64,000 nt of DNA, taken from assembly GCF_036711975.1 (NCBI RefSeq), contig NC_091972.1, positions 20,031,001 through 20,095,000 of the forward strand, in the 5' to 3' direction. The stretch is from Onthophagus taurus. Lineage: Eukaryota > Arthropoda > Insecta > Coleoptera > Scarabaeidae. Position 1 is the first letter of the stretch, and each line of letters begins with the position of its first letter. The position numbers and the translations under genes are program-made. Below the pieces are notes generated by a model. It had not been told where the DNA came from and ran no database searches. It was given only the letters and a program-made list of their open reading frames with translations. This document shows positions 1 through 64,000 of the stretch, one piece after another.

Positions 1-400
1 AGTATTGTGCTAGCATATGTTGAAGTAAACAACAAATATTTATTGTTCAATTATGCACCCTTTATAGAAAATAAAATTTAAATCTCAATACAATTCAGTC
101 TACACAGAACTGCACTATATCAAGTGTAATCAGACAATATCAATCAATTACCTGTAATAATTAACCTTGGGGACCAATTAGAAAAATATTTACCTATCGA
201 TTAATTTTATTAATTTAAATCGTCATGAAATAGCTGTCACTAACTGAGAGAGTAATAATAAAGATTTGTACTTTCAGAAAATTACAAAAGAAGAATATTG
301 CAAAACGTCAGTACCAAACATAAGTAAAAATAAGAAGAAAAATATCGATAAATAAGGATAATTTTAAAATGAACGTTTTATAAAAACATAATATTAATAC
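1..400. repeat. Inverted copy of the flank upstream of the five-domain gene
   Basis: This stretch downstream of copy 1 reads, in reverse complement, almost base for base like 14930-15201, and in broken form back to about 14270. The matching stretch ends about 300 bp upstream of the five-domain chitin-binding gene. The match runs off the left edge of the window, so a second five-domain-like gene on the minus strand may lie just outside. No coding region is supported here. Confidence 0.8.
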
Positions 401-452
401 AAGTTCAAATTTTATTTATATAACACAATCATTTAATTGAGAAAAAATTAAT

Positions 453-1164
453 TTATTCACATCCTGCATCAGCTGGCCAATCACAAACATTGAGTTCGGT
501 GTTGAAATGAAGTCCATCTGGGCATGGCATATCATAGGCAACTCCCCAATCGCATTGGCAGAATCTCCCACAAGTTTCAGGGTGGGCAAAGTAATGAGGG
601 AAATCACCATTTTCTTTTGGGCATGGATCATTTGGGCATCTGCCTTGACCGTTTCCATCGCCACTTTCGTCACTTTCAGAGCTAGAACTAGAGCTGGAGC
701 TACCGGAATCTTCTTCAACATTGCCATCTCCTCCCTCAACTTCTTCTTCTTCATCACCTCCATCAACTACTTCTTCATCATCATCCCCTTCATTGCTTTC
801 GCTGCTGCTACTGTTGCTGCTTCCACTGTCATTTCCACTGTCATCTCCACCATCACCGTTGCATCCAGCTTTATCTGGCCAATCACAGACTTCCAATTCT
901 TTGTTGAAATGTAAATCAGATGGGCAATCGAATTTGACGGGTTTTCCCCAATCGCATTTGTAAAAGACGGTGCAATCTTTATCATCTACCAAGAAATCAA
1001 CTTTATCCGGATTCATGTCGTCGGGGCATTCACCAACTGGGTCGGCTTTGGCATATTGGAAAGCCAATACAAAGGTGGCACATAACAAGAATGTAGCTAA
1101 AATATAAGATATAAAGTTATAACTAAGCTTATTATATTGAAATTGTTATGGACTCACCTTTCAT
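453..1164 (-). CDS. Two-domain chitin-binding protein (CBM14), copy 1
   Basis: This is a secreted protein of 216 aa with two exons: coding 1158-1164 (ATG AAA G), a 61-bp GT-AG intron, and 453-1096. The start is chosen because the spliced frame gives a clean signal peptide of about 20 residues (MKATFLLCATFVLAFQYAKA). Domain 1 (residues 26-81) has the peritrophin-A spacing C-x17-C-x5-C-x9-C-x12-C-x7-C, with aromatics around the third cysteine (FYKCDW). Residues 82-155 are a Ser/Asp/Glu/Gly linker, the longest in the family here. Domain 2 (156-215) has the same core plus two extra cysteines (C-x4-C before it and CGRFCQC inside). CBM14 domains bind chitin, so a role in peritrophic matrix, cuticle or another chitinous matrix is likely, but the tissue cannot be told. 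The linker signature EEEEVEGGDG and the upstream DNA match copy 6, its mirror partner. Confidence 0.9.
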
Positions 1165-1230
1165 TTTGATATTTAGTCAAATTGCTGTGATGAACCAATT
1201 CGAATAATAATTTAAGTATGCGGCGGCCCT

Positions 1231-1238
1231 ATTTTATA
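1231..1238 (-). promoter_or_regulatory. TATA box of copy 1
   Basis: TATAAAAT in the sequence GCTATAAAATAGGGCCGCCG lies 67 bp upstream of the ATG. The same string occurs upstream of copy 6. Confidence 0.6.
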
Positions 1239-2045
1239 GCATAAATAAAAAAAAATGCCGATAATTTAATTATAAAGAACAAATTACTATAATTGGTAAT
1301 TAATTAGTGTTGATAAAAGCGAGATAATTAATAATAGCCAATAGATATTTATCTATTGCTACCAACACAATAGTTCAATACATATAGTGTATTAAAAGTT
1401 CATACAAAAAATATTAATGGTTATCGATCAATGAAACCGGATATAATATGATTTCTTTTCGCTTTGATGCAAGGCATACGTGCATTATATGAAAATACAT
1501 TTTGGGGGGTTAGGTTAGGCCGTCTTATAATCAAAGTAACTTCTAAGTTACCTATATTATTTTACATAAAATTTTAAAAATAGCCAGTATAATAGGGCCG
1601 TTAAGGTCAATCGATTAGAAAGACCGTCTTTCAAAAAATCGATAATCTATATTAAATTAGACGGATTAGTAACGTTTTCAATAAAAAAAAATACTGAACG
1701 GCCCTATTTAGTGTTTCAATATGGTTATGCAGAAAAATTGCTTCCTTCAAAATGGTTAGGGACTAAGAAACGAAATATTTTTAGGTTATAAAGAAATGCT
1801 TGAGGTTAAGTTTAGCCAAATTATAAGTTTCCAGGGCTTTTAATTTATTTTATATAAATTGTTTGACGCATCTCGAGAATGTATTCTCGAGATACTTCAA
1901 AAATTATTCTCTCCTAAACAGTTAGGAATTAAGAAATGAAATATTTTGAGGATACAAAATTATAAACTTCTGCTATTCTTTCCTTCCACTTCTTCCTAGG
2001 TCTTCACCTCTTTTTCTTATCCATATTCTTTGCTTCAAATACCGT
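1239..2045. repeat. Upstream flank of copy 1, inverted duplicate of the copy 6 flank
   Basis: No gene is seen. The conserved motif AATTAATTAGTGTTGATA lies near 1300 and ATCAATGAAACCGGAT near 1428. The reverse complement of 1240-2045 corresponds to about 28440-29570, including a palindromic CTCGAGA-containing stretch near 1870. At 1970-2045 it also includes the tail of an RTE/R1-like LINE 3' remnant that lies near 28440-28520. Confidence 0.7.
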
Positions 2046-2430
2046 TTTTTTAAGTCAAATACCAAGTTTTTCAAGACGATGAATTTCCATCCTCATTTGT
2101 CACTAACCGCAAGATTAGACATGACACTTTAAAGAGATGATTTATCAGAGAAGGCAGAGACAAATCAAAAACTATCAAACAGTCATGATGAAAGACTTAA
2201 GCGTAGCTAATAATAACTCTTTTGCAAAGTCGACGAATGACGAAAGTAGTTCATGCACATCCAAGATATAAGTCACAATACATTGCTAGATCGGCTGTTG
2301 CGTGCTCGACCTTGAGTATTCCCTCAACATCTTCTTCACTAGAAGCTATTCCAAAGGCCATGCCGAGAATGCTACAAAAAGGAAGAAAGAAAGGTAAAAC
2401 ACATATTTACTGATTATTTCCTGAAAAGGA
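2045..2430 (+). mobile_element. pogo/Tigger-like transposon fragment, C-terminal end
   Basis: The plus strand carries decayed codons for the end of a pogo/Tigger (DDE_1) transposase. The recognisable part is KAMPRMLQKGRKKGKTHIY just before 2413, matching the basic Lys/Arg-rich tail in the element at 12360-13990. The catalytic region is absent. Stretches around 2120-2300 match 12540-12720 and 24000-24180 in inverse orientation, so this is the third copy of one family in the window. Confidence 0.6.
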
Positions 2431-2499
2431 CATAATTGGATATGAAAAAAAAGTGGCAAAAGAAAAGCAATTTCCACAAAGCTGGTCACTCAGTAACCA

Positions 2500-4035
2500 C
2501 TGAATGCTTTTTGATAGGATGCAAGTAGCTCTCAAATTGATAGAGACTTACTTGGCGTGACGAACAAAGACTTTCTGTGAATCCTAAGAAGACAGAGTTG
2601 ACTCTTTTCACACGGATTAGGAAGTTTGGCAAGCCCAGAATGCCATCCCTTGCTAATATTCCATTGGCGTTGTCAAAAGACGTTAAATATCTGGGCATCA
2701 TACTTGACAATAAAATAACATGGAGAGCACACCTAGATAATAGAGTAAAAAAGGCGTACGTTCTATTCGGTCAATGCGGAAGGGCTATAGGTAAGGCATG
2801 GTGTTTGTCACCCAAAAATGCCCTCTGGATTATACGGCTGTAATCCGACCTATGCTTACATATGGTGCAGTAGTATGGTGGTCAAAGACCTTATAGTCTA
2901 CATCCACTGATGTACTTAATAAAGTACAGAGACTTGCGTGTTTCTATGTTACAGGTGCGCTGCGGACTACCCCCACTGCAACCATGGAAAAATGTTGAAC
3001 CTAACGCCACTTCATTTGTTCATTCAAGAGATGGCACTGGTGACTATGATTCGACTGCGGGCAGCATGAATTCTAATGGGTGAGAGTGATAGTAAAAATG
3101 CCATTCTCTGGAATGAAATGGTGGACTACTCACCAATTGTAGAATGTAAAACGGACTTCACATCCCTACAACACATTTTTACGAAGAAATATCTCACCCA
3201 TCCAAGTTCCACTGAAATAGAGGTAAAAAACAGCCTTAAAATCTACACTGATGGTTGAAGTAGACGGGAAGGAGCTGGAGCCGGACTCTTCTCGTACGAT
3301 CTCCGACTCCACGTATATGAACCTCTAGGTAAAAGTACCACCGTCATACAGGCGGAGTTAATCGCCATACAAATTGTCGCTGACGTTATTGTCAGATCCA
3401 ACTTGGTAGGTAAGACTTTCACAATATACACTGACAGTAGACAAACTATTTTAGCCCTGAGTAGAATAACAATTAGCTCAGGACTTGTTATGGGTTGTTG
3501 TCTGACATTGGAGAATGCCGCAGTGCATAACTGTGTTAAACTTCAATGGATAAAAGAACAGTCGACCTGTTCAGGTAACAAGCACGCTGATAGGTTTACC
3601 AAAAGGGCTGCCAAGCGAGCGCCATGTTCGCTTGAACCGATAATGCTGCGTCCTTATCAATTCAGATTTAGATAATAAAAGATTTTACCCACAAAAAATT
3701 TATGAACTGGTGGGATAGGGTTGAGGGCTGCCATCTGTCTAAGGAAGTATTCCATTATCCCTCAGCAGAGGGAGCCTTGTCTTTTGTAAGGCTTGGTAGA
3801 AACGCTCTACGAACTGTAACGGGACTCGTCACAGGTCACTGTAAGGTAAACAAGCATCTTTATAACCTTAAGCTTGCTGTTAGTCCTCTCTATCGCCTCT
3901 GTGAAGACCTCAGAATGAGAGACTTCGGAGAGTAATGGCCGAGCACAGATGGGATCAGGAACACACCTCTGAGCTGTATCCTAGCCTTCGGAAATTCCTT
4001 AAGGTGAAGCATACCCTCCCCTTTCCTACATACAT
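2500..4035 (+). mobile_element. LINE fragment (I/LOA/jockey-like), RT end plus RNase H
   Basis: Broken frames read on the plus strand as the end of a reverse transcriptase. They show NPKKTELTLFTR, then KYLGIILDNKITWRAHLD (2577-2843), then a shifted frame reading like PMLTYGAVVWW near 2850-2880. An RNase H domain follows, with IYTDG near 3240, a QAELIAIQ stretch near 3350, YTDSRQTILAL near 3430 and a KHADRFTKRAAK-like segment near 3580. At least four frame changes or stops interrupt it. The 5' half (endonuclease, YADD) is missing and the fragment ends in a simple ACATACAT tail. RNase H in the ORF fits the I, LOA and related LINE clades; the exact clade is not certain. Confidence 0.75.
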
Positions 4036-4700
4036 ACATACAAGCAATTTCCAAAAAATTAAATGAAAGGAGTGTCCCCACGACAGTTCCTCAGATGAAG
4101 ATAATAAAAAAGTCCAAAACAGTTCCAGCAGTGAACAAGGAACCCTATTAGAAAATATAAAATAGGAATGTGGAAGAGAAGATTAAAGAGTATTTTGTCC
4201 AAGGTAATTTAAATAAATGCGATTTTGCTTTGATAAAATTTCTTAGAAAAAACGTGTTTATTTTTATGTTGGTGAAATTACTAACGTCTTGTCTATTTCC
4301 AAGTTTCAAGCAAAATATTATAAAAGGATTGGTAATACCAGAAGATTTATGCCGGATCGAAATGACGAGTATAATGTCCTCATAAAAGACATTATTGGAA
4401 AACTTCCACATCCGGTTATTCAAGGTTCATTGACAAGACAAGCAATTATATTTGAAGTATATTTTCATAATACAATGTTAAATAATTCTTAATGTTAATG
4501 TCATGTTGTATCTAAAAGCTATTAAAGATTATATTCTAGCTTATTCCTTCGTATAAATACCTAGCTATTGCTTTTGTCGTATTAATACCTGAAGCCTACC
4601 CCATTCCATTTTATTTTGTTTAATAATTTATTTCCATTTCTATATCGTTTTTGTAAAACGTCAACATTGTGTACAAAGGTCTAAAGAATTTGTTAGTACA
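4036..4700. other. Unassigned intergenic DNA
   Basis: A short open stretch near 4080-4180 reads as Ser/Glu-rich (SSSDEDNKK), and two short overlapping frames run through 4170-4492. None has a recognisable motif and no start or splice site stands out. The part from about 4600 is the downstream flank of copy 2 and matches 23785-23850 inverted. Confidence 0.4.
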
Positions 4701-4702
4701 TA

Positions 4703-6145
4703 CAGTGTGTCCCCGGATTGTGTCCCCGTAAGGTATAATTGACGATAAATTTTTGAATTCAAATTCCATCTTTTGCAATTAACGTCTGGATGTCATAAAA
4801 CGAAATATAACCAAGTTTTACGTCAAATATCCTCAAAGTACCAAAGTTAACGCAAGAAGTTTGTTAACCGCTGTAGGTAAAGTGGTCTTTCTGAGCAATG
4901 TACAACAAAAATTGATTAAAATAAAATGTTTGTTATGTTAAATTATAGCGATATGCCGAATTTTATTAATTTAGCATATAAAAGAAAAAATGAGTTTTTT
5001 CTTGAAAATTTTTTCTAATATTCCGTTTTACAATAAAAACAAATGACCTGAGTGAACTAACAATTATCATTTGATAGCTTAGCTTTAGCCTATTGTCAAA
5101 TATTAATTGATCATGTTTACATTACAACGTAAAATATTTATAGTGCAGTGCTATGGATTGGGGAACATCAGTTACAATGCAGTTTTAAGGCAATTTGAGG
5201 AAAAATTTGGATTGAAATGGAAAATCTGGAAGAGAGTTGTTAAAATATTTTCGGAAACGAGCAATGTGGAAAATAAAAGGAAGGAAAAAAGCTTTTAGAT
5301 GAACATGATGCGGGGTCGATTGTTGCAGTAACGAACGCAATGGATTATGGTAAGGTGTCGTATTATAAACCAAAATTTAACCACACTATCGAATTAGGTG
5401 ATGAAGCAAAACGTTTAGATTATTCTATGTGGCTTGGGTACAACATTTTGAAAGACAGAACTTTTTTAAAAAACATAAAAACATTGCGGCCCACATTCGA
5501 CCATTTTAATTAGAAATTATTTAAATACGTTATTTCGAAAAAAATGGATTGGTAGATATGATCCGCAACCATAGTTGCCAAGAAGTCCGGATTTATTTAT
5601 TACGGATTTTTATTTTTGAGGTTATGTAAAACAAAAAGTGTACACTGAAAATTTGAATAACAATTTAGACCATTGAAAACAAAAAAAATGAAACTGCTAT
5701 TAGAGAAATTCCGTTGGACCATATTAGAAAAAGTTATAAACAATGTCGGAAAAGGGCTGAATTATGTGTTAGTGTTGGTGGTATGATTGAATAAGCTTTT
5801 ATGTTAATTTAGTTTAGATCGAAAATGTTTTGTTAATCTTATGATTTAAAAATTTGCATTTTGATTTTATATCCTACATTAATAAAATTCGGCATATCGC
5901 TATAATTTAACATAATAAACATTTTATCTTAATCAACTTTTGTTGTACATTGCTCAGAAAGGCCACTTTACCTGCAACAGTTAACAAACTTCTTGCGTTA
6001 ACTTTGGTACTTTGAGGACATTTGACATAACACTTGGTTACATTTCGTTTTATGTCATCCAGACTTTAATTGCAAAAGATGGAATTTGAATTCCAAAATT
6101 TATCGTCAATTATACCTTACGGGGACACAATCCGGGGACACACTG
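4703..6145 (+). mobile_element. mariner-like DNA transposon with 268-bp inverted ends
   Basis: The element is 1443 bp with terminal inverted repeats 4703-4970 and 5878-6145, starting CAGTGTGTCCCCGG and flanked by TA duplications at 4701-4702 and 6146-6147. Inside, 5107-5298 encodes an N-terminal helix-turn-helix (FIVQCYGLGNISYNAVLRQF) of the type that begins many insect mariner transposases. A broken 3' part near 5576-5645 reads PRSPDLFITDFYF, then a stop, then GYVKQKVY, the region around the third catalytic acid. Most of the catalytic core is deleted, so the element is not autonomous. The inverted paralogous flank of copy 5 (around 23785) holds the same site without the element. Confidence 0.88.
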
Positions 6146-6342
6146 TATATTTGAAAATTTTAAAAAATTGTGTTTTTAGAAAAAAAAATTATATTTCAAA
6201 AATGTCCCATTGTAGAACTCTCCGCTAATAATGAATAGATCAAATGCTTTAAGTGAATAATTATAAACAAAAACTAATTATTAATGCATAATTAAATTTT
6301 ATTTGTGTTCAGTTAAGTAACATTTTTATGATAATAAGTATA

Positions 6343-7038
6343 TTATTCACATCCTGCATCAGCTGGCCAATCGCAAACATTAAGGTCGGTGTTGAAATGA
6401 AGACCATCTGGGCATGGCATATCATAGGCTACTCCCCAGTCGCATTGGCAGAATCTACCACAGGTTTCTGGGTGGGCAAAGTAATGAGGGAAATCACCAT
6501 TTTCTTTTGGGCATGGATCATTTGGGCATTTGCCTTGACCGTTTCCATCGCTACTTTCGTTACTTTCGGAGCTAGAACTAGAGCTGGAGCTAGAGGAATC
6601 TTCTTCAACATTGTCATCTCCTCCCTCAACTTCTTCATCATCACCTCCTTCAACTACTTCTTCATCGTCCCCTTCATCGCTTTCACTGCTGCTACTGCTG
6701 CTGCTACTTCCACCGTCATCTCCACCATCACCGTTGCATCCAGCTTTATCGGGCCAATCACAGACTTCCAATTCTTTGTTGAAATGTAAATCAGATGGGC
6801 AATCGAATTTGACGGGTTTTCCCCAATCGCATTTGTAGAATACGGTGCAATCTTCATCATCTACCAAGAAATCAACTTTTGCCGGGTTCATGTCCTCGGG
6901 GCATTCACCAACTGGGTCGGCTTTGGCATATTGGAAAGCCAATACAAAGGTGACACATAACAAGAATGTAACTACAATATAAAAGTAAAGTTTTAGCTAA
7001 GGCTATTAAATTAAAATCGTTATAAACTTACCTTTCAT
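6343..7038 (-). CDS. Two-domain chitin-binding protein (CBM14), copy 2
   Basis: The spliced protein is 211 aa from exons 7032-7038 and 6343-6971 with a 60-bp GT-AG intron. The signal peptide begins MKVTFLLCVTF (Val at residue 9, shared only with copy 3). Domain 1 spans 26-81, the acidic Ser-rich linker 82-150, and the eight-cysteine domain 151-210. Diagnostic features are EDMNPAK and DDEDC in domain 1, the linker end ESNESSDGNGQGKC, and FNTDLNV in domain 2. The last two are otherwise found only in copy 5, its mirror partner. Its downstream DNA holds the 1443-bp mariner. The frame is intact and function is expected to match copy 1. Confidence 0.9.
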
Positions 7039-7103
7039 TTTGATATGTAGTCAAATTGCTGTTATCGAACAATTCGAATAATAATTTAGCGTGCGAAAAC
7101 CCT

Positions 7104-7111
7104 GTTTTATA
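7104..7111 (-). promoter_or_regulatory. TATA box of copy 2
   Basis: TATAAAAC followed by AGGG lies 66 bp upstream of the ATG, within sequence shared with copy 5. Confidence 0.6.
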
Positions 7112-8650
7112 GTATAAATCGAAAAAAATGCCGTTAATTTAATTATAAATAACAAATAACTATAATTGTTAATTAATTAGTTTTGATAAAAGTAGGGTAA
7201 CTAATAAGAGACACTAGATATTAATCTGCTATCGACACAATAGTTTAATACTTATAGAATAATAAAACTTTAAAGAAAAAATATGAATGGTTATCAATCA
7301 ATGAAACCGGATGTAATATGATTTTGTTAGGTTGTTTTGAAAAAATTGTTCGCTCTGATTACATATTTTTAGCTTTTCACAAAAACTTCCAATCGCAACT
7401 GACCAATGTAAAATTTAACGAGGATGATACTTAAAAATCTCTGTGTTAAAATACCCCGCAAGAAGAATTTCATCACTCACACGATTGAACTAGGGCGAGG
7501 CAGCGTTTGAGCAAAGACCCCATCTTGTAGAAATCAGTTTTGTAAATAAGTCCCTACGATATCTACAGGTGCAAAATATATTTAATGATGAGTTTTGACT
7601 GTGTAGGTGGACTTTTCGTGGGGTTTCTACTATCCGTGTCCAATATTAGGCTTTTCAATTTCAAAATCGATATTTTCGCAACCATTCAATAACACAAAAG
7701 CAGTAATTTGTTGTGATTACTGAACATTTCTACGTAACATATATAGCTCGTTAAATGAAAAAAGTACCCGATTTTTTTATCGTGCCTAGCATCTTTTACC
7801 ACTTTGCGATTTTTTTCCCGAATACTATCTGATGAAAAAATTTCAATTTTGAACGAATTGTAGACTGGTGTAGTAGTTTTAGCCAAAATACCTCATACAC
7901 ATTGCGTATGTCGAATCGCATTCTCAAAACACCTGGATTTATATTTTGTATTGGACCAAATATTTTGGCATAAAAAATTGTTTAACTATTTTTAGTTTTT
8001 CCAGAAAATGTTAAATAAGGTTAATTTTGTTTTGAACTGTTAATCATTTCCTGAAAATAATATTGGGTAAAGTTAGTTTTCTTATGAAATGTTAATCATT
8101 CCGGCACACAATGTTATGTAAATTGAAAATCGAAAATTGTTCCAACATCGATTTTACAATACGAGTTAAAGTCAGTGTTATACGTAGCAGTCGACTGCTA
8201 GCGCAATTGGACCTCCATGGTGAAGAAATCCTTTACTGTGATGACAGTACTGCTAGGGGGTTTTTAAAACGTCGGCTCTTTGATAATTAAAGGTAATATT
8301 ATAAATATAACGCTAATTGGACGTGAACAGGCGACACGTATTATAAAACTTTTATTTAAAAAAAATAAATTAATGTGCATGAGTAAACACGAGAAAAGAA
8401 GAAAATAAGATTCTCGGTTACGCACTTATCGAATAGATCTATTTTTGACATCGAAACGACTCTTTTAACCGATTTATTAACAAAAGATGGGAACTTCCAA
8501 AATTAACGTACAAATAATTTCTATTCTTGCAAGATATGGTTGTCATATACGTTTTACATTGAACTTAATTATCAGATAATTGATTTTTTATAACTGCATG
8601 TGAAGTACTCGTTTTAACTTTAACTAATATTTTTAAATATTTCTAAAATA
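7112..8650. other. Intergenic region between copies 2 and 3
   Basis: The first 220 bp carry the shared upstream motifs (AATTAATTAGTTTTGATA near 7170 and ATCAATGAAACCGGAT near 7297). From about 7340 to 8500 the DNA has no mirrored counterpart near copy 5 and is probably a decayed insertion; a short frame at 7686-7886 has no recognisable motif. From about 8500 it is the downstream flank of copy 3, which matches 19850-19990 inverted. Confidence 0.5.
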
Positions 8651-8730
8651 AAATTCAAAGGAAAGTTCTTATTGCATCATAATATTTACATTTATTTAAA
8701 TAACATAATCGTTTTCACAAATCAAATAAA

Positions 8731-9403
8731 TTATTCACAGCCTGCATCTGCTGGCCAATCACAAACATTGAGTTTGGTGTTGAAATGAAGTCCATCTGGG
8801 CATGGCATATCATAGGCAACTCCCCAATCGCATTGGCAGAATCTACCACAGGTTTCAGGGTGGGCAAAGTAATGAGGGAAATCACCATTTTCTTTTGGGC
8901 ATGGATCATTTGGGCATCTGCCTTCACCGTTTCCATCGCCACTTTCGTCACTTTCGGAGCTAGAACTAGAGCTGGAGCTACCGGAATCTTCTTCAACATT
9001 GTCATCTCCTCCTTCAACTACTTCTTCATCGTCCCCTTCATCGCTTTCACTGCTGCTACTGCTGCTGCTACTTCCACCATCATCTCCACCATCACCGTTG
9101 CATCCAGCTTTATCTGGCCAATCACAGACTTCCAATTCTTTGTTGAAATGTAAACCGGATGGGCAATCGAATTTGACTGGTTTTCCCCAGTCGCATTTGT
9201 AAAAGACGGTGCAATCTCCATCATCTACCAAGAAATCAACTTTTGCCGGGTTCATGTCCTCGGGGCATTCACCAACTGGGTCGGCTTTGGCATATTGGAA
9301 AGCCAATACAAAGGTGACACATAACAAGAATGTAACTAAAATATAAAAAATACAGTTTTAGCTAAGGCTATTAAAATAAAATCGTTATAAACTTACCTTT
9401 CAT
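8731..9403 (-). CDS. Two-domain chitin-binding protein (CBM14), copy 3
   Basis: The spliced protein is 203 aa from exons 9397-9403 and 8731-9335, intron 61 bp. The linker (82-142) is short because one DDEEVEGG block present in copies 2 and 4 is missing. Domain 1 carries EDMNPAK, DDGDC and PSGLHF; domain 2 (143-202) carries FNTKLNV, and the linker ends GEGRC instead of GQGRC. DDGDC and PSGLHF are shared with copy 4. Flanks on both sides (8500-10430) match those of copy 4 inverted, so the two are mirror partners. The frame is open throughout. Confidence 0.9.
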
Positions 9404-9468
9404 TTTGATGTTTAGCCAAATTGCTGTAATAGAACAATTCGAATAATAATTGAGGAAGGTACTACCTG

Positions 9469-9476
9469 ATTTTATA
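9469..9476 (-). promoter_or_regulatory. TATA box of copy 3
   Basis: TATAAAATCAGGTAGTACC is the second promoter type of the family. It is shared with copies 4 and 7-11 and lies 66 bp upstream of the ATG. Confidence 0.6.
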
Positions 9477-10450
9477 GCAATATTAAACGCGAAAAAATTC
9501 TAGATGATAACTGCCAATTAATTAGTATTGATAGGTATAGATATTAATCTTTACTATCAATCTACTAGTTAAATATATATGGAGTGTCAAAAATACAATT
9601 ATGAATTGTTAGAAATAATCGTATCAATGAAATTTTCTAATATCAATTTATTATTTCAATAACAATGATTACTAGGATAAGATTTCACTGTCAAAAGTAA
9701 TTTCCTAAAGATCTCTCTAATTTCCTTGTTTCTAATTTCAATTTCCGTTGATTTAAAAGTAGTTGAAAAAACTGAGTATAGACACCAATCTACCATTAAC
9801 AGTGCTCTTGACAACCTATAATAAACAAAACTAACCTACTCCAATCCACCTGCGGAAAGGAATCTTGGAATAGGTCAGGTTTGTTTCAAATATAACAGGC
9901 CATCCCAAACCAAACCAAACCTGACGTACAGTAGCAGGGTGAAGAAGTATTGCATAAAGTACCAGTTTTGATTTGGGCTGCGCCGTCGACTGAAATTTTA
10001 GTACAGAAACTTCATATTTATGCGTATTGCATTCGATAGGTAGTTGATCGGATAGCACCAGGTTTTGTTTAGTAGTTTTTACACAGTTTTTCACTCTTGA
10101 TTGCAGTTTTTACACTTCATTCCATTATTTTATTCCATAAATAATTTCAATTCCACCTAAAATATTAAATCCATACATGGTTATGTCATTATGATAAAAT
10201 TAGACGTTACGCCTAATTTGTATTAAAAACGGTTTTTATTTATGTAGTAGTGTGGTCATTTGTAGAAGCTAAATAATAATTTTGCAATATAAACATTATC
10301 ATTATTTCAAATTTGGGCACACTTGTTGGTGAATAGTCCACTAAGGGATTCCTGCAAGGTGAGCTCAATAACTAATGGTGGTTGTGAAGAAGTACAACAC
10401 CAAGCCAACTACAATAACGTCTATTTGACATTATTTATATGTTAACATTT
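9477..10450. repeat. Upstream arm of copy 3, inverted duplicate of the copy 4 arm
   Basis: The reverse complement of 9404-10430 follows 18410-19130 in blocks. Examples are the ACTAGTAGATTGATAGTAAA stretch near the promoter, the GGAATCTTGGAATAGGTCAGG block near 9860, and the GTGGTTGTGAAGAAGT block near 10378. No gene is visible. Confidence 0.75.
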
Positions 10451-11298
10451 TAATTAAAAATAAACTTTCTTATAGAGATCATATATTTGTGTCGTTATTA
10501 GAGTAAATTGCTAATAGCCTGACAAGAAATCCAGCTACAACCCCTTCACATTATAAAAGATACTTATATGTATAAATTGGTGGAATTTATGATTGAAGTT
10601 TGAAACTTCAAGTTCAAACATCAAGTTTTGAACTTGATTCTGAAGTGAAAATCTTAACCACCCATCCCATTTGAAAAATATTGGGGAATGACATTCCGGC
10701 TTAGAAGGGTAAAGTTTGAGGTATAATTTTTGCGTCAAAAGTTGTTCCCCTGAAAAACAAACTTATGTGTTTCAGATTTATTTCGAAAAAATCTTTCCCT
10801 GGAAGTTATGTTCGTCAGCTCGTTTTCGATGGGCCACCTGTAGAATATTTAGTATAAAAGATTTCCTTTTAACATTTCTTAATTAACATGCGTTCACGAA
10901 AACACACACTTGGCAACATAGTAGGGATTTCGTTTACAGTTTTGTCTTTCAGAAGACATTTAAAATGACATTTAGTACTGCGACAAAACTTTCAAACAAT
11001 TGGGGGACTGTAAAATATTAATTTTATTTACATAGGCACGGCAACATCCAAGGCCGGACTTCACCCTGACAATAGTTGAAAAGAAATTTCTAGAAACGTC
11101 ACGCTCACTATACCATTGATGGTAAAGTATACGAGGATATACGCCTGTGCTGATATGTTTGATCCCAGTGTCTGCACCAGTCCTCCTTTACAAGTTTTTC
11201 CCTGCAGATAGATAAGACCTCAGAAGAACAAAGTTCGTTTTCAACCAGCGTGAGCCTTCACCCATAAAAGTTTTACCACATGGCCTTGACCATTCAAC
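10451..11298. other. Unassigned intergenic DNA
   Basis: There is no convincing gene. A GGGCCACCTGTAGAAT string near 10830 resembles the ends of short non-autonomous Tc1/mariner elements, but no matching inverted end was found. The stretch has no counterpart in the opposite arm of the mirror. Confidence 0.35.
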
Positions 11299-11607
11299 CT
11301 AGCGACGTTGTTCAAAATTTCCACTATAACAGGCTAGTATTTCGAGAAGTGTTTCCTGTGTTTTATAGATAGTAGGACGCTTTTTAACGCTACTATTTAG
11401 GCGTATATTTCTATCCATATACTTTAAGGCCTCCAAAATTGTTGTTGCTTCCGCCGCAAAAATACTAGTGGATGGATTAAGTTTAAAACTGACATGGTAA
11501 TTAATAGTAGGTATCAAAAAAGCACAACCAACACCACCACTTGTAGATTTGGAAGCATCAGCATAAACAACCAAACTACCCTCTATCCACTGCAGGTCCT
11601 CAAACAA
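11299..11607 (-). mobile_element. LINE-derived RNase H fragment
   Basis: The minus strand reads VVYADASKSTSGGVGCAF, then a SIFAAEATTILEALKYMD segment, which is the first half of an RNase H domain of the kind fused to I/jockey-group LINE polymerases. It is truncated on both sides and lies opposite in orientation to the RT fragment at 11720-12335, so the two probably come from different insertions. Confidence 0.6.
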
Positions 11608-11719
11608 TTCTTTATATTCCCAAATATGGAGGAATGATCACTTGATGCGAGCCAAAATACTCAAAAAAGGACGTACATGGAAAAACCTAACACACCTTCC
11701 AGTTAATTTTTTGGAAATT

Positions 11720-12335
11720 CTTAACAGTTGATGATCTCCTTCGTGAGTTAAATCATAAATATCTCTTCACAGTTGGTTACGCCGACGACGTGGCTATCTT
11801 GTTAAGAGGTAAACCTGACAATTTTCTTTGTTACAGAATGCAGCAGGCGCTTAAACTTGTTGAACGATAGTGTGATGAACATACCCTCTCTGTCAATCCT
11901 AAAAAGACAGAGTTAAGAGACAGTTTGAGAGACGCCACCCAATTTCTGCAATAATCCATTAACCTTTGCTCCAGAGGTGAAATATCTGGGTGTTATCTTG
12001 GACAAAGGACTAACTTGGACATCACACATTAGTTGCAAAACCAGAAAAGCAACGATTGTACTGATCCAGTGCCGAAGAGTTATTGGGAATACTTAGGGCT
12101 TAAATCCGAAAGTTACAATGTGGATCTACACTTCTGTGATAAGAGTAGCATGGCTCCAAATTTTGGATATAAGGAACATACCTTTCTGTTCTATATTAAC
12201 GTTCATGAAAAGATTGGGCTGGTTTTCTGACCCTTGAATGAACAGTAAATTGTGGGGACGTACAAATTGTCCGTTGGGGCCTAAGTGCTGTGAAGTAACT
12301 CACCCCCACGTGAAACTACATACATATATTAACCG
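11720..12335 (+). mobile_element. LINE RT fragment with YADD motif
   Basis: Plus-strand frames read DLLRELNHKYLFTVGYADDV followed by AILLRGK (around 11730-11810), then LSVNPKKTEL (about 11890), then KYLGVILDKGLTWTSH (about 11980), the end of a LINE reverse transcriptase related to that at 2500-4035. Several stops and frame changes interrupt it. The 3' end reads GPKCCEVTHPHVK, a typical end for this LINE group, then an ACATACATAT tail. Confidence 0.7.
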
Positions 12336-12359
12336 TTGGTTTTCTTCTTCCACTTTTGT

Positions 12360-13990
12360 TTCATATTCATTTATTTCCTTTTCAGGCAATAAACAGTCAA
12401 TATGCGCGTTTTACCATTTTTTCTTTCTTTTTGTACTATTCTCGGCGCGCCCTTTGGAAATGGTCGAATACCTTCTGGCGAAGAAGATGTTAAGGGAATA
12501 CTCCAGTTCGAGGTAGCAGCAGCCGATCCAGCAATGCATTGAGACTTCGATGTGCATGTAAAAGCATAAATACTTTCTTCATTCGTCGACTTTACAAAAA
12601 AGTTACTGTTACACTCTAAGCATAAGCCTTCTTCATTTTGGCTGTTTGATAATTTTTGGTTTGTCTTTTTCCGCTCTGATAAATCACCTCCTGAAGTGTC
12701 ATGTCTAATCTCTCGGTCAGTAAAAAACTCATCGTCTCGAAAAACTTGGTCATTGAAGGGATGAATGTCCGTCACCTGATATCCTTTTTCAATATTCTCC
12801 TTTATAAAGTAAATTAGTATAGTAAATTTACTAAATGCTTTTCCTATTAATCCAGCAATATCATATATGCTAATTGGTTTTCCAGAATATTCTAGTAACC
12901 AGCTATTTAAGCTTTTCCAGCATTGTAATAGGATCTGTAAGGGCCAAACACTTCGTGGTCCAACGGTTGAAGCTTGTGTGAAGTGTGATGCGAAGGAGTT
13001 AACATTACAACGCCATTTTACTTTTCTAAGCTAATCGCTGGAAGCGAAATATGTGATTCGTAATTATCAAGGATTAATAGGATCGGATCATCTTTGGAAG
13101 GTTTTTCGTGGGCATTAAAGTTTTCTATAATCTACACAAAGCCCTTCATTAGATCATCCAGATGGATTTGTGCGCCAATGGATCACCAATAAGCATGTGG
13201 GACTTGAAGTGTACTTCAGGAAAAATCAATATAGGTATCACATGATTACCAGTGGCATTAACCGCAACAATCATAGTAATGTTAATTCCTCTTTCACCAG
13301 ATGTAACACTTCCTACTTGCTTAACACCTTTTGATGATAAACTTTTAGGTGGTGTGTAAACAATGGAATTGCCAGTATCATCTAAATTTTAAATTTTACT
13401 GGAAGGGAATTGGTATCAGTCTGTCGATTAAAACTGGCCGCACGGGAAAGATTTGTCGACTCTGGTTTTCGTAAACTCAAATTTGTATGCCGTTTTCTTA
13501 AACCTTTCAATCACATTTCTCCGGCGGACTTGTTTTCAGTCCAACTATTTGATATTTTAGTACGGTTTTCATGACCAAATTCATACGCGAGTTTCATTTC
13601 TTCTCTTTTTGTGAGACCATGATGGCATGTATCGGCATGTATATAATAAACGACTCACTGGAGTTCTTCATTCACAGAAAGCACTTTATGAGTGAGTATA
13701 TTTTTGCTATATAGACATAACCTGTATTATTTGGATTTGCCTGTGCATTATTGTCAATTTCTAGACGGTGTAACATGACGAAAGAGGGTAGTTTTGAAAA
13801 ATGCAAACATTTTAGCTGCGATTTGCACTTTTCCATTATTATCTGTAACTTCCTTCAAAATTCACTTCAGTGCGCCAAGATCTAACGCAGGCCTTGTTTT
13901 ATCTTGCTTACTTTTAGGCATTTTTCTGGGAAGAATAACGATAGACTTTATTTCTTCACTATTACCACAAATATATATAACAACAAATTA
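12360..13990 (-). mobile_element. pogo/Tigger-like transposon, decayed
   Basis: On the minus strand the N-terminal half reads NSWTENKSAGEM near 13500-13560 and LRKRHTNLSLRKPES (a CENP-B-type DNA-binding segment). The catalytic part reads SSKGVKQVGSVTSGERGINI near 13320, then TMIVAVNATGNH and PILIFPEVHFKSHML. The C-terminal part (12371-12775) is open and ends with KNGKTRILTVYCLKRK. This order is that of DDE_1 transposases of the pogo/Tigger group. Several stops and deletions are present and no clear TIR was found. Related remnants lie at 2045-2430 and 23880-24900. Confidence 0.8.
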
Positions 13991-14308
13991 ATATACAATA
14001 TTATACCTTAGGACATGGCCCGAGAACAAAACTAATGTCCCGACGTACAGCATCCTATAAGCAGAATAATTATATGGTCACTGTTTCCTTTTTAACTTAA
14101 AAACGTGATTTTAGGCTTAAACGTAACCGTTACGGTTAGGATTGGGTAGTGTTTCACCGACTTCACTGTTATGCCAGTACGTCGCTAAAGGTACCCATGT
14201 TTCATTCTGACCGTTGTGTTTCGTCGGCGCCCCTTAACCGCATAAAACAATACAGTGATCTTAAAAAAAATTTGAGCTGGTATTAATATTATATTTTTAT
14301 AAAACGTT
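13991..14308. other. Intergenic, end of the inverted flank block
   Basis: No gene is seen. At about 14275-14308 the sequence resumes similarity (inverted) to 368-400, marking the outer end of the duplicated flank. Confidence 0.4.
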
Positions 14309-14641
14309 CATATTCCTGGCAGGATCACCATGTAATAATTTGTGATCTTATGGTTTTCTATGTTTTATTGAAAAGACTTTAATTAATTTTAATCCATTTT
14401 ATTTATAAGTAACTTAACAAATATCGATAAGTTCTTAACGATAGTCTATGATTGATTGTCTATAGAGAACTAATTGTAGTTGACAGGAAACGAGTAGTTC
14501 ACTGACACTTGTGTCGTCAGCATATTGCAATTCAATATGATGTTTTCGACTCTTCAGTGAACTACACGTTTTCAATACTATGCAAAAATAAAATAATAAA
14601 AATTCCTTAAAACTGAACTAAATTAAACTATTAACTATATC
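14309..14641. mobile_element. About 330-bp insertion with nested inverted repeats, unknown family
   Basis: Compared with 1-400, the inverted flank copy is interrupted here: the sequence on either side joins continuously in the other copy. Inside, 12-bp arms at 14494-14505 and 14554-14565 (GTAGTTCACTGA and its complement) enclose a second hairpin CATATTG-CAATT-CAATATG. A non-autonomous insertion is the simplest reading; no known terminal motif was recognised. Confidence 0.5.
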
Positions 14642-14686
14642 CATTACATTTTAAAATTATCCTTATTTATCTATACTTTTTTATTT

Positions 14687-14722
14687 ATCGCCAACCTTTG
14701 TCATAGGACAAAGGTTGGCGAT
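14687..14722. repeat. Perfect 16-bp hairpin with 4-nt loop
   Basis: The arms 14687-14702 and 14707-14722 (core GCCAACCTTTGTC) are perfect complements with loop ATAG. The inverted counterpart at 1-400 lacks it, so it belongs to a second insertion at about 14690-14900. It is followed by unassigned DNA to 14900. Confidence 0.75.
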
Positions 14723-14929
14723 TATGACTATTGATGTTGCCGTTCGGAGCAATTCCAGTGATCTCTCAGCTATAAAGTTTAGCGTCTTCTTAGGATATCT
14801 GCAAGCGTTAGGTGTTATACGCAGTCGAAGACTTTTTTGTAATCTACAACTTATGTCTGGGACTGTAGTTTTGTCATTTTTTTTGGAGTTTTAAGGCTTG
14901 TTTATCTTCTACTTTTCTAATTTTCTGAA

Positions 14930-15201
14930 AGTACAAATCTTTATTGTTACTCTCTCAGTTAGTGATATCTATTTCATGACGATTTACATTAATAAAATTA
15001 ATCAATATATATTTTTTTAATTGGTCCTCAAGGTTAATTATTACAGGTAATTAATTGATATTGTCTGATTACACTTAATATTGTGCAGTTCTGTGTAGAT
15101 GTACTGAATTGTATTGAGATATTTAAATTTTATTTTTTATAAAGGGTGCATAATTGAACAATAAATATTTGTTGTTTACTTCAACATTTGCTAGCACAAT
15201 A
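14930..15201. repeat. Inverted repeat partner of the window's first 290 bp
   Basis: The reverse complement matches 1-290 with only scattered substitutions and indels of a few bases. It lies 300-570 bp upstream of the five-domain gene and could include distal regulatory DNA. Confidence 0.85.
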
Positions 15202-15434
15202 CTGTGTGTATCAAAACATATAACAAATTGAATTATGAATTGTTTGTACGTCTGTTGCCGCTTCTATAATCAAATAAAAATACTTTTTAAACGATTTTTA
15301 ATCCGTTTATGTGTGTACACAAATGTTTTAACAAATAATGCATCAATCATGAAAACCGGATGAACATTATAGAATAAATCCTTGATAATGATTAGATTTC
15401 TCAATAATTGCAATAAGAAAAAATATTTTGTGTG

Positions 15435-15442
15435 TATATAAA
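15435..15442 (+). promoter_or_regulatory. TATA box of the five-domain gene
   Basis: TATATAAA lies 57 bp upstream of the first ATG. The string ATCAATCATGAAAACCGGAT at 15342-15361 resembles the ATCAATGAAACCGGAT motif upstream of two-domain copies, in the opposite orientation relative to the gene. Confidence 0.55.
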
Positions 15443-15498
15443 TCGTTTCAAATTCGTTGTCTACTCAAAGTTTAGCTCCTTCTGAGCAGTTCAATACA

Positions 15499-16972
15499 AT
15501 GATGAGAGGTAAGAAACAATTTGATGAAAAATATTTGTAGCTAATATAATTTTTATATTTTATTTGTAGCTATAGCTGCTTTAGGTCTTTTGAGTATCGT
15601 TGGAATTGGTGCGGATCCTGTTGGAGTATGCCCAAGTACTAATGGTGCTTACGTAGACTTCCTTATCGATAATAAAGACTGCAATAAATTCTATAAATGT
15701 GACTGGGGGAAACCTGTACTATACACCTGCCCCTCTAATTTACATTTTAACTCTAAATTAAATGTCTGTGATTGGCCAGAAAACGCGGGATGTAGTGGAT
15801 CAGCTGGATCTACTACTGGGACGACAAATCCAACTACACAACCTCATTCCACCCCTAACTCTGGAAGCTGTGAATCCGTAACGTGTCCGTACACACCTGG
15901 AAAATACCCAGTTTTCCACGCTCACCCTGAAGATTGTGGAAGATATTGTAAATGCGATAACTACGGTACTGTTCATGACATGCCATGCCCAGCTGGATTA
16001 CATTTTAATACTGAATTAAATGTTTGCGATTGGCCAGAAAATGTTGGATGCAATGGAGGTTCGACTACCACTTCAAAAACAACTACCACTGAAAAACCAA
16101 CTACCATTGAAAAAACAACTCCAGCTCCATCAACGCCAACAACCCAAACACCCACTATAACCACTCCTAAACCTGGAGATTGTACATCAGTGACTTGTCC
16201 TTACACTCCTGGTCAATACCCAGTTTTCCACGCACATCCTAAAGATTGTGGAAGATATTGTAAATGCGATAACTACGGTATTGTCCATGACATGCCATGC
16301 CCAGCTGGATTACATTTCAATACCGACTTAAATGTTTGCGATTGGCCAGAAAATGCTGGATGTAATGGAGGTTCGACTACCACTACAAAGACAACTACCA
16401 CTGAAAAAACTACTCCAGCTCCACCAACGCCAACAACCCAAACACCCACTATAACCACTCCTAAACCTGGAGATTGTGCATCAGTGACTTGTCCTTACAC
16501 TCCTGGCCAATACCCAGTATTCCACGCACATCCTAAAGATTGTGGAAGATATTGTAAATGCGATAACTACGGTACAGTTCACGACATGCCATGCCCAGCT
16601 GGATTACATTTTAACACCGAATTAAACGTCTGTGATTGGCCTGAAAATGCTGGTTGCAATGGAGCCCCACTTCCAACTACCACCCCAAAACCTGATCCAA
16701 CTACCGATGACGTATTAACCGATGAAACCACTACAACTTTCACTCAAACACCAGTGACATCTCCAATTCCTGGTGATGATTGCTCTAGCGTGGTATGCCC
16801 ATCTCAAAATGGTGATTTCCCCGTCTTCCATTGCCATCCTAAGGTTTGTGATAGATATTGCAAATGTGATTGGGGAGTAGCATATGATATGCCATGTCCT
16901 ACTGGTTTACATTTCAACCCCGTTTTGAATGTTTGTGATTATCCTGCTGATGCCAAATGTCCACATGCATAA
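15499..16972 (+). CDS. Five-domain chitin-binding protein with mucin-like linkers
   Basis: Exons 15499-15508 (ATG ATG AGA G) and 15570-16972, with a 61-bp intron, give 470 aa. The signal peptide is residues 1-18, ending GIGA before DPVGVC. CBM14 domains lie at 24-78, 104-164, 208-268, 306-366 and 408-467. The first is the six-cysteine type (FLIDNKDCNKFYKCDWG). The other four have eight core cysteines, including CGRYCKC or DRYCKC. Domain 5 has a ninth cysteine (HCHP where the others have HAHP). The linkers are rich in Thr and Pro with Lys/Glu, typical of O-glycosylated mucin spacers. Domains 3 and 4 and their linkers are nearly identical in DNA, an internal duplication. The first and last domains correspond to the two domains of the array proteins, and the intron position and phase agree, so this gene is close to the ancestral form or a sister of it. 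A structural, chitin-crosslinking secreted role is likely. Confidence 0.93.
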
Positions 16973-17025
16973 TTTCTTATTAATGATCTAAATGAATTAT
17001 ACGTTTAGTAATAACCAAATAATAT

Positions 17026-17031
17026 AATAAA
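17026..17031 (+). terminator. Polyadenylation signal of the five-domain gene
   Basis: AATAAA lies 54 bp past the stop codon, in the expected place for an animal 3' UTR. Confidence 0.5.
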
Positions 17032-18400
17032 GATGATACAGCATAATTGTATATTTTATTTTGAATTTATTTTGTATTCATGTGTTTAATTAGATATCCG
17101 GTAATATTGCATCCATACTACTTAAGATTTTGGCAAGATACTGTTTTTGAAGGCCACATACCACATCATTGGATGCGCTTTAACCGACAACAAGTAGTAT
17201 TACCGATAATTATTGATACTACCACATGTTGTTTTACAGTTTGAGATTACCTACTCATTGTTTAACACACAAGATGTTTTTGTAAATGTTAGAATGGTTT
17301 TCATGGGAATATAATTGATATCAAAATATTAAAAAAAACTAATATCTATTAGTAGTATTAGTTCCTACATCCCAGTTTAATTAAAAACACTTCAAGCGAT
17401 TTCCTCTGACATTAATTACTATAACAACTTTTACTTTTTTAAAAATTTGTAATTCACGGCGCTGATAAAAACAAGATAATTTCAAAAAGCATTCAATTAA
17501 AAGAAAAAAATTGTAATTTTCCAATAATATTTCTCCAAAAACTAAGTAATCAGGCATTAAAAAAAAATAGACGAATATCTTCTTTTGAAATCTTCTCTTT
17601 GTAGTAAAAGGTGGTGAACAAGATGACGTCTCATCGAAGAATGAATCATCTTATCAATAGTAACAGTAATAACAAAGCGAAGTTTACAAGATAGTCGAGT
17701 ACCTAGTTAATGAAAGATTGCTTTGATTACAAGATTATTGATTATTCGAACCTGACTCACAATCCGTAGTGTTAAAATACATAAATTATTTACATATTTC
17801 TCAACGTCGAGTATTTATTTAGTATTGTTAATATGTGTTTTGAAGAATTCAAGTCGCTGAGAATGGACAACTTAGAAGTTATGGTGCAAATTGCTCTTCA
17901 CTTTTAAGTGTTGGTAACGCACTTATAACGTATTCGAACAAAAGTCATTCACTCAATATATTCAGTGTATACATATAAGATTCAAGGATGCGCAGGTGTT
18001 GTTGGAAAAGGTAAGGAGTCTGAGGATTAGAGATCAGGAGCCTTGAGATATGTGTGTGGTGAACTGATTAAGGGGCTGAGTGTGGATTGTATGGTGTTGA
18101 TTGTAGATTTTAAGGTGCTGAGTGGTGGATATGTTGGAGTTACTATGTTGATGACGCGGAAAAAAGAAACTTAGGTATGCGTTACTGTGCAGTGTGGAGT
18201 GAATAAGTTGATCATGGATTCATTGTAGTGTAAGTATGCAGAACCTATCGAGAGGTATATATTGGCCAGATCTAAGACATTTTGAGCGTGTACGTGAGGA
18301 AAATAACGTTATAGGAAACCGATTCAAGCACGTAATCACTCAAGTAGTTTGATGTCGTTTTAAATCTTAGATGCGTTTTAATCGATATATATATATATAT
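17032..18400. other. Intergenic DNA downstream of the five-domain gene
   Basis: No gene or element was recognised. The block 17990-18220 is unusually G/T-rich on the plus strand. A (TA)n run lies at about 18386-18406. Confidence 0.4.
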
Positions 18401-19059
18401 ATATAAACGACTGTAGCAAATAGACGTTATTGTGGTTGGCTTAGTGTTGCACTTCTTCACAACTAGCATTAGTTATTGAGCTCTCCTTGCAGGAATCTTT
18501 TAGTGGATTATCCACCAACATTAGTGTCCAAATTTGATCGCTGATTGATGATTTAAAACTGGTACTTTGTGCAATACTTGTTCACTCTGCTACTATACGT
18601 CAGGTTTGGTTTGGTTTGTGATGAAACAAACCTGACCTATTCCAAGATTCCTTTCCGCGGGTGGATTGGTGTTGGTTAGTTTTGTTTACTGTAGGTTGTC
18701 AAGATCAGTTATCACTGATCTTGATGGTAAAGAGTGTAGATTGGTGTCTATACTCAGTTTTTTCAACTACTTTTAATCAACAGAAATTGAAATTAGAAAC
18801 AAGGAAATTAGAGAGATCTTTAGGAAATTAATTTTGACATTGAAATCTTATCATAGTAATCATTGTTATTGAAATGATAATTTGATACTAGAAAATTTCA
18901 TTGATACGATTATTTCTAGCACTTCATAATCGTATTTTTCACACTCCATATGTATTTAACTAGTAGATTGATAGTAAAGATTAATATCTATACCTATCAA
19001 AACTAATTAATTGGCAATTATCATAATAGTTATCTAGAATTTTTTGCGTTTAATATTGC
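18401..19059. repeat. Upstream arm of copy 4, inverted duplicate of the copy 3 arm
   Basis: This corresponds block by block to 9477-10430 in reverse complement, with the best agreement in the last 250 bp before the gene. Confidence 0.75.
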
Positions 19060-19067
19060 TATAAAAT
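19060..19067 (+). promoter_or_regulatory. TATA box of copy 4
   Basis: TATAAAAT lies 66 bp upstream of the ATG, followed by the same GGTAGTACCTTCCTCAATTA as copy 3. Confidence 0.6.
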
Positions 19068-19132
19068 CGGGTAGTACCTTCCTCAATTATTATTCGAATT
19101 GTTCTATTACAGCAATTTGGCTAAGCATCAAA

Positions 19133-19829
19133 ATGAAAGGTAAGTTTATAACGATTTTATTTTAATAGCCTTAGCTAAAACTGTATTTTTTAAATTTTAG
19201 TTACATTCTTGTTATGTGCCACCTTTGTATTGGCTTTCCAATATGCCAAAGCCGAGCCAGTTGGTGAATGCCCCGACGACATGAACCCGGCAAAAGTTGA
19301 TTTCTTGGTAGATGATGGAGATTGCACCGTCTTTTACAAATGCGATTGGGGAAAACCAGTCAAATTCGATTGCCCATCCGGTTTACACTTCAACAAAGAA
19401 TTGGAAGTCTGTGATTGGCCAGATAAAGCTGGATGTAATGGTGATGGTGGAGATGACGGTGGAAGTAGCAGCAGCAGTAGCAGCAGTGAAAGCGATGAAG
19501 GGGACGATGAAGAAGTAGTTGAAGGAGGTGATGATGAAGAAGTTGAGGGAGGAGATGACAATGTTGAAGAAGATTCTAGTAGCTCCAGTTCTAGTTCTAG
19601 CTCCGAAAGTGACGAAAGTGGTGATGGAAACGGTCAAGGAAGATGCCCAAATGATCCATGCCCAAAAGAAAACGGTGAATTCCCTCATTACTTTGCCCAC
19701 CCTGAAACTTGTGGTAGATTCTGCCAATGCGATTGGGGAGTTGCCTATGATATGCCATGCCCAGATGGACTTCATTTCAACACCGAACTCAATGTTTGTG
19801 ATTGGCCAGCTGATGCAGGCTGTGAATAA
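19133..19829 (+). CDS. Two-domain chitin-binding protein (CBM14), copy 4
   Basis: Exons 19133-19139 and 19201-19829 with a 61-bp intron give 211 aa. The signal peptide ends AKA and is followed by EPVG rather than the DPVG of all other copies. Domain 1 has DDMNPAK, DDGDC and PSGLHF like copy 3. The linker (82-150) keeps the DDEEVEGG block that copy 3 lacks, and its second Ser run is SSSSSSSSSS without the SGS break. Domain 2 (151-210) has NGEFPHYF and FNTELNV. The downstream DNA (19850-19990) matches that of copy 3. The frame is open and copy-specific changes are conservative, so it looks functional. Confidence 0.91.
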
Positions 19830-20369
19830 TATATCTGATTTATGAAAATTGTTATATTATTTAAATAAATGTAAATATGGTTATTGAATAAGAACGTTGT
19901 TGATTGAATTTTATTTGAAAAATATTAGTTAAAGTTAAAAGAAGTACTTCACTTGCAATTATAAAAACAATTATATGATTCAACAAATGGAACAAATTCA
20001 TTTGTTATATAGTAATCGTGAGGAATTACGGACGTCCACATTTGTTATTTAGATATCAGTTAATGATATCCAGAATCTTGTTTTCTTTTTTTCTTTTAAT
20101 CGTGCACATTAATTTCTCTTTTAATAACAAAAATATCACAATACCATTCGCCTGTTCCATTCTAATTAGCGCCATATTTAAAATATTAGTTTTAACTGGC
20201 AGAGCACTTTTGACTTTACTGTGATGATAACTCGTCATAGTAAAGGCGTCCTCCACCACGATGGTTCAATTGCCATAGCAGACTGTTACGTATACATATA
20301 CACCGACTGTAATTCGTATCATGATATTGAGGTTGTTGAAATTTTCGCGGCGTCATTTTTTGTCCTGTT
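19830..20369. other. Downstream flank of copy 4 and unassigned DNA
   Basis: AAATAAA at about 19862 can serve for polyadenylation. Similarity to the copy 3 flank ends near 19990. The rest up to 20369 shows no recognisable gene. Confidence 0.4.
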
Positions 20370-20770
20370 GCAGAAAATAAAACTAACCTTACTGACACAA
20401 GACCTAGGTTGTTCATCTGCCGAACTAGTATACGGTCAACCACTTACGTTTCCTGGAGAATTTTTTATTAATAATCAATACCCTTTGGAATCTGATCCAT
20501 TGCTATCTAGTTTAATGAAACATTATCTTCTTTGAAACCACTATACACAGTTTTTCATTCAAAACAAAAACCATTTATTCAATTCAAAATTTGCCTTTGT
20601 CAAAATTAATGTGATTCAACCCTCTTTAACTCCAAGATATGAAAGCCCATTTAAAGTAATAAAAAAATTTGCGAAATATTTTGTAATTTTCAAAAACAAC
20701 CAGGAACTAACTGTTAACATCAACAATCTTAAACCAGCATTCCTTTTAAAAGAAAACTCAACATGTCACC
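20370..20770 (+). mobile_element. Gypsy-like LTR retrotransposon fossil, integrase end
   Basis: The plus strand carries recognisable codons from the end of a gypsy-type Pol polyprotein, the integrase C-terminal region. Only a small piece is present; it is clearly broken, no LTR was recognised, and it looks old. Confidence 0.6.
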
Positions 20771-21419
20771 AAAGCGATAAAATCAATTTTGTTTCAATTT
20801 TTAAGTACGATTTTTTTTTACAACCATCTTCCTCTTTGATTAGTCTTTATAGGAGGGAAAGTGGCTGTAGCATGCTGTGTACACGACATATAACATCATG
20901 TTACAATACAAAATCATTATTATTTTATTAACATTTTATTATTATCTTATTATATTGTGAACCAGATACCGACACTTACCTACCATTATGTCACGGAATG
21001 ATTAACATTTCAAAACAAAACTAACCTTACCTAACATTCCTTGATACAAATAATGAGCGTTTTATTCTATACAAAAATATTCACAATTTTATAGCAATAT
21101 ACATATACAGGGTGAGTCAATAATGCAGCGACGAAAGATAGTGGCTTTACTGTTGAAAATATAAAAAAATGTTTTTATGTTATCATATATTACCATCAAA
21201 GCTGCATCCATTAAAATTATTTTCAGCTATACTGGGTGTTTTACTATTCGAGGACCGTACTCAACTTAATATATGTATTTGTAGATATATTTTTTTACAT
21301 GCGCTGATTAGCTGTCTTAAATGCTACAACTGCATATATTGTTTTCAATTTTTGAATGCAAGGCAGCATTATTATTAAATATTGAAGATTGCAATTTGGC
21401 ATGTCGATAAATAAAGCTT

Positions 21420-21845
21420 GGGTGTTTCGATCACCGTTAATACTATTGGATGTTATTATACAGAGTGTTTACCAGAAGCAATTAATTTATGCAATGTTTG
21501 GTGAGCCATAACTTTGTTATTTTAAATGGAACACCCTATATTTTTCTGAAGCATCGTAAGGCACAATCTTTGCCGAACGTCTAGTAAAACATCTTCTAAA
21601 AGAGCCTGCAGTTGATTTTCTAAAAAATTCAAATAAGATCCTACCCAGATAATTCCTGCCCAGACATTTAAGCACCATCGATCTTGGTGGTCTACTAATC
21701 GTCTAAAATTAGAATTGACAGTATCGTAGAAATGAAGATTATGGCGAGTAATTTTTAAGGAATGTCGCCTCATCGGTGAATAAAAGATAATCAACAAAAT
21801 ATATTCTTGTTGAACATTTTTTAATGCCCATTCCAAAAATTCTAG
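21420..21845 (-). mobile_element. mariner-like transposase fragment
   Basis: The minus strand reads LKITRHNLHFYD, then RWCLNVWAGIIW, then FLENQLQALLEDVLLDVRQR, the stretch between the first and second catalytic acids of insect mariner-like transposases. Both catalytic regions are lost. A CAGGGTGAGTCAATAATGC string at about 21110 resembles an element end, and another such end lies at 31346. Confidence 0.6.
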
Positions 21846-21879
21846 TCTTTTTTTGAAATCTTGTGCATCAAGTTCTTGT

Positions 21880-22390
21880 ACAAACGTTAGGATGTCAAAA
21901 ATTACTCCTCTCCCTAATTTCCCTGCAGCACTCTCCCAAGATCCTGCAATGCAGTCCTTTTTCTATCCTTTCCTCGTACTTCACTGCTCTTCTCCCAGCT
22001 TCCATCCACTGTAACCTCTTCCCTCACTATATAGGCTGAAGTCTCCCTTGCCAACTCCAATACCCATCTCCAATACCTTGTTTGTACATCCTCCAGTAAC
22101 CCTTGTTCTTTCCATTCTCATACTTATCCGCTTTCAAACATAACCTTTCTTTTTCCCACATCGCTTCTTCACTCTTCTTTCCATCGCCCTAACTTGCGAC
22201 CCAACTTTATTATCGTCCGAGAACCCATATCCCAAATATGTATACTCCTTCACTTCCTCTATCTCTCTTCCCTCCTACATCCATTCTTCTCCCACCTTTG
22301 CAGAACTTCATGACCTTTGTCTTCTCGATGTTTACCTACAAGCCCTTTGCCTTAAAATATCTCTCGGACATATTTTCTTATTCTGTTCAA
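21880..22390 (-). mobile_element. LINE fragment (R1-like), minus strand
   Basis: The reverse complement reads NIEKTKVMKFCKGGRRM, then frames resembling EVKEYTYLGYGFSDDNK (two shifts), SQVRAMERRVKKA and WRWVLELARETSAYI, the post-catalytic part of an insect LINE polymerase common in arthropod genomes. Frequent shifts and stops show it is old. Confidence 0.55.
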
Positions 22391-22876
22391 AATTGAAACT
22401 TTTTCCTCAGCTAGTTTTTGAGAAAAAGAATCGCAAATATATTACAACATTTTTACGTCAAAAAATTAAAGATTACATTGCTGATGAGGTTTGATTTGTA
22501 CAGGTGTTTGTTTATACTCTGCCTCACCCTCGTTCAATCCTATGAATGATGAAGAAGAGTTGGATATTGGACATTTGCAATGAAACGATTAAATTCTTGC
22601 AGATATGTTAATGAAGCTCGAAGGAAATTTTAGTAAATAGCTAAAAATATTTAATTAATGCCAACAATTGGACAATATAATTTTCGTTGATCGATGACAA
22701 TTCACATTTTTCTTTAGTTTTAAAATTCTATAAGTATTGAACTATTGTGTCGGTAGCAGATTAAAACCTATTGGCTGTTATTAATTATTATCTTACTTTA
22801 ATCAAAACTAATTAATTACCACTTATAGTAATTTGTTATTTAGAATTAAATTATCGTCATTTTTTTGGGTTTATGC

Positions 22877-22884
22877 TATAAAAC
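22877..22884 (+). promoter_or_regulatory. TATA box of copy 5
   Basis: TATAAAACAGGG, as in copy 2, lies 67 bp upstream of the ATG. The preceding 180 bp match the copy 2 upstream flank inverted. Confidence 0.6.
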
Positions 22885-22950
22885 AGGGTTGCCGCACACT
22901 TAAATTATTATTCGAATTGTTCGTTTACAGCAATTTGACTACATATCAAA

Positions 22951-23624
22951 ATGAAAGGTAAGTTTATAACGATTTTAATTTAATAGACTTAGCTACAACT
23001 TTATTTTTATATTTTAGTTACATTCTTGTTATGTGCCACCCTTGTATTGGCTTTCCAATATGCCAAAGCCGACGAGTTGGTGAATGTCCCGACGACATGA
23101 ACCCGGATAAAGTTGATTTCTTGGTAGATGATAAAGATTGCACCGTCTTCTACAAATGCGATTGGGGAAAACCCGTCAAATTCGATTGCCCATCTGATTT
23201 ACATTTCAACAAAGAATTGGAAGTCTGTGATTGGCCCGATAAAGCTGGATGCAACGGTGATGGTGGAGATGACAGTGGAAGTAGCAGCAGCAGTAGCAGT
23301 AGCGAAAGCGATGAAGGGGATGACGATGAAGAAGTAGTTGAAGGAGGAGATGACAATGTTGAAGAAGATTCCAGTAGCTCCAGCTCTAGTTCTAGCTCCG
23401 AAAGTAACGAAAGTAGCGATGGAAACGGTCAAGGCAAATGCCCAAATGATCCGTGCCCAAAAGAAAATGGTGATTTCCCTCATTACTTTGCCCACCCAGA
23501 AACCTGTGGTAGATTCTGCCAATGCGACTGGGGAGTTGCCTATGATATGCCATGCCCAGATGGTCTTCATTTCAACACCGACCTTAATGTTTGCGATTGG
23601 CCAGCTGATGCAGGATGTGAATAA
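22951..23624 (+). pseudogene. Two-domain chitin-binding gene, copy 5, frameshifted at the signal-peptide junction
   Basis: Exon 1 (22951-22957), a 60-bp intron and exon 2 (23018-23624) are all preserved with good splice sites and a TATA box. Near 23074 the usual GCC GAC CCA GTT GGT has become GCC GAC GA GTT GGT, one base short. The signal-peptide frame therefore runs into a TGA after about ten codons, while the rest of the gene stays fully open in the second frame. The domains, linker (ESNESSDGNGQGKC) and FNTDLNV match copy 2. The mature region has no other damage, so the loss is recent, a sequencing error, or a polymorphism. The alternative ATG at 23031 would give a mature protein with no proper signal peptide. 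Confidence 0.8.
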
Positions 23625-23784
23625 TATACTTATTATCATAAAAATGTTACTTATCTGAACACAAATAAAATTTAATTATGCATTAATAATTTGTTTTTGT
23701 TAATAATCATTCAATTAAAGCATTTGATCTAGTTTGAAATATAATTCTTTTTCTAAAAGCACAATGTTTTAAAATTTCCAAATA

Positions 23785-23850
23785 TACTAACAGGTTCCTT
23801 AGACTTTTGTATACAATGTTTACAATGAAATGGGGTAGGATTCTTTTTCT
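23785..23850. repeat. Downstream flank of copy 5 with empty mariner site
   Basis: Reverse complemented, this reads GTTAGTATATTTGGAAATTT where the copy 2 flank is interrupted by the 1443-bp mariner. Only one TA is present. Confidence 0.8.
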
Positions 23851-23879
23851 TTTCATATTTAATTATGTTCTTTTCAGGA

Positions 23880-24900
23880 CATAATCAGTAAATACGCGTT
23901 TTACCTTTTTTTCTTTCTTATTGTACTATTCTCGGCACGGACTTTGGAAATGGTCGAAGAGCTTCTACTGAAGAAGAAGTTAAGGCAATACTCCAGGTCC
24001 AGCTTGCAGCAGCCGATCCAGCAATGCATTGTGACTTGGATATGCATGCACTACTTTCTTTATTCGTCGACTTTGCAAAAGAGTTACAGTTAGCTACGCT
24101 TAAGTCTTTTTCATCTTGACTGTTTGATAGTTTTTGGTTTGTCTGCGTTCTTTGGTAAATCACCTGTCTGAAGTGTCATGTCTAATCACGGTTAGACAAT
24201 AGTAATGTTAACTTCTCTTTCATCGGATGTAACATTTCCTACTTGCTTAACACCTTTTGATGATAAAATTTTGGGTGGTGTGTGAACAGTGGAATTACCA
24301 GTATCATCTAAATTTTAAATTTTACTGTGAGGAAATTGGTATCTAATCATTACATCTTGAATATTATTGCAAAAACATGACACAGTCTGCCGATTAATGC
24401 TGGTAGCATGGGAAAGACACGTCGCCTCTGGTTTTCGTAAACTCAAATTTGTATACCGTTTTCTTAACCCTCTTAACCACATTTCTCCGGCGGTCTTGTT
24501 TTCGGTCCAACTATTTGGTATGTTAATGTGGTTTTCATGAGCAAATTCAAACGCGAGTTTCTCTTTTTGTGAGACCATGGTGAAATCGAGCGGCATGTAA
24601 ATAATAATCGACTAACTGGAGTTCTTCGTTTAAAAAAAACACTTTATGGGTACCTATCATTTTTTGCTATGTAAACATAAGCTATATTATTTGGATTTCC
24701 CTGTGCATTATTCTCAATTTGTAACCATTCGAAATATTTTAACTGCGGTTCGCACTTTTGCATTATTATATGTAACTTCTTTCAAAATTCCCTTCAATGC
24801 GCCAACATCTAACGCAGCCATGTTATATCTTGCTTACTTCTAGGCATTTTTCTGGTAAGAATAACGATAGCTACTACTTACATTATTACCAAAAATATAT
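23880..24900 (-). mobile_element. pogo/Tigger-like transposon, internally deleted
   Basis: This is the same family as 12360-13990. The frame 24315-24596 encodes MVSQKEKLAFEFAHENHINI, then NSWTENKTAGEMWLRGLRKR and YTNLSLRKPEATCLSHATSI, the DNA-binding half. 23918-24163 encodes the tail. Most of the catalytic domain between them is missing, so it is non-autonomous. Confidence 0.75.
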
Positions 24901-25540
24901 AACAACATATGAATATACAATATATATTATACACCATCCTATAAGCACTGGCTGCCAACATTCGTGAAAATTGTTAAAGTTCGTTTATATACTAAGTATA
25001 AGATGGCAATATTATCGCCAATGTCCCTACGTACTACGTATTCTACTAAAACATATAAAATATCTTATCTATTCTATTCTTATAATGTGTTTCACAACTT
25101 TGATACTTTGGTATACTGAAATGTCATTAAGAATTATTTGCTACATTTTCCATATGTAAGAGTGGCTTCTGGTTTTATGTAGTGTTATCTTTACTATGTT
25201 TTAATTATGACTATTCCATTATCATAGATGGCAGTATTGATACTTTGTTGCTTTTTACTCTTTCATTGCATAAATGATTGTTGTTATCAGGCAGAAAATT
25301 TTCCATATAATTAATCTATTAGTAAGGTCCTTTTAAATAAACCAGAAAGTTTCATTTCCTAATTCGTAACTTTTTCGAAAAGAATTGAATTCAATCAGTG
25401 ATATTTTTACATTCATACAAAATAAATAAAGAAATTTTTATTAAGGAACAAAGGATATAAGAAGTATTATCATATGAAGTCTTTTAGGTTACGCCGAAAA
25501 TATAAGTTTTGTTTCAACATTTTTCCAATCCAACCCAACA
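24901..25540. other. Unassigned intergenic DNA
   Basis: There is no recognisable gene, TATA-plus-intron signature or inverted repeat in this AT-rich stretch. Confidence 0.35.
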
Positions 25541-25559
25541 ATTATTATACATTAAACTA

Positions 25560-27600
25560 AAACTAGAACTAACACTAGACCTAAAATCTTTCGGGTTAAG
25601 CCGTGCGTTTTTTGAAAAAATGTTTGACGTTTCGGATGCCATGTTGCAACCTTCTTCAGAAACAAGTTCGAAGTGACGAATTCGTTTTAAAATTTGACAA
25701 TAAATACATGAAAAGGTAATTAATAACTAATTAGTGTCTAATTGTCAACTAAGTTGTTTTGTCAAATCCGGGTGGAGAAGGCTTCGTTGAGTTCACCAAC
25801 ATCTTCCATGTGCGGCTGAGTTTTCAGCCATCTTCTCTATTCATGTTATTCCCATGTTGATGAATCTCTATCGCCTCTCTCGTCAATCTTTGGAAGTAAT
25901 GCCCGTTTCTTGCTAGCACTTTGGTTTTTTCGAACTCTATGCTGTGTCCTCCTTTGTGGCAATGCTCTGCGACTGCAGATTGTTGGATCTTCCTTAGTCG
26001 GACGTCTCTTTCGTGTTCTTTGATGCGGCACTCGATGTTACGTCCAGTTTGGCCAACGTAATATTTCGAGCAACTGCAAGATAGCCGGTAGACTCCAGCT
26101 CCCTTTAATGGGGTTAGTTTGTCTTTGGCTATCGGAAGAGCGTTTTGTATTTTGCTGACCGTACCGTATCGTACCACGATATCATTCTTCTTCAGACGCC
26201 TCGCAATTCGGTCCGTCACACCTGAAACGTAAGGAAGGCAGATAAAACCGGCTGGTGTCGTACTTACCGAGTCATCCTTCTGTTTATGTGGTTTGGTGGA
26301 TCGTCGGATATCTCTCATCGTGTAGCCGTTCTTCTGCAGCACATCTTCTAGGAATCTTTCTTCTTTTCTTAGGTTCTCTTTATCGCATATCCTCTCTGCT
26401 CGCTGAAATAAGGCTTGAATCATGGACCTCTTCTGTTGTGGGTGGTGGTGGGATGAAGCCTGCAGGTACCTATTCGTATGTGTCTTCTTTCGATATACTC
26501 CCAGTTTCATGCCCCCGTCTGTTTTCCTAGTGACTAACACATCCAGGAATGGCAACTGTTTTGCATTTTCTGTTTCCATGGTAAATTTTATCATGGGGTG
26601 CTGTGAATTGAGGTGGTCTAGAAATTCCTGGAGTTGCTCTTTTCCATGTTGCCAGATCACGAAAGTGTCATCGACGTAACGGAGCCATAGCTTCGGTTTC
26701 CAAGGACTCTTCTTTAGCGCCTCCTCTTCAAACATCTCCATGTAAAAATTGGCTATCACAGGAGACAGAGGTGATCCCATGGCTGCTCCTTCGCATTGCT
26801 CGTAGAATTCCCCCTTCCAGCTGAAATATGTCGACGATAGGCAGTATTCCACTAGTCCTGGGACATACTTGGGCAAACCCTCCGGGATAAGTTTCTGGCG
26901 AAGACCATCCACGGCATCTTTGACTGGTACTCTGGTGAATAGAGATTCCACTGTTTTACCTGTAAAAGGAGACAGAATCTTGGAAAGGTGTTTTGCTAGT
27001 TGATAGGTGGGAGAATTTATGGCACTGACAATAGGACGTAGTGGGACGTCTGGTTTATGGATTTTGGGTAATCCATATATCCTTGCTGGTACTGGAGCCT
27101 GTACGAATAAGCTTTTTTGTTGATCTGCTGGGATTTCTGTGAATTTTACCAGTTCTTTCATCTTCCTTACTATCATCTCGGTTGTGTCCTTTTTTATTTT
27201 CTTATAGGTGGCTGTGTCCAAAAGGCTCTTGATCTTGTCGTCGTATTCTTTTCTGTCCATAACCACGGTCGCATTCCCCTTGTCCGCTGGTAGGATGATA
27301 ATGTCTGGTTTTTCCCTTATCGTTCGTAGTGCTCTTCTTTTGTTTATTGTTAAGTTTGATTTTGGTGGCATTGCTGTTTTAAGCACTCTCGCTATGTCTT
27401 GACGAATTTCCTCTGCTTTCACTGCAGGTATTCTGCGAATAGCCACTTCCACTTCACATATAATTTCTTCTTTGGGAACCCTCTTTGGAGCGACTGCATA
27501 ATTTAAGCCTTTGGCGAGTACTTTAGTTTCCTCCTCTGTTAATGGGACGCTTGATCGGTTGATAACGACTCTTTCAATTGGCAAATCGAATAAGAAGATC
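25560..27600 (-). mobile_element. Penelope-like element with RT and GIY-YIG endonuclease
   Basis: A 586-codon frame (25824-27584) is open on the minus strand. It reads ILPADKGNATVVMDRKEYDD, then ARIYGLPKIHKP and LRPIVSAINSP, then GAAMGSPLSPVIANFY and LRYVDDTFVIW (RT motifs of the Penelope type). Near the C-terminus GVYRLSCSCSKYYVGQTGR is the GIY-YIG nuclease. Such elements move by target-primed reverse transcription. The terminal DNA at 25585-25680 has a CTGAAGA-stem-GAAACGTC arrangement like the hammerhead-ribozyme region of these elements. It looks young by its open frame but is not a full-length member, so activity should not be assumed. Confidence 0.85.
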
Positions 27601-28180
27601 GAATCGAATAAGAAGAATAAGGAAATCAGACAACGTACACTGTTAAAAATGTTACGGAGTGATTTAACTCTTTCTAAAAGTGGTAAATTTAACTAAATTC
27701 TAGTAGCTTGCAACTCTTTTCAGAGTCAAAATAACTTTGTTAAGATGTTAAAAATACGGTGTTAATCTGTTTATTTCTCACAGTGTAACTTTACACTTTC
27801 CAACTCTGTATTTTGATTAAAAGTACAATACAAATAATTCGGTGTAAACTAACTAAATTTAAAATTGTATCTACCCCGCTATGTAGTTCTCGTTGTGGTC
27901 ACATGACCTATCACGTGATTCTTCCACAGTATTGGTAATTTTTAGTCGAAACAAGTCGCAGCGTGCACAAACGTTATTAAATCGTCGTAGGTACAATTTT
28001 TAAATATTTTCTTTATTTTTATTAAAATGTATGATTGGTGCATTCGTGTAAAGTAGGACCGAAAGAAGTGGGTTAAGTTAAGTGAGCAAGAATTGTCCAA
28101 ACAATTGATTGATGAAGCGGGTAAGTATACTTTAACAGTATATATCATACTCTAAACAGAACAATTTTTGGGAAGAAGGA
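27601..28180. other. Unassigned DNA between Penelope-like element and LINE remnant
   Basis: No gene was recognised. A short exon-like stretch (about 28020-28122, ending at a GTAAGT donor-like site) reads KKWVKLSEQELSKQLIDEAG, but no partner exon was found. Confidence 0.3.
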
Positions 28181-28184
28181 GATA

Positions 28185-28670
28185 GATAAAAAGATAAAAT
28201 TGAAAGTGTACAACGCTGTAGCAGTCCCAATATTAACATAAGACAATGAATCATGGACACTCCAAGATAAACAAGAAGGAAAGATCACAGCAATGGAAAT
28301 GAAATTAATAAACAAAGTAGGATAGGATAAGGAATGATGAAATAAGACTGGGAGTAGATCAAGAGGAGATAATCAGCAAAATAGAGAGAAAGCAACTAAA
28401 CTGGTACGCCCACGTAATTAGAATGGAACATAACACAATAGTAAAAAAAGTATTTGAAGCAAAGAATATGGATAAGAAAAAGAGGGGAAAACCTAGGAAG
28501 AAGTGAGAGGAAAGAATAGCAGAAGTTGGGAAGAAGAGAGGGAAGACTCTAGAAGATATAAAGGAGTTAACCAGGAATTAGTGTAAGAGGTGGATGGAGG
28601 ATTAGGAAAATGGTTTATCCGACGCCATCAGGCATAAGAATCAGGAGAAGAAGAAGATGATATAAAATAA
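28185..28670 (+). mobile_element. LINE 3' remnant (RTE/R1-like)
   Basis: Plus-strand frames read KVYNAVAVPIL and ESWTLQDKQEGKITAMEMKL, then a GRPRKKW-like basic tail near 28480. This is the familiar end of insect endonuclease-RT LINEs. Multiple shifts are present. Its last part is duplicated, inverted, at 1970-2045. Confidence 0.6.
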
Positions 28671-29574
28671 ATTATTTTAAAGCGTACTGTTTTTATACAA
28701 GTTGGATAGCAAACATTTTTTTTGTAACCACACTATCAGCAAGCATAAAATTAAATTGGCGATTTTTAAAATTCCCTATGAAGGATAGTGGGCAAACCTT
28801 AAGTTTATAATTTTGTAGCCTCAAAATATTTAATTTCTTAATTCCTAATTGTTTAGGAGAGAATAATTTTTGACTTCAAATACATTCTCGAGATGCGCCA
28901 AACTCAACAAGAATTTTTTTAAATTTTATATAAAATAAATTAACCGTCCTGGAAACTTATAATTTGGCTAAACTTAATCTCAAATATTTCTTTCTAACCT
29001 CACAATATTTCGTTTCTTAATTCCTAACTATTGCCACATTGAAACACTAAATTATACTGGCTATTTTTTAAATTTTGTATAAAATAATATGGGTAACTTA
29101 GAAGTTACTCAAATTATAAGATGCTCTAACCTAACCTCACACGTTCGCTTACAGCACCAAAAAGTTTTGTATTGATTTTCATATTTCATATCGACTGTTG
29201 TTTAAGAAATATCGCCGTTTTTATAAAGTAATTCCTTTGTATTTGGCTGCCAACATCATTTTGAGAAATAATGGAAGAAGAATATAATAACTCAAATGTT
29301 TTATTTAAAAATGTATTTTCAAGTGATGCACGTATGCCTCTTGCATCAAAGCGAAAAAAAATCATATTATATCCGGTTTCATTGATCGATAACCATTAAT
29401 ATTTTTTGTATGAACTTTGTATACACTATATGTATTGAACTATTGTGTTGGTAGCAATAGATTAATATCTAGTGGCTATTATTAATTATCTCGCTTTTAT
29501 CAACACTAATTAATTAGCAATTATAGCAATTTGTTCTTTATAATTAAATTATCGGTATTTTTTTTGATTTATGC
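28671..29574. repeat. Upstream flank of copy 6, inverted duplicate of the copy 1 flank
   Basis: No gene is seen. The stretch corresponds to 1239-1960 in reverse complement, including a CATTCTCGAGATGCGCCAAAC block and the TCCGGTTTCATTGATCGATAA block. Confidence 0.7.
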
Positions 29575-29582
29575 TATAAAAT
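29575..29582 (+). promoter_or_regulatory. TATA box of copy 6
   Basis: TATAAAATAGGGCCGCCG, as in copy 1, lies 67 bp upstream of the ATG. Confidence 0.6.
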
Positions 29583-29648
29583 AGGGCCGCCGCATACTTA
29601 AATTATTATTTGAATTGTTTCATCACAGCAATTTGACTAAATATCAAA

Positions 29649-30351
29649 ATGAAAGGTGAGTCCATAACAATTTCAATATAATAAGCTTAGTTATAACTTT
29701 ATATTTTACATTTTAGCTACATTCTTGTTATGTGCCACCTTTGTATTGGCTTTCCAATATGCCAAAGCCGACCCAGTTGGTGAATGCCCCGACGACATGA
29801 ACCCGGATAAAGTTGATTTCTTGGTAGATGATGAAGATTGCACCGTCTTTTACAAATGCGATTGGGGAAAACCCGTCAAATTCGATTGCCCATCTGATTT
29901 ACATTTCAACAAAGAATTGGAAGTCTGTGATTGGCCAGATAAAGCTGGATGCAACGGTGATGGTGGAGACGACAGTGGAAGCAGCAGCAGCAGTAGCAGC
30001 AGCGAAAGCAATGAAGGGGATGACGATGAAGAAGTAGTTGATGGAGGTGATGAAGAAGAAGAAGTTGAGGGAGGAGATGGCAATGTTGAAGAAGATTCCG
30101 GTAGCTCCAGCTCTAGTTCTAGCTCCGAAAGTGACGAAAGTGGCGATGGAAACGGTCAAGGCAGATGCCCAAATGATCCATGCCCAAAAGAAAATGGTGA
30201 TTTCCCTCATTACTTTGCCCACCCTGAAACTTGTGGCAGATTCTGCCAATGTGACTGGGGAGTAGCCTATGATATGCCGTGCCCAGATGGACTTCATTTC
30301 AACACCAAACTTAATGTTTGTGATTGGCCAGCTGATGCAGGCTGTGAATAA
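29649..30351 (+). CDS. Two-domain chitin-binding protein (CBM14), copy 6
   Basis: Exons 29649-29655 and 29717-30351 with a 61-bp intron (GTGAGT donor, as in copy 1) give 213 aa starting MKATF. Domain 1 is 26-81 (DDMNPDK, DDEDC). The linker is 82-152 with the EEEEVEGGDG signature shared only with copy 1. Domain 2 is 153-212 (FNTKLNV). It differs from copy 1 mainly by a shorter first Ser/Asn run. It is intact, and the closest relative by coding and upstream sequence is copy 1, although the two downstream flanks are not alike. Confidence 0.91.
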
Positions 30352-30446
30352 TACATTTACTTTCATACAAATGTTATATTATTTGATTGACTAATAAATA
30401 AATAAAATATCATTATGCATTAATAATTTGATTTTGTTTATAATTA

Positions 30447-30603
30447 TACTGACTTCCATAAAAATTGCAACACCTAGAATTTATTGAACTATTTTATTCA
30501 AATTTTAATCGTTTGTTTGTTCTAATGAAAGACATCGTTAACGAAAATTTCAATAAAATCATTCAACTAATTCTAGGTATCGCAATTTTTATGGAAGTCA
30601 GTA
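30447..30603. mobile_element. Short mariner-type MITE
   Basis: This is a 157-bp element with near-perfect 34-bp inverted ends (CTGACTTCCATAAAAATTGC) flanked by TA. It is too short to encode protein. Confidence 0.85.
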
Positions 30604-30606
30604 TAC

Positions 30607-31165
30607 ACAGGGTGGTTCAGTTTTTAATCGGTAAACTTTAGTATGACATAGTACATGCCAAACTATCACAAGCTTTTTATATAAACATAGGATCGCAACT
30701 CTTTTATTTTCGAGCTATGAGCTGTCAAAGTTGAGCCTAAAATTTACATTTTATTTTTTATTTCGGGTATGAGCAAACCGTAGAATTTAAAATTCTGTAT
30801 TTATGTACTACCGGTTAATACCTTATTTTTAACCATACCTTAAACTTTCCTAGTGCCCTCTAAAGGGATGAAATTCACAACCCCTTTGATTTTGTTAAAC
30901 AACTTTTTAACGCCATTGAATAATATTATAAAAAATATCGATTGTAAAGCTGTTAACTTCTAAGCTACACGGAAACTGTAAACTTTAAGGAAAATACTAA
31001 AGAGAGAAAAAGCACCACTAAAGAATAAGCTTTACAACCCATATTTTTTTATGTTAATATTCCATAGCATTAAAAAGTTCTTATAAAAAATCAAAGGGTG
31101 GTGAATTTCATCCCCTTAGAGGCTGTACATTTTTGGCTCAACTTTGACAGCTCATAGCTGTTTAG
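30607..31165. repeat. Long fold-back repeat (MITE-like)
   Basis: The left arm near 30711-30960 and right arm near 31025-31165 are imperfect inverted copies; for example GAGCTATGAGCTGTCAAAGT faces its complement at 31140-31160. It starts with the CAGGGTGGTTCAG type of end common in insect non-autonomous elements. No protein is encoded. Confidence 0.65.
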
Positions 31166-32640
31166 TTTATATAAAAAAACTGGTGATATGTTGGTAAGTC
31201 CTAGTAAAGTCTGTATACAAGTCGCTGATATGTATAAAACGGTCGGTTATTTTCTAAAGCAAGATAGCCAGCGAAACATGTTAAGACACAAAAGGTTTAG
31301 TATTTTTTTAAATCTATTACAATAAAGGGAAATTAAAAACATACAGGGTGAGTCAAAACATAATGATGAAACAAAGTTGGATTTTCTTCAATGGAACATC
31401 CTGTAGGCATATTATTCTATATTTCAGTTCACCTCGAAATTCTAAACAAGATTCATATAGCACATCCTAAACCTAAACTTAACCGTTTTTGCGATATTGA
31501 ACTTTGAATATCAGTCTTTTTTTTACACATAAATACACAAGAATATTGTAGTCGACATGAAGATAATAATTTATACAATAAAATGATTATATACAAAGTG
31601 ATATCTTTTATTTAATTTTTGTCTTGACCGGTTTCGGTAATTAAATTACCATCTTCAGAAGACACGTCAAATTATTACTTAAAAGTTGAAACAAATACCA
31701 CACATCTTTATACGAACACAATGACTTAACATCTCATTTCTTAAAATAAAATAACACAAGTACTGTTTCGAGAATATATAAACTTGTTTTTCAAGTAGAA
31801 TATAGTATGGTTTTTTAAAAATCTTTAACACTACCCTTCCTTTTCTATATGTCCAATTAAATATCTGTCCAATTATGAACCAATTTATCATCCCTAAACG
31901 AGGGATCACCTGATGGAGTCATAAAAATTCGACGAGAACAATACCTAAATTTCAAATGGAAGTGATACTCGCATCCTACAATACCAGGACTCTTATGTTT
32001 AGGCCTATGTTTAACACTGAGCGGAAAAGGGAACTGATGGTGATGAAAGTTAAAAAAGAAATGGCAATTTCCTTTTGATTGCTGCTAATAAATAGTTTCA
32101 CAGGAATCCGTACAGTTTTATAGTGATATTCAGGAAGATAAATTCAACTGATACTAGTATGGAAGTTAAATGCAAAAATGTGAGCCAATAAAACCGATTT
32201 GTTTTTTTATGGAATCGTCTTGCTAGAAAGAAGCTTCTTGCTGCAGCGAAACAAAGCAAGCATTTATATAGCAACAAGATAATAAACGATATAATTAAAC
32301 TTTAAGTTTTCATGTGTATTTTTTAGACGAGATCGCCTGAACGATGCCGTTAATAGTTTATATATCGGGAGTGTTGACATTTACGTTCTTTGCGCCGTCT
32401 AAACCATTTTGGACTTTTATTAAGTCTAATGGAGCATAGATATTCCATCAATAATGGCAAGGAGTATGTAAATCTTGAAGGGATGGTCCAGAGATTTTTA
32501 AATATGACGTTGTTCAAAAACGCCACCCCTACAATATCAATTAGCACTAAAAAAGCAATATTTAAAAAAAGCTCATCGAAACAACCACAAAGTTTTAAGT
32601 ATATCTTTGTCTCTACTTTGAATATTTGATATAATTATAA
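31166..32640. other. Intergenic DNA with small element relics
   Basis: A CAGGGTGAGTCAAAACATAA element end lies at 31346. At 31615-31675 a GACCGGTTTCGGTAATTAAA stretch, which on the minus strand reads CTGAAGA-hairpin-GAAAC, resembles a Penelope-like terminal region. Short frames at 31679-31909 and 32350-32629 have no recognisable motif. Confidence 0.4.
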
Positions 32641-32720
32641 ATAAAAGCAAATTATTAATACATCATCATGTTTTATTTATATTTCGTTAAATAACATAAC
32701 TTCTTTATAAATAAAATAAA

Positions 32721-33396
32721 TTATTCGCATCCTGCATCAGCTGGCCAATCGCAAACATTAAGTTTGGTGTTGAAATGAAGTCCATCTGGGCATGGCATAT
32801 CATAGGCAACTCCCCAATCGCATTGGCAGAATCTACCACAGCTTTCAGGGTGGGCAAAGTAATGAGGGAAATCACCATTTTCTTTTGGGCATGGATCATT
32901 TGGACATTTGCCTTGACCGTTTCCATCGCCACTTTCGTCACTTTCGGAGCTAGAACTAGAGCTGGAGCTACTGGAATCTTCTTCAACATTGTCATCTCCT
33001 CCTTCAACTACATCTTCATCGTCATCCCCTTCATCGCTTTCGCTACTGCTACTGCTGCTGCTACTTCCACCGTCATCTCCACCATCACCGTTGCATCCGG
33101 CTTTATCTGGCCAATCACAGACTTCCAATTCTTTGTTGAAATGTAAATCAGATGGGCAATCGAATTTGACGGGTTTTCCCCAATCGCATTTGTAAAAGAC
33201 GGTGCAATCGTTATCATCTACCAAGAAATCAACTTTTTCCGGGTTCATTGTGTCAGGGCATTCACCAACTGGGTCGGCTTTGGCATATTGGAAAGCCAAT
33301 ACAAAGGTGGCACATAACAAGAATGTAACTAAAATATAAAAAATAAAGTTTTTGCTAAGTATATTAAATTAAAATCGTTGTAAAGTTACCTTTCAT
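32721..33396 (-). CDS. Two-domain chitin-binding protein (CBM14), copy 7
   Basis: Exons 33390-33396 and 32721-33328 with a 61-bp intron give 204 aa. Domain 1 (26-81) has DTMNPEK and DDNDC, shared with copies 8 and 13. The linker is 82-143 (DDDEDVVEGG). Domain 2 (144-203) has HPESCGRFC where others have HPETC, and FNTKLNV. It is the first minus-strand member of the tandem-unit array and is divergent to the decayed copy at 35095-35576. The frame is intact. Confidence 0.91.
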
Positions 33397-33461
33397 TTTG
33401 ATGCTTAACCAAATTGCTGTAATCGAACAATTCGAATAATAATTGAGGAAGGTACTATTTG

Positions 33462-33469
33462 ATTTTATA
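33462..33469 (-). promoter_or_regulatory. TATA box of copy 7
   Basis: TATAAAATCAAATAGTACC lies 66 bp upstream of the ATG; it is type-two promoter sequence with a small change after the box. Confidence 0.6.
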
Positions 33470-33749
33470 GCAATGTTAACCGCAAAAAAATCGGAGATAA
33501 CTATTTTGATAATTGCCAATTAATTAGTGTTGATAGGTACAGATATTAATCTTTACTATCAATCCACTAGTTACATACATATTGAGTATAAAAAATAGGA
33601 ATTTGAGTTACAGGAAATAATAGAATCAATGAAATTTTCTAATAGTAATTAATGATGATAATATGATAAGATTTCAATGTCAAAATAAATTTTCTAAAGA
33701 GTTCTTTGTTCCCATTCATTTAAAATTAATTAAACAAACTAAATGTGTA

Positions 33750-35001
33750 TAGGCGTCCGTAAAGTAGCGGATATAGGCGATAAAATCAATATAAACGGTT
33801 TATGGAAAAATTCCTAAAACGGGTCTGAAGATTTAAATTTTTTTAAAATTTTTAAACAATTGCCGAATTGTCAAAAACTGATTTAGTATAGCTTATCGAA
33901 CTGTAGCGGTGCGCATATTGTTGGAATTGAGTTGGGTTAACATTATCGGGATGAGGCCGTTATGAAAGTAATGATATCATTTTGAAAAAATGTAAACATC
34001 GCTCTTCAGTTAAGGTTTCCTAGAATGGTAAGAACCCAGGATCTTATCCCGTACTATTTCGCTCTAAGCATTGATCTTTTGCGGATATTTGGTTTGCGAC
34101 TTTCTTGCCCAATGTGGATTTTGGGTAACCCAATAACGACAATTTTGTCTATTTACTTGTCCACTCAATGTAAATGTTCCCTGGTCGGAAAAAATTATGT
34201 TTTTGATAATGTTCTCCGTCGTCGTTGCAAAATTATTGTTGTAAAAACTACGACTCATTGCTCGTGAATGAGATTTACTTTATAGGTATGTGGTGGTAGA
34301 AGCTGTACATAACCGGAGCGATTTGTTGTTCAAAACTATCAAAAATAGCAAACACGAGAACTGATAACACATGAATGATAGTGAGAAAAACAAAGAAAAT
34401 AAGTAGAATGGAGAGATTGCTCCTAACAAAATATTACAAATCTTAACTACAATACTGATGCTGGAAATGGTTAACCCTTCATTATTAAGTGCAATCAAAA
34501 AATATTATTATTAAACAAATAAAACAATAGTTACGCACTCGAGAAAAAATGAAGAATAATAATTGCTAGTAATAAACAAAAAAGAAAAAAAAATGAAGGG
34601 TTATACAAATACAACAATAGTAACGTTTAGCGATCAGCCTTCTGCCTCCTTGTACCAGTTCTACGAGATGATTAGAAACGCCGACAATCCTCAATGGCAA
34701 TTTTATTCTTAAATGCGAATTATCACCAAAAATATTAGATCAAACCGCACCAGCAAAGAGCACATCTACACACCTTCCGCCATATTTTTCTTTCGTTTCC
34801 AGGTTTCTTCCATATTCCGCAATAAAAATGGGCGATTGCCATTTGGGAAAAGTATCACTGACATTATCATTCATTTAAGAATGGCGGAAAAAATTTAAAA
34901 TCTACAACAAAAATTTATGTCTTTAGACAAGTTTCAGGCACTTTTACATAAACATTTATAATGATTATATCGTCTATATACGCTATTTTACGGACACACT
35001 G
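33750..35001 (-). mobile_element. mariner-like transposon in the unit of copy 7
   Basis: The element is about 1250 bp, bounded by TA, with imperfect inverted ends (GTCCGTAAARTAGCG core). The minus strand at 34064-34258 reads IIFSDQGTFTLSGQVNRQNC then RYWVTQNPHW, the segment around the first catalytic acid, with Gln where Glu is usual. The rest is decayed. The orthologous element in the next unit is at 37803-38962, while units of copies 9-13 lack it. Confidence 0.8.
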
Positions 35002-35094
35002 TATAACGTTTTGTATAAAATACGGGGTTGATAAATTATAAATCATTAATCGAATTGTTCTGTCATAGCAAATTGGCTAACAGTAAATATCAAA

Positions 35095-35576
35095 ATAAAA
35101 GGTAAATTGATAACAATTCAAAACTATAAACTTAGTAGTAACTTTATTTTTATATTTCAGATACATTCTTGTTATCTTTGAATGTGCCATTTGATTTACA
35201 TTTCAACAAAGAATTGGAAGTCTGTGATTGGCCAGATAAAGCAGGATACAATGGTGATGGTGGAGATGACAGTGGAGATAACAGTGGAAGTAACAGCAAC
35301 GAAAGCAATGAAGGGGATGAAAACGATGAAGAAAAATTTGAAGGCGGTGATGACAATGTTGAAGAAGATTCTGGTAGCATCAGCTCTAGTTCTAGCTTCG
35401 AAAGTAACTGTGAAAACGGTCAAGGCAGATGCCTAAATGATCCATGCCCTAAAGTAAATGGTGATTACCGTCATTACTTTGCCCACCCTGAAACCTGTGG
35501 AAAATTCCCTGATGGAGATCATTTCAAAACCAAACTTAATTTTTGCGATTGGCCAACTAATGCAGGATGTGAATAA
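35095..35576 (+). pseudogene. Decayed divergent two-domain copy in the unit of copy 7
   Basis: The splice sites and exon order remain, but the start codon is ATA (35095-35097). The end of the signal peptide and most of domain 1 are deleted, leaving PFDLHFNKELEVCDWPDKAG with Tyr in place of the last cysteine. The linker is shortened. Domain 2 lacks its central block (CGKF joined to PDGDHF). From 35169 to the stop the frame stays open, so a leaderless fragment could still be translated, but I see no reason to call it functional. Confidence 0.85.
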
Positions 35577-35819
35577 CACATTTATTTTCATAAAAATGTT
35601 ATTTAATGAAGCAATAAAATATGATTATGTATTAATAATTAGTTTTTGTTTATAATTGTATCAAATATTCAGCATTAACAGAAAACTCATCTTGCTCTTT
35701 GTTGATATCACTCAAATTGTGCAAGGAAATTGGACTGAGTGTTCAAAAATTGTTTCTTCGGAATCATAATTTTTTTTTTAAATATGTTTAAATTTATTGG
35801 GTATCATAAAAATATAAAC

Positions 35820-36350
35820 TGAACGAAAAGATTCTTAAGCAGGACATTATGATATCACCACATATAAGACAACTCGAGTAGCATAATTTATTTTTAAATT
35901 TCGATGATGAAGATTACAATAGATAGGTGTTCCACATAAATCTCTTTAACTCTGTGATAGAGTTTTTGGAAAGAATTATGCGACAACCTCATGACATGAA
36001 AGAATGATATTGATCTGTATAAATTGTTTAATGAAATCAATCTTTAACTTCAAAGTGATGACTTGATGAAAACTTTAGTAGCCAAGCTGCTCTTACACAA
36101 GAAAAATATCGGCAGATGTCAGTTTCACAATTTCCCTAATTTATCAGCAGCATCCTTCAACAATTACGACTTACTTGTTTACTGCCAACGTTTGGAGAAC
36201 CTCCACAGTGATTTCAATGATGTATTCCAGGACATTTTAAAATTGGTAATACCACGGTGGTATCGGATCCTCTTTCAAATGTCAACACTGCAGGAACAGG
36301 ATCACCCAGCTGGAAGAACAACTTATGGAAGTGACAATAAATAGGTAAAT
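35820..36350 (+). mobile_element. hAT-like transposase relic (SCAND3/ZBED5 type)
   Basis: Broken plus-strand frames read LFNEINL, KLLLHKKNIGRCQFHNFPNL then SAASFNNYDLLVYCQRLENL and HSDFNDVFQDILKL. This is the alpha-helical middle part of hAT-type transposases and their domesticated relatives (SCAND3, ZBED5, GTF2IRD2). The same relic lies at 41436, 47876, 55880 and 58817, always downstream of a decayed plus-strand gene copy, so it travelled as part of the repeat unit. Confidence 0.55.
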
Positions 36351-36759
36351 TTTTATTTACTTATTTAATCAAATTCAAAAATGGCTACCGGTCACGTGGT
36401 GGGCTTGATGGACAGTATTCATTTTCGTAGAAGAGCAACAATCAGATAATCTCTTATCGTACGTAGAATGTTTTAAACAACATTTTCTGTGCTTAATACG
36501 CTTATTAATTTAAGCACAAATTGGATCTTCCTTGGATCTTCTTGGATATGCCATATGAACGGATATGTTATATCTTCACTGCAAAATTATATGGATTGTT
36601 ATGAAACCATTCAATAAAAGTTATGGCTTCAACCTATGTTTTTTTACAACCTACTAACGCCCTTAGACATGCTTATAAACAAAAACAAATTATTAATACA
36701 TAATCATATTTTATTTAATTTATATTTCTTTAAATAACATTTTTATGAAAATATATATA

Positions 36760-37435
36760 TTATTCACATCCTGCATCAGCTGGCCAATCGCAAACATTAA
36801 GTTTGGTGTTGAAATGAAGTCCATCTGGGCATGGCATATCATAGGCAACTCCCCAGTCACATTGGCAGAATCTACCACAGGTTTCAGGGTGGGCAAAGTA
36901 ATGAGGGAATTCACCGTTTTCTTTTGGGCATGGATCACTTGGGCATCTTCCTTGACCGTTTCCATCGCCACTCTCGTCACTTTCGGAGCTAGAACTAGAG
37001 CTGGAGCTACCGGAATCTTCTTCAACATTGTCATCTCCTCCTTCAACTACTTCTTCATCGTCATCCCCTTCATCGCTTTCGCTACTGCTACTGCTGCTGC
37101 TACTTCCACCGTCATCTCCACCATCACCGTTGCATCCAGCTTTATCGGGCCAATCACAGACTTCCAATTCTTTGTTGAAATGTAAATCAGATGGGCAATC
37201 GAATTTGACGGGTTTTCCCCAATCGCATTTGTAGAAGACGGTGCAATCGTTATCATCTACCAAGAAATCAACTTTCTCCGGGTTCATTGTGTCAGGGCAT
37301 TCGCCAACTGGGTCGGCTTTGGCATATTGGAAAGCCAATACAAAGGTGGCACATAACAAGAAAGTAACTAAAATATAGAAAATAAAGTTTTAGCCACGTC
37401 TATTAAATTAATATCGTTATAAAGTTACCTTTCAT
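36760..37435 (-). CDS. Two-domain chitin-binding protein (CBM14), copy 8
   Basis: Exons 37429-37435 and 36760-37367 with a 61-bp intron give 204 aa. It has DTMNPEK and DDNDC in domain 1 like copy 7. The linker (82-143) has SGSSSSSSSS before ESDESGDGNGQGRC. Domain 2 (144-203) has CPSDPC rather than CPNDPC and NGEFPHYF. Promoter, upstream mariner and divergent decayed partner are all shared with copy 7, its nearest relative by position. The frame is intact. Confidence 0.91.
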
Positions 37436-37500
37436 TTTGATGCTTAACCAAATTGCTGTAATCGAACAATTCGAATAATAATTGAGGAAGGTACTACCTG

Positions 37501-37508
37501 ATTTTATA
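37501..37508 (-). promoter_or_regulatory. TATA box of copy 8
   Basis: TATAAAATCAGGTAGTACC lies 66 bp upstream of the ATG. Confidence 0.6.
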
Positions 37509-37802
37509 GCAATGTTAACCGCAAAAAAATCGTAGATAACTATTTTGATAATTGCCAATTAATTAGTGTTGATAGGTACAGATATTAATCTTTACTATCA
37601 ATCCACTAGTTACATACATATTGAGTATAAAAAATAGGAATTTGTGTTACAGGAAATAATAGAATCAATGAAATTTTCTAATATTAATTAATAATTCCAA
37701 TAATAGTGATTAATGATGATAAGATTTCAATGTCAAAATAAATTTTCTAAAGAGTTCTTTGTTCCCATTCGATTAAAATTAATTAAACAAACTAAATGTG
37801 TA

Positions 37803-38962
37803 TAGGCGTCCGTAAAGTAGCGGATATAGGCGATAAAATCAATATAAACGGTTTATGGAAAAATTCCTAAAACGCGTCTGAAGATTTAAATTTTTTAAAC
37901 ATTTTTAAACAATTTCCGAATTGTCAAAAACTGATTTAGTATAGCTTATCGAAGTTTAGTGGTACGCATCGTGTTGGAATTGAGTTGGGTCAACATGATC
38001 GAGATGAGGCCGTTATGAAAGGAATGATATCATTTTGAAAAAATGTAAACATCGCTCTTCAGTTAAGGTTTCTTAAAAAGGTAAGAACCCAGAACCTTAT
38101 CCCGTACTATTTCGCTCTAAAATTGATTTTTTGCGGATATTTGATTTGCGACTTTCTTGTCCAATGTGGATTTTGGGTAGCCCAATACCGACAATTTTGT
38201 CTATTTACTTGTACAAAGTCTCCATCGTCGTTGCAAAATTGTTGTTGTAGAAACTACGACTCATTGCTCGTGAATGAGATTTACGTTATAGGTATGATAT
38301 TTTGGGTTTTTTTTAAAAATTTTGTGAACCGTTAATAATGAGGGTAACATGGTAACATGAGGGTTTTTTCTGCCCAGCGAAAACTACGTTTTATTGAACC
38401 TTTCCTGAAACATTTGGTCGGCCAGACTTCGAGCAATCTTTTTGATGCCCATCCTTTTTAAATTTAGCCACAATTTAGCCACAGCTAGGCTTACCATACT
38501 TTGAATAATGAGTTGGCGATTAGGATCTTGCATTAAAGAGGTCAACTACATACTAAATCAGTTTTTAACACATAAGAAATTGTTTAAAATAATTGGTTAC
38601 CATAGTTTCTCATGGCTACTGTTATTTTTACTATGTCAATCAAATTTGTAGTAGTTAAACTTTAAAATAATTTTTCTCGAAAATATTCTTATGTAACCAG
38701 TAACCAATATTAATATTGACTGTACTTGATTCAGAAGAAGACCCTCTTTCATATTCCGTAATAAAAATGGGCGATTGTCATTTGAAACAAATATCGCAGA
38801 CGTCATAAGATCTAATCATTCATTTAAGAATGGCGGAAAAAATTTAAAATTCTACACCAAAAAATTGCAGAAAATTTAAATCTTCCGACACGTTTTAGGC
38901 ATTTTTACATAAACATTTATAATGATTTTATCGCCTATATACGCTACTTTACGGACACACTG
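37803..38962 (-). mobile_element. mariner-like transposon in the unit of copy 8
   Basis: This is about 1160 bp between TA dinucleotides at 37801-37802 and 38963-38964. It occupies the same site as the element at 33750-35001 and is a shared insertion, since both neighbouring flanks align. It has lost the FSDQ segment and carries other indels. Confidence 0.8.
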
Positions 38963-39035
38963 TATAACGTTTTGCATAAAATACGATATATAGAATTGTT
39001 CTATCATAGCAATTTGGCTAACAGTAAATATCAAA

Positions 39036-39603
39036 ATGAAAGGTAAGTTGATTACAATTCAAAATAATAAACTTAGCTGTAACTTTATTTTTTATATTTT
39101 AGTTACTTTCTTGTTATGTGTCATCTTTGTCTAATACATTACTATATGCCAAAGCCGACCTAATTGATGATTGCCCTGAGGACATGAAGATTACACCGTC
39201 TTTTACATATGCGATTGGCGAAATCCCGTCAATTTCGATTACCCACCTGATTTATATTTCAACAAAGAATTGGAAGTCTGTGATTGACCAGATAAAGCAG
39301 GATGTAGTGGAAGTGGAAGTAGCAGCAGCGCCAGCAATAAATGGGATGAAGACGATAAAGAAAAATTTAAAGGCGGTGATGACAATGTTGAAGAAGATTC
39401 TGGTAGTTCCAGTTCTAGTTCTAACTTTGAAAGTAACTATGAAAATGGCCTAGACAAATGCCTAAATGATCCATGCCCTAAAGTAAATGGTGATTTCCGT
39501 CATTATTTTGCCCACCCCGAAACCTGTGGAAGATTCCCAGATGGAGATCATTTCAAAACCAAACTTAAGTTTTCGATTGGCCAGCTAATGCAGGATGTGA
39601 ATA
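39036..39603 (+). pseudogene. Decayed divergent two-domain copy in the unit of copy 8
   Basis: Exon 1 (39036-39042, ATG intact) and the GT-AG intron are preserved. Exon 2 starting at 39103 reads TFLLCVIFV and then a stop. Further on, domain 1 has lost cysteines and frame, the Ser run is reduced, and domain 2 lacks its central block as in the copy at 35095. The shared domain-2 deletion shows that the two decayed before the unit was duplicated. The last 34 bp are repeated at 46010-46043. Confidence 0.85.
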
Positions 39604-39678
39604 ATACATTTATTTTCATAAAAATGTTATTTAATGAAGCAATAAAACATGATTATGTATTAATAATTGGATTCTTAA

Positions 39679-41421
39679 CCCTTGGGTAGACGCGACTCAA
39701 TTTTTATATTATACATACTTTGAATTATAAATTAAATTGTTTTACAGCAAGTTGGTTTATTAAAGTATTTTAAACCTGAAAATATTAGGGTATAAAAAGG
39801 CAACTAATATTTACCTTGAATCAAAGTTAACATTTAATAATTTGTAAAACACATGGGTACGAACACATTTGTTGTATATCTTTATTTTATTTCGAAAACG
39901 TTATTTGAATTCATTATCCACGTCTCTTTCACTACTACCTTCAAGACAATTTTAACAAATTGATTTAACGTGTTTTTTCAAACATATATAGCTATTACAC
40001 TTTTCGCATGTAAAGGTTGTTCTGGCGTCCTTCTTCGATTCTATGTAACAAGCTTCGCATCGTTTCCTTTTGACAGATCTTCGACTTGTTCTAAGTTGAT
40101 TGTTGTCGTCTGGTATTACTGGTTTATGCTTTGCTAGCATGGTTTTCAGTTCATTTGGCAATGACTGAATAAGCGATCTCCTCGTCAATTGTTCTGAAAC
40201 TAAACTGAGAGATCATTTTTTTAGATAGTCTCGTCTTGAAATATATTTGTTGCCATTGCCCAAAAAAATAATTCTAGCATTTATTGCTGCTACATCCAAT
40301 AAATGATAAAAGATGACCATCGGCCATCGCCTTGTTGCTCTAGCAACGTTGTACGTAGCGCACACTACATCCACTCCAGGTTTTGTACTATTATAGTATT
40401 CGATAATTTCCGGTTTGCGTTGTCTATTAGTTGCCACTTCATTGCTTGACGTATGCGAGCTGGATAGCAGTACAACAGTCTTACCCTTCTTTGGCACGTA
40501 GGAGACAAGGGTTTCGTTTCTTGTGTAACCGAAAATGCTGTCATACTGTACTCTACGTTTTGGCAAAGTAAAACTTTGTGGTAATTTTCTCTTGTTTTTT
40601 CGGGCAGTTCCAACGTATGATATTTTCTTCTTTTCCAAAGCTTTTACAAGTTTCAAACTTGTAAACTAATTGTCTGCGGTAATGTTTCTTCCGCTTCCAT
40701 AAATTGGCTCTGAAATTCGCATGACAATATCTTCCGCAGAATTACTTTTTTTGTAAGGTCTGTCAGGTTGTTGGCCGCAATAGATCTCCATGTTGGCAGT
40801 ATAGAAAAGCTTTGCGTCAGCAAGACAAAAGATTTTTATACCATATTTTGTTGGCTTTGACGGTATATACTGCCTGAAACCACAACGACCACGAAATGCT
40901 GGAAGCATCTCATTAATAGTGACGTTTTCGCCTAAATTGTAATGTAATTTGCAGTTCTCAATAAATAAAACAAATATTTCACCATTCATGGGATTCCCAT
41001 CGGATACGTGCATAAATGCAACACAAAAACGGATCAATATATTTTATTCTTATTTTTATATAAAATTGATACTTATTAGAAATACACAACTAAACAATTT
41101 ATTAACACGTAAATAAAAAGAAGATATCTAAACAATAAAACTACCGAATATATGCGTGAACTACCGGATCAACGTTCGCCGAAAAGAGGAGACGTAAATA
41201 CACGCGCTGGGATTTTCAGTCCCAAATCATGTACGCGCAGCATTGTTTGAGTGTTTACAACGTAATAAAACTGAGCCTTCGTTTGAAACTCATGTAAAGG
41301 GTTCCTAAAATATCATTTTGAGATCTCAAAAATCCACAGTGCCGTAGTTGTAATAGTTTTTACGTAATTACAGAAATGATAAGGCATGGGGCTGCCAGTC
41401 CCATACGCGTCTATTCAAGGG
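39679..41421 (-). mobile_element. piggyBac-family transposon, first copy
   Basis: The element is 1743 bp flanked by TTAA at 39675-39678 and 41422-41425, with inverted ends CCCTTGGGTAGACGCG and CCCTTGAATAGACGCG. Minus-strand frames give RGRCGFRQYIPSKPTKYGIK with LADAKL (first Asp region), NITADN then a TAG where piggyBac has Trp, then FTSLKLVKALEKKK (second Asp region). NSTKPGVDVV follows (third Asp region), then a cysteine-rich tail CEACYIESKK/CEKCNSYICLKK. The N-terminal third is missing. It is an internally reduced, non-autonomous copy. Confidence 0.9.
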
Positions 41422-41435
41422 TTAAACAGTAAATT

Positions 41436-41930
41436 ATGATATCACCACAAATAAGACAACTCGAGTAGAATAGTTTACTTTTAAATTTCGATGATGAAGA
41501 TTACAACAGACAGGTATTTCACACAAATTTCTAACTCTGTGATAGAGTTTTTGGAAAGAATTACACGACAACCTAATCACATGAAAGAATGATTTTGACC
41601 TGTATAAATTATTTAATGAAATCAATCTTCCACTTCAAAGTGACGAATTGATGAAAAAAAATGTTATAGCTATTTTAGTAGCCAAACTGCTCTTACACTA
41701 GAAAAATTTCCCTAACTTATCAGCAACACCCTTCAATTAATTACGACTTGCTTGTTTACTACCAACGTTTGGAGAACCTCCACAGTGGTTTCAAAGATCG
41801 ATTGCAGGACATTTTAAAGTTGGTAATACCACGGTGGTATTGGATCCTTTTTCAGATGTCAACACTGCAGGAGCAGGATCACCTAGCTGGAAGAACAACT
41901 TATAGAAGTGACAATAAATAAGTAAATTTT
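41436..41930 (+). mobile_element. hAT-like relic, second unit
   Basis: This is homologous to 35820-36350, displaced by the piggyBac insertion, with further small deletions around the NIGRC segment. Confidence 0.5.
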
Positions 41931-42392
41931 TATTTACTTATTTAATCAAATTCAAAAATGGCTACCGGTCACGTGGTGGGCTTGATAGACAGTATTCATT
42001 TTCGTAGAAGAGCAACAATCAGATAATCTCTTATCGTACATAGAATGTTAACGAAGTTAAGAGACTATTAAGTTTAACATTCTAGTTTTAAACAACATAT
42101 TCTGCGCTTAATACTCTTATTAATTTAAGCACAAATATGAACGGATATGTTATATCTTCACTGCAAAATTATATGGATTGTTATGAAACCATTCAATAAA
42201 AGTTATGGCAGTTAGAAATTTACTTAATTATTTTTATATATATAAACCAGTATATATGGCTACAACCTATGTTTTTTTACAACCTACTAACGCCCTTAGA
42301 CATGGTTATAAACAAAGACAAATTATTAATACATAATCATGTTTTATTTAATTTATATTTCTTTAAATAACATTTTTATGAAAATAAATATA

Positions 42393-43068
42393 TTATTCAC
42401 ATCCTGCATCAGCTGGCCAATCGCAAACATTAAGTTTGGTGTTGAAATGAAGTCCATCTGGGCATGGCATATCATAGGCAACTCCCCAGTCGCATTGGCA
42501 GAATCTACCACAGGTTTCAGGGTGGGCAAAGTAATGAGGGAAATCACCATTTTCTTTTGGGCATGGATCATTTGGGCATTTGCCTTGACCGTTTCCATCG
42601 CCACTTTCGTCACTTTCGGAGCTAGAACTAGAGCTGGAGCTACCGGAATCTTCTTCAACATTGTCATCTCCTCCTTCAACTACTTCTTCATCGTCATCCC
42701 CTTCATCGCTTTCGCTACTGCTACTGCTGCTGCTACTTCCACCGTCATCTCCACCATCACCGTTGCATCCAGCTTTATCGGGCCAATCACAGACTTCCAA
42801 TTCTTTGTTGAAATGTAAATCAGATGGGCAATCGAATTTGACGGGTTTTCCCCAATCGCATTTGTAGAAGACGGTGCAATCTTTATCATCTACCAAGAAA
42901 TCAACTTTTTCCGGGTTCATGTCGTCGGGGCATTCACCAACTGGGTCGGCCTTGGCATATTGGAAAGCCAATACAAAGGTGGCACATAACAAGAATGTAA
43001 CTAAAATATAGAAAATAAAGTTTTAGTCAAGTCTATTAAATTAAAATCATTATAATGTTACCTTTCAT
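42393..43068 (-). CDS. Two-domain chitin-binding protein (CBM14), copy 9
   Basis: Exons 43062-43068 and 42393-43000 with a 61-bp intron give 204 aa. Domain 1 has DDMNPEK and DDKDC. The linker (82-143) reads DDDEEVVEGG, then SGSSSSSSSS, and ends GQGKC. Domain 2 (144-203) has FNTKLNV. The gene lies inside the 6440-bp duplication, so copy 10 encodes the same protein. The frame is intact; promoter type two. Confidence 0.92.
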
Positions 43069-43133
43069 TTTGATGTTTAACCAAATTGCTGTAATCGAAT
43101 AATTCGAATAATAATTGAGGAAGGTACTACCTG

Positions 43134-43141
43134 ATTTTATA
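43134..43141 (-). promoter_or_regulatory. TATA box of copy 9
   Basis: TATAAAATCAGGTAGTACC lies 66 bp upstream of the ATG; the same box for copy 10 is at 49574-49581. Confidence 0.6.
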
Positions 43142-43514
43142 GCAATGTTAAACGCAAAAAAACGTAGATAACAATTATGATAATTGCCAATTAATTAGTG
43201 TTAATAAGGGTAGATATTTATCTTTACTATCAATCGAATACTCAAATACTAATGAAGTGTCAAAAATATGAATATAAGTTATAGGAAATAATAGAATCAA
43301 TGAAATTCTTTAATATTAATTAATAATTTCAAAAACAATGAATACTATGATAAGATTACAATATCAATATTAATTTTCTAAAGAGCTCTTTGTTCCCATT
43401 CATTTAAAATTATTTAAAAAACTAAATGTAGATAATGTATTGTAAAATTGTAAATCATTAATCGAATTGTTCTAAGTGTTCTAACATAGCAATTACTCAA
43501 CAGTAAATATCAAA

Positions 43515-43651
43515 ATGAAGGGAAGTTCATAAAAATTTCAATATAATAAACTTAGTCATAACTTAATTCTTTATATTGTAGTTACGTTCTTGTTATGTTC
43601 TCCGTTCTTCGTGTGGCGACTTTGAAAGGTTTATTACATTACTAAATAAAA
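43515..43651 (+). pseudogene. 5' piece of a divergent two-domain copy, cut by a LINE
   Basis: ATG AAG (43515-43520) replaces ATG AAA G and the splice donor has become GGAAGT. After a normal acceptor at 43580-43581 exon 2 reads TTACGTTCTTGTTATG, then diverges. At 43652 LINE sequence begins. The 11-bp string ACTAAATAAAA at 43641-43651 recurs at 54499-54509, where the rest of the gene resumes. Confidence 0.75.
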
Positions 43652-43836
43652 CTTAATTATGGGATGGGGTGGTAGTCACCGGTAGTGATTTCAATGTTCA
43701 CTTTCACAAAAATAACAAGAAAGCCAACATGCTCTGTGACTTATGCGAGTCTTTTGATTTGACAAGAATGATATTTTCTCTTACTCGCAAAAATTGTTGC
43801 CTTGATAATATATTTACCAATATTCCTTCTAATCTA

Positions 43837-45374
43837 CAGGGTGTTCCATCTCAGACGAGCCACCCCGTATATTTCTTATCCCATAGTGATTAGAAAAGTT
43901 TCCCGAAACCCTTCGCATGATTTTGTTTGGGGGACATCTTTTGACGCCATTTGAGGCTTGAACGAGCAACCCCCTAAGAGGGGGTGCTTCAACCCCTCAA
44001 AATTGAATAGGGGAGAGGGGTTGAGTGATACTTCATTTGAAAGGTCTTGGAAGCCTCTTTACAACGGTGTATGAAAAACGTAAATTTGATGAACCGTTTT
44101 CACCAAAAATCAATTATTTAGCTCAAATGAGCAACCTTGAATATTTTGGTTATAAATAAAAACAATTGTTTTATCATGTTGTTTTATTTATCACAATCAA
44201 AAAATCAAATCTGCGGTTTTAAATCAAATGTTCAAATTGTCCTCCATTGACTTCCATACAATAATACAATCTTGACTGAAAACCGTCTCTAACATGGTTC
44301 AGCATAATTGGAGTTATGTGACGACACTCATTTACAATTCGTTGGCGTAGTTCGTCCTAATTTTTAGGCTGAGTCACAAAAATCTTGGACTTAAGATGTC
44401 CCCCCAAGAAGAAGTCCAGATGGTTCAGGTCAGGAGAACGGGCAGGCCACTCTATAGGACCTCTTCTTCCAATCCAACGACTGGGGTATTGCAAATTGAG
44501 GTATTGGCGAAGTGGTGCGGCGTAGTGAGGGGGAGCTCCGTCTTGTTGGAAATGCAATTGTTGTTCAAGTAGTAGAGGATCGTTTTCTAATTTTTCTGTT
44601 ATTAACGGATCAATTACATTTTCCAGCATTTCAAGATAAATTTCGCCATTTAAATTACCAGGAATAAACAGAGGTCCAATTATGTGGTCTCCCAAAATTC
44701 CTACCCAAACGTTTAGCTTTTCCGGATGTTGAGTGTGAGCTTCTCGAAATACATGAGGATTTGTATCGCTCCAAATTCTACAGTTATGCCGGTTAACCTC
44801 TCCATTAAGTGAAAAAGTGCATTCGTCAGAAAAGCAAACGTACAAGAAATTTGGGTTATTGTTGATACGCTCGGCCATAATTTCGCAAAACTCTTGCCTT
44901 CGATCCAAATCATCATCATTTAATTCTTGAATTAATTTAATTTTGTACGGATGGAACTTGTGTTTATGTAAAATTCTGAAAACGTTAGATTAGCTAATAC
45001 CGGAAGCTGCAGAAAGTTGTCGTACAGATTGCGTGTTTGGCATAAGTTGGACATGTCCCAAGACCGCCACCGCTGCTCCTTCATAATTCACAATTCCAAT
45101 GGGTGCCCTTTTTTTATCCATTACTGAACCCGTCTCAACAAATTTTGAAATCAATTTCATTACGTACTTATGGCGAAAACTACGTTCAGGATGGTTTTGG
45201 TTAAATATCCTTGCAGTCGCTCGGGCACAATTTTGATTTTGTTAATAGAGGCTAACCAGCTCAACACGTTCTTGCAATGTGTACACCATAATTATTTTTA
45301 AAATTTTAAACAAATCAGCAAAGTAGTAACTCAACAGATTGATTTAAACGTATTATAACCAGATAAACACCCTC
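43837..45374 (-). mobile_element. mariner-like transposon (DD41D spacing) nested in the LINE, first copy
   Basis: The element is about 1.54 kb between TA dinucleotides, with short imperfect ends (CAGGGTGTTCC and GAGGGTGTTTA). The transposase (about 355 codons, minus strand 45291 to about 44225) starts MVYTLQERVELVSLY. It contains FSDECTFSLNGEVNRHNC, QQDGAPPHY and ARSPDLNHLDFF, and ends near YYCMEVNGGQFEHLI. The second and third catalytic acids are 41 residues apart. I see three in-frame stops, one at a position usually Trp (KN*DELRQRI). It is otherwise well preserved, so it is a fairly young dead element. Confidence 0.82.
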
Positions 45375-45559
45375 TAAGAACAAACAATGAAGGCAACATA
45401 CGAAATGTTTTGATTTTTTTTTTTATTTTTTAGTCTGAGAGAATTTATTATTGTATGGAAGTCAATGGAGGATAATTTATATACTACTAAAGTCATTGAT
45501 CCTGTGTTGTCCGATCATCAGGCTGTCCTTTATATACTATGCTATGCTGTAATAGTATA

Positions 45560-46008
45560 TTAAAAAACAAGTTTCGTAAGACACGAGTTTTTTAATGAAT
45601 GAGTTTTAAGTCTTATGAAACGTGTTTTTTATGCTATTTTTTGTAATTCGCGTTTTCATAATTTTTTTTTAACAAAAATAAAATAAATTTTGACAACGTA
45701 GGGAAATAGGTATGCAGCAGTTGGTAACACCGTAACACTTGAAAATAGAAATTTGAATTGACAATTAGAAACTGTCAAAACACAAAATGTATTCACCTGA
45801 AAAAAATGTTTCATGTACACCTGCCAAAATAAGAGAAATTGCTCAGTGTTCAATGTCCTCATCATTGTGGATCTTGTATTCGATGCTAAGAATGACCCAA
45901 TGTCACTAACTTGAACTGCTTCCATAAAATGTTACTAAAATCTCATTACAGCATCGGATGCTGTAAGGAGTCTCATTACAGCACTCGTTTGAGTACTGTT
46001 AGAGCTTT
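45560..46008. repeat. Fold-back insertion in the LINE, truncated first copy
   Basis: An inverted pair (AAGTTTCGTAAGACACGAG against GTCTTATGAAACGTG) lies near 45571-45630. The outer arm TTTTTTGTAATTCGCG near 45637-45653 has its partner only in the second copy (about 52457-52475). Confidence 0.5.
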
Positions 46009-46118
46009 TTTTTCGATTGGCCAGCTAATGCAGGATGTGAATAATACATTTATTTTCATAAAAATGTTATTTAATGAAGCAATAAAACATGATTATGTAT
46101 TAATAATTGGATTCTTAA

Positions 46119-47861
46119 CCCTTGGGTAGACGCGACTCAATTTTTATATTATACATACTTTGAATTATAAATTAAATTGTTTTACAGCAAGTTGGTTTAT
46201 TAAAGTATTTTAAACCTGAAAATATTAGGGTATAAAAAGGCAACTAATATTTACCTTGAATCAAAGTTAACATTTAATAATTTGTAAAACACATGGGTAC
46301 GAACACATTTGTTGTATATCTTTATTTTATTTCGAAAACGTTATTTGAATTCATTATCCACGTCTCTTTCACTACTACCTTCAAGACAATTTTAACAAAT
46401 TGATTTAACGTGTTTTTTCAAACATATATAGCTATTACACTTTTCGCATGTAAAGGTTGTTCTGGCGTCCTTCTTCGATTCTATGTAACAAGCTTCGCAT
46501 CGTTTCCTTTTGACAGATCTTCGACTTGTTCTAAGTTGATTGTTGTCGTCTGGTATTACTGGTTTATGCTTTGCTAGCATGGTTTTCAGTTCATTTGGCA
46601 ATGACTGAATAAGCGATCTCCTCGTCAATTGTTCTGAAACTAAACTGAGAGATCATTTTTTTAGATAGTCTCGTCTTGAAATATATTTGTTGCCATTGCC
46701 CAAAAAAATAATTCTAGCATTTATTGCTGCTACATCCAATAAATGATAAAAGATGACCATCGGCCATCGCCTTGTTGCTCTAGCAACGTTGTACGTAGCG
46801 CACACTACATCCACTCCAGGTTTTGTACTATTATAGTATTCGATAATTTCCGGTTTGCGTTGTCTATTAGTTGCCACTTCATTGCTTGACGTATGCGAGC
46901 TGGATAGCAGTACAACAGTCTTACCCTTCTTTGGCACGTAGGAGACAAGGGTTTCGTTTCTTGTGTAACCGAAAATGCTGTCATACTGTACTCTACGTTT
47001 TGGCAAAGTAAAACTTTGTGGTAATTTTCTCTTGTTTTTTCGGGCAGTTCCAACGTATGATATTTTCTTCTTTTCCAAAGCTTTTACAAGTTTCAAACTT
47101 GTAAACTAATTGTCTGCGGTAATGTTTCTTCCGCTTCCATAAATTGGCTCTGAAATTCGCATGACAATATCTTCCGCAGAATTACTTTTTTTGTAAGGTC
47201 TGTCAGGTTGTTGGCCGCAATAGATCTCCATGTTGGCAGTATAGAAAAGCTTTGCGTCAGCAAGACAAAAGATTTTTATACCATATTTTGTTGGCTTTGA
47301 CGGTATATACTGCCTGAAACCACAACGACCACGAAATGCTGGAAGCATCTCATTAATAGTGACGTTTTCGCCTAAATTGTAATGTAATTTGCAGTTCTCA
47401 ATAAATAAAACAAATATTTCACCATTCATGGGATTCCCATCGGATACGTGCATAAATGCAACACAAAAACGGATCAATATATTTTATTCTTATTTTTATA
47501 TAAAATTGATACTTATTAGAAATACACAACTAAACAATTTATTAACACGTAAATAAAAAGAAGATATCTAAACAATAAAACTACCGAATATATGCGTGAA
47601 CTACCGGATCAACGTTCGCCGAAAAGAGGAGACGTAAATACACGCGCTGGGATTTTCAGTCCCAAATCATGTACGCGCAGCATTGTTTGAGTGTTTACAA
47701 CGTAATAAAACTGAGCCTTCGTTTGAAACTCATGTAAAGGGTTCCTAAAATATCATTTTGAGATCTCAAAAATCCACAGTGCCGTAGTTGTAATAGTTTT
47801 TACGTAATTACAGAAATGATAAGGCATGGGGCTGCCAGTCCCATACGCGTCTATTCAAGGG
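46119..47861 (-). mobile_element. piggyBac-family transposon, second copy
   Basis: It is identical in the translated parts to 39679-41421, including the TAG in place of Trp, and was copied by the segmental duplication and not by transposition. Confidence 0.9.
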
Positions 47862-47875
47862 TTAAACAGTAAATT

Positions 47876-48370
47876 ATGATATCACCACAAATAAGACAAC
47901 TCGAGTAGAATAGTTTACTTTTAAATTTCGATGATGAAGATTACAACAGACAGGTATTTCACACAAATTTCTAACTCTGTGATAGAGTTTTTGGAAAGAA
48001 TTACACGACAACCTAATCACATGAAAGAATGATTTTGACCTGTATAAATTATTTAATGAAATCAATCTTCCACTTCAAAGTGACGAATTGATGAAAAAAA
48101 ATGTTATAGCTATTTTAGTAGCCAAACTGCTCTTACACTAGAAAAATTTCCCTAACTTATCAGCAACACCCTTCAATTAATTACGACTTGCTTGTTTACT
48201 ACCAACGTTTGGAGAACCTCCACAGTGGTTTCAAAGATCGATTGCAGGACATTTTAAAGTTGGTAATACCACGGTGGTATTGGATCCTTTTTCAGATGTC
48301 AACACTGCAGGAGCAGGATCACCTAGCTGGAAGAACAACTTATAGAAGTGACAATAAATAAGTAAATTTT
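47876..48370 (+). mobile_element. hAT-like relic, within the duplicated block
   Basis: This is the 6440-bp-offset copy of 41436-41930. Confidence 0.5.
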
Positions 48371-48832
48371 TATTTACTTATTTAATCAAATTCAAAAATG
48401 GCTACCGGTCACGTGGTGGGCTTGATAGACAGTATTCATTTTCGTAGAAGAGCAACAATCAGATAATCTCTTATCGTACATAGAATGTTAACGAAGTTAA
48501 GAGACTATTAAGTTTAACATTCTAGTTTTAAACAACATATTCTGCGCTTAATACTCTTATTAATTTAAGCACAAATATGAACGGATATGTTATATCTTCA
48601 CTGCAAAATTATATGGATTGTTATGAAACCATTCAATAAAAGTTATGGCAGTTAGAAATTTACTTAATTATTTTTATATATATAAACCAGTATATATGGC
48701 TACAACCTATGTTTTTTTACAACCTACTAACGCCCTTAGACATGGTTATAAACAAAGACAAATTATTAATACATAATCATGTTTTATTTAATTTATATTT
48801 CTTTAAATAACATTTTTATGAAAATAAATATA

Positions 48833-49508
48833 TTATTCACATCCTGCATCAGCTGGCCAATCGCAAACATTAAGTTTGGTGTTGAAATGAAGTCCATCTG
48901 GGCATGGCATATCATAGGCAACTCCCCAGTCGCATTGGCAGAATCTACCACAGGTTTCAGGGTGGGCAAAGTAATGAGGGAAATCACCATTTTCTTTTGG
49001 GCATGGATCATTTGGGCATTTGCCTTGACCGTTTCCATCGCCACTTTCGTCACTTTCGGAGCTAGAACTAGAGCTGGAGCTACCGGAATCTTCTTCAACA
49101 TTGTCATCTCCTCCTTCAACTACTTCTTCATCGTCATCCCCTTCATCGCTTTCGCTACTGCTACTGCTGCTGCTACTTCCACCGTCATCTCCACCATCAC
49201 CGTTGCATCCAGCTTTATCGGGCCAATCACAGACTTCCAATTCTTTGTTGAAATGTAAATCAGATGGGCAATCGAATTTGACGGGTTTTCCCCAATCGCA
49301 TTTGTAGAAGACGGTGCAATCTTTATCATCTACCAAGAAATCAACTTTTTCCGGGTTCATGTCGTCGGGGCATTCACCAACTGGGTCGGCCTTGGCATAT
49401 TGGAAAGCCAATACAAAGGTGGCACATAACAAGAATGTAACTAAAATATAGAAAATAAAGTTTTAGTCAAGTCTATTAAATTAAAATCATTATAATGTTA
49501 CCTTTCAT
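48833..49508 (-). CDS. Two-domain chitin-binding protein (CBM14), copy 10
   Basis: Exons 49502-49508 and 48833-49440 with a 61-bp intron give the same 204-aa protein as copy 9, with the same promoter (TATA 49574-49581), intron and flanks at an offset of 6440. If the duplication is real it doubles the dose of one protein. If it is an assembly artefact, copies 9 and 10 are one gene. Confidence 0.85.
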
Positions 49509-49954
49509 TTTGATGTTTAACCAAATTGCTGTAATCGAATAATTCGAATAATAATTGAGGAAGGTACTACCTGATTTTATAGCAATGTTAAACGCAAAAA
49601 AACGTAGATAACAATTATGATAATTGCCAATTAATTAGTGTTAATAAGGGTAGATATTTATCTTTACTATCAATCGAATACTCAAATACTAATGAAGTGT
49701 CAAAAATATGAATATAAGTTATAGGAAATAATAGAATCAATGAAATTCTTTAATATTAATTAATAATTTCAAAAACAATGAATACTATGATAAGATTACA
49801 ATATCAATATTAATTTTCTAAAGAGCTCTTTGTTCCCATTCATTTAAAATTATTTAAAAAACTAAATGTAGATAATGTATTGTAAAATTGTAAATCATTA
49901 ATCGAATTGTTCTAAGTGTTCTAACATAGCAATTACTCAACAGTAAATATCAAA

Positions 49955-50091
49955 ATGAAGGGAAGTTCATAAAAATTTCAATATAATAAACTTAGTCATA
50001 ACTTAATTCTTTATATTGTAGTTACGTTCTTGTTATGTTCTCCGTTCTTCGTGTGGCGACTTTGAAAGGTTTATTACATTACTAAATAAAA
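49955..50091 (+). pseudogene. 5' piece of the LINE-cut divergent copy, duplicate
   Basis: This is the 6440-bp-offset copy of 43515-43651. It is the one physically continuous with the complete LINE that ends at 54498. Confidence 0.75.
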
Positions 50092-50276
50092 CTTAATTAT
50101 GGGATGGGGTGGTAGTCACCGGTAGTGATTTCAATGTTCACTTTCACAAAAATAACAAGAAAGCCAACATGCTCTGTGACTTATGCGAGTCTTTTGATTT
50201 GACAAGAATGATATTTTCTCTTACTCGCAAAAATTGTTGCCTTGATAATATATTTACCAATATTCCTTCTAATCTA

Positions 50277-51814
50277 CAGGGTGTTCCATCTCAGACGAGC
50301 CACCCCGTATATTTCTTATCCCATAGTGATTAGAAAAGTTTCCCGAAACCCTTCGCATGATTTTGTTTGGGGGACATCTTTTGACGCCATTTGAGGCTTG
50401 AACGAGCAACCCCCTAAGAGGGGGTGCTTCAACCCCTCAAAATTGAATAGGGGAGAGGGGTTGAGTGATACTTCATTTGAAAGGTCTTGGAAGCCTCTTT
50501 ACAACGGTGTATGAAAAACGTAAATTTGATGAACCGTTTTCACCAAAAATCAATTATTTAGCTCAAATGAGCAACCTTGAATATTTTGGTTATAAATAAA
50601 AACAATTGTTTTATCATGTTGTTTTATTTATCACAATCAAAAAATCAAATCTGCGGTTTTAAATCAAATGTTCAAATTGTCCTCCATTGACTTCCATACA
50701 ATAATACAATCTTGACTGAAAACCGTCTCTAACATGGTTCAGCATAATTGGAGTTATGTGACGACACTCATTTACAATTCGTTGGCGTAGTTCGTCCTAA
50801 TTTTTAGGCTGAGTCACAAAAATCTTGGACTTAAGATGTCCCCCCAAGAAGAAGTCCAGATGGTTCAGGTCAGGAGAACGGGCAGGCCACTCTATAGGAC
50901 CTCTTCTTCCAATCCAACGACTGGGGTATTGCAAATTGAGGTATTGGCGAAGTGGTGCGGCGTAGTGAGGGGGAGCTCCGTCTTGTTGGAAATGCAATTG
51001 TTGTTCAAGTAGTAGAGGATCGTTTTCTAATTTTTCTGTTATTAACGGATCAATTACATTTTCCAGCATTTCAAGATAAATTTCGCCATTTAAATTACCA
51101 GGAATAAACAGAGGTCCAATTATGTGGTCTCCCAAAATTCCTACCCAAACGTTTAGCTTTTCCGGATGTTGAGTGTGAGCTTCTCGAAATACATGAGGAT
51201 TTGTATCGCTCCAAATTCTACAGTTATGCCGGTTAACCTCTCCATTAAGTGAAAAAGTGCATTCGTCAGAAAAGCAAACGTACAAGAAATTTGGGTTATT
51301 GTTGATACGCTCGGCCATAATTTCGCAAAACTCTTGCCTTCGATCCAAATCATCATCATTTAATTCTTGAATTAATTTAATTTTGTACGGATGGAACTTG
51401 TGTTTATGTAAAATTCTGAAAACGTTAGATTAGCTAATACCGGAAGCTGCAGAAAGTTGTCGTACAGATTGCGTGTTTGGCATAAGTTGGACATGTCCCA
51501 AGACCGCCACCGCTGCTCCTTCATAATTCACAATTCCAATGGGTGCCCTTTTTTTATCCATTACTGAACCCGTCTCAACAAATTTTGAAATCAATTTCAT
51601 TACGTACTTATGGCGAAAACTACGTTCAGGATGGTTTTGGTTAAATATCCTTGCAGTCGCTCGGGCACAATTTTGATTTTGTTAATAGAGGCTAACCAGC
51701 TCAACACGTTCTTGCAATGTGTACACCATAATTATTTTTAAAATTTTAAACAAATCAGCAAAGTAGTAACTCAACAGATTGATTTAAACGTATTATAACC
51801 AGATAAACACCCTC
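50277..51814 (-). mobile_element. mariner-like transposon nested in the LINE, second copy
   Basis: This is the 6440-bp-offset copy of 43837-45374 with the same three in-frame stops. Confidence 0.82.
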
Positions 51815-51989
51815 TAAGAACAAACAATGAAGGCAACATACGAAATGTTTTGATTTTTTTTTTTATTTTTTAGTCTGAGAGAATTTATTATTGTATGGAA
51901 GTCAATGGAGGATAATTTATATACTACTAAAGTCATTGATCCTGTGTTGTCCGATCATCAGGCTGTCCTTTATATACTATGCTATGCTG

Positions 51990-52480
51990 TAATAGTATAT
52001 TAAAAAACAAGTTTCGTAAGACACGAGTTTTTTAATGAATGAGTTTTAAGTCTTATGAAACGTGTTTTTTATGCTATTTTTTGTAATTCGCGTTTTCATA
52101 ATTTTTTTTTAACAAAAATAAAATAAATTTTGACAACGTAGGGAAATAGGTATGCAGCAGTTGGTAACACCGTAACACTTGAAAATAGAAATTTGAATTG
52201 ACAATTAGAAACTGTCAAAACACAAAATGTATTCACCTGAAAAAAATGTTTCATGTACACCTGCCAAAATAAGAGAAATTGCTCAGTGTTCAATGTCCTC
52301 ATCATTGTGGATCTTGTATTCGATGCTAAGAATGACCCAATGTCACTAACTTGAACTGCTTCCATAAAATGTTACTAAAATCTCATTACAGCATCGGATG
52401 CTGTAAGGAGTCTCATTACAGCACTCGTTTGAGTACTGTTAGAGCTTTCGTTACCGTCGCGAATTACAAAAAAATATTTC
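51990..52480. repeat. Fold-back insertion in the LINE, complete
   Basis: Outer arms TTTTTTGTAATTCGCG (about 52077-52092) and CGCGAATTACAAAAAA (about 52459-52474) face each other inside the LINE, between its endonuclease and RT regions. Repeated CTCATTACAGC strings occur between them. No protein is encoded. Confidence 0.5.
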
Positions 52481-54498
52481 TTCTACTAAATTCAGCTATA
52501 GGCCTATAACAAGTAACGGCCTTTTAAATTTTTGCAATTTCTACACTTGATAATAACTGCTTTTAATACTAGTTTTAAAATTAAAACAACACTATTGGAT
52601 TAACAGGAATTGCAAAATAATTCACCGAAGAGATATTACAAGCACGTGAAACCTTAAATTTTTTTAAAGAACTATACAATAGTAATTTAATAGCATATGA
52701 CGACTTGAAACACTATAGCTCCTACTATCGTAAACTTATTCTTGCTACAAAGAAACATAAGAACAGTGAATATATTAAAAACCCAACAAACGTTCAACGT
52801 GCTTCATGGGATGTAATCAAAAGTAATCAATCTGTAAATATAAATTCTTATTCACACATCATTAACGCGGATGACTTTAATTCGTTTTTCGTGAGCGTTG
52901 CCGAAAATCTTATGTCCCGAATCTCCCCTAAGTCGCGATGTTGTTCTTCTAGCGAATGCCAGCCTCTCGCTCAAAAAGAACAGCTTCAATTTAGAAGTGT
53001 CTCATTCAATGAAGTAAGAGACATCATATCCGGTATAAAAAATTCTAATAGCACTGATTGTTACGGACTGAACAGCAAACTTATCAAGGTGATTAAACAT
53101 TTGATTGTTGTACCTATTTGCAAGTTGATAAATCAGGCCGTTACGGCAGACACATTTCTGGATTGCTTGAAAATTTCTAGGGTTGTTCCCATTCATAAAA
53201 AAAGGATCGTATGATAATGTGAGCAATTACAGACCAATTTCAATTATTTCTATTATTGCTAAGATTTATGAAATTATATTAAAAAGGCAAATTGTGAATT
53301 ACTTGGAAGCTAACGATTTACTGTTCGTGGGTCAGTTTGGGTTTAGAAAGGGTAAATCCACTGTGACTACCCTAAGTAGCTTGGTCGAGCAGGTTCAGGA
53401 TTGCTTCGAAAATAAATTGTATGCTCAGACTTCATTTTACGACAAAACAAAGGCATTCGATTGCGTTTCACACGATTTGTTACTACATAAACTTCATACA
53501 CTTCATTTCGGTCCAAAAAGTATAAACTTTCTGCGGTCGTACTTGTCTGGGCGGGTGCAACACGTTCAGTATAAAAATCAGACTTCTTCTGATTTGCCGG
53601 TTTGCTGTGGAGTACATCAGGGATCAATGTTGGGACCGATATTGTTCCTTATTTTTATTAATGGACAAGACACATATGATCTTGTTCGCTGATGACACTG
53701 CCATTATAAACAAATGCAATTCGGAGGCTAAAAGCTAAAAGCTATAACTAAGGATTTTGAAAGAAATATTTTGGAATGGTTTGACTCTAATCTTTTTAAT
53801 ATCTATGAATCAAAACTCAAACACTTTTTTTCTCACTTCAACATATTGATTTGCCCAGTGAACCAGTGAAGTACTTAGGAGTGTATCTTGATTCCCGCCT
53901 CACTTGGTCTGATCATGTAGCGCACTTAACAAAAACGTTAAATAATATTTTTTTCACATATGTCGTACGCAATATTGTGCTGAGGACATTCTGCACATGC
54001 TGATCAGGTGTTTGGTGTTCAGAGGAGATGCGTGAGATATTAATTAAAGATATTAACATTGCCCTCTCTGTTTATATTATCTTGCTTGTTGTATCTTAAG
54101 GAACACGAAGATTCTTACAAAAAAAATCGTGAGAACATAGAATAGAATAGTACGCGTAATCGGAAAAATTTGATTGTACCTGGTTGCCGCACGAATAGAG
54201 CTACAAATGGTATCAATTACTATGCGGTGAGATTTTATAACCCCCTGCCATCTAGCATCAAGAGCCTTCCACTGTAAAAATTTAAAGAAAAAATTAATGG
54301 TTATTTGATTAATAAGGTCTTTTATGATACTGATGAGTATTTGACAAGTGAATTTACCAATTTTGTGTAGTTTTAGTTTTTGTATTTTATTGTTCCATGA
54401 CAAAGATTATTTTATGATTTTTAAATTTATATTTGTATCATGTCTTGTTACTTGTCACCTACATACACATGACCTGTGATAATAAACAGTATGATATC

Positions 54499-54999
54499 AC
54501 TAAATAAAATTGCCGTTCCAATATACCAAAGCTAATCGAAATGGTGATTGCCCTGACATGAATCCGGAAAAAGTTGATTTCTTGGTAAATGATAAAGATT
54601 GCACCCTCTTCTACAAATGCGAATGGAGAAAGCTTGTCGAATTGGATTGCCCATCCGGATTATATATCAACAAAAAATTGGAAGTCTGTGATTGGCCAGA
54701 TAAAGTTGGATGTAACGGTGATGGTGGAGATGACATTGGAGAAGATAGTGGAAGCAGCAGTAGCAGCAGCGAATGAAGGTGACGATGATGAAGAAGTAGT
54801 TGATAGAGGTGATGACAATGTTGAACAAGAATCTTGTAGCTTCAGCACTAGTTCTAAGTTCTAAAGTAGCGAAAGTAACTAAGGAAACGGTCAATGCAGT
54901 TGCCCTAATGATCCATGGCCTAAAGAAAATGGTGATTTCCCTCATTACTTTCCCCACCCTGAAACCTATGGTAGATTTTGCCAATGCAATTGGGGAGTA
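54499..54999 (+). pseudogene. 3' piece of the LINE-cut divergent copy
   Basis: Starting right after the LINE, the sequence reads VPIYQS-like signal-peptide remains. 54510-54776 follows, with domain 1 intact in cysteines but altered (DMNPEK, CEWRKLVELDC), and a short Ser linker that ends in a stop. Shifted frames continue through the linker and domain 2 to NWGV, where a minus-strand LINE takes over. The final 30 codons are lost. Confidence 0.8.
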
Positions 55000-55790
55000 A
55001 CTTTGTTATTAATTTCTTTCATTATTGGTACTATTGATATTGGTCTATATTTACTTTTATCATTTGGATCCCCTGGTTTTTGAATAGGAATAACTCTAAC
55101 GTACTTTAATTCATTTTGAAAAGTTCCCTCTCTTAAGCATTTGTTTAATAATATACATAACACTTCTCTTATTATTGGTTCTATGTTCTGAATTAGTTTC
55201 GTTGTCATCCCGTAAACATCTTTTGTAGGTATTTGTCTTATTCAAGTTTTCGCCTTGTTTTTCCAGTTTCTTGCTTCACTATATTCCAGGCAGCAGTTAT
55301 TTTATTTTCTGAATTCATCATGCATTGTTTATATGTTTCTTTTTTTGTATTATCTATCAGTCTTCTAAACTCATGTTTTTTTTTATTTGATACATTTCTT
55401 TCCATTTCTTTTCTTTCGTTACTTCAGCCATGGTGTAGATAGCATCTAAAGCGTTTTTCATCTTTCTTAGGTCATCTGAATTCATTTTAGTGTTAGCAGA
55501 CTGATAGCACAATGTAATTATTCGGTGAAACTTAGTATAACTGGTTTGAGCATCAGTGTTTTGATCTTTTATTATTGTCCCATCGCTATTTCTTAATTTA
55601 CTTATGAAATGTTTTATTGCTGTTTTATTTATTAGTCTTATTTTTGTATGCTTGTTCTTTTCAGTTTCATATTTAAGAATAATTGTTGGCAATTGCGCCA
55701 GATGGTCACCTAGTTGCCGGTTTACTGTATTTTTTATGACAACCTCCGTAAATGTATTTATAAATATGTTATTTACATATCTTCTTCCAT
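55000..55790 (-). mobile_element. LINE fragment (CR1/jockey-like), minus strand
   Basis: The minus strand at 54966-55208 reads VRVIPIQKPGDPNDKSKYRP then ISIVPI (RT entry motif). 55357-55692 reads IRLINKTAIKHFISKLRNSD and an FHRII segment upstream of it. It is truncated at both ends and cuts the decayed gene copy on its left. Confidence 0.7.
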
Positions 55791-55869
55791 TTACACGGGA
55801 TGGTTAACTAAAGACTGGTTTAAGTCCATGTTCTGACATAATAGATAAGAAATTTTCTTTGATTTTGGA

Positions 55870-56240
55870 GTTTTAATGAAATCAATTTTCAACTTCAAAA
55901 TGACGATTTGTTTAAAATAAACAATTTCATAGTTGCTTTCGTAGCTAAACTGCTCGTACAAAAGAAAAATATCGGCAGATGTGAGTTTCACAATTTCCCT
56001 AGTTTATCTGCAGAATCCATAAAAAATGATGACTTTCTTGTTTACTGCCAATATTTGGAGAACATACCAGAGTGGGTGTTGCATCCTTTTTTAAATGTCA
56101 ACACTGTAGGAATAGGATCATCCCAGCTGGAAGAAGAACTTATAGAACTGACAGTAATAGATATTAAAGGGGGAAATAAAAATCAAATTCAAAAATGGTT
56201 ATTCGGAGCATGGGGGCTTGATAGACAGTATTAATTTCGA
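55870..56240 (+). mobile_element. hAT-like transposase relic, best-preserved copy
   Basis: The frame 55908-56234 is open and reads VAKLLVQKKNIGRCEFHNFP, DDFLVYCQYLENIPEWVLHP, then GSSQLEEELIELT, which is diagnostic for SCAND3/ZBED5-type hAT transposases. It lacks the RNase-H-like core. It may help to recognise the other relics. Confidence 0.6.
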
Positions 56241-56608
56241 TAGGAGAGGAGTACCCAGGTAATCTCCAACATAAAATGTTAACGAAATTTTTGTTTTTCT
56301 TCTATGACATACCCCACAACATCTTTCAACAAGACTGTTAAGCTTCACGCCCTAGTTTTAAAGAGCAACATTTTCTTCGCTTAATGTCCTTATGAATTTA
56401 AGTACAAATTAGATGTTCTTGATATGCCATTTGAATGGATATGTTGCATTTTCACAACAACATTATATGGATTATTATGAAACCATTCATTAAAAATTAT
56501 GGCTACACTAAAGCCCATAAGCATAATTATTAACAAAAACAAATTATTAATACATAATCATATTTTATTTATATTTCTTTAAATAACACTTTTATGAAAA
56601 CAAATATA

Positions 56609-57281
56609 TTATTCACATCCTGCATCAGCTGGCCAATCGCAAACATTAAGTTTGGTGTTGAAATGAAGTCCATCTGGGCATGGCATATCATAGGCAACTC
56701 CCCAATCGCATTGGCAGAATCTTCCACAGGTTTCAGGGTGAGCAAAGTAATGAGGGAAATCACCATTTTCTTTTGGGCATGGATCATTTGGGCATCTGCC
56801 TTGACCGTTTCCATCGCCACTTTCGTCACTTTCGGAGCTAGAACTAGAGCTGGAGCTACCGGAATCTTCTTCAACATTGTCATCTCCTCCTTCAACTACT
56901 TCTTCATCGTCCCCTTCATCGCTTTCACTGCTGCTACTGCTGCTGCTACTTCCACCATCATCTCCACCATCACCGTTGCATCCAGCTTTATCGGGCCAAT
57001 CACAGACTTCCAATTCTTTGTTGAAATGTAAATCAGATGGGCAATCGAATTTGACGGGTTTTCCCCAATCGCATTTGTAGAAGACGGTGCAATCTTTATC
57101 ATCTACCAAGAAATCAACTTTTTCCGGGTTCATTTCGTCAGGGCATTCACCAACTGGGTCGGCTTTGGCATATTGGAAAGCCAATACAAAGGTGGCACAT
57201 AACAAGAATGTAACTAAAATATAAAAAATTAAGTTTTAGCTAAGTTTATTAAATTAAAATCGTTGTAAAGTTACCTTTCAT
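56609..57281 (-). CDS. Two-domain chitin-binding protein (CBM14), copy 11
   Basis: Exons 57275-57281 and 56609-57213 with a 61-bp intron give 203 aa. Domain 1 has DEMNPEK (unique) and DDKDC. The linker (82-142) has EGDDEEVVEGG, one Asp fewer than copies 7-10. Domain 2 (143-202) has FNTKLNV. TATA is at 57347-57354. The divergent partner across the shared upstream region has been replaced by foreign DNA and a chimeric fragment. The frame is intact. Confidence 0.91.
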
Positions 57282-57346
57282 TTTGATGCTTAACCAAATT
57301 GCTGTAATCGAACAATTCGAATAATAATTGAGGAAGGTTCTACCTG

Positions 57347-57354
57347 ATTTTATA
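57347..57354 (-). promoter_or_regulatory. TATA box of copy 11
   Basis: TATAAAATCAGGTAGAACC lies 66 bp upstream of the ATG. Confidence 0.6.
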
Positions 57355-58195
57355 GCAATGTTAAACGCAAAAAATCGTAGATAACTATTATGATAATTGC
57401 CAATTAATTAGTGTTGATAGGTACAGATATTAATCTTTACTATCTATCTACTAGTTAAGTACATATTGAGTATAAAAAATAGGAATATGAGTTATAGGAA
57501 ATAATCGAATCAATGAAATTTTCTAATACTAATAAGATAAGATTTCACTGCCAAAATTAATTGTCTAAAGAGCTCTTTGTTCCCATTCATTTAAAATTAA
57601 TTAAAAAATAAAATGTAGATAATGTATTGTAAAATTGTAAATCATTAATCGAATTGTTCAAACACAGCAATTTTACTAGCAGTAATGTTTTCTGTTAACT
57701 TAACTTAACTTCCTCTTAACATTTTATATATCTTTTAACAATTCATCTTAATTTTTCCTCTTAGCAATATTGATTTTTTTTTAAATTTTACTTGTTTTAT
57801 TGTGTTGGCGATTAAGTTTTTTGTTTCATATCTACAGGAGTGGCGCAACTTCGCTCTTGCCCCATAGATGTGCTGTTCCTTTATTCTTTTCCCTTCCATT
57901 ATTTTGTTTTGAATACCTTGATTTCATTAATTTCAATTAGAATATAATAATTTTATCGTTCATGCATATATTGTATTTTTTTTTGTTATCTACTACATTT
58001 AAAGTTTAATATTTGAGTTATTGCCGAGGTTGTCTTTGTACGCCTTCTTTAAACTAGTTTTTATACATTTCAAAATTCAGATTTTGGTAACCATTTTGGA
58101 AAATTGTCATAGAAATTGGTTTTCCGTAGTTTTTCGGGAGTTTCTGAATATGCTTTTGAGTTTTATTAATTAAAATTCTTTGGTGAATTTTGTTA
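57355..58195. other. Shared upstream region and a replacement block
   Basis: Up to about 57685 this follows the divergent upstream region of copies 9 and 10, including the site that is empty of the 33750-type mariner. From about 57689 to 58195 it is unrelated DNA (with GGAGTGGCGCAACTTCGCTC near 57837) that replaces exon 1 and domain 1 of the plus-strand partner. The origin is not recognised. Confidence 0.5.
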
Positions 58196-58576
58196 TTATT
58201 CACATCCTGTATCAGCTAGCCAATGAAAGCAGCAGCAGTAGCAGCAGATGATGAGCAAGTAGTTGATGGAGGTGATAAAAAAGAAGTTGAGAAAGGAGAT
58301 GAGAATGTTGAAGAAGATTCTGGTAGCTCCAGATCTAGTTCTAGGTCAGAAAGTAACGACAGTAACGATTGAAACAGTTAAGGCAAATGCCAAATGATCT
58401 ATGCCCGAAAGTAAACGGTGATTTCCTTCATTACTTTGCCCATCCTGAAACCTGTGGTATATATATTCTGCCAATACGATTGGGGAGTTACCTATGATAA
58501 ACCATACCCAGATAGACTTCATTTCAACACCAAACTTAATGTTTGTGATAGACCAGCTGATACAGAATGTGAATAA
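58196..58576 (+). pseudogene. Chimeric decayed copy: inverted gene tail fused to linker and domain 2
   Basis: 58196-58224 is the last 29 bp of a family member in minus orientation (reverse complement ATTGGCTAGCTGATACAGGA onward). Directly joined at 58225 is plus-strand linker (GAAAGCAGCAGCAGTAGCAG) and a domain 2 with several lost cysteines and stops. It ends in a recognisable GAATGTGAATAA. Domain 1 and the signal peptide are absent. Confidence 0.8.
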
Positions 58577-58809
58577 TATATTTATTTTATATATTATTTA
58601 ATGAAAAATAAATAAAATATGATTATGTATTAATAATTTCTTTTTGTTTATAATTGTATCAAATCTTCAGAATTAAGACAGAAGTCATCTCGGTTTTTGC
58701 TGATATCATTCAAGTTGTTCAAGAAAATTGGACTAAGTGTTCAAAAATTGTTTCTTCAGAGTCGTAAAATGTGTTTAAAATATGTTTAAATTTATTGGAA
58801 ATAATAGAA

Positions 58810-59340
58810 TTGTAAAGTGAATGAAAAGATTCTTAAGCAGGAAATTTTGATGTCACCACATATAAGACAACTCGATCGGAATAGTTTATTTTCAAATTTC
58901 GATGATGAAGATTACAACCGATTGACGTTTCTCGCAGAAGTGCGTTCACGTGGCTATCAAGAGGTACTTGTTCTATGCGATTTTACAATCTCTTTGACTT
59001 TGTGATAGACTTCTTGGAAAGAACTGCACGACAACCTCATCACATCAAAGAATGATATTGACCTGTATAAACCGTTTAATGACATCAACCTTCAACCTCA
59101 AAGTGACGACTAGATTAAAACAAATAATGTCATAGCTGCTTTCGTAGCCAAACTGTTTTTACATAAGAAAAATATCGGGAGATGTGAGTTTCATAATTTC
59201 CTTAATTTATCCTTCAATAATGACGACTTGCTTGTTTACTGCCAACATTTGAAAAACCTCTACAGTGATTTCAAAGATCAATTTCAGAACTTTTTAAAAT
59301 TGGAAATACCAGAGTGGGTGTCGGATCATAAAATGCTAGG
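58810..59340 (+). mobile_element. hAT-like relic downstream of the chimeric copy
   Basis: 58817-59005 preserves SLFSNFDDEDYNRLTFLAEV, and later frames read KKNIGRCEFHNF and LLVYCQHLKNLYSDFKDQF. It shows a more N-terminal part than the other relics. Confidence 0.5.
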
Positions 59341-59755
59341 TTGAAATTTGTTCTTTCCTGAACTTTCAAGCTTATGCTTTCCGTTCCCAAAAAATAATTT
59401 GCACATTTTCAATAATATGGCTAATATACCCTGTATATTAGCGTGGTGTCTACAGATATTGTGGTGTCTACAGATATTCGTCAGTGAATATCGAAACATT
59501 TAATTTTTAGTTTTGAAACTAAAAATCGTTTACAATTTTTCAGAACAACGAATTAATATAAGTATTAACTCTATTATCAGATCTATATCAAATCTACAAC
59601 TAGAAACTTTCGGGTTAACCGTGCGTCTTTTTAAAAAGAGTTTGACGATTAGGATGACATGTTGTAACATTCTTCAGAAACAAGTCCAAAGTATTTTTTT
59701 AGTTAGAATATATCTATCCGACACGGAATATTAATAACGGAAATCTGTAGATTGT
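59341..59755. other. Intergenic DNA with a Penelope-like terminal remnant
   Basis: 59590-59690 resembles 25580-25680 (TCGGGTTAACCGTGCGT and TTCTTCAGAAACAAGT blocks), i.e. the end region of the Penelope-like element. An 18-bp direct repeat GTGGTGTCTACAGATATT lies at 59444-59480. Confidence 0.5.
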
Positions 59756-59756
59756 T

Positions 59757-60225
59757 CAAGAGGCAACGATGACGTCAAGTCGAGCATCTAAAATTAGGAA
59801 AGCTTGGCAAGTGAGAAAATAATATCATATACTGACGACGTAGCTCTCTCATTCATAATTAATAGAAAGCTCACTGTAGATCAGTACCGAATGTTAAGAA
59901 CGCAAGCAAAGAACAGGCATGCAAATATCTATTCAAGCTATGAAAAAGTCATGGAAGTCAAAAAAGCGTTGTTATCCAAATGGTATTAAAGTCGCCGAAA
60001 TTATTGCTGAGTGTGCTGCAGTGGAATTGCAAAACCTTGTAAACCATACAATTATAAGGTTATTCCAAATAAAACAATGTTTAAATATTTTACTTAAAGT
60101 ACAACCAGGCATCCACAATTTTGTTGCTATTTTTAAATGGGGGTTTGAAAACATGATTGTCACGTCTTTTATACCTGTGCAAACATACAATGAAACATTT
60201 GTGAGACTTGTACGGTGTATATAGT
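59757..60225 (+). mobile_element. Possible Transib-like (RAG1-related) transposase fragment
   Basis: Broken plus-strand frames read LTVDQYRMLRTQAKNRHANI then YSSYEKVMEVKKAL, CYPNGIKVAEIIAECAAVEL then QNLVNHTIIRL, and FKWGFENM then VTSFIPVQTYNETF. The succession (tyr/arg-rich helix, cysteine-tyrosine-proline block, L-L-H, KWGF before a catalytic Asp region) is what I recall for Transib-like transposases. This rests on memory of the family, not on a search. Much of the protein is missing. Confidence 0.4.
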
Positions 60226-61539
60226 TGTTGTTAGGGTACATGAAATAAATATACCATGTTTTCGGAGTTACACTAGCTTAAACACATTCACAACAAAACA
60301 TTTGTTTCATTTTTATTTTCAAATATTTGTTACAAAATCCTATATCTTGTTTTAGGCATTCTTTGTAGATGTAATGAATCCTAACTAACCATTAAGAAGA
60401 TATTATAATGATATTAAACATTTTTAACTTAATTTAGTTGTAAATAAATTATGGCCAGATATACATAACTTCTTAACAGTGTTATGACCGCCTTTCAAAG
60501 TAGAAATTCAATTATTATCTTAAACGTGGATCAGCACTCTGCTTTAGCAACCCTGTAATAAATGGACAGAAGTTAATTAGGGTTCGGCACAATTGGGAAG
60601 CAATTAATAAAACAATCAATAATATAAAAAAAAAGAAAAAGAAAGATAGATAAAACAAAATACAGTGAAACAAAGCGAGTGATAACGAATATTATAACTC
60701 GATTTGTTGTACCTGATGGCTCTTTTCCTTTAGGTTTCTTCTATTTCGATTCAAAAACACCACCAAAACTTCCCCGCTTTAACCTGACCCGTCGCGCAAT
60801 TCAAAACGTTCTCCCCCAATTTTCAAACCCCCGAGTGTTTTTTCGTTTACCCCCGCTGTCGTCACGTCTGCATTTTAGCACTTCAGGTTCGACATTCACC
60901 CGCTCGGAAATATCTAACATTAAATTATTTTATCAAATATCATTTAAATTATCAAATACTAACGAAAAATGAAATGCGGTTTGTTATATTAGTGTGGAAT
61001 GGTGGGCTTAATATACAGTATTTATTTCCCTTAAGAGAGGACCACCCAGGTAATCTCTAATCGCACGTGGAATGTTAATAAAGTTTTCATTTTGCTTCTA
61101 TGAGATGCCCCACAACTCGAGGTTACTTCCGTCAACAAGATTGTTAAGCTTCACGTCCTAGTTTTAAAGAACAACATTTTGTTCGCTTAAGGGCCTTATG
61201 AATTGAAGCACAAATTCGATCTCCCTAGACATGTTATATGAATGAACTTCATATTACTGTTCACTTCATAATAAAATAATGTTGATACGATCGGAACGTT
61301 TTAAAAATACGACCGTTGCTCTTCGGGATCTCAGAGGCAACTGTTTCGACGGTTCGATCTTCTTATTCGTTAGCGCTTTCAAGGGGGAATCCCACATGAA
61401 TATGTTACATCTCGCAACTGCAAAATGATTATGACTACAACCCATGTTCTTTTACAACCTATTAAACTCCTTAGGCATAATTATAAACAAAAACAAATAT
61501 AATTTGATAATAAGTACAAATATAATGTGAATAAATATA
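60226..61539. other. Intergenic DNA, partly unit-derived
   Basis: 60660-60965 is a low-complexity open stretch without motif. 61000-61210 matches 56170-56400 (downstream of the hAT relic), so it is a remnant of another array unit. No gene was recognised. Confidence 0.4.
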
Positions 61540-61722
61540 TTATTCATATCCTGCATCAACTGGCCAATCGCAAACATTTAGTTCGGAGTTGAAATGAAGT
61601 GCATCTAGTCTTGGCATATTATAGGCATCTCCCCAGTCGCATTGGCAGAAGGTAGTACAAATTTCAGGATGGGTAAAGTAATGAGGGAAATCATCATTTT
61701 CTTTTGGACGTGGATCATCGGG
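61540..61722 (-). pseudogene. 3' fragment of a two-domain copy
   Basis: The minus strand carries the stop codon and domain 2 codons up to the DPRPKEN stretch. Changes include YAG or ST in place of conserved residues, and the sequence then breaks off. It marks a minus-strand gene lost from the unit between copies 11 and 12. Confidence 0.75.
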
Positions 61723-61925
61723 GAATCGTCAAATGACATTACAACGTATACCGACGTCGTATGTGTCGACATGGAGCTTAACATTATTAATAGAATACTT
61801 CACCATGGCAGGGGTAAGTACCGATACCATGTGACCATATCGCCTTTTCACTTGTTTCTGGCACAAAGGGACGCGATACACGAGAAAGCGAGCAGAATAT
61901 GCAAGCGAATGGTCACTAAGTAATA
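61723..61925 (+). other. GC-richer coding-like stretch of unknown origin
   Basis: An open frame reads SSNDITTYTDVVCVDMELNI, INRILHHGRGKYRYHVTISP and FHLFLAQRDAIHEKASRICK before a stop at 61921. Its base composition and codon pattern differ from the surrounding AT-rich DNA. It abuts the gene fragment at 61722. No family was recognised; a piece of an unrelated exon or element is possible. Confidence 0.3.
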
Positions 61926-62106
61926 ACTTCTCGCCATCATCTCAGTACATAGTGAAGCATTGCAATAAAGATGACATAATTCCATCGATTGAAGTGCATT
62001 AACTTCAGTTGAATATTTTTATAATAAAATTCTAAATAAAGTTCTTAGAGCACAATAATATTTTTATTTATTTAAATAACATAAACGCTTTCATAAATTA
62101 AATAAA

Positions 62107-62790
62107 TCATTCGCAACCTGCATCAGCTGGCCAATCGCAAACATTAAGTTCGGTGTTGAAATGAAGTCCATCTGGGCATGGCATATCATAGGCAACTCCC
62201 CAGTCGCATTGACAGAATCTACCACAGGTTTCTGGGTGGGCAAAGTAGTGAGGGAAATCACCATTTTCTTTTGGGCATGGATCATTTGGGCATCTGCCTT
62301 GACCGTTTCCATCACCACTTTCGTCACTTTCGGAGCTAGAACTAGAGCTGGAGCTACCGGAATCTTCTTCAACATTGTCATCTCCTCCCTCAACTTCTTC
62401 ATCATCACCTCCATCAACTACATTTTCGTCGCTTTCGCTGCTGCTACTGCTACTGCTGCTTCCACCATCATCTCCACCATCACCGTTGCATCCAGCTTTA
62501 TCTGGCCAATCACAGACTTCCAATTCTTTGTTGAAATGTAAATCAGATGGGCAATCGAATTTGACGGGTTTTCCCCAATCGCATTTGTAAAAGACGGTGC
62601 AATCTTTATCATCTACCAAGAAATCAACTTTAGCCGGGTTCATGTCGTCGGGGCATTCACCAACTGGATCGGCTTTGGCATATTGGAAAGCCAATATAAA
62701 GGTGGCACACAATAAGAATGTAACTAAAATATAAAAAATAAGATTTTAGCCAAGTTTATTATATTGTAATTGTTTGAACTTACCTTTCAT
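62107..62790 (-). CDS. Two-domain chitin-binding protein (CBM14), copy 12
   Basis: Exons 62784-62790 and 62107-62723 with a 60-bp intron give 207 aa. Signal residues read ATFILAFQYAKA. Domain 1 has DDMNPAK and DDKDC. The linker (82-146) has the short ESDENVVDGGDDEEVEGG form shared only with copy 13. Domain 2 (147-206) has FNTELNV. It is divergent from copy 13 with 467 bp between their start codons, so the two could share regulatory DNA. The frame is intact. Confidence 0.91.
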
Positions 62791-62856
62791 TTTGATATCT
62801 CGTCAAATTGCTGTGGTCGAACAATTCGAATAACAATTTGAGTATGCAGTAACTCT

Positions 62857-62864
62857 ATTTTATA
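62857..62864 (-). promoter_or_regulatory. TATA box of copy 12
   Basis: TATAAAATAGAG lies 66 bp upstream of the ATG. AATTAATTAGTTTTGATA lies 60 bp farther up. Confidence 0.6.
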
Positions 62865-63183
62865 GCAATGTATTCCTAAAAAATGCAGGTAATTTAATTA
62901 TAAATAATAAACTACTCTAATTGCTAATTAATTAGTTTTGATAATTAATAAGTATTGATCGTTATCGATTTAATAATTCATTGTTCAATAGCTCTGACCA
63001 CTTATTCATTATTCTAATCATACTTATAAAAAACATAGTTCAATTAAGTAAATCATAAGAGAAATTAGAATCAATGAAACCACTTAAAAACTTCTACGCT
63101 TTTAATTAATTTAATTTAATAAAGAGCTCTTTGTTCTCATTCACATAAAATTATTTAAAAAAGAATGTGTAGATAATGTTTCC

Positions 63184-63190
63184 TATATAA
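63184..63190 (+). promoter_or_regulatory. TATA box of copy 13
   Basis: TATATAA lies 67 bp upstream of the ATG. It differs from the TATAAAAT of the minus-strand genes, so the plus-strand partners have their own promoter type. Confidence 0.5.
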
Positions 63191-63257
63191 CATAAGAGGG
63201 TATGTCACGAATCGTTAATCGAGTTGTTCCACCACAGCAATTTGACAAAACATCAAA

Positions 63258-63943
63258 ATGAAAGGTAAGTTAATAACGATTTACGATTTAATAAACTTAG
63301 CTTAACCTTTATTTTCTAAATTTTAGTTACATTCTTATTGTGCGCCACCTTTGTATTGGCTTTCCAATATGCCAAAGCAGACCCAGTTGGTGAATGCCCT
63401 CACACAATGAACCCGGAAAAAGTTGATTTCTTGGTAGATGATAACGATTGCACCGTCTTTTATAAATGCGATTGGGGAAAACCCGTCAAATTCGATTGCC
63501 CATCTGATTTACATTTCAACAAAGAATTGGAAGTCTGTGATTGGCCAGATAAAGCTGGATGCAACGGTGATGGTGGAGATGATGGTGGAAGCAGCAGTAG
63601 CAGTAGCAGCAGCGAAAGCGACGAAAATGTAGTTGATGGAGGTGATGATGAAGAAGTTGAGGGAGGAGATGACAATGTTGAGGAAGATTCCGGTAGCTCC
63701 AGCTCTAGTTCTAGCTCTGAAAGTGACGAAAGTGGCGATGGAAACGGTCAAGGCAGATGCCCAAATGATCCATGCCCCAAAGAAAATGGTGATTTCCCTC
63801 ATTACTTTGCCCACCCTGAAACTTGTGGTAGATTCTGCCAATGTGATTGGGGAGTAGCCTATGATATGCCATGCCCAGATGGACTTCATTTCAACACCAA
63901 ACTTAATGTTTGCGATTGGCCAGCTGATGCAGGATGTGAATAA
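63258..63943 (+). CDS. Two-domain chitin-binding protein (CBM14), copy 13
   Basis: Exons 63258-63264 and 63327-63943 with a 62-bp intron give 207 aa. Domain 1 reads HTMNPEK and DDNDC (like copies 7 and 8, with His in place of Asp). The linker is that of copy 12. Domain 2 has FNTKLNV. It is the only plus-strand partner in the 32-64 kb array with an undamaged reading frame. The mixture of signatures from copies 7/8 and copy 12 suggests gene conversion. AATAAA signals begin within 50 bp of the stop. Confidence 0.91.
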
Positions 63944-64000
63944 TATATTTATTTTCATAAAAATGTTATTTAAAGAAATATAAATTAAATAAAATATGAT

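Follow-up and report, generated by a model that had tools for sequence, protein, structure and literature searches.

Mirror-image arrangement of chitin-binding protein genes in a CBM14 cluster of the beetle Onthophagus taurus

The window analysed here is a stretch of 64,000 nucleotides from O. taurus (contig NC_091972.1, positions 20,031,001 to 20,095,000; the coordinates given below are those of the window), with 13 two-domain CBM14 gene copies and one gene with five such domains. As a sequence-only reading had described, gene 1 (453..1164, ORF 453-1088), gene 2 (6343..7038, ORF 6343-6963) and gene 3 (8731..9403, ORF 8731-9327) lie on the minus strand and are followed, on the plus strand, by the five-CBM14 gene with its Thr-rich linkers (15499..16972, ORF 15590-16972) and by gene 4 (19133..19829, ORF 19209-19829), gene 5 (22951..23624, ORF 23031-23624) and gene 6 (29649..30351, ORF 29725-30351). 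These ORFs correspond to the second exon: a 7-base exon 1 and an intron of 60-62 bases are predicted by pattern upstream of all 13 two-domain copies (e.g. in gene 1 the predicted 7-bp exon 1 at 1158-1164 on the minus strand, then a 61-bp intron and exon 2). For the five-CBM14 gene, the prediction is a 10-base exon 1 followed by a 61-bp intron (15509-15569), with an intron phase identical to that of the two-domain genes. Gene 5 carries a 1-base deletion adjoining the end of the signal peptide, and is probably either a pseudogene or affected by a sequence error.

Three of the 14 genes were taken into a Pfam scan and the remainder were aligned to those three. CBM_14 (PF01607) was matched above the gathering score by two stretches each in gene 1 (E 1.9e-25) and gene 3 (E 5.9e-27); the five-domain ORF matched it in five stretches (E 2.8e-56). 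The six-cysteine pattern is present in gene 3 and in the five-domain gene, with six cysteines in the N domain of gene 3 and in D1, and, core included, eight in the C domain of gene 3 and in D2-D4 and nine in D5. In Tribolium, Peritrophin-A/CBM14 domains are described from cuticle or peritrophic-matrix proteins termed PMP, CPAP1 and CPAP3, with the PMP group defined by gut expression and none in the carcass (PMC3504105). CPAP1 proteins have one ChtBD2 domain and CPAP3/obstructor proteins have three N-terminal ones with short conserved linkers; the O. taurus proteins, unlike both, have two or five domains and long linkers that are acidic poly-Ser or Thr-rich. Judging by domain homology and a signal-peptide-like start, they are probably secreted chitin-binding matrix proteins. 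Viral contigs scanned with gene 3 or the five-domain protein yielded nothing, and a scan of genome contigs with the five-domain protein gave three pattern matches and no relative among them, hence no outgroup.

The mirror image of the gene block is real. After masking of the four relics and all 13 gene units, 15 inverted matches connect 1-15,589 with 16,973-31,000, and 13 of them lie on the single collinear anti-diagonal that the mirror interpretation calls for, an order reached by none of 200,000 shuffles. Markov-simulated left arms (n=100) gave zero matches to the real right arm; against the masked 31-64 kb region, divided into three blocks, the left arm gave no match and the right arm three short ones. 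Outside the chain there is a weak minus match of 36 bp (1906-1941/25385-25350). The midpoints of the gene pairs 1/6, 2/5 and 3/4 fall at 15.4, 15.0 and 14.3 kb, as had been claimed, and the three flank pairings proposed earlier are all present, together with further matched segments. The non-coding anchors, all inverted, are 1509-2052/29135-28442, 4660-4701 and 6145-7306/23823-22682, 7344-8414/22669-20072, 8571-9969/19979-18555, and 10307-10427/18537-18417. Collinear inverted homology, which is the mark of an inverted (palindromic) segmental duplication, thus runs through intergenic non-coding DNA. Over fifteen segments of this ladder the arms differ by 13.1% (257 mismatches in 1,957 aligned bases), with an uneven range from 4.7% to 27.1%, so that more than a single event, or conversion at a later stage, has to be reckoned with.

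These anchors largely refute the very improbable alternative that three unconnected events, either local inversions or inverted duplications of genes, became nested by chance: the pairs do vary in divergence (promoter JC 0.037, 0.141 and 0.073) and a further inverted pair, 11/12, is present, but single-copy intergenic DNA follows in order on the same anti-diagonal. Even harder to credit is an assembly or haplotype artefact, in which a single locus was assembled twice, once inverted. An exact 6,440-bp tandem repeat elsewhere in the window (39,570-52,449) may be such a case, but the arms are 13% apart in aligned bases, far above sequencing error and above typical haplotype difference, and each has its own insertions, for which reasons an assembly duplicate was rejected.

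The left arm extends over 382..10427 and the right arm over 18417..30435, with a spacer of 7,989 bp (10428..18416) between them. On the left, the window edge cuts the flank, the outermost segment (382-452) is 27% diverged, and pairing is lost inside gene 1; on the right, the inner end at 18417 is sharp. Next to the latter lies an AT palindrome (18374..18409) that contains the sole (TA)8+ run in the window, ending 11 bp from the end of the arm. A TA-flanked transposon with terminal inverted repeats of ~290 bp (4703..6145) is present in the left arm only, the right arm being unbroken at the corresponding site (23782-23787). Conversely, 4,246 bp of the right arm (24196-28441) face only 50 bp of the left arm and include a minus-strand reverse-transcriptase ORF (25824..27584), which from its architecture we take to be Penelope-like. 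Rfam and tRNA searches gave no match. The five-domain gene, previously regarded as the centre of the mirror, is located in the spacer and off the axis: the innermost anchors have their midpoint at 14,422, left of the gene, so that we rejected the gene as the axis.

The spacer also contains a third copy of the gene-1 locus, devoid of the gene itself and in plus orientation (12336..15203). It is composed of the segments 12336-12756/2470-2055, 13273-14001/24199-24923 (+), 14262-14314/418-366, 14647-14688/371-330 and 14904-15203/298-1, with four collinear matches at E 2e-120 to 4e-8; a 43-bp match in the centre-left (11872-11914/2557-2599) has the wrong orientation to belong to it. A tblastn search of 10,427-15,590 with the family proteins (E up to 1) gave no match that would mark a remnant of the missing gene, and four local alignments in the centre score at background level or close to it, as set by 60 shuffles (top 31 versus a shuffle maximum of 29). 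The region has therefore been duplicated more than once. An inverted duplication loosened by insertions, as proposed from the sequence, is well supported, since single-copy DNA between the genes follows one anti-diagonal and each arm has insertions of its own, but the proposal leaves out this third copy and the shifts of pairing along each gene.

Pairing was analysed by gene segment, using 11 copies for the pooled non-coding trees. Copy 9d, identical to 9, was dropped from the trees, dS and mosaic tests, and copy 12 from the flank, pooled non-coding and maximum likelihood trees and from the mosaic and Mantel tests, because its upstream region overlaps that of gene 11 and the window ends there. 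The pooled neighbor-joining tree recovers the predicted pairs 1/6, 2/5 and 3/4 in 300, 300 and 299 of 300 bootstraps. In the maximum likelihood trees, promoter plus intron supports 1/6 at 100, 3/4 at 96 and 2/5 at 68, and the 3' flank supports 2/5 at 92 and 3/4 at 48, with 1 and 6 apart. Gene 1 pairs with gene 6 up to the linker; once the second chitin-binding domain is reached, still inside the coding exon, the pairing breaks (13/300 bootstraps in domain 2, 50/300 in the 3' flank). Genes 2 and 5 are partners in promoter, domain 2 and 3' flank; bootstraps fall to 21/300 in exon 1 plus intron, 1/300 in domain 1 and 24/300 in the linker, and gene 5 is a mosaic in exon 2, contrary to the pairing along the whole exon that had been assumed. 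Genes 3 and 4 are partners in promoter, intron and domain 1, with 14/300 in the linker and weak pairing in domain 2 and the 3' flank (81/300 each). Five short protein signatures had been put forward for the pairs; all are confined to them among the 13 two-domain copies, but FNTDLNV occurs also in the five-domain protein. Signatures from the protein alone would mislead, since pairing varies along each gene.

Two promoter classes can be distinguished, A (genes 1, 2, 5 and 6) and B (genes 3, 4 and 7-10), and class means were calculated over these ten copies, with 11 and 12 left out. Promoter divergence defines the classes (0.146 and 0.116 within, 0.375 between), and dS is blind to them (0.176 and 0.173 within, 0.178 between); label permutation gave P 0.005 for promoters and 0.36 for dS, and the Mantel test r 0.10 (P 0.21) for ten copies and r 0.13 (P 0.17) for eleven. 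Synonymous divergence is thus decoupled from divergence of the flanks, a mark of coding-limited concerted evolution among mirror duplicates of the Amy and Hsp70 kind discussed below. Some pairing signal persists in dS, with values for the mirror pairs of 0.132, 0.071 and 0.094, somewhat under the class means, so the exons are not fully homogenised. In a 3SEQ-like test, 228 of 990 ordered triplets passed a first filter (P<0.01, 300 permutations, tract >30 columns) and 20,000 permutations were then applied to the first 160 that had passed; at least 40 reached the permutation floor of 5.0e-5, just inside a Bonferroni limit of 5.05e-5 for tests that are not independent. From domain 2 onward gene 6 resembles genes 8 and 9 more closely than it does gene 1 (P 5e-5), and the gene 5 tract has the same P of 5e-5 in a triplet picked after viewing the tree. 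The exon pattern fits gene conversion. Purifying selection alone might also keep exon divergence low, and is favored by low dN (means 0.011-0.021) and by a GENECONV-like test in which 0/55 pairs passed Bonferroni correction (best P 0.002), with synonymous-site constraint assessed by GC3 only (0.34-0.40); we regard it as improbable, because synonymous divergence is independent of promoter class and mosaic signals are present.

Gene conversion of this kind is documented in Drosophila, where Amy-p/Amy-d and Hsp70Aa/Ab are described as palindromic duplicates with coding sequences homogenised by ectopic conversion, the Amy flanks evolving independently (PMC3924832). Mirror-image copies and homogenised coding sequence are common to those duplicates, as described there, and to the beetle cluster, whose arms, in contrast, hold three genes plus intergenic DNA, lie in a larger array of mixed orientation and are joined by a third, gene-less copy. 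Hsp70 genes of Stratiomys singularior are reported as clustered, with one inverted pair, homogenised coding sequences, more strongly diverged 3' UTRs and large flank indels (PMC3071340); these are other genes, and no multi-gene mirror block figures in that description. In the Anopheles CPR clusters, similar structural proteins that bind chitin are encoded in tandem arrays, and concerted evolution was proposed for them (PMC2259329); they have the R&R chitin-binding domain instead of CBM14 and, as described, no mirror block. In amphioxus, the VCBP2/5 family is expressed in the gut, clustered in the genome and equipped with a chitin-binding domain, gene conversion was proposed, and inverted repeats are frequent in one haplotype (PMC2632668); those proteins differ in combining immunoglobulin-type V domains with one chitin-binding domain, and the repeats, as presented, concern repeat density and not a mirrored gene block. 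No description of a mirror cluster of CBM14 genes was found among titles and abstract openings of the open-access literature. The process itself has been described before, in other insect genes, and this locus illustrates it clearly. Its intergenic anchors, promoters, exon segments and transposon insertions are each separately datable, which makes the history of mirror duplication distinguishable from later gene conversion, and alike exons under diverged promoters offer a testable case of protein dosage under selection combined with divergence in regulation.

We consider it likely that a segmental inverted duplication of ~10 kb was followed by insertions in the arms and exon conversion, with a third copy in addition. 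A single event would have copied three two-CBM14 genes and the intervening DNA, yielding arms 382-10427 and 30435-18417 on either side of the 8-kb spacer with the five-CBM14 gene. The TIR transposon on the left and the stretch with the reverse-transcriptase ORF on the right would have been inserted later. Ectopic gene conversion, which we infer as the mechanism, would then exchange exons, not promoters, array-wide among copies of both orientations, and an exchange or breakpoint in the second exon of either gene 1 or gene 6 may have produced the unlike outer ends of the arms. The left arm may be the older, since its direction is that of genes 7-10. An identical order would result if the three-gene block had first been duplicated in direct tandem and one block had then been inverted by recombination between oppositely oriented copies, so that order alone does not separate the two histories. 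The outer end of pairing inside exon 2 of gene 1/6, an expected breakpoint site for recombination between copies, and the many copies in opposite orientation agree with such an inversion; it requires two events, however, and the inner ends at 10427 and 18417 lie outside gene units, the right one near the AT palindrome, and we hold it unlikely.

A further reading, which we hold unlikely, is that the locus repeatedly makes inverted copies by fold-back duplication with its nucleation point close to the five-domain gene, accompanied by exon conversion between opposite orientations. Such conversion would keep one protein near-constant as the promoters, in two classes or more, diverge, and a minus-strand copy of the five-domain gene would be expected just left of the window. 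Products of fold-back duplication would comprise the three-gene mirror, the gene-less third copy (with a second mirror axis at ~7.4 kb), the divergent 11/12 pair and the plus-strand relics amid minus-strand genes.

Comparison of the window with itself bears out the mirror that the sequence-only reading had proposed: minus-strand genes 1-3 (exon 2 at 453-1088, 6343-6963 and 8731-9327) pair with plus-strand genes 6, 5 and 4 (29725-30351, 23031-23624 and 19209-19829), and short single-copy matches lie between the pairs in inverted order. These intervening matches are more telling than the gene pairs themselves. With 13 gene units and four relics (gene remnants) masked, comparison of 1-15,589 with 16,973-31,000 leaves 15 minus-strand matches, 13 of which fall into one decreasing chain, a number that no random order reached in 200,000 trials; none of 100 simulated left arms matched the right arm. 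Chain members 6145-6177 and 9748-9969 extend the masked gene units next to them, one 36-bp minus-strand match falls off the chain, and the two plus-strand matches left after masking are both part of a third copy in the spacer. Divergence along the ladder amounts to 257 mismatches in 1,957 aligned bases (fifteen segments, some adjoining genes). Compared with the remainder of the window, also masked, the left arm (382-10427) shows no match and the right arm (18417-30435) three short ones. The inner ends of the arms are sharp (10,427 and 18,417), the right one lying 11 bases from the window's only (TA)8+ run, a proximity that is suggestive but was spotted post hoc. Outwards, the pairing ends within gene 1/6; the left side is cut by the window edge.

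The arms probably gained insertions of their own once the copying had taken place. A TA-flanked element with inverted ends of about 290 bases occupies 4703-6145 of the left arm, opposite which the right arm runs on unbroken, the join differing by 3 bases when inspected by eye. Left-arm 2453-4659 (2,207 bases) faces 22 bases in the right arm, and the right-arm gap 24,196-28,441, which contains a reverse-transcriptase ORF, has no more than 50 left-arm bases opposite it; the latter gap is not one clean insertion, because 24,199-24,923 recurs in the centre. There the gene-1 locus is repeated in inverted order as the third copy (12336-15203): 12336-12756 matches 2470-2055, 14262-14314 matches 418-366 (the 3' flank of gene 1), 14647-14688 matches 371-330 and 14904-15203 matches 298-1, all inverted, and 13273-14001 matches right-arm 24199-24923 directly. 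The two smallest matches are visible only in unmasked sequence, since the flank of gene 1 had been masked; a coding remnant was sought in the centre and not found. A 43-bp centre match to 2557-2599 has the opposite orientation. Over the shared segment, divergence is 12.7% between the left and right arms, 16.6% between the left arm and the centre and 14.7% between the right arm and the centre; in the outermost piece (1-298) it is 5.4%.

Trees calculated by segment show that the proposed pairing is valid for the flanks taken together and for parts of the exons, and fails in other exon parts. Neighbor-joining bootstraps (of 300; order 1/6, 2/5, 3/4) were 300, 261 and 291 for the promoter, 300, 21 and 255 for exon 1 plus intron, 220, 1 and 270 for domain 1, 268, 24 and 14 for the linker, 13, 277 and 81 for domain 2, 50, 300 and 81 for the 3' flank, 300, 300 and 299 for all non-coding sequence, and 280, 153 and 292 for the whole exon. 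Maximum likelihood trees of promoter plus intron supported the pairs at 100, 68 and 96; the one of the 3' flank gave 92 for 2/5 and 48 for 3/4, with 1/6 ungrouped. Gene 6 parts from gene 1 within domain 2, from there on lying nearer to genes 8 and 9 than to its partner (P 5e-5); gene 1 shifts correspondingly towards gene 4, so the changed partner could be either. Gene 5 is a mosaic, gene 2-like at both ends and gene 9-like in the opening stretch of the exon (102 informative sites, P 5e-5).

Promoters form class A (genes 1, 2, 5, 6) and class B (genes 3, 4, 7, 8, 9, 10), with distances of 0.146 within A, 0.116 within B and 0.375 between classes; the corresponding synonymous distances are 0.176, 0.173 and 0.178. 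By label permutation, promoters, from which the classes were drawn, have P 0.005 and synonymous sites P 0.36; a Mantel test gave a correlation of 0.10 (P 0.21). Since synonymous distance does not follow the promoter classes, we interpret the pattern as ectopic exon conversion among array copies of both orientations, a mechanism that we infer, because a run-length test was significant for 0 of 55 pairs after correction. The mirror pairs have dS of 0.132, 0.071 and 0.094, all below the class means, thus the exons keep some pairing signal. The locus is a further case of a known kind, alongside clusters as portrayed in the sections cited: Stratiomys Hsp70, with homogenised coding sequence and divergent 3' parts (PMC3071340), Anopheles cuticular clusters, thought to evolve in concert (PMC2259329), and the amphioxus VCBP cluster, where a chitin-binding domain goes together with inverted repeats and proposed gene conversion (PMC2632668).

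The 64-kb window (G+C 34%) contains a two-domain CBM14 (Peritrophin-A) gene in 13 full-length copies, together with one five-domain CBM14 gene (15499-16972, plus strand), several relics and transposon ORFs; tRNA and Rfam searches of it gave no match. Its domain family, short introns and transposons suggest an arthropod source. One of the 13, gene 5, has a 1-base deletion adjoining the signal-peptide end (23026-23091), which probably marks a pseudogene or an error in the sequence. The sequence pattern predicts for every two-domain gene a first exon of 7 bases (ATGAAAG), separated from the main exon by 60-62 bases of intron. The five-domain gene is predicted to have a first exon of 10 bases followed by an intron of 61 bases, its phase being the same. 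The gene 3 N domain matches D1 of the five-domain protein (ORF 15590-16972) at 67% and the gene 3 C domain matches D5 at 66%, and D2-D4 are 90-95% identical to one another; the two gene types therefore probably share an ancestor. D2-D4 represent an internal domain amplification. Eight cysteines are present in each of D2-D4 and in the gene 3 C domain. The linker is serine-rich and acidic: in genes 1, 3 and 8 its 61-74 residues include 21-26 D+E, 1 K+R and 20 S. A domain number of two or five fits neither CPAP1 nor CPAP3 as defined in the cited part of PMC3504105.

To the right of the mirror, four plus-strand relics (35172-35573, 39145-39601, 54510-54999 and 58265-58573) lie among minus-strand genes 7-11, and a minus-strand relic lies near 61.6 kb (61543-61728). 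Reverse-transcriptase ORF pieces occupy 52705-53692, the second with an RVT_1 match (E 5.9e-21) and the first without a Pfam match. An exact tandem repeat (39570-46009 and 46010-52449; 6,439/6,439 bases alike), each unit of which includes gene 9 as well as a mariner-like ORF (DDE_3 E 0.0055, under Pfam's cut-off), is either a very recent duplication or an assembly artefact. The upstream CTATAAAA motif is absent from gene 12 and present in the 12 other copies. Genes 11 and 12 (62060-63985) form a second small mirror, divergently oriented and 92% alike over 782 bp.
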